This document shows positions 1 through 64,000 of a DNA stretch of 64,000 nt, piece after piece. Positions within the stretch are counted from its first letter, which is position 1. Each line of letters starts with the position of its first letter. The translations under genes were made by a program, and so were the position numbers. Under the pieces are notes generated by a model. That model saw only the letters and a list, made by a program, of their open reading frames with translations. It made no database searches and had not been told where the DNA came from. Origin of the DNA: Paramacrobiotus metropolitanus (lineage: Eukaryota > Tardigrada > Eutardigrada > Parachela > Macrobiotidae). The DNA is taken from NCBI RefSeq assembly GCF_019649055.1, contig NW_026570221.1:1736001-1800000 (forward strand). The letters run 5' to 3'.

Positions 1-305
1 GTTAGTGGTGATCCCAACAAAACCAAGTCATCTTCCCCGGTGACACGCATTTCGGGCCAAACATTAAGTACTGACTGGACAGCGTGCTGGCGATCCGCAG
101 AAAAACGTCCCACACCGTAGACTTCGCACTTGCCCACATTCAACAGTCAACTCTAACCCCCATACTGAAGGAAGCCACGAGTAATAATAAGGCGTATGGC
201 TGCGATAACTTTCTCAGCAAGTCCGGCTAGGGTGACGTCATCCAGAAAACCGATCGCTATGTCACAGTCTAGGGCTTCGTCCCCTTTCTGTAGCGAATCT
301 AGCTT
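1..305 (-). pseudogene. LINE-like retroelement fragment, RT catalytic and thumb region
   Basis: Minus-strand translation contains the reverse transcriptase catalytic box as GFLDDVTLAG, followed in another frame by LNVGKCEVYG and later VLLGSPL, the order expected for an RT palm active site followed by the thumb. The coding signal begins near position 300 and runs off the left edge, so the 3' part of the element lies outside the window. One frameshift lies between the catalytic box and the thumb, near position 150. It complements the 5' part of the same family at 20936-22267, also minus strand. The two probably formed one copy now split by the Polinton and its flanks. Family placement (a zinc-finger, restriction-like-endonuclease type LINE) is from memory. 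Confidence 0.7.
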
Positions 306-767
306 CCGTACAGTACACCACCGTCCCAGAACAGCAGGTACGCGATACGTTACGGCCGTTTTCGATTCGCGCACCTGGTTATCAGTGCAAATATTCGGGA
401 CGGGGGTATGCTGCGCATCCGAATGCGTCCCGTTTTCACAACTCTCTGATACGGTATCCCGCGAACCGTATCTCAGAACCCGTACCAACCCCGCGTCTCA
501 TATCAATCAAAAATTTTACGCGCGCTTTTTACGCATACCCTGAAATACAAAGAAAAACGATACGGTACGCGAAGCCACCTCCAGAGGTGGCTTTCCCTGG
601 TATCTTTTTGTTGATGAGTGAGCATTTTTTAATACTGTCGTTGTTTGATGATTTCTTTTTCGTGAGTTATTTAATTTTATGAAAATGGACGCTGTTTTTA
701 CTTTTTAATCATTTTAGAGCCCAACTAAATGTACAAAAATTAAATCAAGAAATGTTGACAAGCTCAA
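306..767. other. Non-coding flank between LINE fragment and Polinton
   Basis: No reading frame with recognisable content is seen here. The stretch separates the LINE fragment from the Polinton end and ends in CTCAA directly before the left terminal repeat. CTCAA also follows the right terminal repeat at 20271-20275, consistent with a 5-6 bp target site duplication. Confidence 0.4.
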
Positions 768-999
768 AGTAGATACAGGTGCTACACGAATCCCTTGAGT
801 ACACAAATCGTAAAACCATTTCGATAGGGAACAGGGAGAAGTAAAAAAACCTTAAGTAAACAAACTTTGATAGGGAATAGGGAGACGTAAAAAAACACTA
901 TGTGCACACACCTGTGCAAACACATTCCACACTTTTATTGCCGTACATTCCGTACTTTACGAGCACACTGACCGGCATGAGACACAGAACAGAGAGAAG
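768..999 (+). repeat. Left terminal inverted repeat of the Polinton
   Basis: It is the reverse complement of 20039-20270 with about three mismatches over 232 bp by eye. It contains an internal direct repeat of 46-bp period (starts 822 and 868), each unit holding GATAGGGAA-AGGGAGA then GTAAAAAAAC. These subterminal repeats are plausible recognition sites for the integrase or the replication initiation complex; that role is inferred. Confidence 0.95.
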
Positions 1000-1214
1000 A
1001 TCATTTTCAATGTCATAACACAAATCGGAGAAGAGCATAATTATCTTTTCACAACCATCAAGATCAAGGAAGAGTAAAAAAACTATAAAAAAACTAACAA
1101 AAAATCACAACTTCGTATGGCTAGCAACGTAAAACAGAATACTGACTATAATTTGGTCAACAGTTGAGATTCATAAAAGTAAAATCTGTACATAAATCTT
1201 TTCGTAAAAACCAT

Positions 1215-1877
1215 CTACAATTCGTAAATGTTCTCATTACGGACGTGCATCTGCATCGTGTCTTCGGGTTCAGCAAGTCGCTCCAAAGCGGGGCCGTTCT
1301 GTTTCTTGGCGCACTTTTTCACAACGAAACAGACACACGCGACGAAAGTTCCAACACAAGCAATCGCACCAACGCAAGAGTACAAAATGTTAGAGGAACT
1401 CATCTCCGCGTCTTCATCCACAGTAGTGCTCGTCTCTGATGGCATGACATTTGCAGTTGATCCAACAGTGTCGGTGGTGATGAAAGGGACATGTGTAGTG
1501 GCCGGAATCGTCGGAGAACCAGTGCTAGCCGATGTGCCAGTTCCGCAAACAGAGATGACGCGAAATTTCACAAACGGTGGCGGAGTAACGCACTCATCGA
1601 TAGGATTTCCAGACAAATCAACAGATATAAGATCAGGGATGTACACAGACAATCCGTAATAAGGGATGACACGAATGGAATTTCCGCTGAAAGCAATGTG
1701 ACGAATCCAGGTCTTCGGCTCGGTGGGATAGGGGATCGCTGACAGTTGTCTGCCTGCACAGTTCACGATGCCTGAGTCGTATCTACACAGACATTTCCCG
1801 TAGCACTCTATCCATTTTCCACACTTCACACCACTGCACAAGCACAACAAAACAAAAACGACAGAAACAAACGCCAT
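1215..1877 (-). CDS. LRR-type single-pass membrane protein carried by the Polinton
   Basis: The 220-aa product from the ATG at 1877 starts with a hydrophobic signal peptide (about residues 1-19). A leucine-rich-repeat N-terminal cap follows, with clustered cysteines (CYGKCLCRY then VNCAGRQLSAIP). One to two LRR-like turns come next (IRHIAFSGNSIRVIP, LISVDLSGNPI), then a Ser/Thr-rich stalk, a transmembrane segment near 165-190 (ACVGTFVACVCFVV) and a basic then acidic cytoplasmic tail. The frame is open further upstream but lacks an ATG there. It is not a standard Polinton gene. The layout fits a cell-surface or virion-envelope glycoprotein, perhaps captured from a host LRR receptor. It is the outermost gene at the left end, transcribed toward the left terminal repeat. 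Function is unknown. Confidence 0.75.
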   Translation of the reverse strand: MAFVSVVFVLLCLCSGVKCGKWIECYGKCLCRYDSGIVNCAGRQLSAIPYPTEPKTWIRHIAFSGNSIRVIPYYGLSVYIPDLISVDLSGNPIDECVTPPPFVKFRVISVCGTGTSASTGSPTIPATTHVPFITTDTVGSTANVMPSETSTTVDEDAEMSSSNILYSCVGAIACVGTFVACVCFVVKKCAKKQNGPALERLAEPEDTMQMHVRNENIYEL

Positions 1878-2098
1878 TTTGATAGAAATTTGGAAATAAA
1901 CAAAGAAGAGCTGAAAATCACCACTAGTCACCACACACTGTCAGTGCAAAACTTTAGCCTGAACAGTCATTGCATGTGCTGTATGGTATCGGCGCTGCCG
2001 GAAATGCATTTCGCACATCGTACTGCTGTCTAGTGGTAGGCCAATGCGCACAGACTGCCTTTAGCGTTAAAATGGTAATGTTAATTCAAGTCGATATC

Positions 2099-2122
2099 AT
2101 GGCGTCAAAAATGGCGTCAAAA
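2099..2122 (+). repeat. Paired TGGCGTCAAA motif, copy 1
   Basis: Two abutting ATGGCGTCAAA units lie in the non-coding space between the LRR gene and the plus-strand gene block. The same pair recurs at five other non-coding places in the Polinton. Confidence 0.7.
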
Positions 2123-2570
2123 CATAAATCAAATAAATCATCCATATGGATACATTTTGTGCATTAGGTGTTGCGCTATCATAGTCCAACGAAATGGTCA
2201 CTTACAAAATTTCTGCAGTCGTCAGCCATGGATGAAGATGATTAATCTGTTCGATGTGTGTACTTTCCATTATAAAGGTGCCTATCACGGCATGTGCTCA
2301 TGTATTTGCCATGGTATGCACCTCTATAAACAGGAAAGGGAATAATCAAGCAATAATGCCATCTTAAAATAATTCAGCAATACCACTTGATATAACATCT
2401 AAGCGCACCGATGCTATAACCATGCATTCGGCGAACTGTACATAAGTATGCACAGGCCACGGAACGCATGGCTATAGTCATGACGGTTAGTGATCATTAA
2501 AAAGAAGTCAAGTGCATCGACGAAAGTAATCCATCCAAATTTAATCCATCTTGCGCACTGATAGAGTAAA

Positions 2571-2780
2571 ATGTTGTTTCGAAAACTTTTCTATCGGAAA
2601 GGTGCGAAGCGGTTGCTTTTGCCTGATCCCACCCCACTTATTGTCGCTGCTCTTATCCGAGCGGATCAAGAGGCGGGTATACCGGTCTACATTATTCTAA
2701 CAAATGACCAGAAGCCAGTATGCGGTGCAAACCATTGGCTGCACTATGTAAACACGTCGCATTTATGTTCTGCCGCATAA
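2571..2780 (+). CDS. Possible small protein of unknown function
   Basis: A 69-aa frame with ATG at 2571 has a basic N-terminus and one moderately hydrophobic stretch (LIVAALIRADQEAGIPVYIIL). It precedes the 2859 gene by about 80 bp on the same strand. I recognise no family; it may be chance or a lost exon. Confidence 0.25.
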   Translation: MLFRKLFYRKGAKRLLLPDPTPLIVAALIRADQEAGIPVYIILTNDQKPVCGANHWLHYVNTSHLCSAA

Positions 2781-2858
2781 CCGGCTTTTCATTTCATTCT
2801 TTTTTCAAGAATCATTTGAACTTTTTTTCAATTGAATGTTTGAATATTTCACTTCAAA

Positions 2859-3611
2859 ATGGCGTTCAGTGGCGTTGTTGGTGCTCTTTATCCAACGGGT
2901 CATGTCATGGGCTTCCCTGATGGAATTACGTATTTCATGCCTGCAACAGCAGCGGAGGACACCTACATCCGTGAAATTTATACTGCATTGAAGAATCGTT
3001 TTGCACTTGCAGCTGAAGATTATCCGTTTTTGAACATGGCAGTTAGAGTGCAGTTTGAGCGTGTTTCGGAAATGCAACGCCTGGCCGAATTGGTGTTCAA
3101 ATTTGTCAAACCAGTGGAACAGCTCGCCGAGATTCAGCAGCGATTTCTTGACCGTTCGTTCAACAAGGTGGCTCTGGCGTCCTGGAAATACATTGTCCGC
3201 GACTTAGCCCACGGCCGGATGCGTAACTATCTGAAGTGGAAACTGCGTAAGTGGGAAGGTGAAGTTGAAGAACGGAGGCTGCAGCATGTCCGCGTGTATA
3301 TCAGCATTACAGCGGAAATGCCAGACAAGACTGGACTGAAGATCTACGCATCATGTGGCACGGATGACGAACAGCTGCAGTCGTACCAGAACATCGATTT
3401 CTATTACAACGTGTGCCAGGTACACGAAGCAATGATTCGTCTAAATCCTATCTACGGCTTTCCAACGCAGGACCCGGAGTACGAAGAGGAAGAGCCAACC
3501 AATTCGAACCGGGTGTGGCCACCAATGGACCCAGCTTGGGGTGATTACGGCATTCTGAACAACCACTGTCACTATATCAACAACAACAACGACTGCTGCC
3601 ACTGCTGGTAA
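2859..3611 (+). CDS. Polinton protein of unknown function, 250 aa
   Basis: A clean frame from ATG 2859 encodes 250 aa with a helical, charged middle (about residues 50-140) and a C-terminus rich in Asn, Tyr and acidic residues, ending in a short His/Asn/Cys-rich tail. There is no signal peptide or membrane segment. It starts the plus-strand block of virion-type genes (2859-5636) and is followed after 75 bp by a small membrane protein. Polintons usually carry several lineage-specific proteins in this position. I do not recognise this one by sequence. Confidence 0.65.
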   Translation: MAFSGVVGALYPTGHVMGFPDGITYFMPATAAEDTYIREIYTALKNRFALAAEDYPFLNMAVRVQFERVSEMQRLAELVFKFVKPVEQLAEIQQRFLDRSFNKVALASWKYIVRDLAHGRMRNYLKWKLRKWEGEVEERRLQHVRVYISITAEMPDKTGLKIYASCGTDDEQLQSYQNIDFYYNVCQVHEAMIRLNPIYGFPTQDPEYEEEEPTNSNRVWPPMDPAWGDYGILNNHCHYINNNNDCCHCW

Positions 3612-3685
3612 ATATTTCATCAGTCATTTGTCATTTTGAATCGTACAAAAGAATCAATTTTTTCGTAGAATTTTTTTCTGCCACA

Positions 3686-3955
3686 ATGGATACACCGTTG
3701 CCACCAGTTTACGTGCCGGACGAACCTAATGGACAGCCAAAGCCACATGTGATTCTGTTCTGGATGCTCTTTTACGTTGTGCCTTTTCTGTTTTCTCAAA
3801 CAATGCGCATTATTACTGTTATCGCACTAAAAGTTACTAACCGCATTCCTTTAAAACCAGTTGTTATGCCGCTTGTTACTTTTTTATTTGACGGTACACG
3901 TCAGTTATTAGGATTTGGCAGCAACAATCTCAGCAATGGAGATCCTTCTACATAA
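3686..3955 (+). CDS. Small membrane protein of unknown function, 89 aa
   Basis: The frame opens at ATG 3686. It has a proline-rich N-terminus, one strong hydrophobic segment (residues about 24-37, LFWMLFYVVPFLF) and a second (about 43-68). Its end overlaps the ATG of the packaging ATPase at 3936 by 20 bp in another frame, which suggests linked expression. No family is recognised. A role as a small virion or membrane-anchoring protein is only a guess. Confidence 0.55.
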   Translation: MDTPLPPVYVPDEPNGQPKPHVILFWMLFYVVPFLFSQTMRIITVIALKVTNRIPLKPVVMPLVTFLFDGTRQLLGFGSNNLSNGDPST

Positions 3956-4595
3956 CGAATTTTTACATCCGACTTCGATGCTTATTTCTGGTAATTCTGG
4001 CTGCGGCAAATCAACGTTCGTGGCTAATTTGTTACGTTATAATAAATTCTCAGCAAAAGTTGATCGGGTTTATTGGTTCTACAAGCAGTACCAGACATTG
4101 TACGACGATTTACTTAGAGAAGGCGTACCTATTATTTTCATCGAATGATTACCAGATGAAATTTCTGAACCAAGATATTTTGATAAAAATTTCGTTAATG
4201 TATGTATGATTGATGACCTACATCTTGAAGAGAAGACGAGTAAACACGTAGCCCAATTATTTTGCAATGGTGGACGTCATTCTAATACCACTGTCATTTT
4301 TCTGACTCAAAACCTTTTCTTCAAGAATGCTTATGCTCGTGACATCAGACTGAATGCCAAAATCATTATCTGTTTTAAAAATCCGCAAGATAGACAACAA
4401 CTTCAAATTTTGGGAAGGCAATTATTCCCTCAAAAGCAACAGTATTTTGAAGCAGCACTTGCCGGATGTTTAGATAGACCGTACGGCTACATTGTAATTG
4501 ACTTACAGCACACAACGCCTGATAAATATCGGCTGCGTACGGCTATTTTTGGGGAAACCGAAGAAAAATTACCGGAAATTTACATTCCCTCATAA
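3936..4595 (+). pseudogene. Genome-packaging ATPase (FtsK/HerA type) with one in-frame stop
   Basis: The protein has a Walker A loop GNSGCGKS near residues 22-29, and, after a single in-frame TGA at 4146-4148, a Walker B region (CMIDDLH) and a sensor-like stretch (VIFLTQNLF). The two halves are in the same frame, so only the nonsense codon interrupts an otherwise continuous gene of about 219 codons. This length and motif order fit the Polinton/adintovirus packaging ATPase that pumps DNA into capsids. ATG 3936 is preferred because the frame upstream has only a TTG. It lies between a small membrane protein and two further virion-type genes. The TGA would remove Walker B, so this copy should be inactive unless the stop is read through or is a sequencing error. 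Confidence 0.88.
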
Positions 4596-4924
4596 TGGAG
4601 CGCAGTCACACTGTTTCAAATCTGGACTTACTATCATCTATTGCAAAAGGCAAACCAAAGCTGATCAAAGCAATCATCAAAAACTCTGAAGATACTCTCA
4701 TTGATGCTATTTCTGAGTGTGCGTTACAAGTTGTTGAAGGAGTAGTTCCTGTCACTGAAACAAGCAAAGCTGCACGGCTTAAACGTGTGCTGCCGTATGT
4801 GAAATTATTATCAAAGCGCAACGTTTCTCGTCGCAAGAAAAGAAATTTCCTTCTAGCAAAAGGTGCCGCGTTATTATCTCTGATTTTACCTCCTGTTCTA
4901 AGCTTTGTTTTGGGAAAAATTTAA
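4595..4924 (+). CDS. Conserved small basic Polinton protein, 109 aa
   Basis: ATG 4595 overlaps the last base of the ATPase stop codon. The product begins with a helical segment (PKLIKAIIKNSEDTLIDAIS), continues through ECALQVVEGVVP to a strongly basic stretch (RLKRVLPYVKLLSKR, SRRKKR), and ends in a hydrophobic tail (ALLSLILPPVLSFVLG). From memory this matches a small protein widely present in animal Polintons and adintoviruses. Its virion role is not firmly known; a DNA-condensing or membrane-active capsid component has been suggested. The frame is intact. Confidence 0.75.
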   Translation: MERSHTVSNLDLLSSIAKGKPKLIKAIIKNSEDTLIDAISECALQVVEGVVPVTETSKAARLKRVLPYVKLLSKRNVSRRKKRNFLLAKGAALLSLILPPVLSFVLGKI

Positions 4925-4931
4925 AACTAAT

Positions 4932-5636
4932 ATGGCTGCACGTAAAATGTTTCTACTTAACGCTGACCAGTTGGCACAACACAGAGATGCCCAAGCAACA
5001 AACCTCTTCAACTTTCCTTCAACACATGTGCATACGGATCGGTTCGCTCAACCATTATATAATGCATATGCGGATGGTAATAATGCTTTACATAATCCTA
5101 ACTTAACCGCAAAAGAAAAACTAGTTGTGCACGATGATGCTTTTACACGCTACGGAAATATGTTATACCAAGCTACTGCAATGCCACCTGGAAAATTATC
5201 TATTCCACAGCCTGTCGACACCACAGACGCATGCGAACACATTACGAGCAAAATTAAAGATTTATTGCCAAACAAGCAGCAAGGTAACGCTCAGAAGATT
5301 TTAAATCATCTTTTGGAACACACGAATTTGAGTGTTGCGGATAATTGGAATATAATTAACGATGGCATGGCGTTACCGGGGACCAATATCGTTGATCTTC
5401 TGCGCTGGGTGACAGCGCCAACAAATCCAACCAGCACTTACACACCAACTGGTTTAATGACGTTAATAAATGCGATGAAGTACTCAAACGTTCCAGCAAG
5501 TTTAATTTCTAACGCGCAACGGCGTCGACTGTATGAAACGGCTGATGGGGATGAATTTGAAGGTTCGGGAAGTGGAACCCGTAGTGGTCGCGGCAGCGTA
5601 AGCGCTATACCAAGTACATCATGGCGACGATACTAA
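4932..5636 (+). CDS. Conserved Polinton protein of unknown function, about 234 aa
   Basis: ATG 4932 is chosen over the upstream ATG at 4905 because the latter overlaps the preceding gene and adds only nine residues. The N-terminal half includes NLTAKEKLVVHDDAFTRYGN, resembling from memory a conserved Polinton block with a short acidic and helical motif. The middle is helical, and the last 40 residues are Gly/Ser/Arg-rich (GSGSGTRSGRGS). It ends the plus-strand block and faces the protease gene, with convergent ends 76 bp apart. Probably a virion component; the frame is intact. Confidence 0.65.
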   Translation: MAARKMFLLNADQLAQHRDAQATNLFNFPSTHVHTDRFAQPLYNAYADGNNALHNPNLTAKEKLVVHDDAFTRYGNMLYQATAMPPGKLSIPQPVDTTDACEHITSKIKDLLPNKQQGNAQKILNHLLEHTNLSVADNWNIINDGMALPGTNIVDLLRWVTAPTNPTSTYTPTGLMTLINAMKYSNVPASLISNAQRRRLYETADGDEFEGSGSGTRSGRGSVSAIPSTSWRRY

Positions 5637-5712
5637 CTTTATTATGCTTATTGTGTTTGATATTTTGCTTACTATTTGTTAAATTTCCAACAGCAACATG
5701 AAAATACGTTTT

Positions 5713-6274
5713 TCACTTTATTACTTTGTACATCGGCAACGAATATTGCAATTTTTTCGGATGACGTTTCAAGCAACGTTCCGGATGTTTACATATGTGT
5801 AAAAATCGTCGTGCAAACTTATTTAATAAAACATCATTGCGCTTCAGATTTTTCGGATATTCAAGTTTATCAGTAATAGCACGCAACATAAGACCACGAC
5901 AAGAATGATATAGAAAATAAATACAAAATAAACCACAAGTTTTAGAGTTAAGATCTTGAAGTTGTATATAATTCTCACGGTAATAGCCATTACATTCAGG
6001 GAAGCTTTCGGACAAAAATTTGTCGATTTCCACGCCATAGAAGAGCGATGTTTTTCCAAAAGAGTCGAAAAATGTAACGTTGTTTCTGTTTTTTTGCGAA
6101 TATGGCAAGCCAGTGCTCTCCGGGCATGTTATATTTGTCCGAATTAACAATGAGTGCACAAGGAAACCTAGTTTGAATGCCGCATGGCAGTGTTTCCCGT
6201 GAATACACGCCTAAAAAATGCTTCGACAGACAGGCGTCGTGTTGAATTATGTCCAGTATTTCGTAGTTATTCAT
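5713..6274 (-). pseudogene. Adenain/Ulp1-like cysteine protease, frameshifted
   Basis: The upstream frame from ATG 6274 gives the catalytic His in GEHWLAIF. The downstream frame gives the Asp in FFDSFG and the nucleophile Cys in SKTCGLFC, in the order of adenovirus-type maturation proteases. The frame switches at a run of seven T on the plus strand (6089-6095): a one-base excess in that run separates His from Asp and Cys. The C-terminal tail is basic. In Polintons this enzyme cleaves capsid proteins, and a matching cleavage site occurs in the neighbouring 7638-8147 gene. A homopolymer sequencing error could explain the shift, so the gene may be intact in the organism. Confidence 0.88.
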
Positions 6275-6282
6275 TGTTTTTG

Positions 6283-7611
6283 TTAGGCACGCTTATAGGG
6301 GCAGTAAACATTCCGGCGAGAATCAATTTCTATCAGCGCGTTTCTGTTGTGGTAAATTAAAATTGAATAGGTCTCGGTTGTTGGTGTGGAAAATGTAATT
6401 GACAATCCTAAAATTCCTTTGCGAGGTGCATTAATGCATGAATGATCTCCGACATCCGGTTCTAAATTGAACCCGTAAATTGCGAACCCACGTCCCCAGT
6501 CGCCTTGCATAAAAGACAGGCACGAATTCTTAAACAGCATTCCGGTCGTTTCCATTAAGCTTAGATAACCATCGCGGTAATTGTGATCCCCTAATTCTAA
6601 AGGCTTCCCTAGGAACGGCTCCGAGTTGATATAAGTTACAATCTGACCAACTCCAGCAAGAACGAAATTATATGGGTTTCTTGTTAACACGCCGCCAACA
6701 GCTTGCGAATCTACAGTACCGACAAGAATTTGTTTGGGAATTGTCCCGCAGAATAAATCGTCCCGCGACCAATGACTACTTCCGTTCGGGATAGTCATTT
6801 CCATAATGTTAGATTCAATGAATGGAATTAAGGCATTACGTTTTTGCAACATAATTTCATGAGCCAGCAAAAATTCTGGGTCCAACCTAATTTTTTTCAA
6901 ACGTAGTGTTGCTCTCTGAATAACGATTTTTAAATCTAGGGCTGGAACGCTTGACATGAGAACAAATTTATCTTTAGCCCGTGTTAAAACAAGTTTCATG
7001 TCCACTTTAGTCGGAATCAGACGCTGCTGGTTAGCCAAATCAGACGGAAATTTAAAAAACAGACGCAGTGTGATTCCCGCTTTAAGAGACAGGTTTCGGG
7101 CAACATACGCTTCATTAACTTTCAAGTCATTATCATTTGGGTCGGGTACTGCCAGCAACAACGTGTCGAATTGACCTGGGGTTTCGGGAACCCATCCAGC
7201 ATGTGACAGCTGCTCATGGCCATGCTCTCCATAATTAAATAAATTCTCAAAGTACGATGCGTAGTGTGATAGCGATGGTATCGATGAAACTGATTCGCCG
7301 TTAAATAAAAGTTCGTGTCCGCTAAATAAACTACGCGCTAAGTTATTCACTGCACCAAAATTTAATGCATCCGCTGGTAGTGCGTTTCCTGAGGTTCGTA
7401 CACAAACATCCAACAAAATTACACTGTGAGCCAAATCAATCATTTCATCGGGAGTCCCAGCGATTTCCCATGAAAGGGTATCAACATCAAGAGTATTCCC
7501 AATTGGGTTATAAGATACATATTTTGCAGATTCGATAGCCGTTTGGGTAGGCGGAAATGAAAAGTGGTCCAACTCGGACTTTAAACATAGAGGAGCTGAT
7601 TGAAGATCCAT
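6283..7611 (-). CDS. Major capsid protein, double jelly-roll type
   Basis: An intact frame of 442 aa from ATG 7611 (a GTG nine bases upstream also keeps the frame). From family knowledge, the length, the N-terminal TQTAIESAKYVSYNPIG region, the block around SLSHYASYFENLFNYG and the later VGQIVTYINSEPFLG match Polinton major capsid proteins, homologous to adenovirus hexon and adintovirus MCP. It assembles the icosahedral shell. It sits between the protease (9 bp away) and a basic minor capsid gene on the same strand, the usual Polinton morphogenesis cluster. This is the best preserved of the core genes; I see no stop or shift. Confidence 0.93.
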   Translation of the reverse strand: MDLQSAPLCLKSELDHFSFPPTQTAIESAKYVSYNPIGNTLDVDTLSWEIAGTPDEMIDLAHSVILLDVCVRTSGNALPADALNFGAVNNLARSLFSGHELLFNGESVSSIPSLSHYASYFENLFNYGEHGHEQLSHAGWVPETPGQFDTLLLAVPDPNDNDLKVNEAYVARNLSLKAGITLRLFFKFPSDLANQQRLIPTKVDMKLVLTRAKDKFVLMSSVPALDLKIVIQRATLRLKKIRLDPEFLLAHEIMLQKRNALIPFIESNIMEMTIPNGSSHWSRDDLFCGTIPKQILVGTVDSQAVGGVLTRNPYNFVLAGVGQIVTYINSEPFLGKPLELGDHNYRDGYLSLMETTGMLFKNSCLSFMQGDWGRGFAIYGFNLEPDVGDHSCINAPRKGILGLSITFSTPTTETYSILIYHNRNALIEIDSRRNVYCPYKRA

Positions 7612-7637
7612 GATTGCCACGTAGCTTTCTATGAAAA

Positions 7638-8147
7638 TTATTTCTGATTCAGTAGATTACTCAGAGGAAAACGCAGCTTTTTCTTCTTCGAAGATTTTTT
7701 AACTTTTGATTTTTTGTGACGCTTTTGGTTTCTAGCAGCTCGCTTTCTCGGTTTTGCTGGCTGCTTCCTTTTTCGATGGCGACGCTTCCGCTTCGTGATT
7801 GCCTTTTCTATATTTTTGACAACTTTTCTGGAGCGAGTTCTGCGCTTTCTTCGCTTTCCGGACCCTCCCTGAATTTTACTAGCGATGTTTTGCATAGCTT
7901 CCACAGTATGATTCCGAGCCGAATCCAACAGAGGCGTCTTGTTATGAAGGACGTCGTTAACAACATTTTTCCCTAACCTTACGAGGTTTGGAAATATTAT
8001 ATTTTTAGCCGTTCTAGCCAAACTACCAAAAAAATTCCCAATAGCGCCATATCCAGTTTGTGCATGCCCTTCGCTGTGGTTATATGTTGGTGATAATAGC
8101 TGCACATAAACCTGAGCAGGTATGCTGAACGTTTGGATATCATCCAT
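7638..8147 (-). CDS. Basic virion protein with adenain-type cleavage site (pVI/pX-like)
   Basis: 169 aa from ATG 8147. The N-terminal half carries a Gly-rich amphipathic region (TGYGAIGNFFGSLARTAKN), as in adenovirus protein VI-like factors. Residues about 93-97 read IQGGS, matching the adenain consensus (M/I/L)-X-G-G followed by a cut. Everything after is extremely Lys/Arg-rich (GKRRKRRTRSRK onward), suited to DNA condensation. The arrangement suggests a precursor cut into a membrane-active part and a DNA-binding part by the protease encoded two genes away. The assignment rests on composition and motif, not alignment. Confidence 0.8.
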   Translation of the reverse strand: MDDIQTFSIPAQVYVQLLSPTYNHSEGHAQTGYGAIGNFFGSLARTAKNIIFPNLVRLGKNVVNDVLHNKTPLLDSARNHTVEAMQNIASKIQGGSGKRRKRRTRSRKVVKNIEKAITKRKRRHRKRKQPAKPRKRAARNQKRHKKSKVKKSSKKKKLRFPLSNLLNQK

Positions 8148-8149
8148 GA

Positions 8150-8551
8150 TTATTTTTTCCGAAAATGTAACTGAAGTACAGTAGTAGCGCCTTTTTCAAA
8201 TAAAATGTTTTTGCCGCTTGCATCCGTTATCGAGAATGAAATTCTGTCAAACTGATTGACGGCAATGTCAGTGTACGATCCACGTTTCGATGCGTTTCCG
8301 CCACATGCTTCTTTGACGGACAGCAAAGCTAATAGTAAAACTCTTGAATCATTTAAAATTTGACTTCTTATTAAATCAGAGTGCACAAAAAGGGTGGTTA
8401 CATCAGAATTTATTGGCTTCGGACACTGTATAAACGTTTAAGCCATTTAATAAGCTGACGAGAGTTGCATATAATCGGGTAAATACACGGTAAACTCAGA
8501 GGCAGTATTGCCGTTCAGCTTAACAGAAGTAGCAGTAATAGTAAAATCCAT
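8150..8551 (-). pseudogene. Penton-like minor capsid protein, internally deleted and stopped
   Basis: The N-terminus from ATG 8551 contains SVKLNGNTASEFTVYLPDY, and the C-terminus contains TLFVHSDLIRSQI and FSITDASGKNILFEKG followed by TVLQLHFRKK. Both resemble, from memory, the two ends of Polinton penton-type single jelly-roll proteins. They lie in one frame but are separated by only about 20 codons, including two TAA stops (about 8441-8450). The central jelly-roll, normally a few hundred residues, is missing. This reads as a deletion relic. It follows the basic virion gene at 2-bp spacing. Confidence 0.75.
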
Positions 8552-8561
8552 GATTGATTAT

Positions 8562-9660
8562 TTAAACAAGCACAAGACCACGTTTAGCTAACTCGGAAAC
8601 TGAAATCCATTCATCAAATTTTTTATTCCATCCAACATAATGAATAAGAACTTTGTTTCTCTTTTTTCCAATAACAGCGATTTCAGCAGATTCATTCGTT
8701 TCTTTCGCCACTTTTTGCAATTCTTCTAGGTAAATTTTCCTTCTAATTGCTCCCCTTTCAAATCCTCCACAAAAAATACTTCCACGCCATCTTTTGTATC
8801 TTTGCTTTTTATTCTGTACACTTCGATGGTCCACCCAATCGTGTATCCCTTTTCATGGGAAGTTTTTTTAAACTTAATCGAACGTAGTCTCCCACTCTAA
8901 TGTTGTTTTTCGAATTTCTTGTCAAAATATGATTAAGTTTCCACGTTTCTTTCATTATTTTCACGAACTCTGCTTCGCTTTCTTTGTTTACTTCTTTAGG
9001 CGTATGGTTTTTTAGTGAGCGATGTGGCGAATTATTGTATGAATCCAAAATATCTTGTATAACATCAATCCATCTCTTTGATTTGTTAAACGTGAGATAG
9101 CGAAATAATTTTGTTGAAATTGTTCTGTTAAGACGTTCCACTAAACCGGCTTTTATTTCAGCGTGCTGAGTAGAGAAATGATCAATATTATACTCTTTTA
9201 ACAAACCAGAAACATGTTGGTTGTAAAACTCTTTTCCCAGGTTCGTTTGCAGTCGCACTGGTTGAAAACCGCAACGTTGTAAAATTTTTTTAAGAGCATC
9301 CTTTACTTGAATACCAGACTTTTGCCGGAGAGGTTCCACCCACGCTTGACGTGAAAAACAATCGACTACCACAAGCAAATAGTTATATCCGTCTTTGTGT
9401 ACAGCTAATGAACTGTAGTCACTTAAATCGGCTTGGAGTTGTTCACCAAATGACATAACAACAAACGGTCGCCGAGCAAATTTTTTCTTGACAGGTTTAT
9501 GCAAAGATTAAGCTGGCTGAGCTGTGAGAAATTCACGCACATCATTTTCAGAAATCTTTTCACATGATTCATTTCTTGCGGCATGAAGAAGTTTTCTGAT
9601 GCCACCGAAACCCCCAGGTGATGCTGGGTTAAGATAAATTTTTTTCAACAATGATTCCAT
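8562..9660 (-). pseudogene. Polinton integrase (rve core plus chromo-barrel-like tail), multiply broken
   Basis: ATG 9660 begins the N-terminal region (LNPASPGGFGG); an in-frame TAA follows at 9508-9510. The rve core shows the first Asp in LQADLSDYSS and the Glu in AGLVERLNRTIS, but the second catalytic Asp position reads QTNLGKEF, i.e. Asn. Two one-base shifts follow: one at the A run near 8870, one near 8735 where the frame moves into the tail. The tail contains VLIHYVGWNKKFDEW, which resembles a Tudor-knot/chromo-barrel rather than a classical chromodomain. The integrase normally inserts the element and generates the target duplication. Loss of an active-site Asp plus breaks imply an inactive copy mobilised, if at all, in trans. 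Confidence 0.9.
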
Positions 9661-10216
9661 GAATGATTTTAACCAATTTTTTGTCCAAACCTTTAGGAAG
9701 AGCGTTATCCAAAAACTGTTTACGCATCAGCGGTCTCCAGATAGTCAGGCATTTATAATATAAAATACAAGTGCAGATTTTATTCTTTTCGCCTGTATAT
9801 TCCTCGAAAACCTGGTTGAAAATTCTTTTCAGCTTTCTTTTGTTGAGAGTGTTTAATAAAATGTAAAAGACTGAAGACTTTAAATTACGATCATTGAGTC
9901 GGTTTTTGCATGAATGCTCCAGTGACACAGAATAACACCCCTTGCAGGCCAAACGCTCCGATTGCATGAACTGCTGGTTCATCAAATACGCAACGATAAA
10001 TTTGAAGGCAGAGACACGGCGTTTATACAAAAGGGATTTTTGATCATGTACTGGTAAGCGAGAACTTCCGGAAGAACAAAGCCCTGACACAAGCTCGCTT
10101 TTCAAACGCCCATTATTTTCGGCTCTCAAATGCGACATTTTTAGGTTTAAAAATTGAACAAACCAACTGATGAGTGAAATGTCCAGCACGTGGCGTTGTA
10201 TCTGTTGGGCGTCCAT
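9629..10216 (-). CDS. Polinton protein of unknown function with Cys/His cluster, 195 aa
   Basis: An intact frame from ATG 10216. It is helical and basic, with a possible metal-binding cluster LACKGCYSVSLEHSCKNR (C-x2-C-x7-H-x-C) near residue 90. Its 3' end overlaps the 5' end of the integrase gene by 32 bp in another frame. No family is recognised. The position upstream of the integrase on the same strand suggests a replication or integration accessory role, but that is inference. Confidence 0.6.
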   Translation of the reverse strand: MDAQQIQRHVLDISLISWFVQFLNLKMSHLRAENNGRLKSELVSGLCSSGSSRLPVHDQKSLLYKRRVSAFKFIVAYLMNQQFMQSERLACKGCYSVSLEHSCKNRLNDRNLKSSVFYILLNTLNKRKLKRIFNQVFEEYTGEKNKICTCILYYKCLTIWRPLMRKQFLDNALPKGLDKKLVKIIHGIIVEKNLS

Positions 10217-10392
10217 CTTGGCAACAATTTTTTATTTTTTCTTTCTGACCAATCGCGTGCGGCCTAAATAGTTGGGACTGCCCACAAGTACACTGATGAT
10301 AATCGGCTGTGTCCGGCTACCAACAAAAGATTGCAAATTTTAGATCTCTCCATTTGTATTTGATTTAGTAAGGAGTTCTTATATTTTATGCA

Positions 10393-10962
10393 ATGGACGC
10401 AGCATTTGAAATTAGATATAAAGAGTACATTGAGGCTCTGAGGAATGAGTTTCGTGAAATCGGTAGTATTGATGGCGCGACAGTGTATTATTTAAATTGC
10501 AGTGTTATGGTGTTAGTGATTTGGTGTGACCGGAAGGTGAAAATGGTTACAACCCTTGAACCAAACGTTGTCGATTTGGACCTTATTGAAAAGAACGGCA
10601 TCTGTCTACACGATTTAGAAATGGCGCAGTTATTCCGAATTTTTGAAGATTGCTCGGTCATTGATAATATGCATCTGGCTCGTACGGATGGTACTGCTCA
10701 AACGATCTCTTTCCGTGGAAAGCGAAACACCACCGTGACGTGTTTTCCAACGCCACTTGAAACTAGTGTTGACAAAGAACAATGTATTCGGATTGCACAA
10801 GGGGTGAAGTCTATCGCGGGAACTTGGTCAACGTTGTGTTACTTACTTCACCGTTTGGAGAATGAACTAGGACAGGAATTGCCGCTGGGACATTTCAACA
10901 AGCCGGAAGCCTGGGATATGGAAATTTCTGCATTGCACATGGCAGAATGCATATTAGAATAA
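10393..10962 (+). CDS. Polinton protein of unknown function, 189 aa
   Basis: An intact frame from ATG 10393, divergent from the 10216 gene with a 176-bp gap that probably holds both promoters. It looks like a compact globular protein with alternating hydrophobic strands (VYYLNCSVMVLVIWC) and helices; no membrane segment or zinc motif. No family is recognised. Confidence 0.6.
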   Translation: MDAAFEIRYKEYIEALRNEFREIGSIDGATVYYLNCSVMVLVIWCDRKVKMVTTLEPNVVDLDLIEKNGICLHDLEMAQLFRIFEDCSVIDNMHLARTDGTAQTISFRGKRNTTVTCFPTPLETSVDKEQCIRIAQGVKSIAGTWSTLCYLLHRLENELGQELPLGHFNKPEAWDMEISALHMAECILE

Positions 10963-11234
10963 TTTGTGTGCACTCATAGGTATTGCAAATTTCATCATTC
11001 TTGTTCGATCCTATTAGTTTGACATTATTTGTGTAGAACGGAAAAGCAAACAATCTCTGTGTGGACTCAGTTTTGAATAATTGTAAATATTTCTGCGCTA
11101 TCACTTTTTTGCTCGGCTTTACTTTGAAAGAAGACAATGTCAACCGATGTTTCACATTTTTTAATATAATAAATGCAAAGAATATTCAGTTGTTCGACAG
11201 AAAAGTAGAAAATCAAAAAGAACATAGTATACAC

Positions 11235-11258
11235 TTTGACGCCATTTTTGACGCCATA
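11235..11258 (-). repeat. Paired TGGCGTCAAA motif, copy 2
   Basis: The complement of two ATGGCGTCAAA units lies just 3' of the polymerase gene end, in non-coding sequence. Confidence 0.7.
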
Positions 11259-11300
11259 ACACAAATAAAGATACGCAAACCAGAATTAGTAGAAATTATG

Positions 11301-14300
11301 CTAATCCACTAAGGATTCGAGAGCCACATCATCGTCAATGTTTTCATACAACATAGCAGGGGTGTATTTCTCAAGCAAATTAAATACGAGATCCATTTCC
11401 TTCGAGCCGATTTTAGGAAAGGGAATATTTTCATATCCGTGCGGGTACGTTACAAAATTTTCTCCGATCACTCTGCTGGTAAATGTGCATCCCACGCGCC
11501 GCTGCAAAGGCACAGTTTGGATGATAAAGTCCGTGGTGTTCCGTTTGAACGTTATGTCATCGCATGCTTGGACAGTTGATGGGCCAGTGCTGAATAACAT
11601 GTCCCGTAGCACCGATCCATGGAAACGATCCTTCAGCGCCTCGGTTTTTGGAATACCTTTGCATTTGATTCGTTCTTCTCCGGTAGACATCATTTGGCAG
11701 TACGTTTTCTTTGCCAGTGCCAACCATTCGACGAAATAATTACCACCCAGATCATCGGAAAACTCGCCCAACAGATCTCCAAGAGGTGGATCTGGCTTTT
11801 CCAGTTCACTAACAAACATAACGGAGTCCGTGTCGCAATAAAGAAGACGATCCTCAACTAGCCGTAGTTGTTGCAACAGCTTCAGTTGAGCCAAACCAGT
11901 AGTGAAAACACCAATGTACGGATTGCATCGTTTGTTTGGCGCAGCCTAAAAGAAATAAAATGCGGTGCTGAATAAAGCTGACAAAAATCAATCCGAAATA
12001 AATATAATACCCAGTTTTTCTTTTCCATATAGGTGACATCCAACGCTTTGCCGTTATTCACGATCCGAACATCTTTTGTTTCGAACGATGTATTGAAAAC
12101 GATGTCCTTCATTTGCTTATAAGTATTGCAGTATTTATGTTGCTGGTACAGCGCTTTCATAACAAACCTATCCAAAAAAAAAATTTATTACAGCAGCACA
12201 CTACAAAATATCGAAAATATTGCTTTTACCTGCCCCACACAGCGTTGACCCAAATTTTCGTACAGTATTTTGCACCTGGATTTAGCTGCACTTCGTCAGG
12301 TTCAAAAACAATTCCTAGCTTTTCGGCGTAGTTGCGGCAGTAATCCCATTTCTCCTCTTCCGTCACGATGTGCGCCGGAAACCCGCTGTTCACAATTTTG
12401 TCACGGATTAAGTCGAGAATAAACTGAGCAAAAATTCCTCCGTCTTTGGTTTCAGGATTGAATTGCGATGTTTCTTCGAAATGGTGGATTTCAAAAATGT
12501 TGCTGATTTTATACCCGTCTGATACCGCTTGTTCCATCAAGGGAGTTATCCATGCACCTTCAAGTTCCCGTTCTTCATCTGTGTGCTCACACTGTTTGGC
12601 AATATTCACTTCTTCCGAACATGATCTGCATAACGTGTAGACGGTTCTTCCATCTTTCAGTCGCATTGGCAACGTCGGCACAAACAAATTCTTAGGGGGA
12701 AGTACACGACAGTAAATTACGCCATAATATTCCGATAAGTCGAACGGGTCGCCGAAGTTATTGTAAAGAATCGTAGGATGGCCCACAGGATACTTGCCGT
12801 ACACCATTATTGACGGGTACAAGGATATGAAATCGAAAGCTTTTCCTTTCAGCGGTGGCGGAATCTCTTTATACATTGCAAAAATTTCAGTCCTTCCGCC
12901 GAACAAGTGGTCACGTACATTCAGTGGTGGCCGAAATTCTTTTTGCGGTATGATTTTTCCACTTTTAACCAATTCGTCGTACTCACATTCCCAGATTCCC
13001 ACAAAAAATCTGCCGTAGCTTTCAATCTTTCTTTTAATCCTCAGCGTTTCCTCCCGCAATTCGCCAAAAGTACGCATTCTGACCGTGTTCATTCTCCGTT
13101 GGTCAGGGAAGCATTTTTTGCAGCCGTGCCAAAAGCACCCGTAGAACTGATAACATGTTCCGGTGGGTTCCCAAAATCCATCAACACATATTTTGTCGTC
13201 CAAAAGCTTTTCACCTGCAGCTGAACGAGCAGTCTGAAGGAAATCCTCCGGCTGTTTCTCTTGCAACTGTCTTTCGATATGCGACAACCACTGAAATCCT
13301 TTGAAACTTTGATTTTGTCGCCCGCCGTAACCACCTGGAGGAATAATCCCGATGGTGTTCGGTTTCAAATAATGAACTTGGAAAGCCAGAAGCACTGCTG
13401 ACGGATTTGTTACAGAATCGAATGGATCAATACCAGGGAACATATCCATGAAGTTTTTGCGTGTGATCCGGCAACATTCTCTTAAAACCAAAACGTCGTT
13501 CACGCAGTATTTCTTGCATTCCTCCAGGAGGTTGTAGTTATTCCCAAACGTATTAACCGCTTCATCATACCACTTTTCAATTTCTTCAAATTTCTTGCCT
13601 GACATCCTTGAGCAGTCGAAATATTCTTTCCCTAAATAATTTAAAATTTTTAAATTTTTAAATTTAAATTTAAATTTTTTAAATTTAAAATTTTTAAATT
13701 CCAATTTTTAAAATTTCGACGCCATTTTTGACGCCATGTAAAGTAAAATTTTATTTCTGAAGTTGTTACCTGGCAACGGTCCATGATAATTTTGGTTTGC
13801 CGGCGTGTTGAACGCGTAAGGAAAGAATCCTTTCAAAACTAAATGGTCAATTCCCAAATCCTTTGGAAGCTCCGAAAGAGAACGTGGCATGAAGGACAGC
13901 GTGTCGATGAACTTGCACTTCAGCCCGGGAATTTTTAGCATTGTAATACTGGAGCCATCTTGAATTTTCTCGACGATGTGGCCTTCCTTTTCTAATCCAC
14001 TAAGGATGAAAAAGTTGTCGTAACGCTTTCCGTTGTGTGACAAAAAGGTGCACGATCGGCAGTTTTTAAAAATCCATTCAAGTAGCTCAGAAACACATCC
14101 GTATCCACTGAAACAAATCTCAAACGAATCATCGTCCAAGCACATCATGGCCACGACCATCGGCTGGTGATATCGACTGTTGTCCAGACATGTTTCAAAA
14201 TCAAAACAAATTTTTTGTTCTCGAAACGGACTTGCTGTTTTCCATCTGATCTGGAAATCGGGGATCCGGAATCTTCACAATCATCGTGCGCGTCGTCGCT

Positions 14301-15647
14301 AACGTCTTCTTCTGCATCATCGCAAAACTCTTCGTTGACTGCGTCACTTTCCGCATCGTCGTCCAGAAAATCCGACACTGCATCATCTTCAGATGCTAAA
14401 GTTTCACTTTCTGCAACCGCATGAGTCTTGGGTTTTGCTTTCTTGTTTTGCGCTTTCTCCCCGTTTAAAATATAGCACAAATGGTTAGGAAGAACAAACT
14501 CTTTACAATTCAGGCACAGCGTCGCATAGCAGACATGTGGGTCCGAGTACTTCCGGCCAGGTGGATTTATGTACCTAATAAATTAGCTTTTAAAGTCGCA
14601 AAATATATTTCAATGCATTTGTTATTAACAACGTTAAAAAGTTTTAAATAAATTATAGTAGTTACCTGTTACAGTCTTCGCATTTCTTCCAAGCATCGCA
14701 AACGGTAAGATCCTTGGATTTGTAAGCAATTCGTTCTTTATGCTTTTGAAAACATTCATCGGATGAAAAGTTGCGATTGCAGTCGTAGCAGACTTTTTTT
14801 ACAAAATCATTCAATCGACAGTCCGGTTGCATGCAGGAGTAACAGGGACGATAACATTTGTGACGGTTTTTATCATGGTAAAAATTACCACAGATAAGGC
14901 ATCTCGCGCGAAAGCCCAGAATCGTCCATGGTTTGGTTACACAATCAAAATGTTGATTATGATATAGTATAGCGACGAGGTTTTTTCGAAAAGGTGTGGA
15001 ATAGGTGATTTCGAACTGGAGCTCCGCATCGATGACAATTAACTGTGCATCGTATCGATGCAGTAGAAGGTTACCGAATTTTTCAATGCTATCAAAATCC
15101 ACGGGGCCATCCGGCACACCAGCCTCCGCACGTAGTTGTGCAGCTAGGTCATGTTGTTTCCGCTTCTTTGAATCATGTACAGATTTATAGCCAGGTAGAC
15201 CGAGCGTTTTCGCTAATCCAACCACAACGGCTCGGGAAGCACATAATGTTCCATCAGGATCATACTTTTCGTTGTTTTTAATGCAAATAATACTCTGTGA
15301 ACGCTCAAGTAGTTCATCCACTTTGAACATTAATCTGCCTTTTTAGCTGACAAGCGACCGTGTCCAAGAATATTCCGACATAAAGTAAAAGTAATTCTTA
15401 AATCGTCGGTAAAAAGATAAAAATTTGCTCCACTCTGCATGATCCGGATGATTAACTGGATGATAAAATCAGGTGTTAGTTGACTCACCGGCATCACCGG
15501 CGTTGAGAATGCACGATTCGCTAGTTCGGGGTGCTCAAAAACGAGACGCACTCGGTCATTGCCGTTCACACGATGGTACGCTAAGAGCTCCGCCAAAAGT
15601 TGACTGAAGAGTTCACGTACTTCCGCTAACACCGCCATCAGAGACAT
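11301..15647 (-). pseudogene. Protein-primed type DNA polymerase B, five exons, two frameshifts
   Basis: Exons by splice signals: 14666-15647, 13770-14574, 12230-13631, 12011-12167 and 11301-11945; introns of 91, 138, 62 and 65 bp, all GT..AG. Motifs in order: N-terminal region with CCHC-like cysteines, exonuclease I in the downstream frame (FDFET), Exo II (SHNGKRYDNFF), Exo III (YCVNDVLVLRE), polymerase motif A (DFISLYPSIMV), motif B spanning the third splice (WVNAVWGRF) and motif C (YCDTDS). It replicates the element. Two breaks: at 15330, where a stop and an ATG overlap as TAATG, and near 14230, just before Exo I, after a long Asp/Glu-rich insert. All catalytic motifs survive, so one or both shifts might be sequence errors. 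Confidence 0.9.
13717..13738 (-). repeat. Paired TGGCGTCAAA motif inside a polymerase intron, copy 3
   Basis: It lies inside the 138-bp intron 13632-13769 together with a long AAATTT-rich palindromic stretch (13640-13705). It is read as ATGGCGTCAAA then ATGGCGTCG on the gene strand. Confidence 0.7.
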
Positions 15648-16245
15648 TGGCTGAGGATTGAGCCGATATATGAGGGTAAAACTGTCTTCGGTGGTGCGAA
15701 AGTTGTCTGCAGTCGTAATGCGCCGTGTGTTTTGGTTGATTTGGTACAGTTTTCTGTTTCTAAAAATAAATTAAGATTCTATTTTGGCCGTTGTTGCTGT
15801 TTGTGCTAGCGTGATATGCACATAGTTACGACAATGATAACACAACAGATCTCCAACCGGTACATAGTTTTATTTAATTTTGTCATAATTCATATATATG
15901 TATATATATATTGCAATGCAAAAGCGTCTCATGCATGCACATACATCAATCCGGATATTCATATCAGTGTTTAATGCATGATTACAGAAATAACACGCTG
16001 TTGAGTGGTATACACTAAATACAAACAATATGCGGCTTAACATTGAGCAGTGAAACATGCATAAAAAATCAAATATCCACCATCAACATGTTTATACAGT
16101 TTCACTTAAACCACAGGATTAATTTTAGCGGAATGATCATAATATCGTACGGTCAGTATAAATAAAAACGATAACATGCAACTAAACATAATTATACGCA
16201 CAGATAATAACAGCGCTGAGGCAAAATAATTAGCGTCGCCGAAAC
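15648..16245. other. Non-coding stretch upstream of the polymerase gene
   Basis: About 600 bp with no supported gene. It must contain the polymerase promoter (its 5' end is at 15647) and the 3' flank of the 16246 gene. A short TA-rich run (15894-15911) is the only visible repeat. Confidence 0.4.
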
Positions 16246-17562
16246 TTACTGAGTTCCATTATTATTATTATTATCTCCGTTGACGACGCTTCCATGCCCA
16301 TGATTGTCGTTTCCGTTATTATCGAAGCGATGCCCATTGTTGTTGTCGTTTCCGTTTCCGTTCAAACCGAAGCCGTGCCCATTGTTGGCATTCCCGATAC
16401 CAAAACCGTGCATGATGTTTATCATCATGTCGTACTCACGCTGATACGCATTCGGCTCATACCAGTGCGGAAATGGTTGCCCAAATCCTCTCATACCGGG
16501 ATAGTATCCAGGCATAGCCGGGATATATCCTGGAACTCCCCACGGACGTACTAGCTGGAGGGGCACGTTCGGCCTTATCGTCATTTCGGCACGTGGAACT
16601 GCTGCTGCCATCTGCGAAGTGCTGGGGCGCGGCCCCGGCATGACCGGTGGACGCCTCAATCCGGGTATAGCCACAGGCGGCCACGGCCGCGGAGCAGGGG
16701 GAGCGCTAAGCACACTTCGAGGAAGTCCAGCTCCGTACTGTACGGGCGATGCTGGCATATTCGCGAAGCGCTCATGGATAGCCTTTCGTTTCTTGTACGG
16801 CGCCGGTGGCGCTTGCTTCCGGTTGCCAGGTGGAGCAAGATACGTCTGCACAAGAGGCTTCCGTTTCTTAGCCTGAGATGATGAAACGATGACAATATCA
16901 TCATCGTGCTCGTCGGCTTGATCAGGATTTTCCCATTGCGCTAAACACATAAACATATTATACATGGCGTCAAAAATGGCGTCAAACGTTTTCTATGTGA
17001 TATCAAAATTTATATGCGGCATGAGAAGTTGTACGTTGCGTTAGAAAAACCGATACTGTACTTATTTATACTAAATATAACAATAATATTAATTCAGTTT
17101 ACTTACGGCTGTTAACCGGAATTCGACCGTTGGATGGCTCTTGGACCAGATCATCTACGACGATGACATCGCTATCATCCGCTTTTAATTCCGGTCGGGT
17201 GTTCTCGCTCTCTAAAAAACAGTACATGACTGATAAATGTGTAAATGAATTTGAAAGAAAAAATTTGGTACCCGCAGAAGTGTTTGTCGAAGGCGTTGAA
17301 TCTTGGCTTCCGCGATGTTGCCCACTTGTGCCGTAAATATTGGCCATGGCTACCAGATAAGCGAAATAAATTTTCGTTTCACCTAATTTAAATGTAGTAT
17401 GCACGTACCAGCTTCAACTTCGGTGTTGGTAATTTCCGGCCATGCTTCTTTGGCCATAGCTGACAAAAACGTTCGGTCAAAAATAGCGCTTAGGTTTAAA
17501 TCGTCCACGTCGATGTCGTTGGTACAGCCGGTATTCGGCGTGGAAGTTGCACGAGAATCCAT
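16246..17562 (-). CDS. Spliced Pro-rich protein with two SUMO-interaction-like motifs
   Basis: Exons 17409-17562, 17272-17349, 17107-17211 and 16246-16940, all GT..AG and all introns in phase 1, give one uninterrupted 343-aa protein. Exon 3 contains DDSDVIVVDD and exon 4 contains DDDIVIVSSS. Both are a hydrophobic V/I core flanked by acidic or serine residues, the classical SUMO-interaction pattern. A basic patch (KKRKP, YKKRKAI) follows, then a long Pro/Gly-rich region and an Asn/Gly/His-rich low-complexity tail. It is not a standard Polinton gene. Perfect frame continuity over three introns supports the model. A role in SUMO-dependent nuclear bodies or transcription is inferred from the motifs only. 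Confidence 0.75.
16964..16987 (+). repeat. Paired TGGCGTCAAA motif inside an intron, copy 4
   Basis: Two ATGGCGTCAAA units lie within intron 16941-17106 of the SIM-motif gene. Confidence 0.7.
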
Positions 17563-18341
17563 GTCCAGATAAAAACTCAAAACTTACAACGGCTTTGAAA
17601 ATTTAAACTGAAAGTGTGCCGTTTGTCGGCAAACTCACGTCTGGTCAACCATCTTACAAGATTGCAATTTGAAAATTTTATTGCATTTTGAATCAGTTTA
17701 TTGGTTACGCTTTGCTTTGCGTACGCGCCATGCCTGGTCAAGAGTAAACAACGGTGCGATGTGGTGCACGTGTGGTGAAAGCAGATCAAAAGCTAAAACA
17801 GGTGTCAATTTCCCCTTGTAAATTTTATGACATCCAATGCAAAGAGAGCAATTGCTAACGAGTTCGTATGTCACACCTTAACTGGTTGTACTTGAGAACA
17901 TAAATGATATGTGTGGACAGAAACTTTGTGTGTGAGCAGAAAAAATTTGACTTAATATTTTCCGTGCGAGTGGTAGTACTAATTTATTGTTCGTTCATCG
18001 CATTTCTCGTTCTTAAATACCATGAAGTGAACATTTGTAAAATGAGGCAATGCAATACATGCGCTTGCAGATTTGCATAAATGTACGTAAAATGTGTAAA
18101 ATGTAACGTTTAAGTTGATTCGTTCTTCGAAATTCATTTTGTGGCATGAAAAAAAGCATAAAAAAGTACTTCAGCGTATACACGACAAAATATCATGGGA
18201 ATGTTGGGTGAATGAGAACAAAAAATAATAGTACTGCAGAGCATTCAAGACATTGAAGCTATAAACGAAATACTTCATTGAACCATACACCAAAAAACAA
18301 CCATACAAAATTTACCCGAAACAAGATACAAAAAACGCAGC
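17563..18341. other. Non-coding stretch of about 780 bp
   Basis: AT-rich, with no supported reading frame. It holds the promoter side of the SIM-motif gene and the 3' flank of the 18342 gene. Confidence 0.4.
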
Positions 18342-19767
18342 TCATTCATTTCGGATGCTGCCGTAGTGCGTCCCATGATGCGGCACAACTTCGTAATTCC
18401 CGCCCGGTGCGATCTTCACATAGGGGACCAAAGGTTCAATCTGCGTGGGTGCGGTGACACCCCTAACTCCGGCAGCCACTTCATCCGCCGCGAAATACAG
18501 GCATGGCCCAGATGCAACTCTTCCAGTCGTCTCACGCTCCCCAACGACATGGCGAATACACTCCTGTCGAGCTTTTGAACGACGGTAATCCGAAAAAATC
18601 CACACCGTCGACTTAACATCGGCTCGTGCGTAGCAGTATCCGCAACAATAACCGCCATACAGGCGCACCTTCTTTAAGTGTTTCGCATGTTTAGCCTGAA
18701 GCTTGGCGTCCACTTTCCCCCAAACAGGCAGTTTTCGGTCAGGGTGTTTCGGTGGCGCCACAGGTATACGGGACAGATCCGTTGCCCGCAGTGTGTGGAC
18801 AGGAAATAGGTACCGTCCGAACCACTGCCCCGACAGATAGATGTCGCTTCCGATAGGGACTTGGAAGGAGTTCTTCAAATCGACATAGGCCATGCTGCCC
18901 TGACTTATCACCTCCGCACGAGGTTCAGCCGGCCCCGCTACCTACGAAATGCCAAAAAATCAGTATTTATGTCAAAATTATACATGGTGTCAAAGTTTAT
19001 ATCATGGTGTCAAACCATAAAATGTCGAAATTGTATTTACCGGTTGCGCTGCAGCAGCAACAGCAGCTCCCGCACGACGCTTAGCCTGCACCGCTAAAGC
19101 TCCCGCACGACGCTTAGCCGGCACCGCTACCTACAAAATCACGAAAATAAAATACTAATGTTTAATTTATACATGGTGTCAAACTTTATATCATGGCGTC
19201 AAACCATAGAATGTCGAAATTGTACCTACCGGTTGTGGTTCTTCCGCGTCTTCTTCTTCGGTGTCTTCTTCTTCCGAGTCTTCATCCTCCTCCTCTTCAT
19301 CCTCACGGGTGCCACAGGCATTCGCTTGCCCACATTTAGACAGTTCTTGATCCGTGGGTCATGCGGGGGACGTCGACATGGAACCTTCTAAACCAAGCAG
19401 CAGAATGCATAGCACGACAAAATAGTTATAGTGTGCATGAAAAACGTTTGCTGATTGTACACAGCTAAATGTGCCAGCACGTACAAAAAACACGAATAAA
19501 TAATTATTATTTGTGTACCTGGGCAACAATGCTCCCGGGAACTGACGCTGAGGATGACGCAGCGGCCACAGATGCGGCTGAAGATGCCTGAGAACTGTTG
19601 CCAGTTGATGCAGACGACGGTGGCTCATCATGTCCAGGTGCGGTGGTTGACGGTGCTGTGGCCGCAGTTGTGGATGCCGATGGTGCAGACTGTGATGCGC
19701 GTGCAGCAATCTCCTGTATACGTGGGGATCGACGCTGGCCGTCAGATGCAGCTGCAGGTGTGTCCAT
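18342..19767 (-). CDS. Spliced protein with acidic/basic repeats and Cys-rich domain, unknown
   Basis: Exons by splice signals: 19519-19767 (ATG 19767, Ser/Ala/Pro-rich), 19230-19387, 19041-19130 and 18342-18941. Exons 3 and 4 join in frame as VAVPAKRRAGA... to VAGPAEPRAEV. The last exon encodes a folded domain with YGGYCCGYCYARAD and RQECIRHVV, a possible zinc site. Exon 2 fits exon 3 only in a Glu/Asp-rich frame (EDEEEEDEDSEEEDTEEE), which exon 1 does not enter with the obvious acceptor. Either a different acceptor is used or a base is missing. I recognise no family. As the gene nearest the right terminal repeat it looks like cargo. Confidence 0.55.
18942..19229 (-). repeat. Tandem duplicated intron-exon unit
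   Basis: Introns 18942-19040 and 19131-19229 are both exactly 99 bp and nearly identical. Each contains a pair of ATGGYGTCAAA units separated by TTATATC. The exon between them (19041-19130) and the start of the next exon also resemble each other (GTAGCGGTGCC, GTAGCGGGGCC). The unit of about 189 bp was duplicated, adding a 30-residue module without changing frame. Confidence 0.85.
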
Positions 19768-20038
19768 GTTGCAGGCGAGAATGAAAACGGTAAAAAAAAA
19801 CAACCAAAGCACAGCCACACAAAAATGCAGGACGAACTATTGCGGGATCAGGCTTTCGCGATAATGTAGGCTGAGCGATACGTGTGCAATTAGCGAGAAA
19901 ATCAAAATTGCCAAACGCAAATGAGCGGCAATGCAAATGACCAGATTTGCAAATACACGTGTGTCTGTGCTGTAATTAAGACGGGCAGCAGCAGCATATC
20001 CTGGTTCAGCGCTTATCAGATCAGATGATCATCAGTGC

Positions 20039-20270
20039 CTTCTCTCTGTTCTGTGTCTCATGCCGGTCAGTGTGCTCGTAAAGTACGGAATGTACGGCAA
20101 TAAAAGTGTGGAATGTGTTTGCACAGGTGTGTGTACATAGTGTTTTTTTACGTCTCCCTATTCCCTATCAAAGTTTGTTTACTTAAGGTTTTTTTACTTC
20201 TCCCTGTTCCCTATCGAAATGGTTTTACGATTTGTATACTCAAGAGATTCGTGTAGCACCTGTATCTACT
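20039..20270 (-). repeat. Right terminal inverted repeat of the Polinton
   Basis: It is the reverse complement of 768-999, same length, about three mismatches by eye. It is followed by CTCAAA. Confidence 0.95.
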
Positions 20271-20935
20271 CTCAAAACAATAAAAATTCTACTCCAGCTC
20301 GTCAATATTAGATAACAACATCATTCAGAATCAGAGAAGCGGAATGGCGACGAAAACAATTGCTCAACCGACTATTACCGAGTGTGTTAGCGAATACAAA
20401 AATAAGTTTCCATTCATTACCATCTAATAATACTGAATAGAAGAAATAAGCAACACTAGGAAAAAAAAGATTTAAATATGCACATTTTGATCCGTATATT
20501 ACGGCATGTAGCTGTCATTATTATCCGTATGTAACGAGTCAACGACTGATCTGGCTAATCGCCAACTACGGACGATGATGCCAAACAAAAACTTTCAACC
20601 CAGGGAACAACATGTCAAAATTCAGACTAGGAACTAACTAGAATAACTAACTAACTCAACTAATGACATAAAAACAGTCCACGCAAGAATTCCTCCAAAC
20701 AAACCTCGAATTTATTACCACCGAGAACACGAAAAAACTGGTAAACAGTACCATATGCGATGGGACGCAAGTACAGCAATGCCGCCGCCAAAACTAGAGA
20801 TTCGATACAGGAAACCGAGAACGAGCCCAGTTTCGATATGCGTAGCCTGTACTGCATCTTGGTGGCGCGCACCAAATAGTGTCCCACTTTTATACTGTAG
20901 CGAAGCTAGATATGGTGCTGCATCGTAACGAGATA
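20271..20935. other. Flank between Polinton and LINE fragment
   Basis: About 660 bp without a recognisable gene. With 306-767 it forms the sequence into which the Polinton inserted. A 75-codon frame at 20660-20887 (minus) has no recognisable content. Confidence 0.4.
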
Positions 20936-20954
20936 CGCTACAGAAAGGGGACGA
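20936..20954 (+). repeat. Inverted 19-bp copy of LINE sequence at the breakpoint
   Basis: CGCTACAGAAAGGGGACGA here is the exact complement of 277-295. Similarity continues imperfectly for another 25-30 bp. In the left copy the sequence is part of the RT coding strand; here it is reversed relative to the adjacent LINE. Confidence 0.8.
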
Positions 20955-22267
20955 GGCCTAGATCGTCGAAAAGCGATAAGGTTGCCAGACTATATCCAGA
21001 GGGGCCATTCGGGTCGCCTTGTTGCACTCCCGTCTCTGGCGATAGCTGGTAAGAGCCACAAGACAAGCGGGAGGGATAACGGTAGTGCTGCCAGAAATAA
21101 CGGTAGTAGGCAGGGAATTGGGATTTTATGGTGGACAGGAGAACGTCACGACGCAATGTGTTAAAGGCTTTACGAAAGTCCAGTTTAACAATCACCCGTG
21201 CGTCATTGTGAACCGTCTCCACATAATTCCTAACTGCATGCAGAGCCGCTTCAGCTCCTCCTCGAATCCCGAAACCCAACTGAGATGGGGTAAACAATGC
21301 AGCAGCTTCATCACCCCATTGCCCACTAACGATCTTTGACCACAGTCTACGCAAAATGTCCCCGACAGCAATCGGCCGTATACCTTAGAGGAATTAGATT
21401 CGCTCCGAAAAGAAACTGCCTAATATCCTCAGGTACATCTTTCCGTAGCACCATGGTGGCCAGATCCGTCAGGGCAAGACACAGCTCACTCTGTGTGTCA
21501 TCCTTACGTCCGAGGAGGTCCTTCAGATGTTGCGGGCGTAGACCAAATACTCCTCCTGCTGAACCGGGCGGAAAGCTGAATGCGGCTGACATCAACTCGG
21601 CTGGAGAAACAGCTGTGGTATTTACTGAATCGTCGGGGGGCGCTGGAAAATTGCAATCCTACGGCGCAGGTGGATGTTTATCACGTAGCAGTTCCACCGT
21701 GCGAGGATTAACGTCTGCAATTTTATCATCTGCAAGTAGCACTCTGATGGCGCCCTTAACATTGCCATCCTGTAGCTTGGACGTCACCTGCCCGCGCAGC
21801 TGATCGGCCGTGACATCTCGCTTGTGAGGATAATTTCGCTGGGGGACGGCTTGCCGCTTTTCCAAGGAGAGATCAGCGAGATTCCTCCTAACAACTGCCG
21901 CGAGCGATTCTTTTCGTAGGGATTTGGCAGGGGGAAGCGACAGAGCAGCTGGTGCGAAAAGCAGCAGTGCGATCCAGCTGGCAGAGTCGTTGGTGCGCAC
22001 ACACTTAAGGACGAAATCGGTTAAGGTACGAGCACACTGAGATCGCACTGCTTTGGGGATTCTTTTGGGGATGTGGTAGCGGTCCCCTTCAAGGAAAGAA
22101 TGCAGGAAATGTTTCCCAGGTTGTGCTGATGGCAACAGCGGAGCTTGGTTTGAAAGAGAACCCAAGGCTTCTGCTTGCTTGCGGGAGCAGGCGCGCACGT
22201 GGAGTTTTAATCCAGCTCCCTGTGTAAACAGCTTTGGGCAGTGCGGGCATGGTTGATCACGGACCAT
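20955..22267 (-). pseudogene. LINE-like retroelement, 5' part: C2H2 finger and RT
   Basis: ATG 22267 opens a frame with a single C2H2 finger (CPHCPKLFTQGAGLKLHVRAC), a helical region and a conserved GAIRVLLADDKIA block. After an in-frame TAG at 21659, RT regions follow: AGGVFGLRPQHLKDLL, ANLIPL, then after a shift near 21395 GIRPIAVGDILRRLWSKI, LGFGIRGGAEAALHA, VKLDFRKAFNTLRRD and TGVQQGDPNGP. Translation ends before the catalytic YxDD-like box, which is found instead at 1-305. The layout (N-terminal finger, RT, and a C-terminal nuclease in related copies) recalls restriction-like-endonuclease LINEs. The copy is inactive. Confidence 0.85.
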
Positions 22268-23221
22268 CGTATAGGCATAAAAAGAAAAAGACCCACCTAA
22301 TGCATCTGGAGGAAGGCAGGATACTCCGGAGAATCAGGTTGCCGCGAGCAGCTTCCCGTACCGTGGCACTTTCCCGTTCCGTGGTACGGTGCCACGTTTA
22401 GATTCCCCAAACCCACCCAAAGTGTTACCAGAAAGTAGCTTCTGCTAACGCGTCGGGAAATTCGACGCGATAATCAAGATGTCGGCAATGCAGCAACACT
22501 GGACAGGCAACTCTGGACAATGCAGTTACTTGAAGTATAAAACATATCCACTTGTAATTATACCATTAGAAGTCGCGCCACAGTGACTCGGTAGAATGAT
22601 CAATGAAGCGACCACAGCGGGATTATTGTTGATTATTGCCGCTGGAGCGCTGGCGCCTTCCGGTTTTCCAGGCGGTTCAAGAGCAGGTGCGCACGCGATG
22701 TGTAATTAACATGGATTTTTCGTTATCAGATATAATCTGGCAAATACTACAAATAACCACCAACTGTTTTTTGCACATACTTAATAGTAAAGGATAGTGT
22801 TGTTGATTTATTAATAATTGTAGACACTTGCGGAAAGGTCGCTATTGGTCAACGCAATAACGTGCAAAGTTTCATCAACAAGATCGTCGGTGGGTCAGAA
22901 GTAAGTTCCTTTGAAATCCTTCAAATCTTCGATCGTTACTTTGCTAGTTTGCTTATTTTAACTACGCCAATATTTTCTACTTTCATGGCTAGTTTATGAA
23001 CAACTGTCTAGTTTATGAACTAGTTTATGAACAACGCTCCAGCGGCAACTGTGTGGTCTAACTTGATAACGCCGCTACAGTATCTCGACTACATCCGGTC
23101 AGTAGTGGTACCTCGACTACTTGCTTGCCTAACCGGTTCTGTTCGCCGGACAGTAGTGGTAGCTCGGTCGGCTGCTCACCTAACGGACTCTGAGTCGACC
23201 ATCTAGCATTTGCAAGATTGG

Positions 23222-23285
23222 CCAAAACTGTACTCAAGGGGTTAACCCTTTGAGTACAGGGTTAACCCCTTGAGTACAGTTTTGG
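23222..23285. repeat. Perfect inverted repeat, 27-bp arms, 10-nt loop
   Basis: Arms at 23222-23248 and 23259-23285 are exact complements (CCAAAACTGTACTCAAGG... with GGTTAACCC at the inner end). The loop is TTTGAGTACA. It would extrude as a cruciform or fold in RNA. It could be a foldback remnant. Confidence 0.9.
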
Positions 23286-23721
23286 CTTGGCACTTATATA
23301 GCCACATTCGGATAACAAGAGACACAGAAGAGACTGCAAATCTGTCAATTCAGGCTTTATCAAGTATCAGCTTATGCCGAAATATAGAACTGATAGATAT
23401 TTTCTGTTCTCTATGTGGTTAATGGTTGTGTTTACGCCAGGCTATATCTTAAAATAGCTAACATGGGGCTAGGGTTTCATTGTCCTCCATCGTTCACAAC
23501 TTCACATACAGTGAAGAACAATTCGTCTTTATGTCAGACATTAGGGGACAATGTCAAATAATCTCTTGCAGCGATTGCTTGAGCCAATTTTCCGAAAGGA
23601 AGAGCTTGGAAATTCGTCCAATCGAGGTTTTCCCAAAAACGGCTGGTAGGCACACTTAGGTCGTAGCTAGTAATGAATACCATTATTAGTGACCTAGAAA
23701 TCAACAGTTTAACAGACCTAG

Positions 23722-23724
<3 letters not shown>

Positions 23725-23780
<56 letters not shown>

Positions 23781-23820
23781 CATATATATATATAGGTTCA
23801 TATATATATATATAGGTTCA
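23725..23820. repeat. AT dinucleotide microsatellite
   Basis: A run of AT repeats is followed by two (AT)n-AGGTTCA units at its right end. Confidence 0.95.
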
Positions 23821-23958
23821 GTGGATGGGGCTGGCGAACTCGACGGGTCACAGCGTGGGAATTTCGTTACGGCATGCCCGATAGTTATAATTACAGTGAA
23901 AAGTAAGTAATTTGAATGTTATGCAAAACAGTAACATATCTGTAGTCCTGCTGATCTC

Positions 23959-24658
23959 TTACAATTTGAGGAAAGTTTTCAACACCGTCCATTCAGCTCT
24001 GGAAAATGGGACATCACGAATCCAGTTGGTATACACCAACTTAAGTTGATGTTTCGCTTCGTCCTCCAGTGGCAGACAGTGCTGTTCCAACGCGTTTTTG
24101 AAATTACGTGCAACCTCAATTTCATTGCTTTGGGAAATATCCAAACTTAGATACGGTATTGTAGTAGTCAACAAAATGTTGTTACAAGGCCGACAAAACC
24201 CAGGCATTTTCGGCATACTGGAGTAAAACACTCGATTTTCGATCGCGACTTTGAAATCGACGAGAATTAAACGCTTGCAGTGTTTCGAAACAAGCGATAG
24301 CGGGAATTGAGTTGCTAAAGCTCCTTCGATTGGATAAGGTGGCTCGGAGTACAAAACGCATGGCAAAAAAGCTGGCCGATAATAATTCTTCAATATAACC
24401 ATCCCCAGTAATACACTTTTTAGGCGCAGGATAGATGAAATCGCACGATCGACAGCACAAAATTCACTGCAGTCTGTCATATTAACAAGGACAAGTATCG
24501 AGGTAAGATGGCAAACACATTTGTCCAATATGAACGCAATGCGGTATCCGTCTGTGTCCATGCGATAAAATTTCTTACGGATTTTGTAAAAATCAATAAT
24601 TACGATGCCGGAAAATACGTGATTGTTGGCCAGTAACAAGTTCCAAGCTCCACATATT
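23959..24658 (-). CDS. Host-type gene, C-terminal exon (F-box family, tardigrade-like)
   Basis: An acceptor at 24659-24660 (TTGCAG) opens a frame beginning ICGAWNLLL, which resembles the end of an F-box (RRVCALW-type). Downstream blocks include IAFILDKCVCHLTSILVLV, KRLILVDFKVAI, FKNALEQHCLP and YTNWIRDVPF. From memory this order matches a large Hypsibius protein family. The frame ends at TAA 23959-23961, but GTAAGA just there could equally be a splice donor, so further exons may lie to the left. It requires two nucleotides from the previous exon (phase 2). Exon 31536-31791 ends in phase 1, so at least one exon, carrying the F-box, is missing or unrecognised between them. Confidence 0.6.
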
Positions 24659-26547
24659 CTGCAACGATATTGTTATAAATATCTCAACTTAACATTTCGA
24701 CTTTTGGCTGAATAAATTTTTTGTACTACTTTTGAATGATTTTGCATAATCATATAATTCATATCCCTTGCGATCTTCTTCCGCGCGGATGCTTAAAGCA
24801 GCTCCACAACTTTAACCGATGACGCCAACAGCCAGGTGCTAGGTTTGAACAGAAATGCGAAACCGATTACTAAGGGCACGCTGCTGCCAAGTCCCTTTTT
24901 GGCAGCAGCCTCCCAGCGGGACTTGGAAGCAATATCTGATTTGAAACTAGATAACGATAATCACAAACTTCCATGTGTATAACTTTTTTGTGGAAATATT
25001 TATGGAACCGTTTATGCAGCAAGTACTTCACCGTCTATCAAATTTTGAGGCCCTCAGTGCCCCTGTCGCCTAAGCGGTGTGAGCAGATGTACGGCCCATA
25101 AAGTGGGCTGGTTTCAGTTACCTACAGTTTTCATACTACAAAGTGCGGTTCATCTAACTGGTGGCGGCTTGTCAACTGTTTGTCGCGTCGTTGTATCTGG
25201 CTTCAGTGGCTTGCTAAACCGTGAAGTACAGAAACCAATGGCCAAGCGGAATCGATTAAAAGTGTGCGCTTAAGCACCTTACCGGCGCATGTTATCCAAT
25301 GAATGACTGTCCAGGTATGCAAAGATTTCAGATATGATTTCCAAAGGTAGCACAGCGATGGACACTTGGCCTAGTTATAAAAAAAACATTCTTTAGGAAT
25401 AGTATAACCACACTTCCGCAGTGTTTGCGCTAAAATAACCTTTTGCTCTTTTATGGCCTGTAAAATTGCCTTTGACTACTTCTACTAGTATTTGGCCGCA
25501 ACTGTGTTACAACAGCAGTTAGCTATTTTGGTGTCGCATCGGTGGCACAACAGCCTTTTGTAATTCCTCTGCAGTTTCCGGTTAATATATATACAGAACA
25601 CCTGTATGACATACGTATACGTATACTGAAGTATACGTACGTACTGTGTCCTGATTCTCGTGATTTATTGTCATATTCCTTTTTCTACTTCTTAGCAACT
25701 ATCCTGATTGTTGCCTTTTTCTTTGCTACGATCCTCTTTTTCCTACTGGTAGTTAGTTGATTTACTGCTACGATGCAGCACAGTCATTAAAGCGCTGCCA
25801 CGGCTTCGCAAAATAGTTGCACGAGACATCTTTACAATCATGTCCCTGGAGCAGGCGCTCGCGTAATGCTTAAGTTTAACCAGACTCGCGATTTGCTCCG
25901 AGTTTGCTTTTTTTGCCAACGCAAGTTTTAGGCTAATTTTATTTTCTTATTCTAGTGCACTGTCGAATCCGTGTGCATCTCTAGTGTCGAAGTGCAGTGT
26001 CGGAACCGTGCGTCGTGTGTCGAATCCGTGGGCCTGGCTTGACCTCGCGAGCCGACCATAGTTTCTCAGTACAAAACTATGATTGTCTAGCTAATTCTAG
26101 CCCTGAAACTTTGCTAGGCACCCCAGTACTCGTGGAACGTCTTGAAATAGTATAGTTCTTTAGTACCTGCTCTACGTAGTATTTGAAGAGACTATCGCCT
26201 TGCCGAGCAAAGTGTGCATCTAAATTTCTGATGCCGACTGGTGTCTCCTGCAAGTCAAACGGCTGCGCTCCCTTAAATATTTTGTTGACAAAATTCGAAA
26301 AAATCACCGAAACTTACGTGCTTTGCGCGATATACCTGACTAGCACTAGTACAGTAACTGTACTTCATCTGACTAGTACACTAACATAAAAAAGCGAACA
26401 AAAATGATACTGTCTGCGCGCGAAAGGTACTTTATTCAGTGTATGTATATTGTATGTACAACATACATGTACTGTATGCATGTTTTCCCGCCAGTATATA
26501 CAAATCTTCTGGCTACAAAACTTTATAAACCGAAACAAAAATGTCTT

Positions 26548-26621
26548 TAGGAGTGCGCGAAAGCGAAAGTTTTCGTCCATGTACACGAATTTGGTACCAT
26601 CTACCGGCCCACTACCCTTAA
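26548..26621. repeat. Orphan terminal repeat of the TTAA element family
   Basis: The stretch GTGCGCGAAAGCGAAAG ... GAATTTGGTACCAT ... CCCTTAA closely resembles the right end of the 28495-29579 element and the orphan at 31418-31491. No partner end is seen nearby. Confidence 0.65.
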
Positions 26622-27600
26622 ATGATAGCCAACGAACCTAGACCGCCCGCACAAGGCGTCAGCTCGTTTGATATCAAAGACTACGTCGATACCGGGTTGC
26701 CCTGCCAGGTTGCCCGGCCAAGAAGTGATTTACCCGTCTACACCAGTGGTCACCCGGCAGAGCTCAAAGGAGGACTTCCGGGTGACCAAGTCGAACGACG
26801 ATGTTGTCTAATCGTTCGACTTCCCGGTGGACGGTTAGGCAACTTCGTCGCCAGTCGGCAGAGTTCGAAACGTGATGGCTCCGGTGTCACAAACCGAATG
26901 GAGCGCGGATTGCGCACCGTAACCGGTGAGAGGGCGGCCCGACTTAACAGGAAAAATTTCGGACCATAGTCGGACCGCATTCTTTGCGACCGATCCGGCG
27001 CTCATGGTACAAGAATGGCGACTTGGCAGAAACTGCCACCCGACTTTAGACACACTGGGGGCAACGTGACCGCCGAGAACGCCAACCTCAGGGCGGTGGA
27101 GGAAATGTAACGGCAGCGGCAAATAAGAACAGCGGATCGCCGCTAGGAATCTGCATTTGAAAACTTTATGCTTGGCACGGAACTGCAAACAATGGAACGC
27201 CTAGCAGCCCATTGGGAGAAGCGGGCGACCGGCCTGGAAGCGGACCTGACAGCTAGCAGCCCGGCAGACAATTTCCGCGCCTGAAAGGAAGTCTCCGCTA
27301 GATTTCAGCAGCAGGCGATCGAAAGGCGGAATGCCGAGCGCGGAAGCGAAAAAAGCTCCTAATGGCAGAGAAACGCCCCGCCAGCATGAGATGCGGCACG
27401 AGACTGACCCGCTAGTTGTAAGGCGGTTCTGCTGAAAAAGCTTTCTTACGCACGGAAGCGTACTCGACTTTTGGTTGGACGATAATTTTTTCGATGAGCC
27501 ATGGATAGATTTTTACGCGTTTCTAGGCTACCCCACGCGCATCGGTTACCCAAATTCAGTTGACATATCAATAGATTCATATATCCTTACGTCCTTATTT

Positions 27601-27930
27601 TTTGGAAATTATCTCCTAAATGAACATTGATTTTTTCAAGAAGTTATTAATTTCGTAAAATACAGGATCACACAAACGTTCCTACCATTATCTTTAAAAA
27701 AATCACAAGTTTTGGAGAAAGTCTAAATAAAATTTTTGAAAGTTGTAGTACGTAAGGGTTTTTAGTACTTAAAAGTTGTTAGTTTTGGAAATTATCTCCT
27801 AAATCACCATTGACCTTTTCAAAAAGTTATTATTTTTATAAAATTGAGCATCACACAAACGTTCCTACCTTTATCTTTAAAAAAATTATCAGTTTTAAAG
27901 CAGTTTTTAAAACATTTTTAAATGTTGCAG
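27601..27930. repeat. Two-copy tandem repeat, period about 183 bp
   Basis: Both copies begin TTTGGAAATTATCTCCTAAA (27601 and about 27784) and share ATCACACAAACGTTCCTACC. They are diverged by scattered substitutions. Confidence 0.75.
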
Positions 27931-28494
27931 TACAGTACTTAAAATGTTGTTAGTACTTAAAGGTACTGTACTACTAATAAAATTACTTATTTTGGCAATG
28001 CATGAGTACTTTACAGTACTCAGTACGTAAGTTGTAGCAATTAAATGTAGTACTACTATCACTTAATCGCCAGCGTATTATTATAATATAATAATAAAAG
28101 CTGTATTACAGTACTGTATACTGTACAGTATTACAGTTGTAGTACTGTACTGTACCGTTGTAGTACTGTTGTAGTCTGTTTTGCAGCTTAGCAACCTAAA
28201 CTACAGATCTGTGTATGTTATTTAAATTGTCAATTCCATCAAAATTATAACTTTTTTAAATTTTTGAAACCTCTAAGATGTTTTTAAAACATGTTCGAAT
28301 ACCTCAAAATAACTATTAATTTTTCCAAAGTCGGCTCTAAAGCTTTTACATTTCCAGAATTTCTAAATATTTCTAAATATTTCGACTCGGCCCCGCGCAG
28401 CGGGGCCGTTACCTCTAATTTTCTGAGCCTCCAGAGTTTCGAATTTTAAAAATGTCTAGAAATGTCTGAGTACCTCAATATCTCGCGGTCTTAA

Positions 28495-29579
28495 GGGGTT
28501 TGGCCCGGTACATAGCACCAAATTTATATGTATCCACGGCAACTTCCGCTGTCGCGCGCTCGCAAACCCTAATTCTCATAACGGTCCTCATACTCATAGC
28601 CCTGTTCCTAATTCAGAATTCATACTCAAAACGGCTTTCACAATCATAATCATACTTTGATCCTACCGGTTATCATATCTATATTTTTGTTCATAATCAT
28701 AACTCAAACCTTTACCGCTACTCATACCAGTGCGGTACTGCGCTTAATGTTATTAGCAAAAGCATTATATTGTTTATTAATCGTAAAAAACGTATTATTG
28801 ACACTAAGTAGTAATAGTTGTTGCGCAAATTGTGCACCGTTCTTGAATTTTTTTAAAATTTTTTTTTGATATCTGCTTTTGTCCTGGCTAGCAACGATTA
28901 AACTGCGTTATTACTCTTCCTGTGTTCTATTGCTGTACAGTATACACGATGCTTTTGTCGAAATTTAGTTTTGTGGAAATGAAAAGTTAACATGCCGTTC
29001 ACTTTTTGTTTGGTGGAAGCTACGTAGTAAGCCCATTAACATTTCAGGTTTTTTCATCATTAGCACTAGTTTAAAAAATGGACGAAAGTGGACAATGGTA
29101 GATTTTCTTGCGCAGGTTTTATATGCAGATTAAACTACTTAGCTTTCGTTACCCAGTTCAAGTTTGCTGGAGTCATTTTGTAATGAAGCCATTTTCGAAT
29201 AAATATTTTTTCGCTACTAATTATGATGAAATAATTTTTACGAGTGGACGAAAGCGGGCGGTTGAGTAGACTTACATGAACACATAGTTGTAATTGAATA
29301 TTACATTTTTGACACACCAGCATGAGTAATGGTTAAGATATGAGCTATAATTATGAATAAATTAATATGATGACCGGTAGGACCAAAGTATGATTATGAT
29401 TATGAGGGCCGTTATGAGTATGGATTCGGAATTAGGAGTAGGGTTATGAGTATGAGTATGAGAGCCGTTATGAATATTAGGTACATACCTAGCCACGCAA
29501 AAAAGTGTTTAGGATTGCGCGACAGCGAAAGTTCCCGTGTATGTACCCGAATTTGGTACTATGTGCCGGGGCAAATCCC
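28495..29579. mobile_element. TTAA-flanked non-autonomous foldback element (piggyBac-like TSD)
   Basis: TTAA lies at 28491-28494 and 29580-29583. The inner ends are inverted repeats (GGGGTTTGGCCCGGTACATAG against GGGATTTGCCCCGGCACATAG), and similarity continues for about 200 bp, including ATAATCATAATCATACTTTG and its complement. No transposase frame is present. TTAA duplication with GGG/CCC ends is typical of piggyBac-type mobilisation. Family placement is inferred. Confidence 0.7.
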
Positions 29580-29583
29580 TTAA

Positions 29584-31535
29584 TTATCTAATTTATATGT
29601 AATTTCTAAATATTAAAATATCTAAAAGCCGGCCCGCGGCCTGTTTACCGTATTCACTCACATGGCGGCTCTGTGATACTGGTGGTAGCTTGGGCATTCA
29701 CTAACCTCGAAATCTAATAAACATGTATTAATTTTATTTTAATAAATACTGAAGAGCTTGACTGATGGCTGAAAAAATCTTACAATTAGTATCTAAAGAT
29801 GCAGCCTGCAAGGACACCTTGGGCGACCGTTAACTGTTCCCCGCAAGTTTCCATTCATTCTGCGTTAAAAAAATGGTAATTTATGGGCATCGTGTGCAGA
29901 TATATGACCCCACTCAATCCATTTTATCACCGTTAAAATATTTTCTGTGGTACCAAAAAATTCAAGTCTTCAGTTCGTTAGATCGGTAATATAAAGTTAC
30001 ATTAAAAACGCGATAAAGAACCATGAAATAAGAAAAACTTACGGGGGCTTTCACAGTTTTCAGAAAATGGTCGAATCTAACCGGAAAGCTTGAAAAAATT
30101 CCGCATTTCCAAATGTTTAAAATATTTTCGTAGCTGGCCTCGCTGGGTTTTATATTTGAAATATTTCTCAAAATCTTTTTTAATGCTTTACGAAGTATAA
30201 TTTGTATTTCTTTAATTCTTCCATACCTCAAACACAACTGGTCGCGCGCTAGCGCGACCGATACTTGTACCATTATAACGTCGCAGTGCGTCGCAAAATA
30301 GTAAGAGGCTAGTTGCCGCACTGTAAAAACCTGCGGTAAAATAGTCATAGTATATTTCCTTGCTGACTGGCATGCGAAGCTCTTCTAGTAAGTATTTTAA
30401 CTCCGAAAACGAGCAAAAAACGGCTGTTGGGTTTTAAAATTTTATAAAGATATTGTAACAGCCTATCTGGTTGCTGTTCTAATGGGGTGGCGATCAGCCT
30501 TTACCACGATAATGCGGCTGTTGGGAGGAATGGTGGCACGGCCGGCAACGATGGTGGTCGAGGACGCTATTACTCATGTAACACAATTACACAGGTGGCT
30601 GCGATTGCGATGACACAGGTTCATCCGAAGCGGTGAAACGCAACAACGTAACTCAACGCATGCTTAATGACAAGTGCAATCAAGAAACGAAGCAAGAGAT
30701 TAAGACAAGGTTGATCAAGTAGGTGCAAGCTGTAGCAAGAGGAGATGCGGAGTACAAGACTCAAGTCTAGAAATTCATGAGAAAGAGAAGTAGCCGGTAA
30801 TATGGACACAAATTCATAACGCGATGGAATGATGATTCACTGCGGGGTGGTCTTATCGGTTGTACAAATATTATCTCCACAACATCTGTATCCGGTCGGT
30901 TGAGCCAAAGAAAGGAAATTGCTGCGCTTGCTACAACTATGTGCCCAAGTGCTTCTCCTCCCGCTGCTCACGTGGTAGTCTGTTTCCACAAACTCGTCGT
31001 CAGCTTGCTACCCTTCTATCAGGCAGCAAAAGATAAACCAGTCTACAGCAGCTTGCTGCGACTTGACGGCAGCCGCCCCGGTGACCGTACACGTAAAAGT
31101 TAACCGCCTACGGTAACAGCAGGGAGCGACAACTCCCGGCCACCATTACCGCAGCGGACAACCGCTCATCGTGATATATTCCTGACAAGCCAGTGTTAGT
31201 CGTATTCCTGCTGTTGTCTCCATGATCCATGCTAATGTCCGCTTTTGCACAAAATTTAAAGTAGTTCGGTCCAAAATGAAACTTTTTATTTAAAATGAGC
31301 TCAAGAATTTTATTTTACCCCTAACTGTTGCGTGCACGAAGGGTTGTCGCGCAGTTATATTATAACTTACAAGTCATTCGCTACAGAATGCAATAGAATG
31401 ATGCAAAAAAGTGCATGGGAGTGCGCGAAAGTGAAAGTGTTCGTGCATGTTCTTGAATTTGTTGCCATATATATCGGGGCACGGCCCTTAAACCTGTTTT
31501 TGTACCAATAAATTATCGGAATGCGATACACTTAC
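29584..31535. other. Intron-like sequence, no supported gene
   Basis: AT-rich DNA. A 128-codon minus frame at 29962-30348 has no recognisable content and is not annotated. An orphan TTAA-family end lies at 31418-31491. Confidence 0.4.
31418..31491. repeat. Orphan terminal repeat of the TTAA element family
   Basis: It contains GTGCGCGAAAGTGAAAGTG, GAATTTGTTGCCAT and CCCTTAA in the same order as 26548-26621 and 29506-29583. Confidence 0.65.
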
Positions 31536-31791
31536 CAGAATCTTCTGTCTTCACATCGGCGAAACTGAGTTCACGAATTCTTTTCGTTGTATTCACGGAT
31601 TTCTCTTTCGAGACAAGTGTTGAGTTGCAGTCGCTTTCTAACAAGTGCCCTTTAGCATTTGACATTTTCTCTCCAATGGATTCTGCCCAGAAATCGCTTC
31701 CACCATGAACACAGCGGAGGCACAGGATGTCCAAGATTACAAAGGTAATTTTGTCGCCATCTGCGTCCACATGAAAAATCACATAAAGAAA
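31536..31791 (-). CDS. Host-type gene, internal exon (F-box family, tardigrade-like)
   Basis: Acceptor AAACAG (31792-31797) and donor GTAAGT (31535 downward) bracket a 256-nt exon. Its translation starts FLYVIFHVDADGDKITFVIL and ends in a Ser/Lys/Glu-rich segment (VNTTKRIRELSFADVKTEDS). It enters in phase 0 and leaves in phase 1. Phase 0 entry fits the upstream exon 36403-37047 if the donor GTGAAA is used. In the remembered family this region precedes the F-box. The two exons are 4.6 kb apart, with a TIR element inserted between. Confidence 0.6.
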
Positions 31792-32827
31792 CTGTTTATT
31801 TCACAGCATTTTTAATTTTTCTGAAAACTATAAACTGGGGTAAAAACTATAAACTATAAACAAATTTAAAAAAATTTCTAACATTTTTCAGCAGTAAGGC
31901 TCGCTGTCTTCGCTCTACAAAAGCAATTAATGTTAATTTTGACACGGCACTTTGCTTTACCCGCAAACTGACCAGGGAACATAGGGGTCCTCCCCCTTCA
32001 GAAAAATCTCATTTTTTGCACAAAGGTAGTAAACATATGTAGGACATTCAAAAAAAAAAAAATTTTCAGCTGCTGTAATCAAGGTAGGCGTAGTCGAACG
32101 CAATTTAAAGTCGTTAAATCAGCCATATCTTCACATATGCTAATATACAGAGTATTAAGTTTTTTCTCCGTTACTTCTTCGTTTTCATGAGTGACACCAC
32201 CGTTTAGTTGTTTTTTATATGATAGACACTTAGAGCATGATAATTTATAGTTGCTCAAACGAAATTCTAGAGAAAAACTGATGATAAAGGAATATATTTG
32301 TAACCATTTCAGTAAAGAACATTTTCATACAGATACTCATGTATAAAAGATAGAATACAGATGCTCATGCTGCGCTGCAGCAAAGTACAGGAGTGAAGCA
32401 CAGGACAGGAGTACAGTACTGGAGTGAAATGCTTGATGTGTGGTTTTCATTTTTTCAATGCGGTTTTCTTGACCACAGCAGGTGAACTCGCAGCCTTAAG
32501 GACAGCCAGAACCAGCTAATCTTTGACCACAGTGCAATACATGTACATAGCTGTACAATTATGACTATGATATGATCATATGACGATATTTGATTTTTCG
32601 CTATATTTTGTTTCGGGCTCATGATTTTTGCCCCTGAATGACAAATTTCCCGTCATTCAGTATCCAGGACGGTGGTTACCGGACCTAGTCTGGTAGATTG
32701 TTGTTCTCCAGAGGCTGTGTGGTGGCAGCTGTCCCGTAGACATCCAGCGACACACCAGCGGATTTCTCGTAAGTCCCATAGTTTCAGCTCTTTTCCTTTG
32801 CGAATCTTGTCGGTGAATGCTCCTACC

Positions 32828-33556
32828 ATGCCTCAGTATTCTTGTTCTGGCTGCGGTAAACTGTTGCAGGCCTGGGGATCCCACAGACCCGTTTGCCCCA
32901 AAACCCTGTCGCGGGACCTGAAGCTTATCTCGGTCGTTCCCTCCGGTGCGGTTACATCCACCTCCACGTCCAGTAGGTCTGGAGGTGCCGCTCCTGCCCC
33001 ACCTATAGCCGCATCTTTTCACCCGTGTAAAGAACGAATACTACGTCGCATTCCTCACGGTGCAAGACCCGCAGTAAGATCCTCTCTACAGAAAGTTCTC
33101 CAGCAGGTCGCCACCAAAAACGACAGCCAATCTTGGTTTAAACTGCTGTCGTTCTGTCCGAATGCCCTCCGCCTGCCAGAAAAAGTGATATCCGAGCGCT
33201 CAGCTTCACTTGCAACTGCAGTGAAGAGAAACCTTGCTTTGTATGAACAAGGTACAGATCTACCCCCAAGCTCTCCGCCCCCTAGTCGGAAACAACGCTG
33301 CAGCGAAGAGGATCTTGTTCGGCAAGTTGGCCAGAAAATCGATGATGGATCCATCTCCGGCGCTATGAGAGTTTTATTGTCCACAGATTCAGTGGCCGCC
33401 TGCACACCCGAAGTTCTCCAAAGTTTGCGCGAGAAACATCCTTTATGCCCCCCTCCAACTACGGCTCGCCACGCCACTTCTGCTGTCGCTGCGCCTACGG
33501 TAACTGCTGCAGAAGTGTTCGCCGCCATTTTTGCTGCTTACTTTCTTTTTACTTAA
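32828..33556 (+). pseudogene. LINE-like retroelement remnant, 5' zinc-finger part
   Basis: From ATG 32828: a zinc finger CSGCGKLLQAWGSHRPVCP, then a region with IPHGARPAVRSSLQKVL, SWFKLLSFCPNALRLP, SLATAVKRNLAL and the block SGAMRVLLSTDSVA...LREKHP. This parallels the 21659-22267 frame block by block. The frame ends at 33556, beside a short AT-rich insertion (TTTACTAAGTAA repeats, 33535-33615). The whole RT core that should follow is absent. Confidence 0.8.
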
Positions 33557-33615
33557 TTAGTAAAAGGCAAAAACGGCTTACTAAGTAAGGTTTACTATTT
33601 ATTTTTACTAAGTAA

Positions 33616-34662
33616 AGCAACACTGGAAGCATCCACATCTGCTGTATCAAATTAATGAGTCACTGCGCTCCTGTTTCCAAGAACTCAGTAACGTGCGGGT
33701 GAACCACGACGACTACCCATGTTGGAGACAAGCAACTCTGCCAGTCAGTCGAGGAGGCATTGGTATTATCGTCAATACTTCATCACCTACCGGCAGTGGA
33801 CGCTTCCGAAGCAATTGAGTTGTGGAAAGCCAAAACTTAACAATCAGAAATGCCTGAAGTTGCCTTCCGAAAGCTTCAGAAAACGTGGGACTTACCGCTT
33901 TGTAATGTGTCAGTTTCGGTTTTATTGGAATTATTTCGCGGCGACGGCATCAATACTGCCCGCCTTCTTGCACAGTCCAGACCGGAAGCCGGGATTTGGC
34001 TGAATGCGCTTCCTTCAGCCCACATTGGCAACCTACTCGACGACGAAACGATGAAAATTTCACTTGGTCTGCGTCTTGGAGCGGATATCTGCGAGCCACA
34101 TAACTGCACCAAATGTCACAAACATGTTGACAAGTTGGGCCACCACGGGTTATCATGCAGCTACTCGGCTGGTAGGCATGCGCGCCATGGAGGGCTCAAC
34201 AGTATCATGTGCCGCGCCTGTGTTTCTGCTGGTATCCCGGCTAAACTCGAACCACGCGGCACGTCCTCCACAACAGATCAACGCCCTGACGGCTGTACAA
34301 CATTCGCCTGGAGAAGAAGAATGTGTCTGGCCTGGAATGTGACGTGTGTCGACACGATGGCCTTTTCCCATCTACCGTTGACGTCGGTTACGGCAGGAGC
34401 TGCTGCTGTACAAGCAGAAGAAAGGAAGTCCCGATTGTACGCGTATCTGCAAGGGCGCTACATCTTTTCTTCCATCGCCTTTGAGACGATGGGCCCCTGG
34501 GGACCGTCGGCTATCGCTATTGTGAAGGAGTTGGGCAAAAGACTTCAGGAGCACACTGGAGAACGTCGACCACACGAGTTTTTGCGTCAACGACTATCGT
34601 TGGAGATTCATCGCGGAAATGCAGCATCTATCCTTGGCACGATGGACGGAGTGGATAGTTAA
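33616..34662 (+). pseudogene. LINE-like retroelement remnant, 3' part with nuclease-like domain
   Basis: It starts with the end of an RT thumb (WRQATLPVSRGGIGI), passes two stops and a shift near 33820, and then runs open (33850-34662): WLNALPSAHIGNLLDDE, a Cys-rich knuckle CTKCHKHVDKLGHHGLSC, RHGGLNSIM, QRPDGCTTFAW and NVTCVDTMAFSHLP. The CCHC knuckle followed by RPD and VTCVDT resembles the restriction-like endonuclease of R2-type LINEs. Together with the preceding fragment it is a copy from which the RT was deleted. Confidence 0.78.
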
Positions 34663-36366
34663 AATGAAGTTTTGCTGTTGTGATTAATATAGCGTGCTTG
34701 TTTCTTTATTACCATAACTGTGCGATGATTATTATTAAAAGCGAGATCTTTGACTGTGGGCTGCTTGCCGCACTATACACGGTGTGATAGCGACTCAGGG
34801 TGGCAGTTTGGCTGTCCGCTCCTAACCTCAGCAGAGAATAGGGAAAATAGGATGTAGTGCAACAGGTCGATGGTCATTAGACAATATCGGTCAGCCCTGC
34901 ATTGTATCTTGTGTTCTCGAAAACGACTTTAAAAAGACTGATCACTATGAAACTGCAATGCGCAAAAAATTTTATAACGCATTGATGTAAGTTATTTGAA
35001 ATGCGGGTGCAGCATTAAATTGTTACAATAGGAAACTTTCAAACTTTTCAGCTTGCAAGTATTACAAAAGGTTTGGAAACCATTTGTACAGTATTTGCTT
35101 TTTTGTGAACCATAGGTATGTGCCTTCTTGTTTGTGAATCGGTTTGTCACAATTATATTATTTATTATTAGTTTTGATATAAGGATTCAGTTTGAGCTGA
35201 TTAGGATACGGCGTGCTTATCCGAAAGACAGGTGTTACATTCTCACCATAGGCCTAAAAAACGGTATGGCGTAAAGGATACGCATCATAATTCTCATAAA
35301 TATTGCGTTGAACCGTTATTTATTAGGATATTGACTCTTAGGTTAGTACTGTATACAAATACCTAGATAGTAGATACCTAATTCTATTATTATTAAATTA
35401 TTATTAATATCCAAATAATAAATACTGTACATACTGCACACCCGTTCCGTTATGATATAACATTGCGCATAAGGTTTTCACCCCGTTATTTAGTGAGTCT
35501 AAGCGACGTCACAGCGGGAGGAGCTAAGCACGCTTATAGTATAGCAAAGACCGCCCATCATTTTTCATCGACCAATAAAAACCCTAAGACTGCAGATATT
35601 TCTGAGCAACGAGACAGCGTAAACGCATTTCCTCTATTGCTCTATAAATCGCTGAAAACTGCGCTTTCTTACCTTGCGCCGTTGTCGAGAACGCACATTT
35701 TAAAAAAACTTGAAAACCACTTAACTTTAAATTGCTTGAGAACAGCAAGATGAAATTGATTAATTCTTTCAGCGCTGCACACATTTACCGTAACCTTACA
35801 CTTTTGCACTTAGAAAAAAAAATTTTGATTTCGTTCGTAGTTTTGATTAACAAAAGTTTGAACTCAATTAATTTTAAAAAAATTGGATTGCATCTGATGA
35901 ATAAATGTATTTTTTTTAAATTATTTATGTACAAAATTTCTCTGCGAATTCAGTCAAAACACCCTGAACAACTGCAGATGATCGGAAGAGTCACAAAATA
36001 ATTCCTCTTGAGTGTACCGAAGCTGATTCTGGCTGTCCTTAAGCCATGCGTCACTTATGAAATCAAAGAATTAACTGACAAAAAATCGATTTATTATCAT
36101 ATGTGCAGTAAGTACTTACCAACTTAACAATTTAAATTACGTTTGACCACGCCTACCTTGATTACAGCAGCTGAAAATATATTTTTAAATGCCCTACATA
36201 GTACATATGTTTACTACCTTTGTGCAAAAAAACGAGATTTTTCTGAAGGGGAGGACCCTGAGTTCCCTGGTGAGACAAATTTGTAACTTTTAAAAATTTC
36301 AAAGCAGTAAGTAGTTTTTTTGGCAGATTGGTTTACCGTTTTTAGTGCCCCACCCGCCCGAGCGAG
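34663..36366. other. AT-rich non-coding stretch
   Basis: Mostly the interior and right TIR of the 31972-36270 element. A 96-codon frame at 35463-35753 is not supported. Confidence 0.4.
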
Positions 36367-36402
36367 TTAAACTCGCCTGTGTTCTAGATTACCTAGTTTC
36401 AC

Positions 36403-37047
36403 GAACAGGCGATCCGTTTTTGCAATGAATTGTGGATTTTTGCCACCGTACGGGCGAGCGTTACGAAATGCTGCGTCCAGAAACTTAACAATGCGGGATT
36501 CATCCGGTACTGCAATTGTATCCGACCCTTCCAACGGAATCACATGTTTGACAAAAGGTATTTGAGACAGCCGACCAAAAATAGAATTTTGGTTGGAATG
36601 TGGTAATTCCGCTACCACTTGCCATCGGTGCACGACATAAAACGCGTTGCTATTTTCACCTTCTGTTGTTGGAGATGTGGCAATGCAGCAAATCAACAAC
36701 GTTAAGGGGTGACATGGCATCAGAATTTGGCCCGGTCGGAAGACGTAAGCGCCCTGCCATGGGCCGCTGTTGGCTCTTAGAGCTATATAGACATTAACTG
36801 GATGGGGCTTCTTGATTAAGGAGTGCTGCCAGATATTTTTTGTATGCATCCAACGGGCCGGTACGCTTCCAGAATCGAAGTCAATAAAAACCTCATTATT
36901 TTCGATGTCCTGGAGATATCCGAGACAAAAAACATTTTCAGTCAATTTAACCAATACTGTGTTCGACATATTGAATTGCAGACCACTGCAACTATCTCTC
37001 GCAAAAAGATTCGAGGATGTCGCCATTGATGCATTGAAATGACACAT
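36403..37047 (-). CDS. Host-type gene, first exon (Tudor-like N-terminus, F-box family)
   Basis: The N-terminus is one of several in-frame ATGs (37047, 37026, 36969). Sequence blocks are VLVKLTENVFCLGYLQDI, EVFIDFDSGSVPARWMH and NIWQHSL, a small Tudor/chromo-like beta-barrel pattern. GAYVFRPGQIL, YVVHRWQVVAELP, FVKHVIPLEGSDT and IVKFLDAAFRNA follow. From memory these blocks, in this order, begin a large tardigrade (Hypsibius) family whose second half is an F-box and repeat region. Exon end 36403 uses donor GTGAAA, which preserves frame into 31536-31791; a stronger-looking GTAATC 10 bp further would not. Function in ubiquitin ligation is inferred from the family only. Confidence 0.6.
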
Positions 37048-37344
37048 ATAAAGACTTCCACCGTCTGGCTCGTCAGATCATAACAGATAACGGGCTGTAC
37101 GAGTTATTTCTGCTTGGAATAATATGCAATTATTTTACGCATATTTTGCAATATTAGCCGTCAAGCGTTCGGTAGCATTCGCACTCAAAGAAACGAAGTG
37201 CTAAAATAAAAACAAAAACTGTTGTAAAACTGAAAAACTTCGGATCTGTTCACGTCTACCTCGGTCAAAACAAATGCACAAAAGCATTCCCAACAACTAC
37301 CGTAAATTCAGCTACCTCTTCTATCGATATAGTTCTTAAGTCAA

Positions 37345-38017
37345 TGGTATGGCGTACCGATTGCGCAAAGGTTTTGCAAACAAATGCCAAACATTTGCTA
37401 ATGACAAATGCTTTCTAGTTTTCAATCAAATGTTGCTGACAAATGCTTTTCACTACCAGACAAATGTTTTTTTTAAAAAAAGTTGTAGGAGACAAATGTT
37501 TCTGACAAATGTTTTTCACTATCAAACAAATGTTTTCAAAAAAAATTTAACAGACAAATGTTTCTGACAAATGTCAGAAACTTTCAAACAAATGTTATTG
37601 ACAGTCAGAGCTTTCAGACAAGTGGTTGCGTTCAGCAAGTTCGACTCACCAAAATGCTGAGTCATCGGTTGTCACGATTAAGTACTCAGCATTATGGTGA
37701 GTCCGAGTCGGACGTTCTGAACGCAACCACCCAGTCCGCATTCAGATTTGCGGTGGTACTTAGGCTTCGGACATTTCGTCAGTAACATTTGTGAGAAAGT
37801 TTCTGACATTTGTCACAAACATTTGTCTGTTAAATTTTTTTTAAAAACGTTTGTTTGATAGTGAAAAACATTTGTCAGAAACATTTGTTTGTTAAATTTT
37901 TTTTAAAAACATTTGTTTGATAGTGAAAAACATTTGTCAGAAACATTTGATTGAAAACTAGAAAGCATTTGTCATTAGCATTTGTTTGCAAAACCTTTGC
38001 GCAATCGGTATACCATA
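37345..38017. mobile_element. Foldback element with ACAAATGTTT arrays
   Basis: The outer arms (37345-37600 and 37780-38017) are inverted copies, starting GGTATnnnGTACCGATTGCG and its complement GCAATCGGTATACC. Each arm is mostly repeats of ACAAATG with TTT or CTG (complement CATTTGT), period about 16-40 bp. No coding capacity. A second palindrome sits at the centre. Confidence 0.8.
37622..37730. repeat. Inner palindrome nested in foldback element
   Basis: GTGGTTGCGTTCAG at 37622 pairs with CTGAACGCAACCAC at 37717-37730. Further inside, ACTCACC..ATGCTGAGT pairs with ACTCAGCATnATGGTGAGT. Confidence 0.85.
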
Positions 38018-38987
38018 CAATGGAGGCACCGAATGCTAGCTACGCGTAGGTTTCTTGTATCACTTACAAATTCGCAGTATTTCTGTAGAAGTTTCTGTGA
38101 GCTTGTATTGTAGTCAAGCTGAATAGGCGATAAAGAAAGTACTATAGTAACTGAAAGCAGGGAGTCAGCTAGACTAAGCGTGTACTGCGCAAGTAATTCG
38201 AAAGGAGACTTACCAATTAGGAGAGAGACGGAAAAAGAGAGAACGTGGCCAAGGAACAGACAGAGCTAAGTAGCACATTTTTGCCGATGCGCTGCAAGAG
38301 CACAAGCCCCGTCTCTCAGCCAGGCAAAGGGGGAGCTCTTGCGTTCGCTCAGGCTCATTCCATTTAGAACTTGACAATGACAGCACACACAGCGCTCGTT
38401 TATTCGACTACTGTATATTCCTGTTCATGGTAATGGTAACTAATTAGCATAAATCAATAGAATATATACAAACTAGTAGACCCCGCGCAAACTGCGCGGA
38501 ATATAGCAGCGATGGATAAATAATTTAATGCAAATCTCAAAAAGTCTTACATTAGTTACTGTACATATATGCCGTATATCTACGTATCTGTATTTACATT
38601 ACTTTTATGTGCGAAACGTAACATTTTTCTTAACAGAGAAATCAGAGATACTGGTGTTACCTTCGCAGTACAGTGTCTATTTTAAATTATTTTCCCATCC
38701 CGGCGATTGCATTTACTTACAAAGCTTTAGATTAGATCGTAGAAGCTTTAGATAACATTAAAAATCGAAGTTTTTTCCCCGGAAACAGCTCTTTTCTCTT
38801 TAGGTTTGAGCTTTACCGGTAGCACCAATTCATTTTTTCCTGATCATCCTTCAAGAGAATTTTACTCTAGTTGTTAAGTAGCAGCTTTGAACTCATCAAA
38901 AGTTTTGCAATTTTATGACTTTATTACAGTACTTCCAACATTGTACACTTTTCAGATATCAGCCTTCCTTATAATTAATTTGACTTA
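38018..38987. other. Non-coding stretch, nothing recognised
   Basis: It contains a short GC hairpin near 38483-38500 (CCGCGCAAACTGCGCGG). No gene or larger repeat is seen. Confidence 0.4.
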
Positions 38988-39660
38988 CCAGGGCTCAGTC
39001 ACCGCCTACCCCCTCAGAAAAATTTCATTTTTTGTTTGAGGACAGAAGAGGTATGGGGAACACCTAAAAAAATACTTTCATCGGCAATGGTCCAGTGGGC
39101 GTGGCCAAACACGAATTTAATGGTTGACATTGTTGCAGTGTACTGCCATTGCCGTATATTGCTGTATTGTACATATGGTAATTTAAAGATAACTTTATTT
39201 CCGAGTTCTGTGTTATACGTTACAGTGTAGTTTTTACTTTTCTTTGATTTTATTTCCTAAATCACTGTTGTTAGAGAATTCGCCAATAGCGACTGTACTG
39301 ACTGACACCCGTGTGCTGCAAATCCATGCATTTTAGAGATTGATAAAAATTTAACTTTTTCAAAACAGTTATTTCGGAAGTAACATGAAATAAAAGAGTA
39401 AAAATTACAGTGGTAATGGATAACACAGTCCTCCGGAATAAGTTTATCAGTGTATTCTGTAGTACCATAATATTATGTGCTTACAACACAGCAATACGAC
39501 AACTGGCAGTACATGCAATAATGTCAACCATTAAATTCGTGTTCGGCCACGCCCATTGGACCATTGCCGATGAAAGTATTTTTTTAAGTGTTCCCCATAC
39601 CTCTTCTGTCCTCAAACAAAAAATGAAATTTTTCTGGGGGGGGCGGTGACCGAGCCCTGG
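38988..39660. mobile_element. MITE, 673 bp, long TIRs, TTA target duplication
   Basis: Ends begin CCAGGGCTCAGTCACCGCC (left) and complemented CCAGGGCTCGGTCACCGCC (right). TIR similarity continues about 170 bp (TCAGAAAAATTTCATTTTTTG, GGCCAAACACGAATTTAATG). TTA occurs at 38985-38987 and 39661-39663. A TTA duplication and no coding capacity fit a PIF/Harbinger-type MITE. Its terminal 40 bp resemble those of the 4.3-kb element at 31972. Confidence 0.85.
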
Positions 39661-39744
39661 TTAGTCAGATATCGCTGGTGCCCTTGTCGAAACGCTTATC
39701 AATAGGCTTATTAATAGGTACATAACAATATTTTTCCACTACCG

Positions 39745-40745
39745 GGTGGCCCAACGGCTACCGATCACTTCGGCCGTTTTCATTTCGGCCGCGCTCATTT
39801 CGGCCAAAGTTTTTCGGCCGCCACTCACTTCGGCCGCCATTCACTTCGGCCGTCATTCATTTCGGCCGCAATTCACTTCGGCCACAGTACATTTCGGCGG
39901 AAATACCAAAACTTTTAACCTGCACCGCGTAACATGCTAAGTGCTCGTAATACGCGAAATTTTGTTCTGTTTTCATTTTGCATGCACAATTACGTTGGAG
40001 CACGTTTGTCTTTTGAAGTGGAACAGTCAATATCATGTCTCCCTTTTCTAATTGTTCTGATTAACACCTCGTCAACCGTCATAAGACCGATGATGCGAAG
40101 TTAGGAAGCCTACAGTCACAGGGAAGTACTGAAAACTTAACGTACGACACCTAGTAACTCATAAAAAATTAAAAGGAATCTTCATTTCATAAAGAAACAA
40201 AGGATAAACAAAGAACAGCTGTGAAAACATAAGAAAGGTAAAGAAAAACTAAGAAACCCAAGAAATCTAAAAAACCTAAGAAATTTAAGAATACTAAGAA
40301 ACCTAACAAACCTAAGAAACCTAAGAAACCTAAGAAACGAACGAAACCTAAGAAACGAACGAAACCTAAGAAACCTAAGAAACCTAAGAAACCTAAAAAA
40401 CCTAAGAAACCTAAGAAACCTAAGAATAACCTAAGAATAACCTAAGAATAACCTAAGAAATCTAAGAAACCTAAGAAAATAACGAAACTTAAGAAACCTA
40501 AGAAAGCATACCAAACCTAAGAAAACCTAAAAAACTTTCAGAAAGCATAAAAACACCTAAAAAAAATCTCGAAAACAAGGGAAACCCAAAAAAAGCTATG
40601 ATGGCCGAAACGTCCATTTGCGGAAATAAGCGTTGGCCGAACTGAGTGTTGGCCGAAGTGAGCTACGGCCGAAATGAACGTTGGCCGAAGTGAACCAGTG
40701 CGGCCGAAATGTAACGCGGCCGAAGTGATCGGACGCGGGCCCAAC
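39745..40745. mobile_element. Foldback element with TTCGGCC arrays
   Basis: The left arm (39755-39900) has about eight units of (C/T)A(C/T)TTCGGCCG spaced 17-20 bp. The right arm (40600-40735) has the complementary array. Both arms start with GATCACTTCGGCCG. The interior is a CCTAAGAAA satellite and unique AT-rich DNA. No coding capacity. Confidence 0.8.
40219..40555 (+). repeat. 9-bp satellite (CCTAAGAAA)n
   Basis: Nearly pure head-to-tail CCTAAGAAA units with short variants, inside the TTCGGCC foldback element. The same satellite occurs inverted at 42765-43022. Confidence 0.95.
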
Positions 40746-41759
40746 AAAATGGCGGTCTCCGCTTTTGGCTTGTTTCTCGAGAACCACTTGTCGCATTGCA
40801 AGCTGTATAGGCTCATTTAATAGGCAGTTTTATTAGCTACCAAAAATAGTAAAACGTTTTACCTTGTATGAAAAGAATTTTGTTAGCAATGGCGTCAATT
40901 GAAATCATATCGAAAGTTATAATGACCCAGCTCGCAGACCTTAAATTTTCGTCTAACTTCTTTTCCGTATGACATTTTCGAACTTCTCCGACTGTTTTAT
41001 TAAGAAAATATACTCTTCTTTCGACAAAAAAAATATCTGTTGGCATGGTGCATGCGCAGGGTAAACTATGCCCCAAACAATTTTTTTAATTTTCTTGCTT
41101 TTTTTATGTGGTTTTTTGGGCATTTTCAGTTATAATTTTTGTGTGCATCACAGGGTGGAACAAAAAAAGCCTGTTCCACTGATAAGTGTAGCTAGGTGAA
41201 TGCGCTTTTGGGCACGGGTTAGAATGAAGTCAGCTGTCGAAGCGCTGGTATGAGAATTGGTTTCGAATAGCTGGCTTATAAAAATCACAAGATTGACCCA
41301 CGTAAAGTTTCTGGTCTTCTCGTTTGTTTAGGCCTCAGGTTCAGTAGAATGCCAAAGTTTATGCACTAGAAAAACAGGGAATAATCTCTCTATCGGAATC
41401 AGTAAAGTAAGACTCAGTAACTCACTCTGATGGATCACTGCAATTTTTAGTTTGGAAATGGAGAAATAGGAATTTTCGTTTCTGGGACATCCTCAAAATC
41501 TGATCATTTTCAAAAATTATTTCTCGAAAATCTCATACCTATACTAAACCTTGATCTGGCTAAACTTTTATATGTTGGAATGTTTGCTCTTCCGAATGAA
41601 ATGAATGAAGTATCAGTAAAACACTGGACGGACCCAGCGCACCTCATTAACACAGACCGCCATTTTGTTCGGCCACCCGGTATATTGCTGTGCATAAAGA
41701 AAACACCAGTGTAATTAACTACATCCGTAACAACCGTGACAGAGTAAGGTTAAAAAACC

Positions 41760-42760
41760 TATGTTTGGGAGAACGGGTAGGCCGATTTCAACGCGGTCAA
41801 GTGCGCTAGAACCGCTGCAACGACGCGGTGGATGTTACGCTATTACCGAGACGATGCGCCTCGAGGGGAAAAAAGGGGACGGGAAAGGAAAATTGTTACC
41901 ATGGGCCTCCATAGACATACATGGACAAGTTGTTCCCATGTGTTTCCCATGTACGTAAATGACACGACACCCCTCGGCCAGCGGCCTCGATCCGAACATA
42001 AACGGTTAATCAACCACCAAAAGCCGACGCCGATAAATTGGTTACGGATGTAGTCCTCCGTAAACTGGTTATCTACATCCGTAACCACGTATACACGACT
42101 GATAATGTAGCCAATGTTTGGGCGAACGGCTGAACCGATTTCGACGCGGCCAAGTGCGTTAAATTCGTCTTAACGGCGCGAATGTTCTTAAGCTATGGCG
42201 CCATCGATACGCCCCAAAAGGGAAGGAGTAGCCCCAAAAAACAAATTGTTGCCATGGGCCCCCATACATAGACATACATGGTAAATACATTGTCTGTTTG
42301 CGGATCGTTCGGAAAAACCGAGACAGACAGCGGCCTTCGGAATCGGCACGTTACAAAGTATTGAAAATTAACCACGTATACACGATTGATAATGTAGCCA
42401 ATGTTTGAACAATTGAACCGATTTCGACGCCAACTGTTAATTGCATTAAATTCGTCTCAACTATTGCGCATATGACTTTGCTTACGCTAATTGGAATTAG
42501 AGCGCAAAAAAACAATTTTAATATGCCCCAAAAACATAAATTGATTAATCATGTTTAATTCCCCATCACGGAATCGGCACGTTCGCCACGACGATTGACG
42601 AATGTTTGGAACGGCTGAACCGATTTCGACGCGGCCGTTAAATTCGTCTCAACGGCGAATGTTACGCTATTGTTGATTGCAAAAAGTCCCAAACAAATTG
42701 TGATAGACATACATGTAAATGCATTGTCTGTCCGATCGTTCGAAGAGATCGTTATTTTGA
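41760..42760. repeat. Degenerate tandem repeats, four copies
   Basis: Copies beginning ATGTTTGG with AACGGCTGAACCGATTTCGACG start near 41761, 42113, 42399 and 42601, each followed by TTAAATTCGTCTCAACGG or a variant. Spacing shrinks from about 350 to 200 bp, suggesting progressive deletion. Confidence 0.7.
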
Positions 42761-42764
42761 AAAT

Positions 42765-43022
42765 TTAAGAAACATTTCTTAGGTCTCTTAGGTTTCTTAG
42801 GTTTTCTTATGTTTTCTTAGGTTTCTTAGGTTTCTTAGGTTTCTTAGGTTTCTTATGTTTTCTTAGGTTTCTTAGGTTTCTTAGGTTTCTTAGGTTTCTT
42901 AGGTTTCTTAGGTTTTCTTATGTTTTCTTAGGTATTCTCAGGTTTCTTAGGTTTCTTAGGCTTTCTTAGGGGTTCTCAAGTTTTCTTAGATTTTCTCTTT
43001 CCTAAATTTCGTAGTTTTCTTA
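42765..43022 (-). repeat. 9-bp satellite (CCTAAGAAA)n, inverted copy
   Basis: TTTCTTAGG units on the plus strand, the complement of the 40219-40555 array. Confidence 0.95.
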
Positions 43023-43453
43023 GCGGCTGGGACCAATGCGATCAACCGTCGCGAAGTGTGCATTTCGTAACAAACTTGCGCCGCAAAAGTTTGTGTACGG
43101 ATGTAGATCACGTAAACTGGTTATATGAATACTAAACATCTCTTGCAGACCTTCGGCCTCTTCTGATTGTAACGCATGATCTCCGCTTCTATCCAATCGA
43201 TTTTTCTGCTTCAAATTGCACAAGAATCCTCCCAGTGCGGGGAGTGTTTTTAGACTCCTGACCTTTCGCCATCGCGATCGCGGTAGGCCCAGTGGTCACT
43301 GAAAAGCTTGTTACCATGGATGCCATAGGGCTAAGATGGGCAGCTCTGTTGCCACGGGCATGATAAATTTGAACAAGAAAAATTTTTGGTTTCGCCTCTG
43401 CGTTTCTTGTGCTCCCCTGGCTGAATGAACACTTAACAAATCACTTCGCCCTT

Positions 43454-43599
43454 TGATAAGCCACTACAGCAGCTTCTCAGATTCAGTATAATTCAGTAGA
43501 ATAAGCAGAAACTACAGCAGCTAAGCTGATAAGCCACTACAGCAGCTTCTCAGATTCAGTAGAATTCAGTAGAATAAGCAGAAACTTAGCAGCTGAGCC
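43454..43599 (+). repeat. 73-bp tandem duplication near start of giant retroelement
   Basis: Units start at 43454 and 43527 (TGATAAGCCACTACAGCAGC) and differ at a few positions. They lie about 120 bp before the first ATG of the element, possibly in its leader or LTR. Confidence 0.85.
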
Positions 43600-43719
43600 A
43601 TGAACCAAAAGACTTTACGAGCAAAAGGTCAATACTCCACGATTCTCACCGCAGGCAACCATCTTGAATAAGTAGCTGTCTGGCTTTGCCATTCTGACTT
43701 TACAACACAATCCAACACA

Positions 43720-45310
43720 TGAAGATTGGAGACACAAAGGTCACCGAAGATGAACTTGCTGAGCTTGGATTGGATGACCTTTCACTGAACGACAAGACTG
43801 TAGGTGATGACCTTTGGCAACTCCAATGGTCTCAGATGAATCAAATGAATCATATTTCACGGATGATGAAACGACGATGAATATGTCTTTCCAATCCGCG
43901 ATGAGACAAGCCGACCGTGCTGAAGGGATGACACCTTTCAAGGAAATACCCGAGCATCTCATTGAACGGACAAAAACAGGAAAGGTCATTAATGTGCGAC
44001 CACCGTCACCGAACAGTCCCACGTCAACTTTGAGGAGACGTGTCAGTGAATTGGAAAACGAACTTGAAGATAACGAACGTCAGGCGGACAAGCGGAAACA
44101 GGAATATCGAGAAAGACTGACGGCACTTGAGACCCGCCTGTTCGATCTGGAGCAGCAACAGGGTGACCTTCAAAGTGCCGCAGATGGTTGGAAAGTGAAA
44201 TACGAAAGGCAGAAGGAATTCGCTGACAAGTATCTGAAAATGGCAGATGACAGAGAAATGGAAGGTCACCTCGCAGTCAATGACCTTAATGAGAGTATGT
44301 CGGAAGAATCAGCTGAAAGGTCACGGCACCCAGCCGAATTGAAAGACGAGTGTGACTTACTGAAACAAAAGGTCACTGAAGCTGAAGCAAAAAGAGACGA
44401 TTATGCGACCAAACTCGCCGAAGCTACCCAGCGACTGTTAACAAACACTATTGAAGTGCTCAAGCTCAGGAATGATCTGAAGCTTCGAGATGAGAGTATC
44501 GGAACCCTCCAGAAGGAATCACAAGATCATCAGAGAAGAGCTGACGATGCCGTCAGGGTGGCTAAAGACTTGCGAGACCTTACAGCCACCGAAGGCGCAC
44601 GGTTGAGCAATGAAATAAGACAGATCATGGAAGAGAATAAGGTGTTGAAAGAAAAGATCGAGAAGGTCACCGAAGACAATACCGAGTTGAAAGGAGCCGC
44701 TAAGACAATTGCCGAACAAGGGTTAAGCTGGGAGCGAGAAGCACTCCGCTTAGACGTGTTGGTCACGGCACTCGAACGGAAAGATAAAGAATGGCAACAG
44801 ACAGTACACCAGAAGACACAGGAGATCATCAGACTCAATACGGAGCTGATCGACATGACCCAAACGGTAATGACAGGAGAAGATGAGGTCACCCAGACAA
44901 AAAACCAGCTGAAAGCAGCAGCTGAGGAATATACAAAATTGGAAAGAGAAGTGACCCAGTTGGCGGAACACATCAAAAAGGCAGAGAACAATACGGAGAA
45001 GATGATCTAGGAGAAGACCTTTCAACTTCACCAGCACATGCTAAAGGTCAGCCAAGAGAATCAGAATTTAAAAGTTGAGAAAGAGCAATCTGAGCTGAAA
45101 ATCAGACGTCTCGAAGACGAGAATAAAGCGCTCAATATGTCGAATAAGCACAAAGATGAACAGCTCCTGCAATACGGAGTCAAAACGGCAACGTTGGAAT
45201 CGCCCCCGCCCAGTTACAGTAAGGCACAGGAAACGGGCACGGGCAAAAGCTTCCATTTCGAAATGCCGCTACGAACAGGTACCGGCAAAGGAAGCGTTAA
45301 AACGGAGTAA
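43720..45310 (+). CDS. Coiled-coil ORF at the 5' end of the retroelement
   Basis: ATG 43720 begins MKIGDTKVTEDELAELGLDD. The frame shifts near 43805 into a long open stretch (43814-45010) that is almost entirely heptad-repeat coiled coil from about residue 75, rich in Glu, Lys, Gln and Arg. A single in-frame TAG at 45008-45010 interrupts it, and coiled coil resumes to 45310. No enzymatic motif is present. A structural pre-Gag or a Gag N-terminal oligomerisation region is plausible by position. Many of its KVT, EGH and ERS tripeptides are translations of the AGGTCA motif. Confidence 0.65.
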
Positions 45311-46364
45311 CGGCGAAAAGGTTAATGAGGACAAAGAGCAGCTGTCGGAAGGTTACCCGGATATGAGTCGAGGCGATCCTTCCCAGTTTCCCCCGCATAT
45401 TGAAACGAACGTATTCATTGACGAAGGGCGACGAGACAGACCCTCTAGCCGGCAAGAGCGTCCAAGGAAATCCCGCTATGCAAAGGCGAAGCGAAACCTA
45501 AACGATGATGAAAGCAGCGAAGAAGAAGAGGATCCGAGAGGGGGTTTCGCATTAGCAAAAGCACTTAACTCCATGGCACGGAAAACACCTCTCATGACCT
45601 TTGACGGCAGTCGTGATACCGTGAATGGTTGGACAGGACTGGTAAAAGACACCCAAAAAACGTACCAACTCACCGATAACCAGATTATGATCGAGATAGC
45701 CAGCGCGGTGAAAGGCCCTGCTAAAACCTGGTTCGAAAGCGAAAAGGACGTCGCATCAGAGGACGGAATCGAATATACGGTTACAGAATGGATGGATAAA
45801 TTCAAAGATGAATATGGCGACCGAGACGAAGAAGTCTTAGGCTTACGTGAGGCCTATGCAAGAAAATTCGAACTCGGAAAAGAATCGCTTGACCAGTATT
45901 ATCAGGCGATGATGCGGTTCAAAGCAAAAAGGATCATCACGGAAAAACAAGCGGTGGGCTTCTTAATCGAAGGATACAGAGGGGACAATGAACTCTACAA
46001 AGCCCTGCGTACACAAAAGTGCAGAACGCCAACCGACGTAAAGGACTTTTTCCGACATTGGGCAACGGGAGAAGAAAAGTACAAGGCGCCAAAAGGTCAA
46101 CGTAATCAGGAATACGTGACCATCCGCCAAGGCCAAGTTGAAAATGTACCACAACAAAGGATGGCAGCTGCACCAGTCCAACAGCCGGTGGGATACCGCG
46201 TGGAAACTCCGGTCAGAGAGGTCACCAAGGAAATGACCTTTATCGACAGCCAGACGGGACAGCCGATAACGTACGCAATGGTAGCGGCAATACAAGCAGC
46301 GGCTCAAGTGAGACCAATACCCCAACAGGTGATCCCACCGGTACCACAGAATGTGGCCCCTTGA
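45297..46364 (+). CDS. Gag capsid domain
   Basis: The frame in use starts somewhere around 45297, overlapping the preceding frame. After an acidic/basic linker (RNLNDDESSEEEEDPRGG) comes a retrotransposon Gag fold: LMTFDGSRDTVNGWTGLV, IASAVKGPAKTWFES, WMDKFKDEYGDRDEEV and ESLDQYYQAMMRFKAKR. This is the pattern of the Retrotrans_gag family, which forms the particle capsid. The C-terminal part is Pro/Gln-rich. It ends at TGA 46362-46364; the nucleocapsid frame (one base back) begins exactly there, so expression would need a shift at GGCCCCTTG. Confidence 0.85.
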   Translation, partial: LKRSNGEKVNEDKEQLSEGYPDMSRGDPSQFPPHIETNVFIDEGRRDRPSSRQERPRKSRYAKAKRNLNDDESSEEEEDPRGGFALAKALNSMARKTPLMTFDGSRDTVNGWTGLVKDTQKTYQLTDNQIMIEIASAVKGPAKTWFESEKDVASEDGIEYTVTEWMDKFKDEYGDRDEEVLGLREAYARKFELGKESLDQYYQAMMRFKAKRIITEKQAVGFLIEGYRGDNELYKALRTQKCRTPTDVKDFFRHWATGEEKYKAPKGQRNQEYVTIRQGQVENVPQQRMAAAPVQQPVGYRVETPVREVTKEMTFIDSQTGQPITYAMVAAIQAAAQVRPIPQQVIPPVPQNVAP

Positions 46365-47089
46365 ATGTTGGGGTACCACAACAAGGAGTGGGCAACGGAA
46401 ATTTCGGTGGAAACGGATACGGAAACGGAAACTGGAATGGAGGTCAAGGAAACTTCCAGAATCAAGTTCAAGGTCAAGGCTACTTCCAGCCGAACAGAGG
46501 AAACCAGAACAATTATCAGCAGCAACAAGGGTCACGGACAGAATTCAAGTTTCAATTGATTGACGGATGGGTGGCAAACGGAGTGCAGATGTGTCAGCAC
46601 TGCATGTACGGAAACCACCAGACGCAAGGGTGCAAATTCGCCAACAAACCACCAGAACAGAATCCGAACCTCTTTGCCTTCAGAGAATGGCAACGGCTTC
46701 GCGCCACGGGCGGCTGGCGTCAAGCGGTGGCAAACGGATACGACTTGATTACACAATGGTACCAGGCGAAGGCGAACTTCCAGAATCAGCAGGGAAATAG
46801 AAATGGTAATTACGGGAATGGAAATAGTGGTGGCCAGAATAACGGTGGCTACGGCCGTGGCGGATACCGCGGCGGCTTCAGAGGAAGTGGCAGAGGCTTC
46901 GGCCGCGGAAACAACCCAGGCGGCGGAAATGGAGGTGGCCAAGGAAACTACCAACAGGGTGGTGGCCAATACGATAACGCCGGAGGACAGAACCCTAACC
47001 CGGCAGACGATATCGGACAACAACAAGGAAATGTGCAGGGCGCGCAACAAGGTGGTGCGCCGGTTCAGGGAAACGGGCAAGATCAGTAG
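46361..47089 (+). CDS. Nucleocapsid-like protein with CCHC knuckle, Gly/Asn/Gln-rich
   Basis: It has no ATG of its own at the start, so it probably continues Gag. It contains CQHCMYGNHQTQGC, a C-x2-C-x4-H-x4-C zinc knuckle of the retroviral nucleocapsid type, flanked by Asn/Gly/Gln-rich and RGG-rich low-complexity stretches (GRGGYRGGFRG). Such regions bind and condense RNA. It ends at TAG 47087-47089; a different frame (open before 47092 and to 47892) continues the polyprotein. Confidence 0.8.
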   Translation: MNVGVPQQGVGNGNFGGNGYGNGNWNGGQGNFQNQVQGQGYFQPNRGNQNNYQQQQGSRTEFKFQLIDGWVANGVQMCQHCMYGNHQTQGCKFANKPPEQNPNLFAFREWQRLRATGGWRQAVANGYDLITQWYQAKANFQNQQGNRNGNYGNGNSGGQNNGGYGRGGYRGGFRGSGRGFGRGNNPGGGNGGGQGNYQQGGGQYDNAGGQNPNPADDIGQQQGNVQGAQQGGAPVQGNGQDQ

Positions 47090-47091
47090 GC

Positions 47092-47892
47092 GCCGGTGAG
47101 CCTACTGATCGCCCCGACCCTAAACCACCGGATAAAGGGGGAACGGAAAGGTCACCACTGCAGAATGGCACTGCAGTGAACGTGACCACTGCGACGGCTA
47201 TAGGGATGCCGTCAGTGCACAACGAAGGTGGACCGGCCATATGGATGCCGCAACCACAGGAAACGGCTATATGGATGCCGTCACAGCAAAGAAAAACGGC
47301 TATATCGATGCCGTCGACTCAAAAAGAATGTGAAACGGCTATATGGATGCCGTCACAGCAGCAAAAGGAACTGGTTATCGAGAAACCAGCACAAGCGGAC
47401 AAAAGGTCACCGCAGAATGGTACTGCGAGTGGAAACGCGCAACGGGACCAAAGGTCACCGCAGAATGGTACTGCGAGTGGAAATTGTCGTGACGGTAGCG
47501 CGACACTGCAAAAAGTGCAGCCAAGTGAAAGGTCACCGTATTGCAGCGAGGAAGTGTTAGCGCAACGATGCGCACAACGAAACGCGAAGATTCAACAGGC
47601 GCTGCTGAATCAAAGGTCATCACCGCAGAATGATACTGCGAGTGGAAATTGTCAACAAACAAAATGTAATTGCGAACCAGAAGAAGTGGACGATGAGCAA
47701 CATGCGAAATTCCGAAAATACTTGGCAGAAAATAACAAAACGAATAACCAAAGGTCACAACCCCAGAAAGAAGTCGTGAAAGGACAGCAACCGGACATAG
47801 AGCCACGTTGCAACTGTCGCGTAATGGAGACAGGATATACGGAAACGGAGATCCGACCAAGATTTGCAGTTGCTTGGAAGATAAAGACTTAA
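47092..47892 (+). CDS. Linker region with hairpin-forming coding repeats
   Basis: The frame is open from before 47092 to TAA 47890-47892. It encodes repeats (AIWMPSQQ type, five; RSPQNGTASGN type, three to four) that arise from two nucleotide repeat families. Cysteines occur in the C-terminal part (CNCEP, CNCRV). No domain is recognised. It links nucleocapsid and protease. Its frame is shifted relative to both neighbours. Confidence 0.55.
   Translation, partial: AGEPTDRPDPKPPDKGGTERSPLQNGTAVNVTTATAIGMPSVHNEGGPAIWMPQPQETAIWMPSQQRKTAISMPSTQKECETAIWMPSQQQKELVIEKPAQADKRSPQNGTASGNAQRDQRSPQNGTASGNCRDGSATLQKVQPSERSPYCSEEVLAQRCAQRNAKIQQALLNQRSSPQNDTASGNCQQTKCNCEPEEVDDEQHAKFRKYLAENNKTNNQRSQPQKEVVKGQQPDIEPRCNCRVMETGYTETEIRPRFAVAWKIKT
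47194..47355 (+). repeat. Five hairpin repeats, ACGGC...GCCGT
   Basis: Units at 47194, 47233, 47263, 47296 and 47335, consensus ACGGCTATATGGATGCCGT, separated by 9-20 bp. Each has 5-bp complementary arms (ACGGC, GCCGT). Confidence 0.85.
47402..47655 (+). repeat. AGGTCACC-hairpin composite repeats
   Basis: Units at 47402, 47450 and 47612 (and a variant at 47150) couple AAAGGTCACC to CGCAGAATGGTACTGCG, a stem with arms CGCAG and CTGCG, followed by AGTGGAAA. Confidence 0.8.
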
Positions 47893-48206
47893 AGCAGGAT
47901 GCCACAACGGGCAGTAAAGATGAAAGGTCACCTTCCGTGGGAAAGGTCTACGTGAATGGTCATGGAGCGAGTGCGAACGCTAAAGGTCACCGGGACAGCG
48001 TCGTGATAAAAGGTCAAGAAACAGACTTGACACTGCGAACAGCGCAGCAAAAGAATAGCAAACCGGCACAACAGAATTCCGACGATTCACTTGTAGATGC
48101 AATAACGCTGCAACGGAAGGAAATCTGGCGAAAAGTGGCCTACAGACCTAACGGGAATCACGGGATGTGAATACCCGTAACGCCAAAAGCGAAACAGAAA
48201 GCGGGA
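47893..48206 (+). CDS. Linker, in frame with the protease region
   Basis: The frame open from 47808 reads through KDERSPSVGKVYVNGHG and NAKGHRDSVVIKGQ to a single TGA at 48168-48170. It then continues in the same frame into the protease ORF. No domain. It shows the motif translated in two frames (ERS, KGH) within a few codons. Confidence 0.5.
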
Positions 48207-49559
48207 ATGTCACAAGAAGGTTACTGGGACATGCAAGAATTGCGAACACAACATGAGAGGAAAAGATTAGAAGAGTTGGTTACCGGGAAACCAACGAAAG
48301 GGTCACCGAACCCTGTCCCAGTATTCAACGTAGAAGAATATAAGAAGACATTCGCCGACGCGAATTACCCGCGAAATGCACCACCAAAAGATAAACCGTT
48401 AAACTATGGAGAAAAAGTTCCCATACAAAAGTTGTCAAGCGGCGGATTTGTCATAAAGCGCAACGAAAGGTCACAGGACTTAGCGCAAAAGGAACAAAAA
48501 GGACGGTCAAAAAAGATGGCGCAAACACAACAGAGTAGCGCAATTGAAAGGTCACGGGACTTATCACAGGCACCGCAAAAGGATGTCAACGACAAGTCAC
48601 CAGCCCGAACTGATGGAATGTCTTCGCAAATTGATCCGACGAAAACGAACAAGGAAGTGTCAGCAAAGGTGATCGACTGGATGACTCAAAAGGGATACAA
48701 TATAGTTACATATGAAAGGTCTCCAGACGAGATGAAAGATAGTGAAGCAGATGAACTGAAGAGAGCTGACCAGATAACAAGTGAAGTCATCGAGAAGTTG
48801 CGAGATAAAAGGAAAGATGAAAAGAAAGAAGCGCTGTATCAGACGATAATTGAAGTGACTAAAGGTCATATGACCAGCACAAAAGCAAACGAGCAAGTGC
48901 AGAATGCTGAAAAGGTCACCAGTGGTAAAATTGCTGCAGAGAAGCAAACAGATAAGAAAAAGCCGCAGAAATTTTACGATGTCCGAACTGACGTGCCACA
49001 CAGGATTGATAAGTTGAGCGAAATACTGAAAGGTCATAGCACTCCAGCAAAAGGACAAGTGCTTCCCGACACGGATCCTGGACCAGTATCGCTCATCCCT
49101 GTGAAATGTAAGATTCACACCCTGAAGATTCAAAACGGAAAATTGCCCAAGAGAATTGAAGCGTACACTCACGAAGTGAAAGTGGGAGACATAAAGGTCA
49201 ATGCAATGCTAGACACCGGCGCGGAGACGTCGCTGATCAGCAAACCGTTTTGTGAAAAGAATGGACTGCATATGCTCCCATTGCCACCAGACAGACTGGT
49301 GAAGATAAATGGAATTAGCGAAACGTCAGGATTCCTGGTGACGCACTACTGTGTAGCACCAGTGACCTTAAGGAAAAAGACTAGTGAGCATTCATTCTAC
49401 GTCCGACGGAAGTGTGACGACGTACAGGTGTTACTCGGATTTGACTTCCTGGAAAAGAAATTCGTACTGATGGATAACGAAGGCGAAGAAGAGAAAGAAG
49501 ATTACCCGAAACCAGTTGCTAAAGTACAAGTCGGAAAGGTCACCGAACTTGTAAAATAG
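48207..49559 (+). CDS. Retroelement aspartic protease with long N-terminal linker
   Basis: 450 codons. The first 310 are a charged, low-complexity linker dotted with ERS and KGH/KVT triplets. The C-terminal part holds the protease: VNAMLDTGAETSLIS (catalytic Asp-Thr-Gly) and VLLGFDFL (the hydrophobic-Gly motif preceding the C-terminal strand). Retropepsins mature Gag and Pol. The frame closes at TAG 49557-49559, and the same frame resumes immediately. Confidence 0.85.
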   Translation: MSQEGYWDMQELRTQHERKRLEELVTGKPTKGSPNPVPVFNVEEYKKTFADANYPRNAPPKDKPLNYGEKVPIQKLSSGGFVIKRNERSQDLAQKEQKGRSKKMAQTQQSSAIERSRDLSQAPQKDVNDKSPARTDGMSSQIDPTKTNKEVSAKVIDWMTQKGYNIVTYERSPDEMKDSEADELKRADQITSEVIEKLRDKRKDEKKEALYQTIIEVTKGHMTSTKANEQVQNAEKVTSGKIAAEKQTDKKKPQKFYDVRTDVPHRIDKLSEILKGHSTPAKGQVLPDTDPGPVSLIPVKCKIHTLKIQNGKLPKRIEAYTHEVKVGDIKVNAMLDTGAETSLISKPFCEKNGLHMLPLPPDRLVKINGISETSGFLVTHYCVAPVTLRKKTSEHSFYVRRKCDDVQVLLGFDFLEKKFVLMDNEGEEEKEDYPKPVAKVQVGKVTELVK

Positions 49560-50714
49560 ACGGGAAATGCTCAAACGGATAATAAAACGCTAATCCCAGT
49601 ACCAGAGGCACCGGGAAAAGAAAAGAAAAAGCTGGAGCAAAAAGAACTGTCGACATTCGAGCAGTTGAAAGTGATCCAGCAGGAAATTTAAAACACATTG
49701 AATCGGTCAATGCTGACACACAAGGGAAGAGAAAACGTCATCCCAGTACCAGAGGCACCGGGAATGACACAACAGAAAGAGTTGAAAGTGCATCAAGAAG
49801 AAATTGTCCCAGTACCAGAGGCACTGGAAACGAAAAATGAAAATGGAAATGTTGAAAAAGTTATCCCAGTACCAGAGGCACTGGGAACGAAAGATGAAAA
49901 GTCACCGGCGATACGAGTTGAGAACTTGGCACCAGAGCCGGATCCGAAAAACGTCAGCAAGACCTTTTCCGAACCACGATCTGCTACCCAAAATGAAAGG
50001 TCACCAGATAAAACTAAAGAAGAAGCAACAGAACGTGACTCTCATAAGGAACCCTTTTTCGAACCACACTCTGCTATCAATGACGAAAGGTCACCAACGC
50101 TTGAAGAGATAGCTGTCACACAGAAGGAAGCGACAGCTGCAGCGAAACAATCGCTCGTGCCTGGCACGGAGTGGGCAAAGCCGATCCCAGTACCGGAGGC
50201 CCTGGGAATAAAGACGGCTAAAGTGTGGAAGGATAAAAAGAGTGAAAGGTTAAGGGTACTGAAACGAATAGCCGAAGAGGAACAGATGTTTACAAGTGAA
50301 ATCCGCAACAAGGCGCTTGAGCAGTTAAAAAGCCACAGAACAGAAAAAGAACCGGAGGTCATCGGAATATCCTCTGAGGACAAAAGCGCGACTCCACAAG
50401 ATGCCACAGCACAGGAAGATGTTAACCCGCAAACAAGTCAAAGGACATTAACTCCAGAAGAACGAGCCGGGAGTTGTCACCACGGTTACTATGAGGATCC
50501 ATGCAGAGTACAGCCTCAATGGGAATGTGCTGAATATCGCGAGAATGCCTCTCAAGATGACCTTTCAGAGTGGCCCAGATGTAATGCCGCACTAGCAGAC
50601 CTAAAAGGTCAAGCTCAAAAGGAAGTAAAAAGCATCATGCGGACAAACGAAATGTGGAACCGCACATTGAACGGTATCACTGGAACAGATATCGGGCATG
50701 GTTATCAGGCATAA
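49560..50714 (+). CDS. Repeat-rich linker (PVPEA and FFEP repeats)
   Basis: In frame with the protease after TAG 49557, and interrupted once more by TAA 49689-49691. It encodes five IPVPEALG-type repeats, two EPRSA/EPHSA repeats and several NERSP triplets, with a mixed-charge composition and probable disorder. The frame ends at TAA 50712-50714, and a new frame (50654 on) carries the chain to RT. No domain is recognised. Confidence 0.5.
49594..50207 (+). repeat. Hairpin repeats CCCAGT-N9-ACTGGG, five copies
   Basis: Copies at 49595, 49742, 49808, 49866 and 50186 (partial sixth at 51469). The sequence TCCCAGTACCAGAGGCAC is nearly invariant, and the 3' arm varies (CCGGG, CTGGG). The best copy (49866) has perfect 6-bp arms. 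Confidence 0.85.
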
Positions 50715-51814
50715 AGAACTTCATAATGGGGAGAGGGAAATGGCTAGACCATTGGCAACAACGCGCGGATAACGAAATCCAAGATCCTTTTGACCCAGTA
50801 TCAACGAAACGGAAACTTGAGAGAAAGACAGAAGAAATGAATGAAGAAGTACAGTTGTGGGAAGAAGCAAGAATTGAATTATTTTGGGACTTCCGCGTTA
50901 ACCATATGTATAAAGGTCAAGTTAGAACGGTTATATTCCCAACAGGATTCGGGACATCAGTATACGAGTCAGTGGAAGTGTTCTGCAAAGCACTAAAAGA
51001 AGATGATTGGGACGTATTCGACAAATATTGGAAGAAATTCGAAGCAGAGATTCCTATATTTGATGTAAAGGAGATGAGAGAATTACAAGTAACCCGGAAA
51101 AAAAGGTTACCGGGGTTAATGCAAAAGAAAAAGGTAACCTTTGCACCAGATCCAGACGGTGTAGACTACCCAGGACGAAGTGGCGATACGTGGTGCATGT
51201 ACGAAACGATTCCAAGCGATGATTGGGTTACTGAAGAGCTGATGGCAAATTGTGTCTTCGTCGGTCCGAAACGACCTAAAGGTTACGAAACGGTTCAAAA
51301 AGAAACAGAGGAGGAAGAAACACAAAAGGAAACGGTTGAAGGCGGATCGAAGGAAACGGAAGAATCACGTACATCAGCTTTTAACATAGCACAAATGTCA
51401 ACAGACAGAGGAGAAATGTGGAGAAAATTTAAAGAGGAAGTGGAAAGGATATCGAATGAACAGCAAAACCCAGTACCTGAGGCAAAACCTGACGAAAGGT
51501 CATCCGAGAAAAATGAAGGGACTAAAAGGTCATTGTTGAGCCTCGAAGAAATTGACGAGTTGGAAGAGGCAAATCGTAACACAGAAAGGTCAAACTCAGA
51601 TTTGACAGAAAGGTCATTGACGAGAATACGGATAGCAAGGAGCCACCCGAGAATCGCCGCACGAAATGGAAAAAGGACAAAAGAAACGGGCAAACCTCTG
51701 CTCAAAAACCCGAAAGTGAAAAAACTTAGCGATTCGCGGGAAAATGAAAGTGACCTTTCATCCGAGGACAAAGGAGTTGATGAACGCCCACTCGAAAAGA
51801 CTGATAAAGGTTAA
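50654..51814 (+). CDS. Pol N-terminal region before RT, unknown
   Basis: 386 codons, partly structured (residues about 20-130, with aromatic-rich IKNFIMGRGKWLDHWQQR and WDVFDKYWKKF) and then charged and disordered with ERS triplets. It ends at TAA 51812-51814, after which the same frame continues into RT, so it is probably the pre-RT part of Pol. No family is recognised. Confidence 0.5.
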   Translation: MEPHIERYHWNRYRAWLSGIKNFIMGRGKWLDHWQQRADNEIQDPFDPVSTKRKLERKTEEMNEEVQLWEEARIELFWDFRVNHMYKGQVRTVIFPTGFGTSVYESVEVFCKALKEDDWDVFDKYWKKFEAEIPIFDVKEMRELQVTRKKRLPGLMQKKKVTFAPDPDGVDYPGRSGDTWCMYETIPSDDWVTEELMANCVFVGPKRPKGYETVQKETEEEETQKETVEGGSKETEESRTSAFNIAQMSTDRGEMWRKFKEEVERISNEQQNPVPEAKPDERSSEKNEGTKRSLLSLEEIDELEEANRNTERSNSDLTERSLTRIRIARSHPRIAARNGKRTKETGKPLLKNPKVKKLSDSRENESDLSSEDKGVDERPLEKTDKG

Positions 51815-53239
51815 GTTACCGCACAAGAATGCGAGAGCAGTAACTCAGACTCAGAGTGGACGAGTTCAAGCGATAACTCGACTACTTCGGAAGATTCGGG
51901 CGTGAATGACTTTTCGGAACAGGAAGACTTGCTGGACTTGGATGGAGATAATGAAGTTGATGAAGAGAAAGAACAACATATTAAGGTCGGAAGAATAAAA
52001 GTTCAACGAACAAGCCTATCAAAAGACGTGATTAGAGTTTATAGCGACCAACGGATAAAGCTAAAACCGTCAGTCTGTTCGCGTGTAAAGGTCAAGATGG
52101 GAAAATACGCGCCGGTTCAAACAAAGTTCATGTTTACTCCAATTATACAGGCTGAGTCCGATGTACAACCATTGGCAGGCGTGACGGACACAAAAGGGAA
52201 ACATTTCGAATTGGTGATTGCAAATCACAGTCATAAGTATTTGACGGTTAAAAAGAATCAACTTTTGGGGTATGTGGAGCCCTATGAACACATGGAAAGC
52301 GTAAAGGTCAACGCTGGCACGGTGAAGAACGTGCTTGACGACCCCGAAGTGGACGATGTAACGAAAGCGGAGTTGAAAAAGATAATTGGAAACTTGAAGT
52401 TGGGACCTGACCTTACGGAAGAACAAAAGAATGATGTGTATAACGCGTTCTGGGAATTTTGGAAAGTCTTACCGACTTCCAAGAAACCGTACGGCGATGT
52501 AAAAGGAATCACCCATGTGATTGACACGGGAGACGCAAGACCAGTAAAATGTAACCCGGCCAGAACGAGTTGGACAGGCCGCGAGTTCAAAACGAAGCAC
52601 ATTGAAGAGATGCTGGCGCAAGATGTAATCGAGCCATCAGATGCCGACTGGAGTTTTCTAGTTGTGCTCGCAGCTAAAAAGAATGGCGACGGAACAATGG
52701 GAACAAGATTTTGCGTCAATTATATAATGTTGAATAAACTAACGAAAAAGAATAATTATCCGTTACCGAATCCAGATGAATTGCTTGATGCGTGTGCAGG
52801 CAATAAATGCTACGGGAAAATGGACTTGCAAAGTGGATTTTGGCAGATCCCCATGGATCCAGCGTCAATTGACAAGACGACCTTTTTCACACAAGACGGA
52901 ATGTTCCGATTTAAAAGAATGCCATTCGGAGTCTGCAATGGACCAGCAACATTTCAGCTGTGCATGGATAAAGTACTTTCGAAGGCGAAAAGAAAGGGTT
53001 GCGTTTTCGGGTACATTGATGACGTTATCTTCGCTGGAAAGACTTTCATACCGAATATGAGGAACGTCTTACAGAGTTTGGTTGAAGCAGGGTTTACGAT
53101 TAAACCAACAAAATGTGAATTCGGAATGAGAGGAATGGGATTCCTGGGTCATATACTCAGCGAAGATGGAATCAGAATGGACCCCGAAAAGGTCACCGCA
53201 GTCTTGGAATTTAAAAGACCTCAAACAGAAAGGCAGTGA
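51815..53239 (+). CDS. Reverse transcriptase (Ty3/gypsy type)
   Basis: The frame is open from TAA 51812 to TGA 53237-53239; the first ATG-like start inside is 51902. RT blocks: HVIDTGDARPVKCNPAR, EMLAQDVIEPSDADWSFLVV, GTRFCVNYIMLNKLT, YGKMDLQSGFWQIPM, FKRMPFGVCNGPATFQ and FGYIDDVIFAG (catalytic YxDD), then MGFLGHILSEDG of the thumb. The order and the MPFGVCNGPATFQ box are diagnostic of Ty3/gypsy. The in-frame TGA falls just before RSFLGLANYYRKFI, which continues the same protein. Confidence 0.92.
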   Translation, partial: VTAQECESSNSDSEWTSSSDNSTTSEDSGVNDFSEQEDLLDLDGDNEVDEEKEQHIKVGRIKVQRTSLSKDVIRVYSDQRIKLKPSVCSRVKVKMGKYAPVQTKFMFTPIIQAESDVQPLAGVTDTKGKHFELVIANHSHKYLTVKKNQLLGYVEPYEHMESVKVNAGTVKNVLDDPEVDDVTKAELKKIIGNLKLGPDLTEEQKNDVYNAFWEFWKVLPTSKKPYGDVKGITHVIDTGDARPVKCNPARTSWTGREFKTKHIEEMLAQDVIEPSDADWSFLVVLAAKKNGDGTMGTRFCVNYIMLNKLTKKNNYPLPNPDELLDACAGNKCYGKMDLQSGFWQIPMDPASIDKTTFFTQDGMFRFKRMPFGVCNGPATFQLCMDKVLSKAKRKGCVFGYIDDVIFAGKTFIPNMRNVLQSLVEAGFTIKPTKCEFGMRGMGFLGHILSEDGIRMDPEKVTAVLEFKRPQTERQ

Positions 53240-53560
53240 AGGTCATTCCTGGGACTAGCGAATTACTATCGAAAGTTCATAATGGGATACGCGCAAAAGA
53301 CATGCCATTTGTACGAATTGCTGAGACAAGAAAAGCAAGTAAAAAAAGATTGGACAAAAGTGCACGAGGAGGAATTCAACAGTTTGAAACAACTGTTATG
53401 TGAAGGACCAGTACTGGCAAAGTTCGATCCGGCTAAACCGACAGTTATCGAATGTGACGCCAGCAAAGAGGGAATTGGAGCCGTGTTGTCACAAGATGGA
53501 CATCCAATTGCGTACGCGAGTCGCGTCTTACATGGAGCCGAGAAACTACGGCGTTACCGA
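53240..53560 (+). CDS. RT connection and RNase H start
   Basis: In frame with RT after TGA 53237. It contains RSFLGLANYYRKFI and the first RNase H acidic motif VIECDASKEGIGAVLSQ. A one-base shift near 53545-53560 moves the protein into the 53550-55472 frame. Confidence 0.85.
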
Positions 53561-55472
53561 ATGGGAATGTTTAGCAGTAGTATTTGCTGTCAGAAAATTC
53601 AAGCCGTTTATCGATTATTCGGATTTCACTGTAAGAACGGATCATCAAGCGCTGACCAACTTACTAAAGTCAGAGACGAATAAAGTCGGAATGAATCCGC
53701 GTTTGACGAGATGGGCAATGGCACTGCAAGGTCATCAGTTTAAAATCGAATACAAACCGGGAAAATATAGCGACAGCGCGGACGCATTATCAAGAGCGCC
53801 AATTGAAGGCCCAACGTGTCAAGAGGAAGAATTTGATGAGATCCCAAACTTCGAGAATTATAAGAAAGAATTCGACACGAAAGAACCGGCAATTGAAATT
53901 GGACAGCTGTTCCTGCAGATGGTGGAACAGAGAGCAAAACGCTTAAAGGTCACTTCAGCTACGGCGAATGAGTCGGCTGAAAACGAAGTAAAAGTGAACC
54001 GAGTAAAAAGCTGGTTGCCCACCGTGAGTGACTTAAAGGTCACCGGGCTTGAAGACAAATCTAAAGCTCAAGATGGAAAGGTCACGAGACTTGTTGAAAC
54101 AACGGAGAATACAGATGACCTTTGGGAAGCGGACAAAGTGGCACAGGCGTTGAACGAGTGTCCGATAAAGCTACTGAGATTCCCGAAACAGATGAAGAAG
54201 GGGTACAAACCACTACCACGCTGTAAGATCATCAAGGACTGGAACGTGCTCAGCACGGCAACAGTTCGTATCGTTAACCTGCAAGGTGATGAGGAGGAAG
54301 AAGATGACTTGAACTTGCAATTGCGGAACAAACAGTTAAAAGATCCCCACCTGGCAATGATAATAGATGAACTGGAACATCTACCAGATTCTGAAACGAG
54401 ATCGAAATTTGAAGTTCATTACCAGTTGTGGAATGGCATACTGTACCGAGTAAAGGATAAAAATGGGAAACTTGAAAGGTCATATGTGGTACCGTTGTCA
54501 ATGCGAAGAGCGATAATCCACGCATTGCACGACGAGAAAGCGGCAGGCCATTTGGGATTCGAAAAGACACTATCAGCGATAAGACTCCGTTATTATTGGG
54601 ATCGAATGAGTACAGATGTAAAGAATTACATACTTGCCTGCCAAGGATGTCAGTTCCGCAAAACGCCAAGGAAATGTCCACCAGGAAAATTGCAAGAAAT
54701 CAAAGTGGGACATCCGTTCTTCCGAGTTTGCGCGGATCTGAAGGAACCGTTGTTACCAACGAAGAAACGAGGATACAAGTACATAGCGGTATTCATCGAT
54801 CAGCTGACGAAAAACGTGATTGCGGTACCAATGAAGACGGCAACGGCTAAAGAGTTTGCAAAAGTGTTCGTAAAGCATGTAATATTGGTACACGGAGCAC
54901 CGCACATCCTACACACGGATCGTGGACGGCATTTTACAGCTGAAGTGTTGACAAAGGTCACCAACGTGTTCAAGATTAAACACACGTTTGGAACGGCGTA
55001 TCATCCAGAAGGTCAAGGCCAAGTTGAAAGACAGATGCAGACGATTGCGGATGGCCTGGCTCAGTATCTGAAAGCGGGAAATGAAAGGAAGCTTAACAAG
55101 TACCTTCCATATGTTATTTCGGCGATGAACAGAGTTGTACACGCCACAACTGGTTACTCGGCATATTACATGCTACACAGCAAAGAAATGACAATGCCGG
55201 AAGATGTGGTCACAAAAACGAATATCCCAGACGACTATGGCACTCCCGATGAGTGGGTGGAGACCATGAAAAAGAATCTGACCTTTGCAGAAGAAGTGGC
55301 GAGGTGCAATATCAAAGATGCATACGAGAATAATGCGGAAATCTACAACAAGAGGAAATCGGAGCCTAACTTTAAAGTGGGCGACCTTGTATTGATACGT
55401 TTACCTAAAGACACGAAACAAGGGAAGAAAGAAAACCAATCGGACTTTAAGTCGAAATACGATAAAGTATAG
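53550..55472 (+). CDS. RNase H C-terminal part and integrase
   Basis: RNase H continues with GVTEWECLAVVFAV (Glu) and FTVRTDHQAL (Asp). After a linker with several KVT triplets comes integrase. The zinc domain (HALHDEKAAGHLG, ACQGCQFRK) has H-H-C-C spacing. The rve core has Asp in RVCADLKEP, Asp in ILHTDRGRHF and Glu in GQGQVERQMQT. A C-terminal domain follows (FKVGDLVLIRLPKD). All three integrase acidic residues and the RNase H residues are present. The frame closes at a single TAG 55470-55472 and continues in the same frame beyond. Confidence 0.92.
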   Translation, partial: GVTEWECLAVVFAVRKFKPFIDYSDFTVRTDHQALTNLLKSETNKVGMNPRLTRWAMALQGHQFKIEYKPGKYSDSADALSRAPIEGPTCQEEEFDEIPNFENYKKEFDTKEPAIEIGQLFLQMVEQRAKRLKVTSATANESAENEVKVNRVKSWLPTVSDLKVTGLEDKSKAQDGKVTRLVETTENTDDLWEADKVAQALNECPIKLLRFPKQMKKGYKPLPRCKIIKDWNVLSTATVRIVNLQGDEEEEDDLNLQLRNKQLKDPHLAMIIDELEHLPDSETRSKFEVHYQLWNGILYRVKDKNGKLERSYVVPLSMRRAIIHALHDEKAAGHLGFEKTLSAIRLRYYWDRMSTDVKNYILACQGCQFRKTPRKCPPGKLQEIKVGHPFFRVCADLKEPLLPTKKRGYKYIAVFIDQLTKNVIAVPMKTATAKEFAKVFVKHVILVHGAPHILHTDRGRHFTAEVLTKVTNVFKIKHTFGTAYHPEGQGQVERQMQTIADGLAQYLKAGNERKLNKYLPYVISAMNRVVHATTGYSAYYMLHSKEMTMPEDVVTKTNIPDDYGTPDEWVETMKKNLTFAEEVARCNIKDAYENNAEIYNKRKSEPNFKVGDLVLIRLPKDTKQGKKENQSDFKSKYDKV

Positions 55473-56359
55473 AAGATCCTCAGTTACCCACGAACAAATG
55501 AAGCAGAGGTCATTGAACAGAATCCAAAGAAAAAGGCGGATTTGAAGGTATTTTCGATTGACCGCTTGAAACCATGGCATCCGCCATTACCGGTCGAGGA
55601 AACAGCGAAGCAAGTACCAGAGCGTACTTCAAATTTTTTCGAACAACCTCTACTACCTGAAATGGAAATAGCGGATGAGGGCGCAGAGCGCACTTCTCAA
55701 AAAGATCCCTTTTTCGAACCCCCTCTGCTACCCGAAATGGAAAAAGTGGATGATAACGAAGCGGAAGAAGCTGAGCATGATCCGAAAAATGGACCAAGTC
55801 AATTTTTCGAACCACGCATTCTGCTACCTGATACGAAAAACGGAGACAAACCAAAAAAGAAAAGAGGAAGAAAAAGGAAAGAAGATAAAGATTTTGAAAC
55901 AGCCGTTACAGCAAAGTTGAACGCAGAAGCTGGGAATTTGACAGAAAGGTCACCAGCGAGGGAACCGATAATGAAGTAGCAGGACGCGCTTCACAAAAAG
56001 ATTTTGAACTGAACCAAAAACCTTTTTTCGAACCACGCACTGCTACCGGGGACAAGGATGACCTTTCGAAACAGCGAACTGGCGCTGAGATATCAGAGCG
56101 CGATTCGAATTTTTTCGAACCACGCACTGCCGGCAATGAGAATGACCTCATAAAAAAGAGAAAAGAGGAAATAGAGGCAGTCAAATCAAAAGCTGAACAA
56201 CTGGGCCGTGACATAGCGAAAGCAATCGATGACCGAAAGGTTAAACAGAAGAAAAAGAAACTAACTCCTACTGAATTGCTGACCCAGAAAGGTGAAGTTG
56301 AAGATGCGGCCAACAAAGAACTCCTTGATCAGATAACTAAAGGACGCAAAAACAAATAA
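55473..56359 (+). CDS. Pol C-terminal tail with FFEP repeats
   Basis: The same frame as integrase resumes after TAG 55470 (KILSYPRTNEAEVIEQ, VFSIDRLKPWHPP) to 55979. A frame change near 55966 continues as KDFELNQKPFFEPRTATGDK to TAA 56357-56359. It is acidic and lysine-rich, with five FFE(P/Q) repeats and a basic KKKRGRKRK stretch that could be a nuclear localisation signal. No folded domain is recognised. Confidence 0.6.
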
Positions 56360-56579
56360 CCCACATAAATACGAAGAAGGGGTTCACTTCACTAAAAATA
56401 GGAGTTGGGAAGGTGTAAAAAGGTCATCACCGTTATAAAGCTAACCAATACCGTTTCATTGTTACAGAAGGTAAGCGCAGTTAATGGACAGATTGGAACG
56501 ACAAAATTCAGATAATTCTGACTCGGAAAGTATTGGAAATGCGTTAAAGACATCGACCCCAAAAAGAATGGAAGGTTAA
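56360..56579. other. Short gap without coding signal
   Basis: About 220 bp between pol and the next ORF, with one AAAGGTCA copy. It could contain a subgenomic promoter or splice acceptor (TTGTTACAG at about 56459). Not testable by eye. Confidence 0.35.
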
Positions 56580-56942
56580 TACGGGTACGACACCTCATAT
56601 GGTGAGGGGTCGACGTCGTCGGTAGGAACGGCACAGAACGAACCTGGAACAGTCGAAGGAGGCGCTTATGGTGGCCCAGGGTATTATGTGTATCATGATC
56701 CGGGACAGCCGACGAATTACCAAGATACGGTTAATTGGGTGCACCACGGCTCAACTGCCGGAACCCAGTATACAGAACAACCGATGCACAATGCCCCTTA
56801 TCAGCCGTACCCAGGAGTATATACCCCACCGATGGGACCATCGCAGGTGATGATGGGACCGGAAAGAATGTTGATGCCGCCACCGCAACAGACTACACCG
56901 AGTAGATTTATGGGACATGGGGCGGATTTAGTGGAATGTTAG
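56580..56942 (+). CDS. Tyr/Pro/Gly-rich ORF
   Basis: The frame is open from TAA 56577 to TAG 56940-56942. Composition is Gly/Tyr/Pro-rich (GGPGYYVYHDPGQPTNYQ, YQPYPGVYTPPMGP), low complexity. It merges by one-base shift into the 659-aa ORF starting at 56936, so it is probably that protein's N-terminus. Confidence 0.5.
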   Translation, partial: YGYDTSYGEGSTSSVGTAQNEPGTVEGGAYGGPGYYVYHDPGQPTNYQDTVNWVHHGSTAGTQYTEQPMHNAPYQPYPGVYTPPMGPSQVMMGPERMLMPPPQQTTPSRFMGHGADLVEC

Positions 56943-58915
56943 CGACTCCGGTGCAGTCACAAAGGTCATCTCCGATACTGCCACCCTTTCCAGAAACGGG
57001 AGGTCTGTCACTGTCGGACATTGGAACACCTCGTTTGAGAACACCGCAGCAAATGGGAGCGCAACGACCTCACCGGAACTCGCCACAAAAAGGAAAGAGG
57101 CGAGGAGGAAATCGGTTTGATTCACCACGACCGCGAGGCATATTGCCGTCGTTGGGCCCAAACTTGGAGCAGGTCGGACCAGATGGTCTACGGGCAACGC
57201 CCCCGGGTGAACCAATCGTGCACGAGTACTCACCGAAACTTCCGCTGGATATGAGAGAAGATGATGCGCGATTGAACGTGATTGTGAGCAACGGAGAAAG
57301 ATTGACAGCGGCTGATACAGAGGCCATCCAGGATTTCAACCGAATGTGTCGGGATCTTTATAGAATTCACATGCAAGTTGAGGATGATCACGCATTTTAT
57401 GGAAGATTAATCAGTTTGGACGCGATCATTGAAGCAGCTCACATCGCGATGAAGGAAAAAACTAAAATCATTGAAGTTCAACGTAAAGAGTTAGCGATCA
57501 GAATCGCCTCGATGAAACAATACCATCCGGCTTTAACCAACCGAAAATGGCCGCCGATGATTGAGAAGATACAGGGATTCCTTAAGACGATTCCTAAAGA
57601 AAGGAGACCTTCGACAAGCAGCGTGGCGGGGCCGTCACGGGCATTAGTTGAAGCACCAGTTGATGAGATGTCGGACAGTGCCCTCCTGGAAACAAAGAGA
57701 AAAATTGATGCAGAATTAACTGACCGTGCAGAAAGGTCACGGGCCAGTTCAACCGCAGGATCAGCACGCGGACGTACCAGTTCGGTTACAGAGCCGTCTA
57801 GCGGGACCGTAAAAAGTGGAAAAAGAGTAAGGTCACCGACGATAAGTCCAAAAGAACATGACAAGAAAGGGCAGCGGACCAAAAAGGTCACAACAAGTAA
57901 AGCACCGCCGGCTAAGCCACAAGCCCCGATCCCGGTGGGTAGAAAGAGTGTTCCACCCACGCCACCTACAACGGAAGACCAGATTCGATTTCCGAAATGC
58001 AGGACTTTCACAGTCAAATATACCGGGACAGACCATAATGAACGAAAGGTCACGGCTCGGATAGTTGATAAAAGAACGAATAAGGAGATTGACTCATACA
58101 ATCCTCTTGCAGATAAGTCAGTCAAAACTGAGATTGGGGAAAGGTCAAAGACAGAAGTCAACGAGGCGTTACAATTCATTCCCCCGGAAGAGCGTCATAA
58201 TCCGAGAGTCCTTATTCAGATGATGAAACACGTGGTGTCGAAAATAGCGAATGAAGAGGACGCATTGATCCGAATTAAAGTGGGCACGAATGACGACCAC
58301 TTGGCATACACACACACAGCGGATGGAAAGTTGTTCACGAAAGAAAGAATCCGGCCAAAACCGACAGCGGACCCAGATCCGGCTAAACGAACATTAGATG
58401 ATTACGAGTCGACCCTGAAATATACTGAAGGAACATGCAGGAAGGTGACGCTGAAACTCCATTTTGGCGATGGAGCAATGGACGGCATAACCGCAGTAAT
58501 CGTCGACCCGGTAACAGGAGATCCGATTCCATACGCCCCATGGGATGTGTCAGAAGAGAGCGCCGAACATGCTAACCAGACAGCCCTCGACCAGCTGTGG
58601 GACCTGATACCAAAAAGTGAACATCAAGATCCGATAGTCCAATCGAACACACTGATCAGCATGATGCGGCATCGAGCGGAGATAGATAAAGCTCATTTCC
58701 GACTCACAAGAAGAATGGAAAACGGATCGTATAAAACGGTATTCTACGACGCGAAACTGAACCCTCTGTGGGAGATTGTGAGACAGGGACAGACAAAAGA
58801 AACACCTCACTTGGAAATTCAGGGCAAACACCCGGCACAAGAAAGTGGAGCCGGAGAGATGGCAGAGGCCTCCGTAGCCGAAGTGGCAGGAACGGGGAGT
58901 ACCAGGCGACCATAA
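56936..58915 (+). CDS. Unknown 659-aa protein with internally duplicated domain
   Basis: The longest undisturbed frame after pol. Residues 1-90 are Pro/Arg-rich. Residues about 95-220 are helical (ADTEAIQDFNRMCRDLYRIH). A disordered Ser/Arg/Lys stretch follows. Two diverged copies of one domain of about 125 residues then lie at about 355-475 and 495-620: VTARIVDKRTNKEIDSYNP aligns with ITAVIVDPVTGDPIPYAP, and ALQFIPPEERHNPRVLIQMM aligns with ALDQLWDLIPKSEHQDP followed by LISMMRH. No family is recognised. It is not envelope-like: no signal peptide or membrane segment. It ends at TAA 58913, but the same frame continues. Confidence 0.65.
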   Translation: MLATPVQSQRSSPILPPFPETGGLSLSDIGTPRLRTPQQMGAQRPHRNSPQKGKRRGGNRFDSPRPRGILPSLGPNLEQVGPDGLRATPPGEPIVHEYSPKLPLDMREDDARLNVIVSNGERLTAADTEAIQDFNRMCRDLYRIHMQVEDDHAFYGRLISLDAIIEAAHIAMKEKTKIIEVQRKELAIRIASMKQYHPALTNRKWPPMIEKIQGFLKTIPKERRPSTSSVAGPSRALVEAPVDEMSDSALLETKRKIDAELTDRAERSRASSTAGSARGRTSSVTEPSSGTVKSGKRVRSPTISPKEHDKKGQRTKKVTTSKAPPAKPQAPIPVGRKSVPPTPPTTEDQIRFPKCRTFTVKYTGTDHNERKVTARIVDKRTNKEIDSYNPLADKSVKTEIGERSKTEVNEALQFIPPEERHNPRVLIQMMKHVVSKIANEEDALIRIKVGTNDDHLAYTHTADGKLFTKERIRPKPTADPDPAKRTLDDYESTLKYTEGTCRKVTLKLHFGDGAMDGITAVIVDPVTGDPIPYAPWDVSEESAEHANQTALDQLWDLIPKSEHQDPIVQSNTLISMMRHRAEIDKAHFRLTRRMENGSYKTVFYDAKLNPLWEIVRQGQTKETPHLEIQGKHPAQESGAGEMAEASVAEVAGTGSTRRP

Positions 58916-59602
58916 AAACAGGACGATTCGGAAGAGGAGGAAGCTGACGACGATTCGGCAGAAGAATCGGTCGATGAAGATGAAGAGGACGAGATAGCCG
59001 AGGAAGATAACCAGCCTCCAAAAGTGGCCGTTAAGCCGAAAAAAGCAGATAAATTGGAAGAAGCTATGAAACGGGGCAAGACTAAGAAAAGCGGCAAAAA
59101 AGAATCAAAAGATGATGATAAAAAGAAGAAGAAGGGCGATGAAAAAGAAGCTAAGGGTCACGGAAGGAAGACGGGAGAGAGAAAGAAAAAGGACAAGCCG
59201 TCCTCTCCCGATGTCGAAATTCTTGATGAAACAGTTGGCGAAGTTGAAGCAAGGTCATCGACACCTACAACTTCGAAGAAATTCGTAATCGAATCGGCAA
59301 CCTCCAAGGCCAAGACTGATGAACCGCCGACAACTAAAGGAAAGGTCATAGCGGTGAAGCAGATTGTTCCGGTCGTCATCTCGGCATCCACTCCGAAAGA
59401 GCGTAGAGAGAAAGGAAAGCGTGAAAAAGCAAAACGAGAGACGTCACGAGAATCAGAAGCGTCAGAAGTGAGCTTACCGAGTACTTCAACGGTTAGCACA
59501 AGGTCACAACCAGACCCGAAAACGGCCAGACCGAGAAGCCTAGCAGGGGCTATGGACAAAAAGAAAAAAGCAAAGAGCGAACCCGCTAAGTCGGAAAAGT
59601 AA
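58916..59602 (+). CDS. Acidic then Lys-rich continuation ORF
   Basis: In frame with the 659-aa ORF after TAA 58913-58915. It begins KQDDSEEEEADDDSAEE and turns into Lys-rich repeats (KKSGKKESKDDDKKKKK), then Ser/Thr/Lys-rich disorder with PSSPDVEILDET (a SUMO-interaction-like core). It ends at TAA 59600-59602, and the same frame leads into the next ORF 12 bp later. Confidence 0.5.
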   Translation, partial: KQDDSEEEEADDDSAEESVDEDEEDEIAEEDNQPPKVAVKPKKADKLEEAMKRGKTKKSGKKESKDDDKKKKKGDEKEAKGHGRKTGERKKKDKPSSPDVEILDETVGEVEARSSTPTTSKKFVIESATSKAKTDEPPTTKGKVIAVKQIVPVVISASTPKERREKGKREKAKRETSRESEASEVSLPSTSTVSTRSQPDPKTARPRSLAGAMDKKKKAKSEPAKSEK

Positions 59603-59614
59603 GGCAAAGCGGCC

Positions 59615-60691
59615 ATGAAAATTGATGCAATGGCGATGGCCAATTACACTGAGCCACAGGGTGACAGCGAACTTGACTTTTCGGGAGTTGAAGACGAATT
59701 TGACGATCCTGACAACGACAATCTGACTACGATCGACGAAATTATCGCTGCGTACAATGGTGCCGAGAAAAACTTTACACGAATAAGAACGACATCGGTG
59801 ACATCTAAATTCAGAGCGGGCCTGAAGACATACTTGAAGAAAGAAATGCGCCGCAGTTACACCAAACAAAAGTTCGACGTGGTTTTGGAATTCGCTCGAA
59901 ATGCGGGAAACTTTATTCAGAAGCATCCTAACTTTGCGTATAAGGCTAAGTTATTCAGACCGGCGAGTTCAGATAAGGCACTGACGACTCCAAACGAAGA
60001 TACCTCAATGCGAGTAGAAAGGGCAATCGCGGGAATGACAAGCCCGTTGGGGTCAACGAGTCACCGGATCAGTCAATACATCAATGCCGTTTGGAACGAC
60101 GGAAAAGGGATGATAAAGGAAATTGACACGGCCACCGAGCGTGTATTGCCGCGGATGATTAGACAGAACATCCTTTCGACAACGAATGCACATAAAGGAC
60201 AGCTGATCAGATATACGAGAGTAGGTCTGATACCGCCGGAAAGACAGGGCCACTGTCATATGTCCGAAAGCCAGGATATGAAAAAGGTCACAGTTCCATT
60301 GACCGGAGACTCGACAACTCCCATACTGAATCAGATCGCACAGCTAAGGGCTGAAGAAGAAGCCGCTCGGGTTAAAGCACAAGCCCCGAGAGTGTCAAAA
60401 ACGAAAGGACCAATGGATGAGGAATCGGAAGAAAGTGACGATGACCCTACGACACAAACGCCTCTTGAACCAGCGACAGAAAAGGATGACCAGTCCAAAG
60501 GCCAAGAGACATCTGGAACTGTGGCAGAAGTTCAAACGAAAGGTCATGAGGCTCCGCAAAAAGGGGAGAAAGAAAAGGTCATGCTCCCAATGGAGAAAGC
60601 GGCAGCGGAAGCAGAAGCAGCAGCAGCCTCCGCGCGTCAGGTGTTTCAGAGATCATTGTTCGTACCATTGAAGGATGCTTTCGAGAAATAG
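59615..60691 (+). CDS. Unknown 358-aa protein
   Basis: ATG 59615. An acidic N-terminus (LDFSGVEDEFDDPDNDN), then a probably folded basic helical region (about residues 40-220: TSKFRAGLKTYLKKEMRRS, HRISQYINAVWNDGKGMIKE), then a disordered tail with KKVTV, TKGHEAP and EKEKVM translations of the motif, ending in an Ala-rich helix. It is in frame with the preceding ORF across TAA 59600. No family is recognised. Confidence 0.55.
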   Translation: MKIDAMAMANYTEPQGDSELDFSGVEDEFDDPDNDNLTTIDEIIAAYNGAEKNFTRIRTTSVTSKFRAGLKTYLKKEMRRSYTKQKFDVVLEFARNAGNFIQKHPNFAYKAKLFRPASSDKALTTPNEDTSMRVERAIAGMTSPLGSTSHRISQYINAVWNDGKGMIKEIDTATERVLPRMIRQNILSTTNAHKGQLIRYTRVGLIPPERQGHCHMSESQDMKKVTVPLTGDSTTPILNQIAQLRAEEEAARVKAQAPRVSKTKGPMDEESEESDDDPTTQTPLEPATEKDDQSKGQETSGTVAEVQTKGHEAPQKGEKEKVMLPMEKAAAEAEAAAASARQVFQRSLFVPLKDAFEK

Positions 60692-61420
60692 CGATCGAAG
60701 TTGGCAGGTGAAGTGGGAGGTCATGAGACTGCCACAGAAAGAGAAAGCGGCTGAACCGAAATCTGCTCAGTCATCACCAGGCTCGTTGGCAAAGTTAAAG
60801 ATTGTTGAGACAGAAGAAGCGGACCCAACGGACTCGGCACTATCCCCCCAGAAAACGGAAAACAGCAGTACGAAGACAAAGGAGGCGACAGATTATACGT
60901 TAGGAGCACCGTTGGATGTGAATAACCGGACATGGAACGAAGTCCAGGCTGCGATTCAGAGTACTAGAGAACACGAAATGCTTGGGATGGAACTAAAAAG
61001 ACAAGTCGCCGAAAACTCGAAAGGAAGATCGTCACTCAGCATGAGCGAGCGAGTCTTGAAACGAGCGTATAAGGAAGGAAAGTTGGGAAGTAAATATAAC
61101 AAGGACAACAAAGTTATTTACTACCTTCCGAAACAGGGCAAGGATCGCACACCCAGACTTAAAATGGAGCTGGAGGCCTGGAAGATAGCCGTCACAGATG
61201 TGGCTTTGGGCGCCATTGGCGGTACCAATGGAGCGTCATGGGGTGACCTTTCAAATTTCATGGCTGTCCATCATGAACTGGGAGAACTGAATATCGAGAA
61301 AGACAAAGAATGAATTACGAATGCCGTTGAAGCCTTGATTGCAGACGAAGCGCTTCATATTAATAAGGATGGACGAGTTGACTTCAAACCGTATAACCCG
61401 CCGGCGAAGGAGTCTGAGTG
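60675..61420 (+). CDS. Unknown protein, about 248 codons with one internal stop
   Basis: The frame 60675-61313 is followed by in-frame TGA 61311 and then 35 more codons (ITNAVEALIADEALHINKDG) to TGA near 61418. A disordered N-terminal half; a folded-looking C-terminal half (RTWNEVQAAIQSTREHEML, SERVLKRAYKEGKLGSKY, VIYYLPKQGK). It overlaps the end of the previous ORF by 17 bp in another frame. No family is recognised. Confidence 0.5.
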
Positions 61421-61772
61421 AATGGGACGAGTATAATATGCAGCGAGTAATGAACCCTGCATATTACAGAAAAAGCATAAAAATAATTAAAAACGAAAGA
61501 GAAAAGCTTTACGGAAAATTGAAAGTGAAAAGGTCAACTCGAGAAGTAGCGACGATAAGACTAACAGAAAAAGGTCACAGTAGTCAGGAAACGCTAATAA
61601 CGTGAGAAAGGTCACCACGTTACAGTGATAGAAAGGGTAGCACGAGCTAGGAAAGTCTCAGCTCAGTAACGGAATAGCCTAAGATAGGCGTAAGGATGAT
61701 AGAAAAGTCGTGTTAACGGATAAGAAGGAAGAGATTATCGTGGAGAAAATTACTATGACGGAGTTGTTTTAA
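61421..61772 (+). other. Weakly coding gap with three motif copies
   Basis: A short frame (to 61605) reads RRRSLSEWDEYNMQRVMNP, KRSTREV and EKGHSS, and may be the tail of the preceding protein in another frame. Three AGGTCA copies lie at about 61531-61612. Sequence from 61620 to 61772 shows no coding signal. Confidence 0.4.
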
Positions 61773-63371
61773 TTGCAGATTCAAAGTGGAGAAATGGCAC
61801 AAAAAGGTCAAGCCATTCCTCAAAGTTCAGGAACGGGATCTGACATTGACAAGTCTACGGGCTATAATCCGAGGTGTCCGGACTGTAAACGGAATAACAT
61901 TATAAAGAGCGGTAAATACCCATGTTGGGCGTGCGCAACAAGACTGGAGAATCCCATGTGGATTGTAACAAGAGAAGCTATTCGGGGCAATATGGAAATT
62001 TTCCGGATATTGATTACTAAGACACACTATCAGAATGTGGGATTGCCGGACAGAATGTTGATTGAAGACCGATATAGACAGGCCATAAAAGATGACGAAC
62101 CTGGCTGGGATGTCACAATGGAACCACCGAAGGATCCCTTAACAGATGACTATCGTCAGCAGTTCAACAGGGACCAAAAGCGCATGCAGCGGCAACAGCT
62201 GGAAGATGAACTCCTTGCGAAAATTGAAGCGGAGAATAAACGGACAAGCGAACAGGCTGCACGAGAAGCGCTGCCCAGTTCGTCGAGTTCAGCCATACCT
62301 ACAGCAAGCATAAATGAAGATGAGGCGCAGCTCACACAACAGGCCCTCATCATCCAGATTGAAACGTTGACGAAGGACCCAGCCGCTATGCCAGATGATG
62401 TGTTTAAAGTATTGCTCCGGGAGAAACGGCGACTTCAGCAGGGATTTGCCCCAGCGCCGTATATCAAGAAGGAGGTTGAAAAGCGTATGGAGGAGCTGCG
62501 TCGATCTCGTCAAAACGAGAGTAACGTCCTGCAGGCACTCAGAGGATTTAGACGAGATGATGGGTTTACACGACCTCGATCGCCTCCGCAAAGAGAAAGG
62601 TCACGCGGACATTCACGCGAAAATGAACGAACTTCCGAACGACGAAACGAAAGGTCACGTGAATACTCTCGTGAAAGGACACGCGATTACCGCAGGGAAA
62701 GGTCACGCGTACGTTTCCCCGACCGAGATTATCGTGGCGGAAGAGGTTGGGTACGCCATGGAAATGAGATAACGGAAACGAGCATCCAACGGAAAATCGA
62801 TACAGCAAAGATTTTGGCAGCGACAAGAGGACGAGAAGAACAACGGCGTACGGAGTCATACCGTACAGAACCTGAAAAGGAAGGTCATCAGGTGCCGTTG
62901 GGAGTTGCGTTTTGTAATCGCAACGTTCGAATGTCCACACCGGAAAGGTCATGGGACAAGAGACGAGAGCGCACGCGGAATCGAACACCAGACCCACATG
63001 ATAAAAGATGGCAAGAGAGAACTGCGTTTTACGCGGGCCTTGAGTGTGGTGCAAGCAAAAGGTCATCGAGCGCAGAACGGGAAGAAACACCTCCGAAGCA
63101 TCAGCGACTGGAATCAACAGTCCACGTGGTGGACCCCATCATGAGTGCCGTTCAAGAGGATGACACGATGGAAGGGGGCAGCTCAGTCGCAGATTCAGTG
63201 TCCCAGGAGAATGTGACCCATCGACGAAACGTAATTCTTGATAGTGACCTTCAACCGGCTACATCGGCAAGTAATGAACCGTCGCAGCCTGAGTCAGAAG
63301 GACGACGCGAACAAGAAGGTCAACGCAAACCGGATGATCGTCGCGAAAGTGATCGGCGAATGACTTCTTGA
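61773..63371 (+). CDS. Unknown 532-aa protein with zinc ribbon and RS-like region
   Basis: The frame is open from the TAA ending at 61772 to TGA at 63369-63371; the first clear ATG is 61794. The N-terminus has a zinc-ribbon pattern CPDCKRNNIIKSGKYPCWAC (C-x2-C-x12-C-x2-C). A structured helical part follows (WIVTREAIRGNMEIFRILI), and then a disordered half with an Arg/Ser/Glu-rich stretch (RERSRGHSREN, RNERSREYSRERTRDY) resembling an RS domain. The RS character is produced largely by in-frame GAAAGGTCA copies. Possible RNA binding; function unknown. Confidence 0.6.
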   Translation: MQIQSGEMAQKGQAIPQSSGTGSDIDKSTGYNPRCPDCKRNNIIKSGKYPCWACATRLENPMWIVTREAIRGNMEIFRILITKTHYQNVGLPDRMLIEDRYRQAIKDDEPGWDVTMEPPKDPLTDDYRQQFNRDQKRMQRQQLEDELLAKIEAENKRTSEQAAREALPSSSSSAIPTASINEDEAQLTQQALIIQIETLTKDPAAMPDDVFKVLLREKRRLQQGFAPAPYIKKEVEKRMEELRRSRQNESNVLQALRGFRRDDGFTRPRSPPQRERSRGHSRENERTSERRNERSREYSRERTRDYRRERSRVRFPDRDYRGGRGWVRHGNEITETSIQRKIDTAKILAATRGREEQRRTESYRTEPEKEGHQVPLGVAFCNRNVRMSTPERSWDKRRERTRNRTPDPHDKRWQERTAFYAGLECGASKRSSSAEREETPPKHQRLESTVHVVDPIMSAVQEDDTMEGGSSVADSVSQENVTHRRNVILDSDLQPATSASNEPSQPESEGRREQEGQRKPDDRRESDRRMTS

Positions 63372-63401
63372 TTCAATAACCGACACCCTGACCTTATCGA
63401 C

Positions 63402-64000
63402 ATGGAATACAACATGAATGATATTGATGAGCAAACGGTGGAAATTTGTCGATATTTGGGAATCGAATCTAATTCGGTTGAAGCTAGCAAGATTGGCACA
63501 AATCTGAACCAGCTGCGCCAATTCTTACTTGATTCGGGCTACGCTAAAGAAATTAAAAAGGGAGTGGAAGAAGGAAATTTCCATCGGTTAAACATTCCCC
63601 GTGACTCTTCAAGAGATTGTTATCTCCCTGTCCGACGGAATGGGTTGCATAGCCTACTGGATTTGAGTTTATTGGATGTGCCACTGGATACGACTGACCC
63701 GGTTGGGATGACCCAATTTTATTACACAGACTATCCTGAACGACAGGAATATGTGGCTCAGTTCGTTCTACGATACGTGAATCCAGCTTTCAAGTTGCTT
63801 GCAGCAAGAGCATCAATCGGATTACAGGTGGATCCTAAAGATTATGCCGCAAAAAGGATGGGGCAGAAAGTCTTTGCTGCACGGCTGGCACATTACAAGA
63901 CACAGAATCAGTTGGTATCGAATACCATGAAGGATGATATCCCACCGTTCTTCCGACCTTACGTGGCGAAGCTGGGAGAGCCTATGGAACATATAGGAAT
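63402..64000 (+). CDS. Unknown ORF, open at the window edge
   Basis: ATG 63402 opens at least 199 codons without a stop to the right edge. The product looks globular: MEYNMNDIDEQTVEICRYLG, LNQLRQFLLDSGYAKEIKKG, RDCYLPVRRNGLHSLLDLSL, YVAQFVLRYVNPAFKLLAAR. No low complexity, no membrane segment, no AGGTCA copy. No family is recognised. It may be the next ORF of the retroelement or a different unit. Confidence 0.6.
   Translation, partial: MEYNMNDIDEQTVEICRYLGIESNSVEASKIGTNLNQLRQFLLDSGYAKEIKKGVEEGNFHRLNIPRDSSRDCYLPVRRNGLHSLLDLSLLDVPLDTTDPVGMTQFYYTDYPERQEYVAQFVLRYVNPAFKLLAARASIGLQVDPKDYAAKRMGQKVFAARLAHYKTQNQLVSNTMKDDIPPFFRPYVAKLGEPMEHIG

Follow-up and report, generated by a model that had tools for sequence, protein, structure and literature searches.

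The window, by which we mean the whole 64,000-nucleotide stretch of Paramacrobiotus metropolitanus DNA that was analysed, holds a decayed copy of a family of giant Ty3/gypsy-type LTR retroelements (Table 1). Pfam domains for protease, reverse transcriptase (RT), RNase H and integrase follow one another in the order that characterises Ty3/gypsy elements, and the gag-like, linker and downstream parts gave no Pfam family above the cut-off. The copy is interrupted by stops and frameshifts, has an LTR at its 3' end only, beyond the window, and shows no homology between 36000 and 43715 to the four leaders fetched from other copies. The preliminary description placed the element at 43600..63400; a motif-rich element does lie there, but homology to other copies begins at about 43716 and the element passes the end of the window. 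Its stretch at 61773-63371 is 74-83% identical in DNA to other copies.

Table 1. Features of the retroelement copy and positions of the repeated word, in window numbering
Feature	Position	Strand	Basis or detail
Element body inside window	43716..63371	+	5' homology limit against other copies, ORFs; continues beyond 64000
Sense AAAGGTCA sites, n=59	43624..63065	+	first start 43624, last start 63058
Antisense AAAGGTCA sites, n=10	43775..61251	-	starts 43775, 43808, 45595, 46234, 50558, 51751, 54116, 55279, 56059, 61244
Site-dense coding linker, gag-like part to protease	47090..49170	+	14 sense sites, 6.7 per kb
Retroviral-type aspartyl protease domain	49173..49454	+	Pfam PF13975, E 5.3e-08
Reverse transcriptase domain	52685..53158	+	Pfam PF00078, E 1.8e-23
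RNase H domain	53541..53729	+	Pfam PF17917, E 1e-15
Integrase zinc-binding and core domains	54489..55007	+	Pfam PF17921, E 2.5e-20; PF00665, E 8.4e-12
Downstream coding part	56906..63371	+	no Pfam family above cut-off; conserved in other copies
3' LTR of window copy	~65729-66074 (outside window)		comparison with other copies

Relatives were sought in the genome (169.8 Mb, 533 contigs), and each of the 90 candidates scored, from 1504 first-look candidates, showed 77-100% identity to the RT protein; open frames in some of them reach 3124 aa. When the RT core was written as a degenerate pattern with at most two mismatches allowed, it hit 209 places in the genome, and its reversed control none. 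The sole copy measured end to end, C70, is 24,613 bp long and is flanked by LTRs and a short target duplication (flanks CCTC), as befits an LTR retroelement; its 360-bp LTRs are 100% identical, and so the copy is young. Directly after the LTR, in the position of a primer-binding site, stands TGGTAGCAGAG, which may match initiator tRNA-Met. Thirty of the 90 scored copies were aligned over 4.4 kb around the RT; in DNA they are 81-84% identical to the window copy, the remaining copies being 80-99% identical to one another.

The repeated word in the window and across the family

The excess of AGGTCA reported in the preliminary description (about 75 plus-strand and 15-20 minus-strand copies) is borne out by direct counting, which gives 76 and 17 in 43600-63400 and 77 and 23 over the whole window. 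AGGTCA is the top-ranked 6-mer of the region (76 vs 9.4 expected under an order-2 Markov model), and the repeated unit is the 8-mer AAAGGTCA, which ranks first among 8-mers with 59 plus-strand copies vs 1.58 expected and is accompanied by ten copies of its reverse complement vs 0.19 expected under the same model. Outside the region the window has just two more, at 27811 and 43259, both on the minus strand. In the coding part a G is preferred 5' of the word and a C or T 3' of it. The motif had been said to be independent of reading frame, and the 49 of the 59 sense sites that fall within the ORF segments used indeed occupy all three phases (25/17/7); antisense sites occupy two of three, the remaining phase being one that would read TGA, a stop. 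Spacing of the body sites is irregular (CV 0.97), the closest two starts in the window lying 24 bp apart. In the window copy the nucleocapsid-like, RNase H, RT and integrase parts have a site density of 0-1.9 per kb and the linkers one of up to 6.8 per kb, small counts in both cases, a distribution that is expected if protein constraint limits the positions that the word can take.

Codon-preserving shuffles had been named beforehand as the comparison that could overturn a claim of selection on the nucleotides rather than on the protein. Six of the 30 copies have an uninterrupted frame across the 4.4-kb RT stretch, a set that leaves out the broken window copy, and in these 13.0 sense sites were seen vs 1.01 expected and 4.67 antisense sites vs 0.12 expected, far above the shuffle level, and the claim survives. 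It is supported equally by synonymous positions: degenerate third positions are 0.988 conserved inside the motifs of copy L005 (n=45) vs 0.808 elsewhere (n=1348; p=3e-19), with amino-acid conservation at 0.976 in motifs vs 0.942 elsewhere (p=0.07). At the 19 alignment columns where the motif is the modal 8-mer its mean share is 0.87, vs 0.52 for the modal 8-mer at 4069 other columns. Sixteen of 25 site columns are intact in at least 25 of the 30 copies (12 of 19 sense, 4 of 6 antisense) and five, four sense and one antisense, in all 30. Not every site is kept, since six columns are present in only one or two copies and three are intermediate. Motif positions are nevertheless held while their flanks diverge among other copies of the element, as had been anticipated, and this comparative evidence shows the sites to be selected DNA words of the family.

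Additional copies for a comparison between clades, four picked for low RT identity and one cluster taken from the motif list, form a second clade (B) with about 68% DNA identity to the first (A) in the aligned part, or 59-62% in the case of L068, whose overlap is partial. Each clade has private sites, and the number per 4.4 kb is 15-19 in clade A and 16-20 in clade B. Ten of the 16 sites of L005 in the shared part are identical in L064 and nine in L067, vs 324 of 4030 (8.0%) for other 8-mers compared between L005 and L064. When all sites of L005 are taken together, the 8 bp show an identity of 0.81-0.97 and the flanks one of 0.33-0.80, which points to the 8 bp themselves as the conserved unit. 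The coding body of the family thus carries about 3.5 copies of AAAGGTCA per kb, on either strand and in every phase that avoids a stop, with places that turn over at constant density, and the number of sites seems to be more important than their place.

Genome-wide, AAAGGTCA occurs 42,562 times on both strands vs 15,522 for its reversed control. As a rough upper estimate the family could account for about 17,800 of these, near 40%, on the assumption of 209 full-length places with about 85 sites each, many copies in fact being partial. The word is clustered outside the element too, because a host locus with no detectable similarity to the element pieces compared, itself found twice in the genome, carries five sites in about 310 bp. 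It exceeds its control outside the element as well, so that some of its abundance may have a separate cause. The two further gypsy-like families sampled (about 35% RT identity) have no sites in 3.0 and 2.5 kb and no comparable word under codon shuffles, TACTGTAC occurring five times in one of them. We therefore rejected a habit common to all retroelements of this host, and against the two families sampled the motif habit looks like a property of the AGGTCA-rich family.

Leader arrays and a candidate host reader

Arrays of the word were found in all four leaders fetched, with 12, 10 and 17 antisense sites in clade A and eight in clade B, vs 0.04 expected for one leader; three of the four also have one sense site. 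Spacings are mostly 23-56 bp, with 37 of 43 at most 60 bp and 26 of 43 at either 29-30 or 41-43 bp, and the word is mostly preceded by T and followed by CTTT. Part of the array in the C9 leader is a 29-bp tandem repeat. Leaders of the two clades are just 59-61% alike, and the arrays are kept nonetheless. The 3' regions of C70 and of the window copy each contain five antisense sites and one sense site, and the C70 LTR, the LTR that was measured, contains none.

The earlier identification of AAAGGTCA with the NBRE, the monomer site of NR4A-type receptors, holds, the element word being identical to the sequence given as bound by NR4A1 in the available text of PMC12539977. A canonical NR4A DNA-binding domain is likewise encoded by the host. 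A search for the receptor DNA-binding domain gave 63 exon-wise matches among 90 candidates scored, and two host exons join into one domain that is nearest to NR4A1 and NGFI-B among solved structures. Downstream of this domain, in L046, lies VVRTDSLKGRRGRLPTKPK, which we take to be the NR4A-type C-terminal extension, giving the host a receptor with both a matching domain and, on that assignment, a matching extension. The first base of the word is A rather than C in 69 cases to 4, a preference that presumably fits NR4A better than NR5 or ERR. What differs from an ordinary NBRE is that many copies stand in one element and within its genes, and they are best called candidate sites. It is probable, from the match of word and domain, that a nuclear receptor reads them; that NR4A in particular does so, with an effect on the element, is something we infer, and the same word might be readable by other host receptors or by further proteins.

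Three further possibilities were set aside. Dimeric receptor sites were rejected, the nearest starts in the window being 24 bp apart; L071 has a single inverted pair at a distance of 15 bp. Helical phasing of the body sites gave a weak value of 0.247 at 10.25 bp (73 non-independent pairs, nine periods tried), which we do not count as evidence. A reader encoded by the element itself was rejected because no DNA-binding Pfam family scored above the cut-off in the ORFs scanned, which were those of at least 150 aa outside the gaps of the broken copy.

Parallels, alternatives and meaning

Factor-binding arrays in retroelement leaders are already known. To our knowledge, however, no known retroelement keeps dozens of sites for one factor in its coding sequence against synonymous drift, and body-wide selected sites in retroelements were not found by title or abstract in the open-access journal literature searched. 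What is new is that a single site is carried on through the genes. By analogy, the nearest parallel is the gypsy insulator of Drosophila, in whose 5' untranslated region 340 bp hold 12 Su(Hw) sites according to the available text of PMC2374998: both elements are of Ty3/gypsy type and both have a tight leader array of a single site, here in four leaders, that serves or would serve one DNA-binding protein. They differ in site and reader, the array word (T)AAAGGTCA(CTTT) not matching by eye the Su(Hw) consensus YRYTGCATAYYY as quoted in that text, and the present element also has body and 3' sites. Endogenous retroviruses of flies are driven by cell-type factors, for example ZAM by Pointed (PMC12993057, a commentary), and resemble our case in the dependence of a retroelement on a host transcription factor for expression, which here is proposed; their control is placed in LTR and leader-type sequences, and the available part of the commentary mentions no body-wide site set. 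Bacterial DNA uptake sequences, as presented in the available text of PMC2346458, likewise consist of a short word spread throughout genes in both orientations, one of them commoner in reading frames, but they are a competence signal with no leader array and are functionally unrelated.

Several explanations other than transcriptional or chromatin control were weighed. Strand bias had been taken in the preliminary description to suggest a role at the RNA level, in which AAAGGUCA in the genomic RNA would be a binding site used in packaging, export or RNP assembly, or would pair with the UGACCUUU array of the leader. Coding sites are mostly sense and the leader array is oppositely oriented, as such pairing would need; yet the sense excess tracks base composition, the A-rich sense strand predicting a bias of about 8:1 under the Markov model where about 6:1 is seen, so that the bias is no evidence for RNA and that suggestion goes unsupported. 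Antisense sites are moreover the more enriched over the codon shuffle (about 40-fold, sense about 13-fold), are conserved about as well as sense sites, with one coding site retained in every one of the 30 copies, and account for almost the whole of the leader and 3' arrays. An RNA signal is accordingly quite unlikely in our estimation, and, because the coding-strand bias follows base composition, the word is most likely read in double-stranded DNA. A double-stranded signal could also act after reverse transcription, with receptors along the 24.6-kb cDNA aiding its entry into the nucleus or the integrase complex, in a way comparable to uptake or targeting sequences. This would suit the even distribution of sites across the body, the leader and the 3' region in both orientations, and also a count that is kept while places change, but by itself it leaves the dense leader array unexplained, and we judge it as improbable as the RNA signal. 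The leader array is the strength of a further proposal, that arrays occupied by receptor stop enhancers or silencing from acting, or bring copies together in the nucleus, as Su(Hw) does on gypsy: its 8-17 sites resemble those of the fly insulator. The site is unlike the quoted consensus and we know of no gypsy counterpart to the body sites, and as a full account this analogy appears rather doubtful. The view that the word is a side effect of protein repeats, biased codon use or recent duplication could draw on the few sites inside duplicated coding units (47389-47648), on some sites read as a repeated ERSP-like peptide and on the tandem repeat in the C9 leader. It is opposed by the codon shuffles, the several phases, the presence on both strands, the synonymous conservation and the independent sites in two clades; protein repeats and codon bias were dropped in view of the shuffles and synonymous conservation, and we consider the whole explanation highly improbable.

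The explanation towards which we lean, by a little, is that this family of 24.6-kb elements keeps nuclear-receptor sites along its whole body for control of expression or chromatin. The word would be recognised in double-stranded DNA, as a monomer site, by a nuclear receptor of the host, NR4A or another reader of the same NBRE being most likely; the leader array would serve LTR-driven transcription in the role of enhancer or insulator, and the body sites would keep the long unit bound, accessible and able to be transcribed despite host silencing. A bolder version, which we put forward tentatively as a possibility, makes the whole 24.6-kb body a distributed platform. A set density of NBREs, on both strands and in the available phases, would then be selected because it lets a single nuclear receptor of the host cover the provirus or its cDNA and thereby hold it open, import it or tie copies to one another, and the family may hold so many of the genome's sites that it competes for or rewires the receptor network.

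The pattern suggests an element wired to a host regulator along its entire length. If the sites are occupied, the family would be a natural test of distributed factor binding on a long transcription unit and of escape from silencing, with built-in controls in its many copies, its two diverged clades and its motif-free sister families, and would show how mobile DNA can supply much of the target set of a receptor.

Sequence at and upstream of the element's 5' edge

The region of the window before the giant Ty3/gypsy-type retroelement carries several features of its own (see table), among them an ORF matching a DNA_pol_B_2-type polymerase, a kind of enzyme known from certain viruses and certain large DNA transposons. 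The two inverted arrays of a telomere-like 9-bp unit are separated by about 2.3 kb and both lie directly upstream of the element. The 73-bp tandem unit at its 5' edge shows no similarity to the fetched leaders, the regions that follow the 5' LTR of other copies.

Features in the window and at other loci of the genome
Feature	Location	Strand	E-value
ORF, DNA_pol_B_2 match	window 12226-13704	-	4.9e-24
Inverted arrays, 9-bp telomere-like unit (AAACCTAAG / TTTCTTAGG)	window 40225-40535 and 42775-42970		
73-bp unit, two tandem copies	window 43454-43598		
Tandem-repeat ORF, ice-binding beta-roll profile PF21300	L074 2647-3198	-	2.4e-13
Other RT families, open frames of 3537-3610 aa	G000:C78:477360, C13:640823, C76:464689		

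Other elements and a profile match

The very long open frames of other RT families are found outside this Ty3/gypsy-type family, and giant retroelements are therefore not confined to it. In the fetched stretch L061, ORFs at 6589-7739 (minus strand) were judged by eye to resemble the integrase and gag of a different gypsy-like element adjoining this one; the final 5.4 kb of L061 contains one site. The tandem-repeat ORF of L074 is open in more than one frame, and its match to the ice-binding profile is probably an effect of the repeats.

Sites outside the element and in an expanded leader array

Outside the element, AAAGGTCA occurs five times inside about 310 bp (L072 275-581; C1:331500-332500), in DNA that shows no similarity to the element pieces compared and that has two genomic occurrences, the second copy being 84% identical. 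These sites may form a regulatory cluster of the host, serving the factor that would also read the element's sites. A further locus outside the element (L073, C1:565000-566500) has AAAGGTCAT in two pairs, inside short repeats. Within the family, the leader array of the C9 copy (L070 1636-1897) has expanded as 29-bp tandem repeats, each unit comprising one site, and such repetition provides a way for the number of sites to change rapidly.
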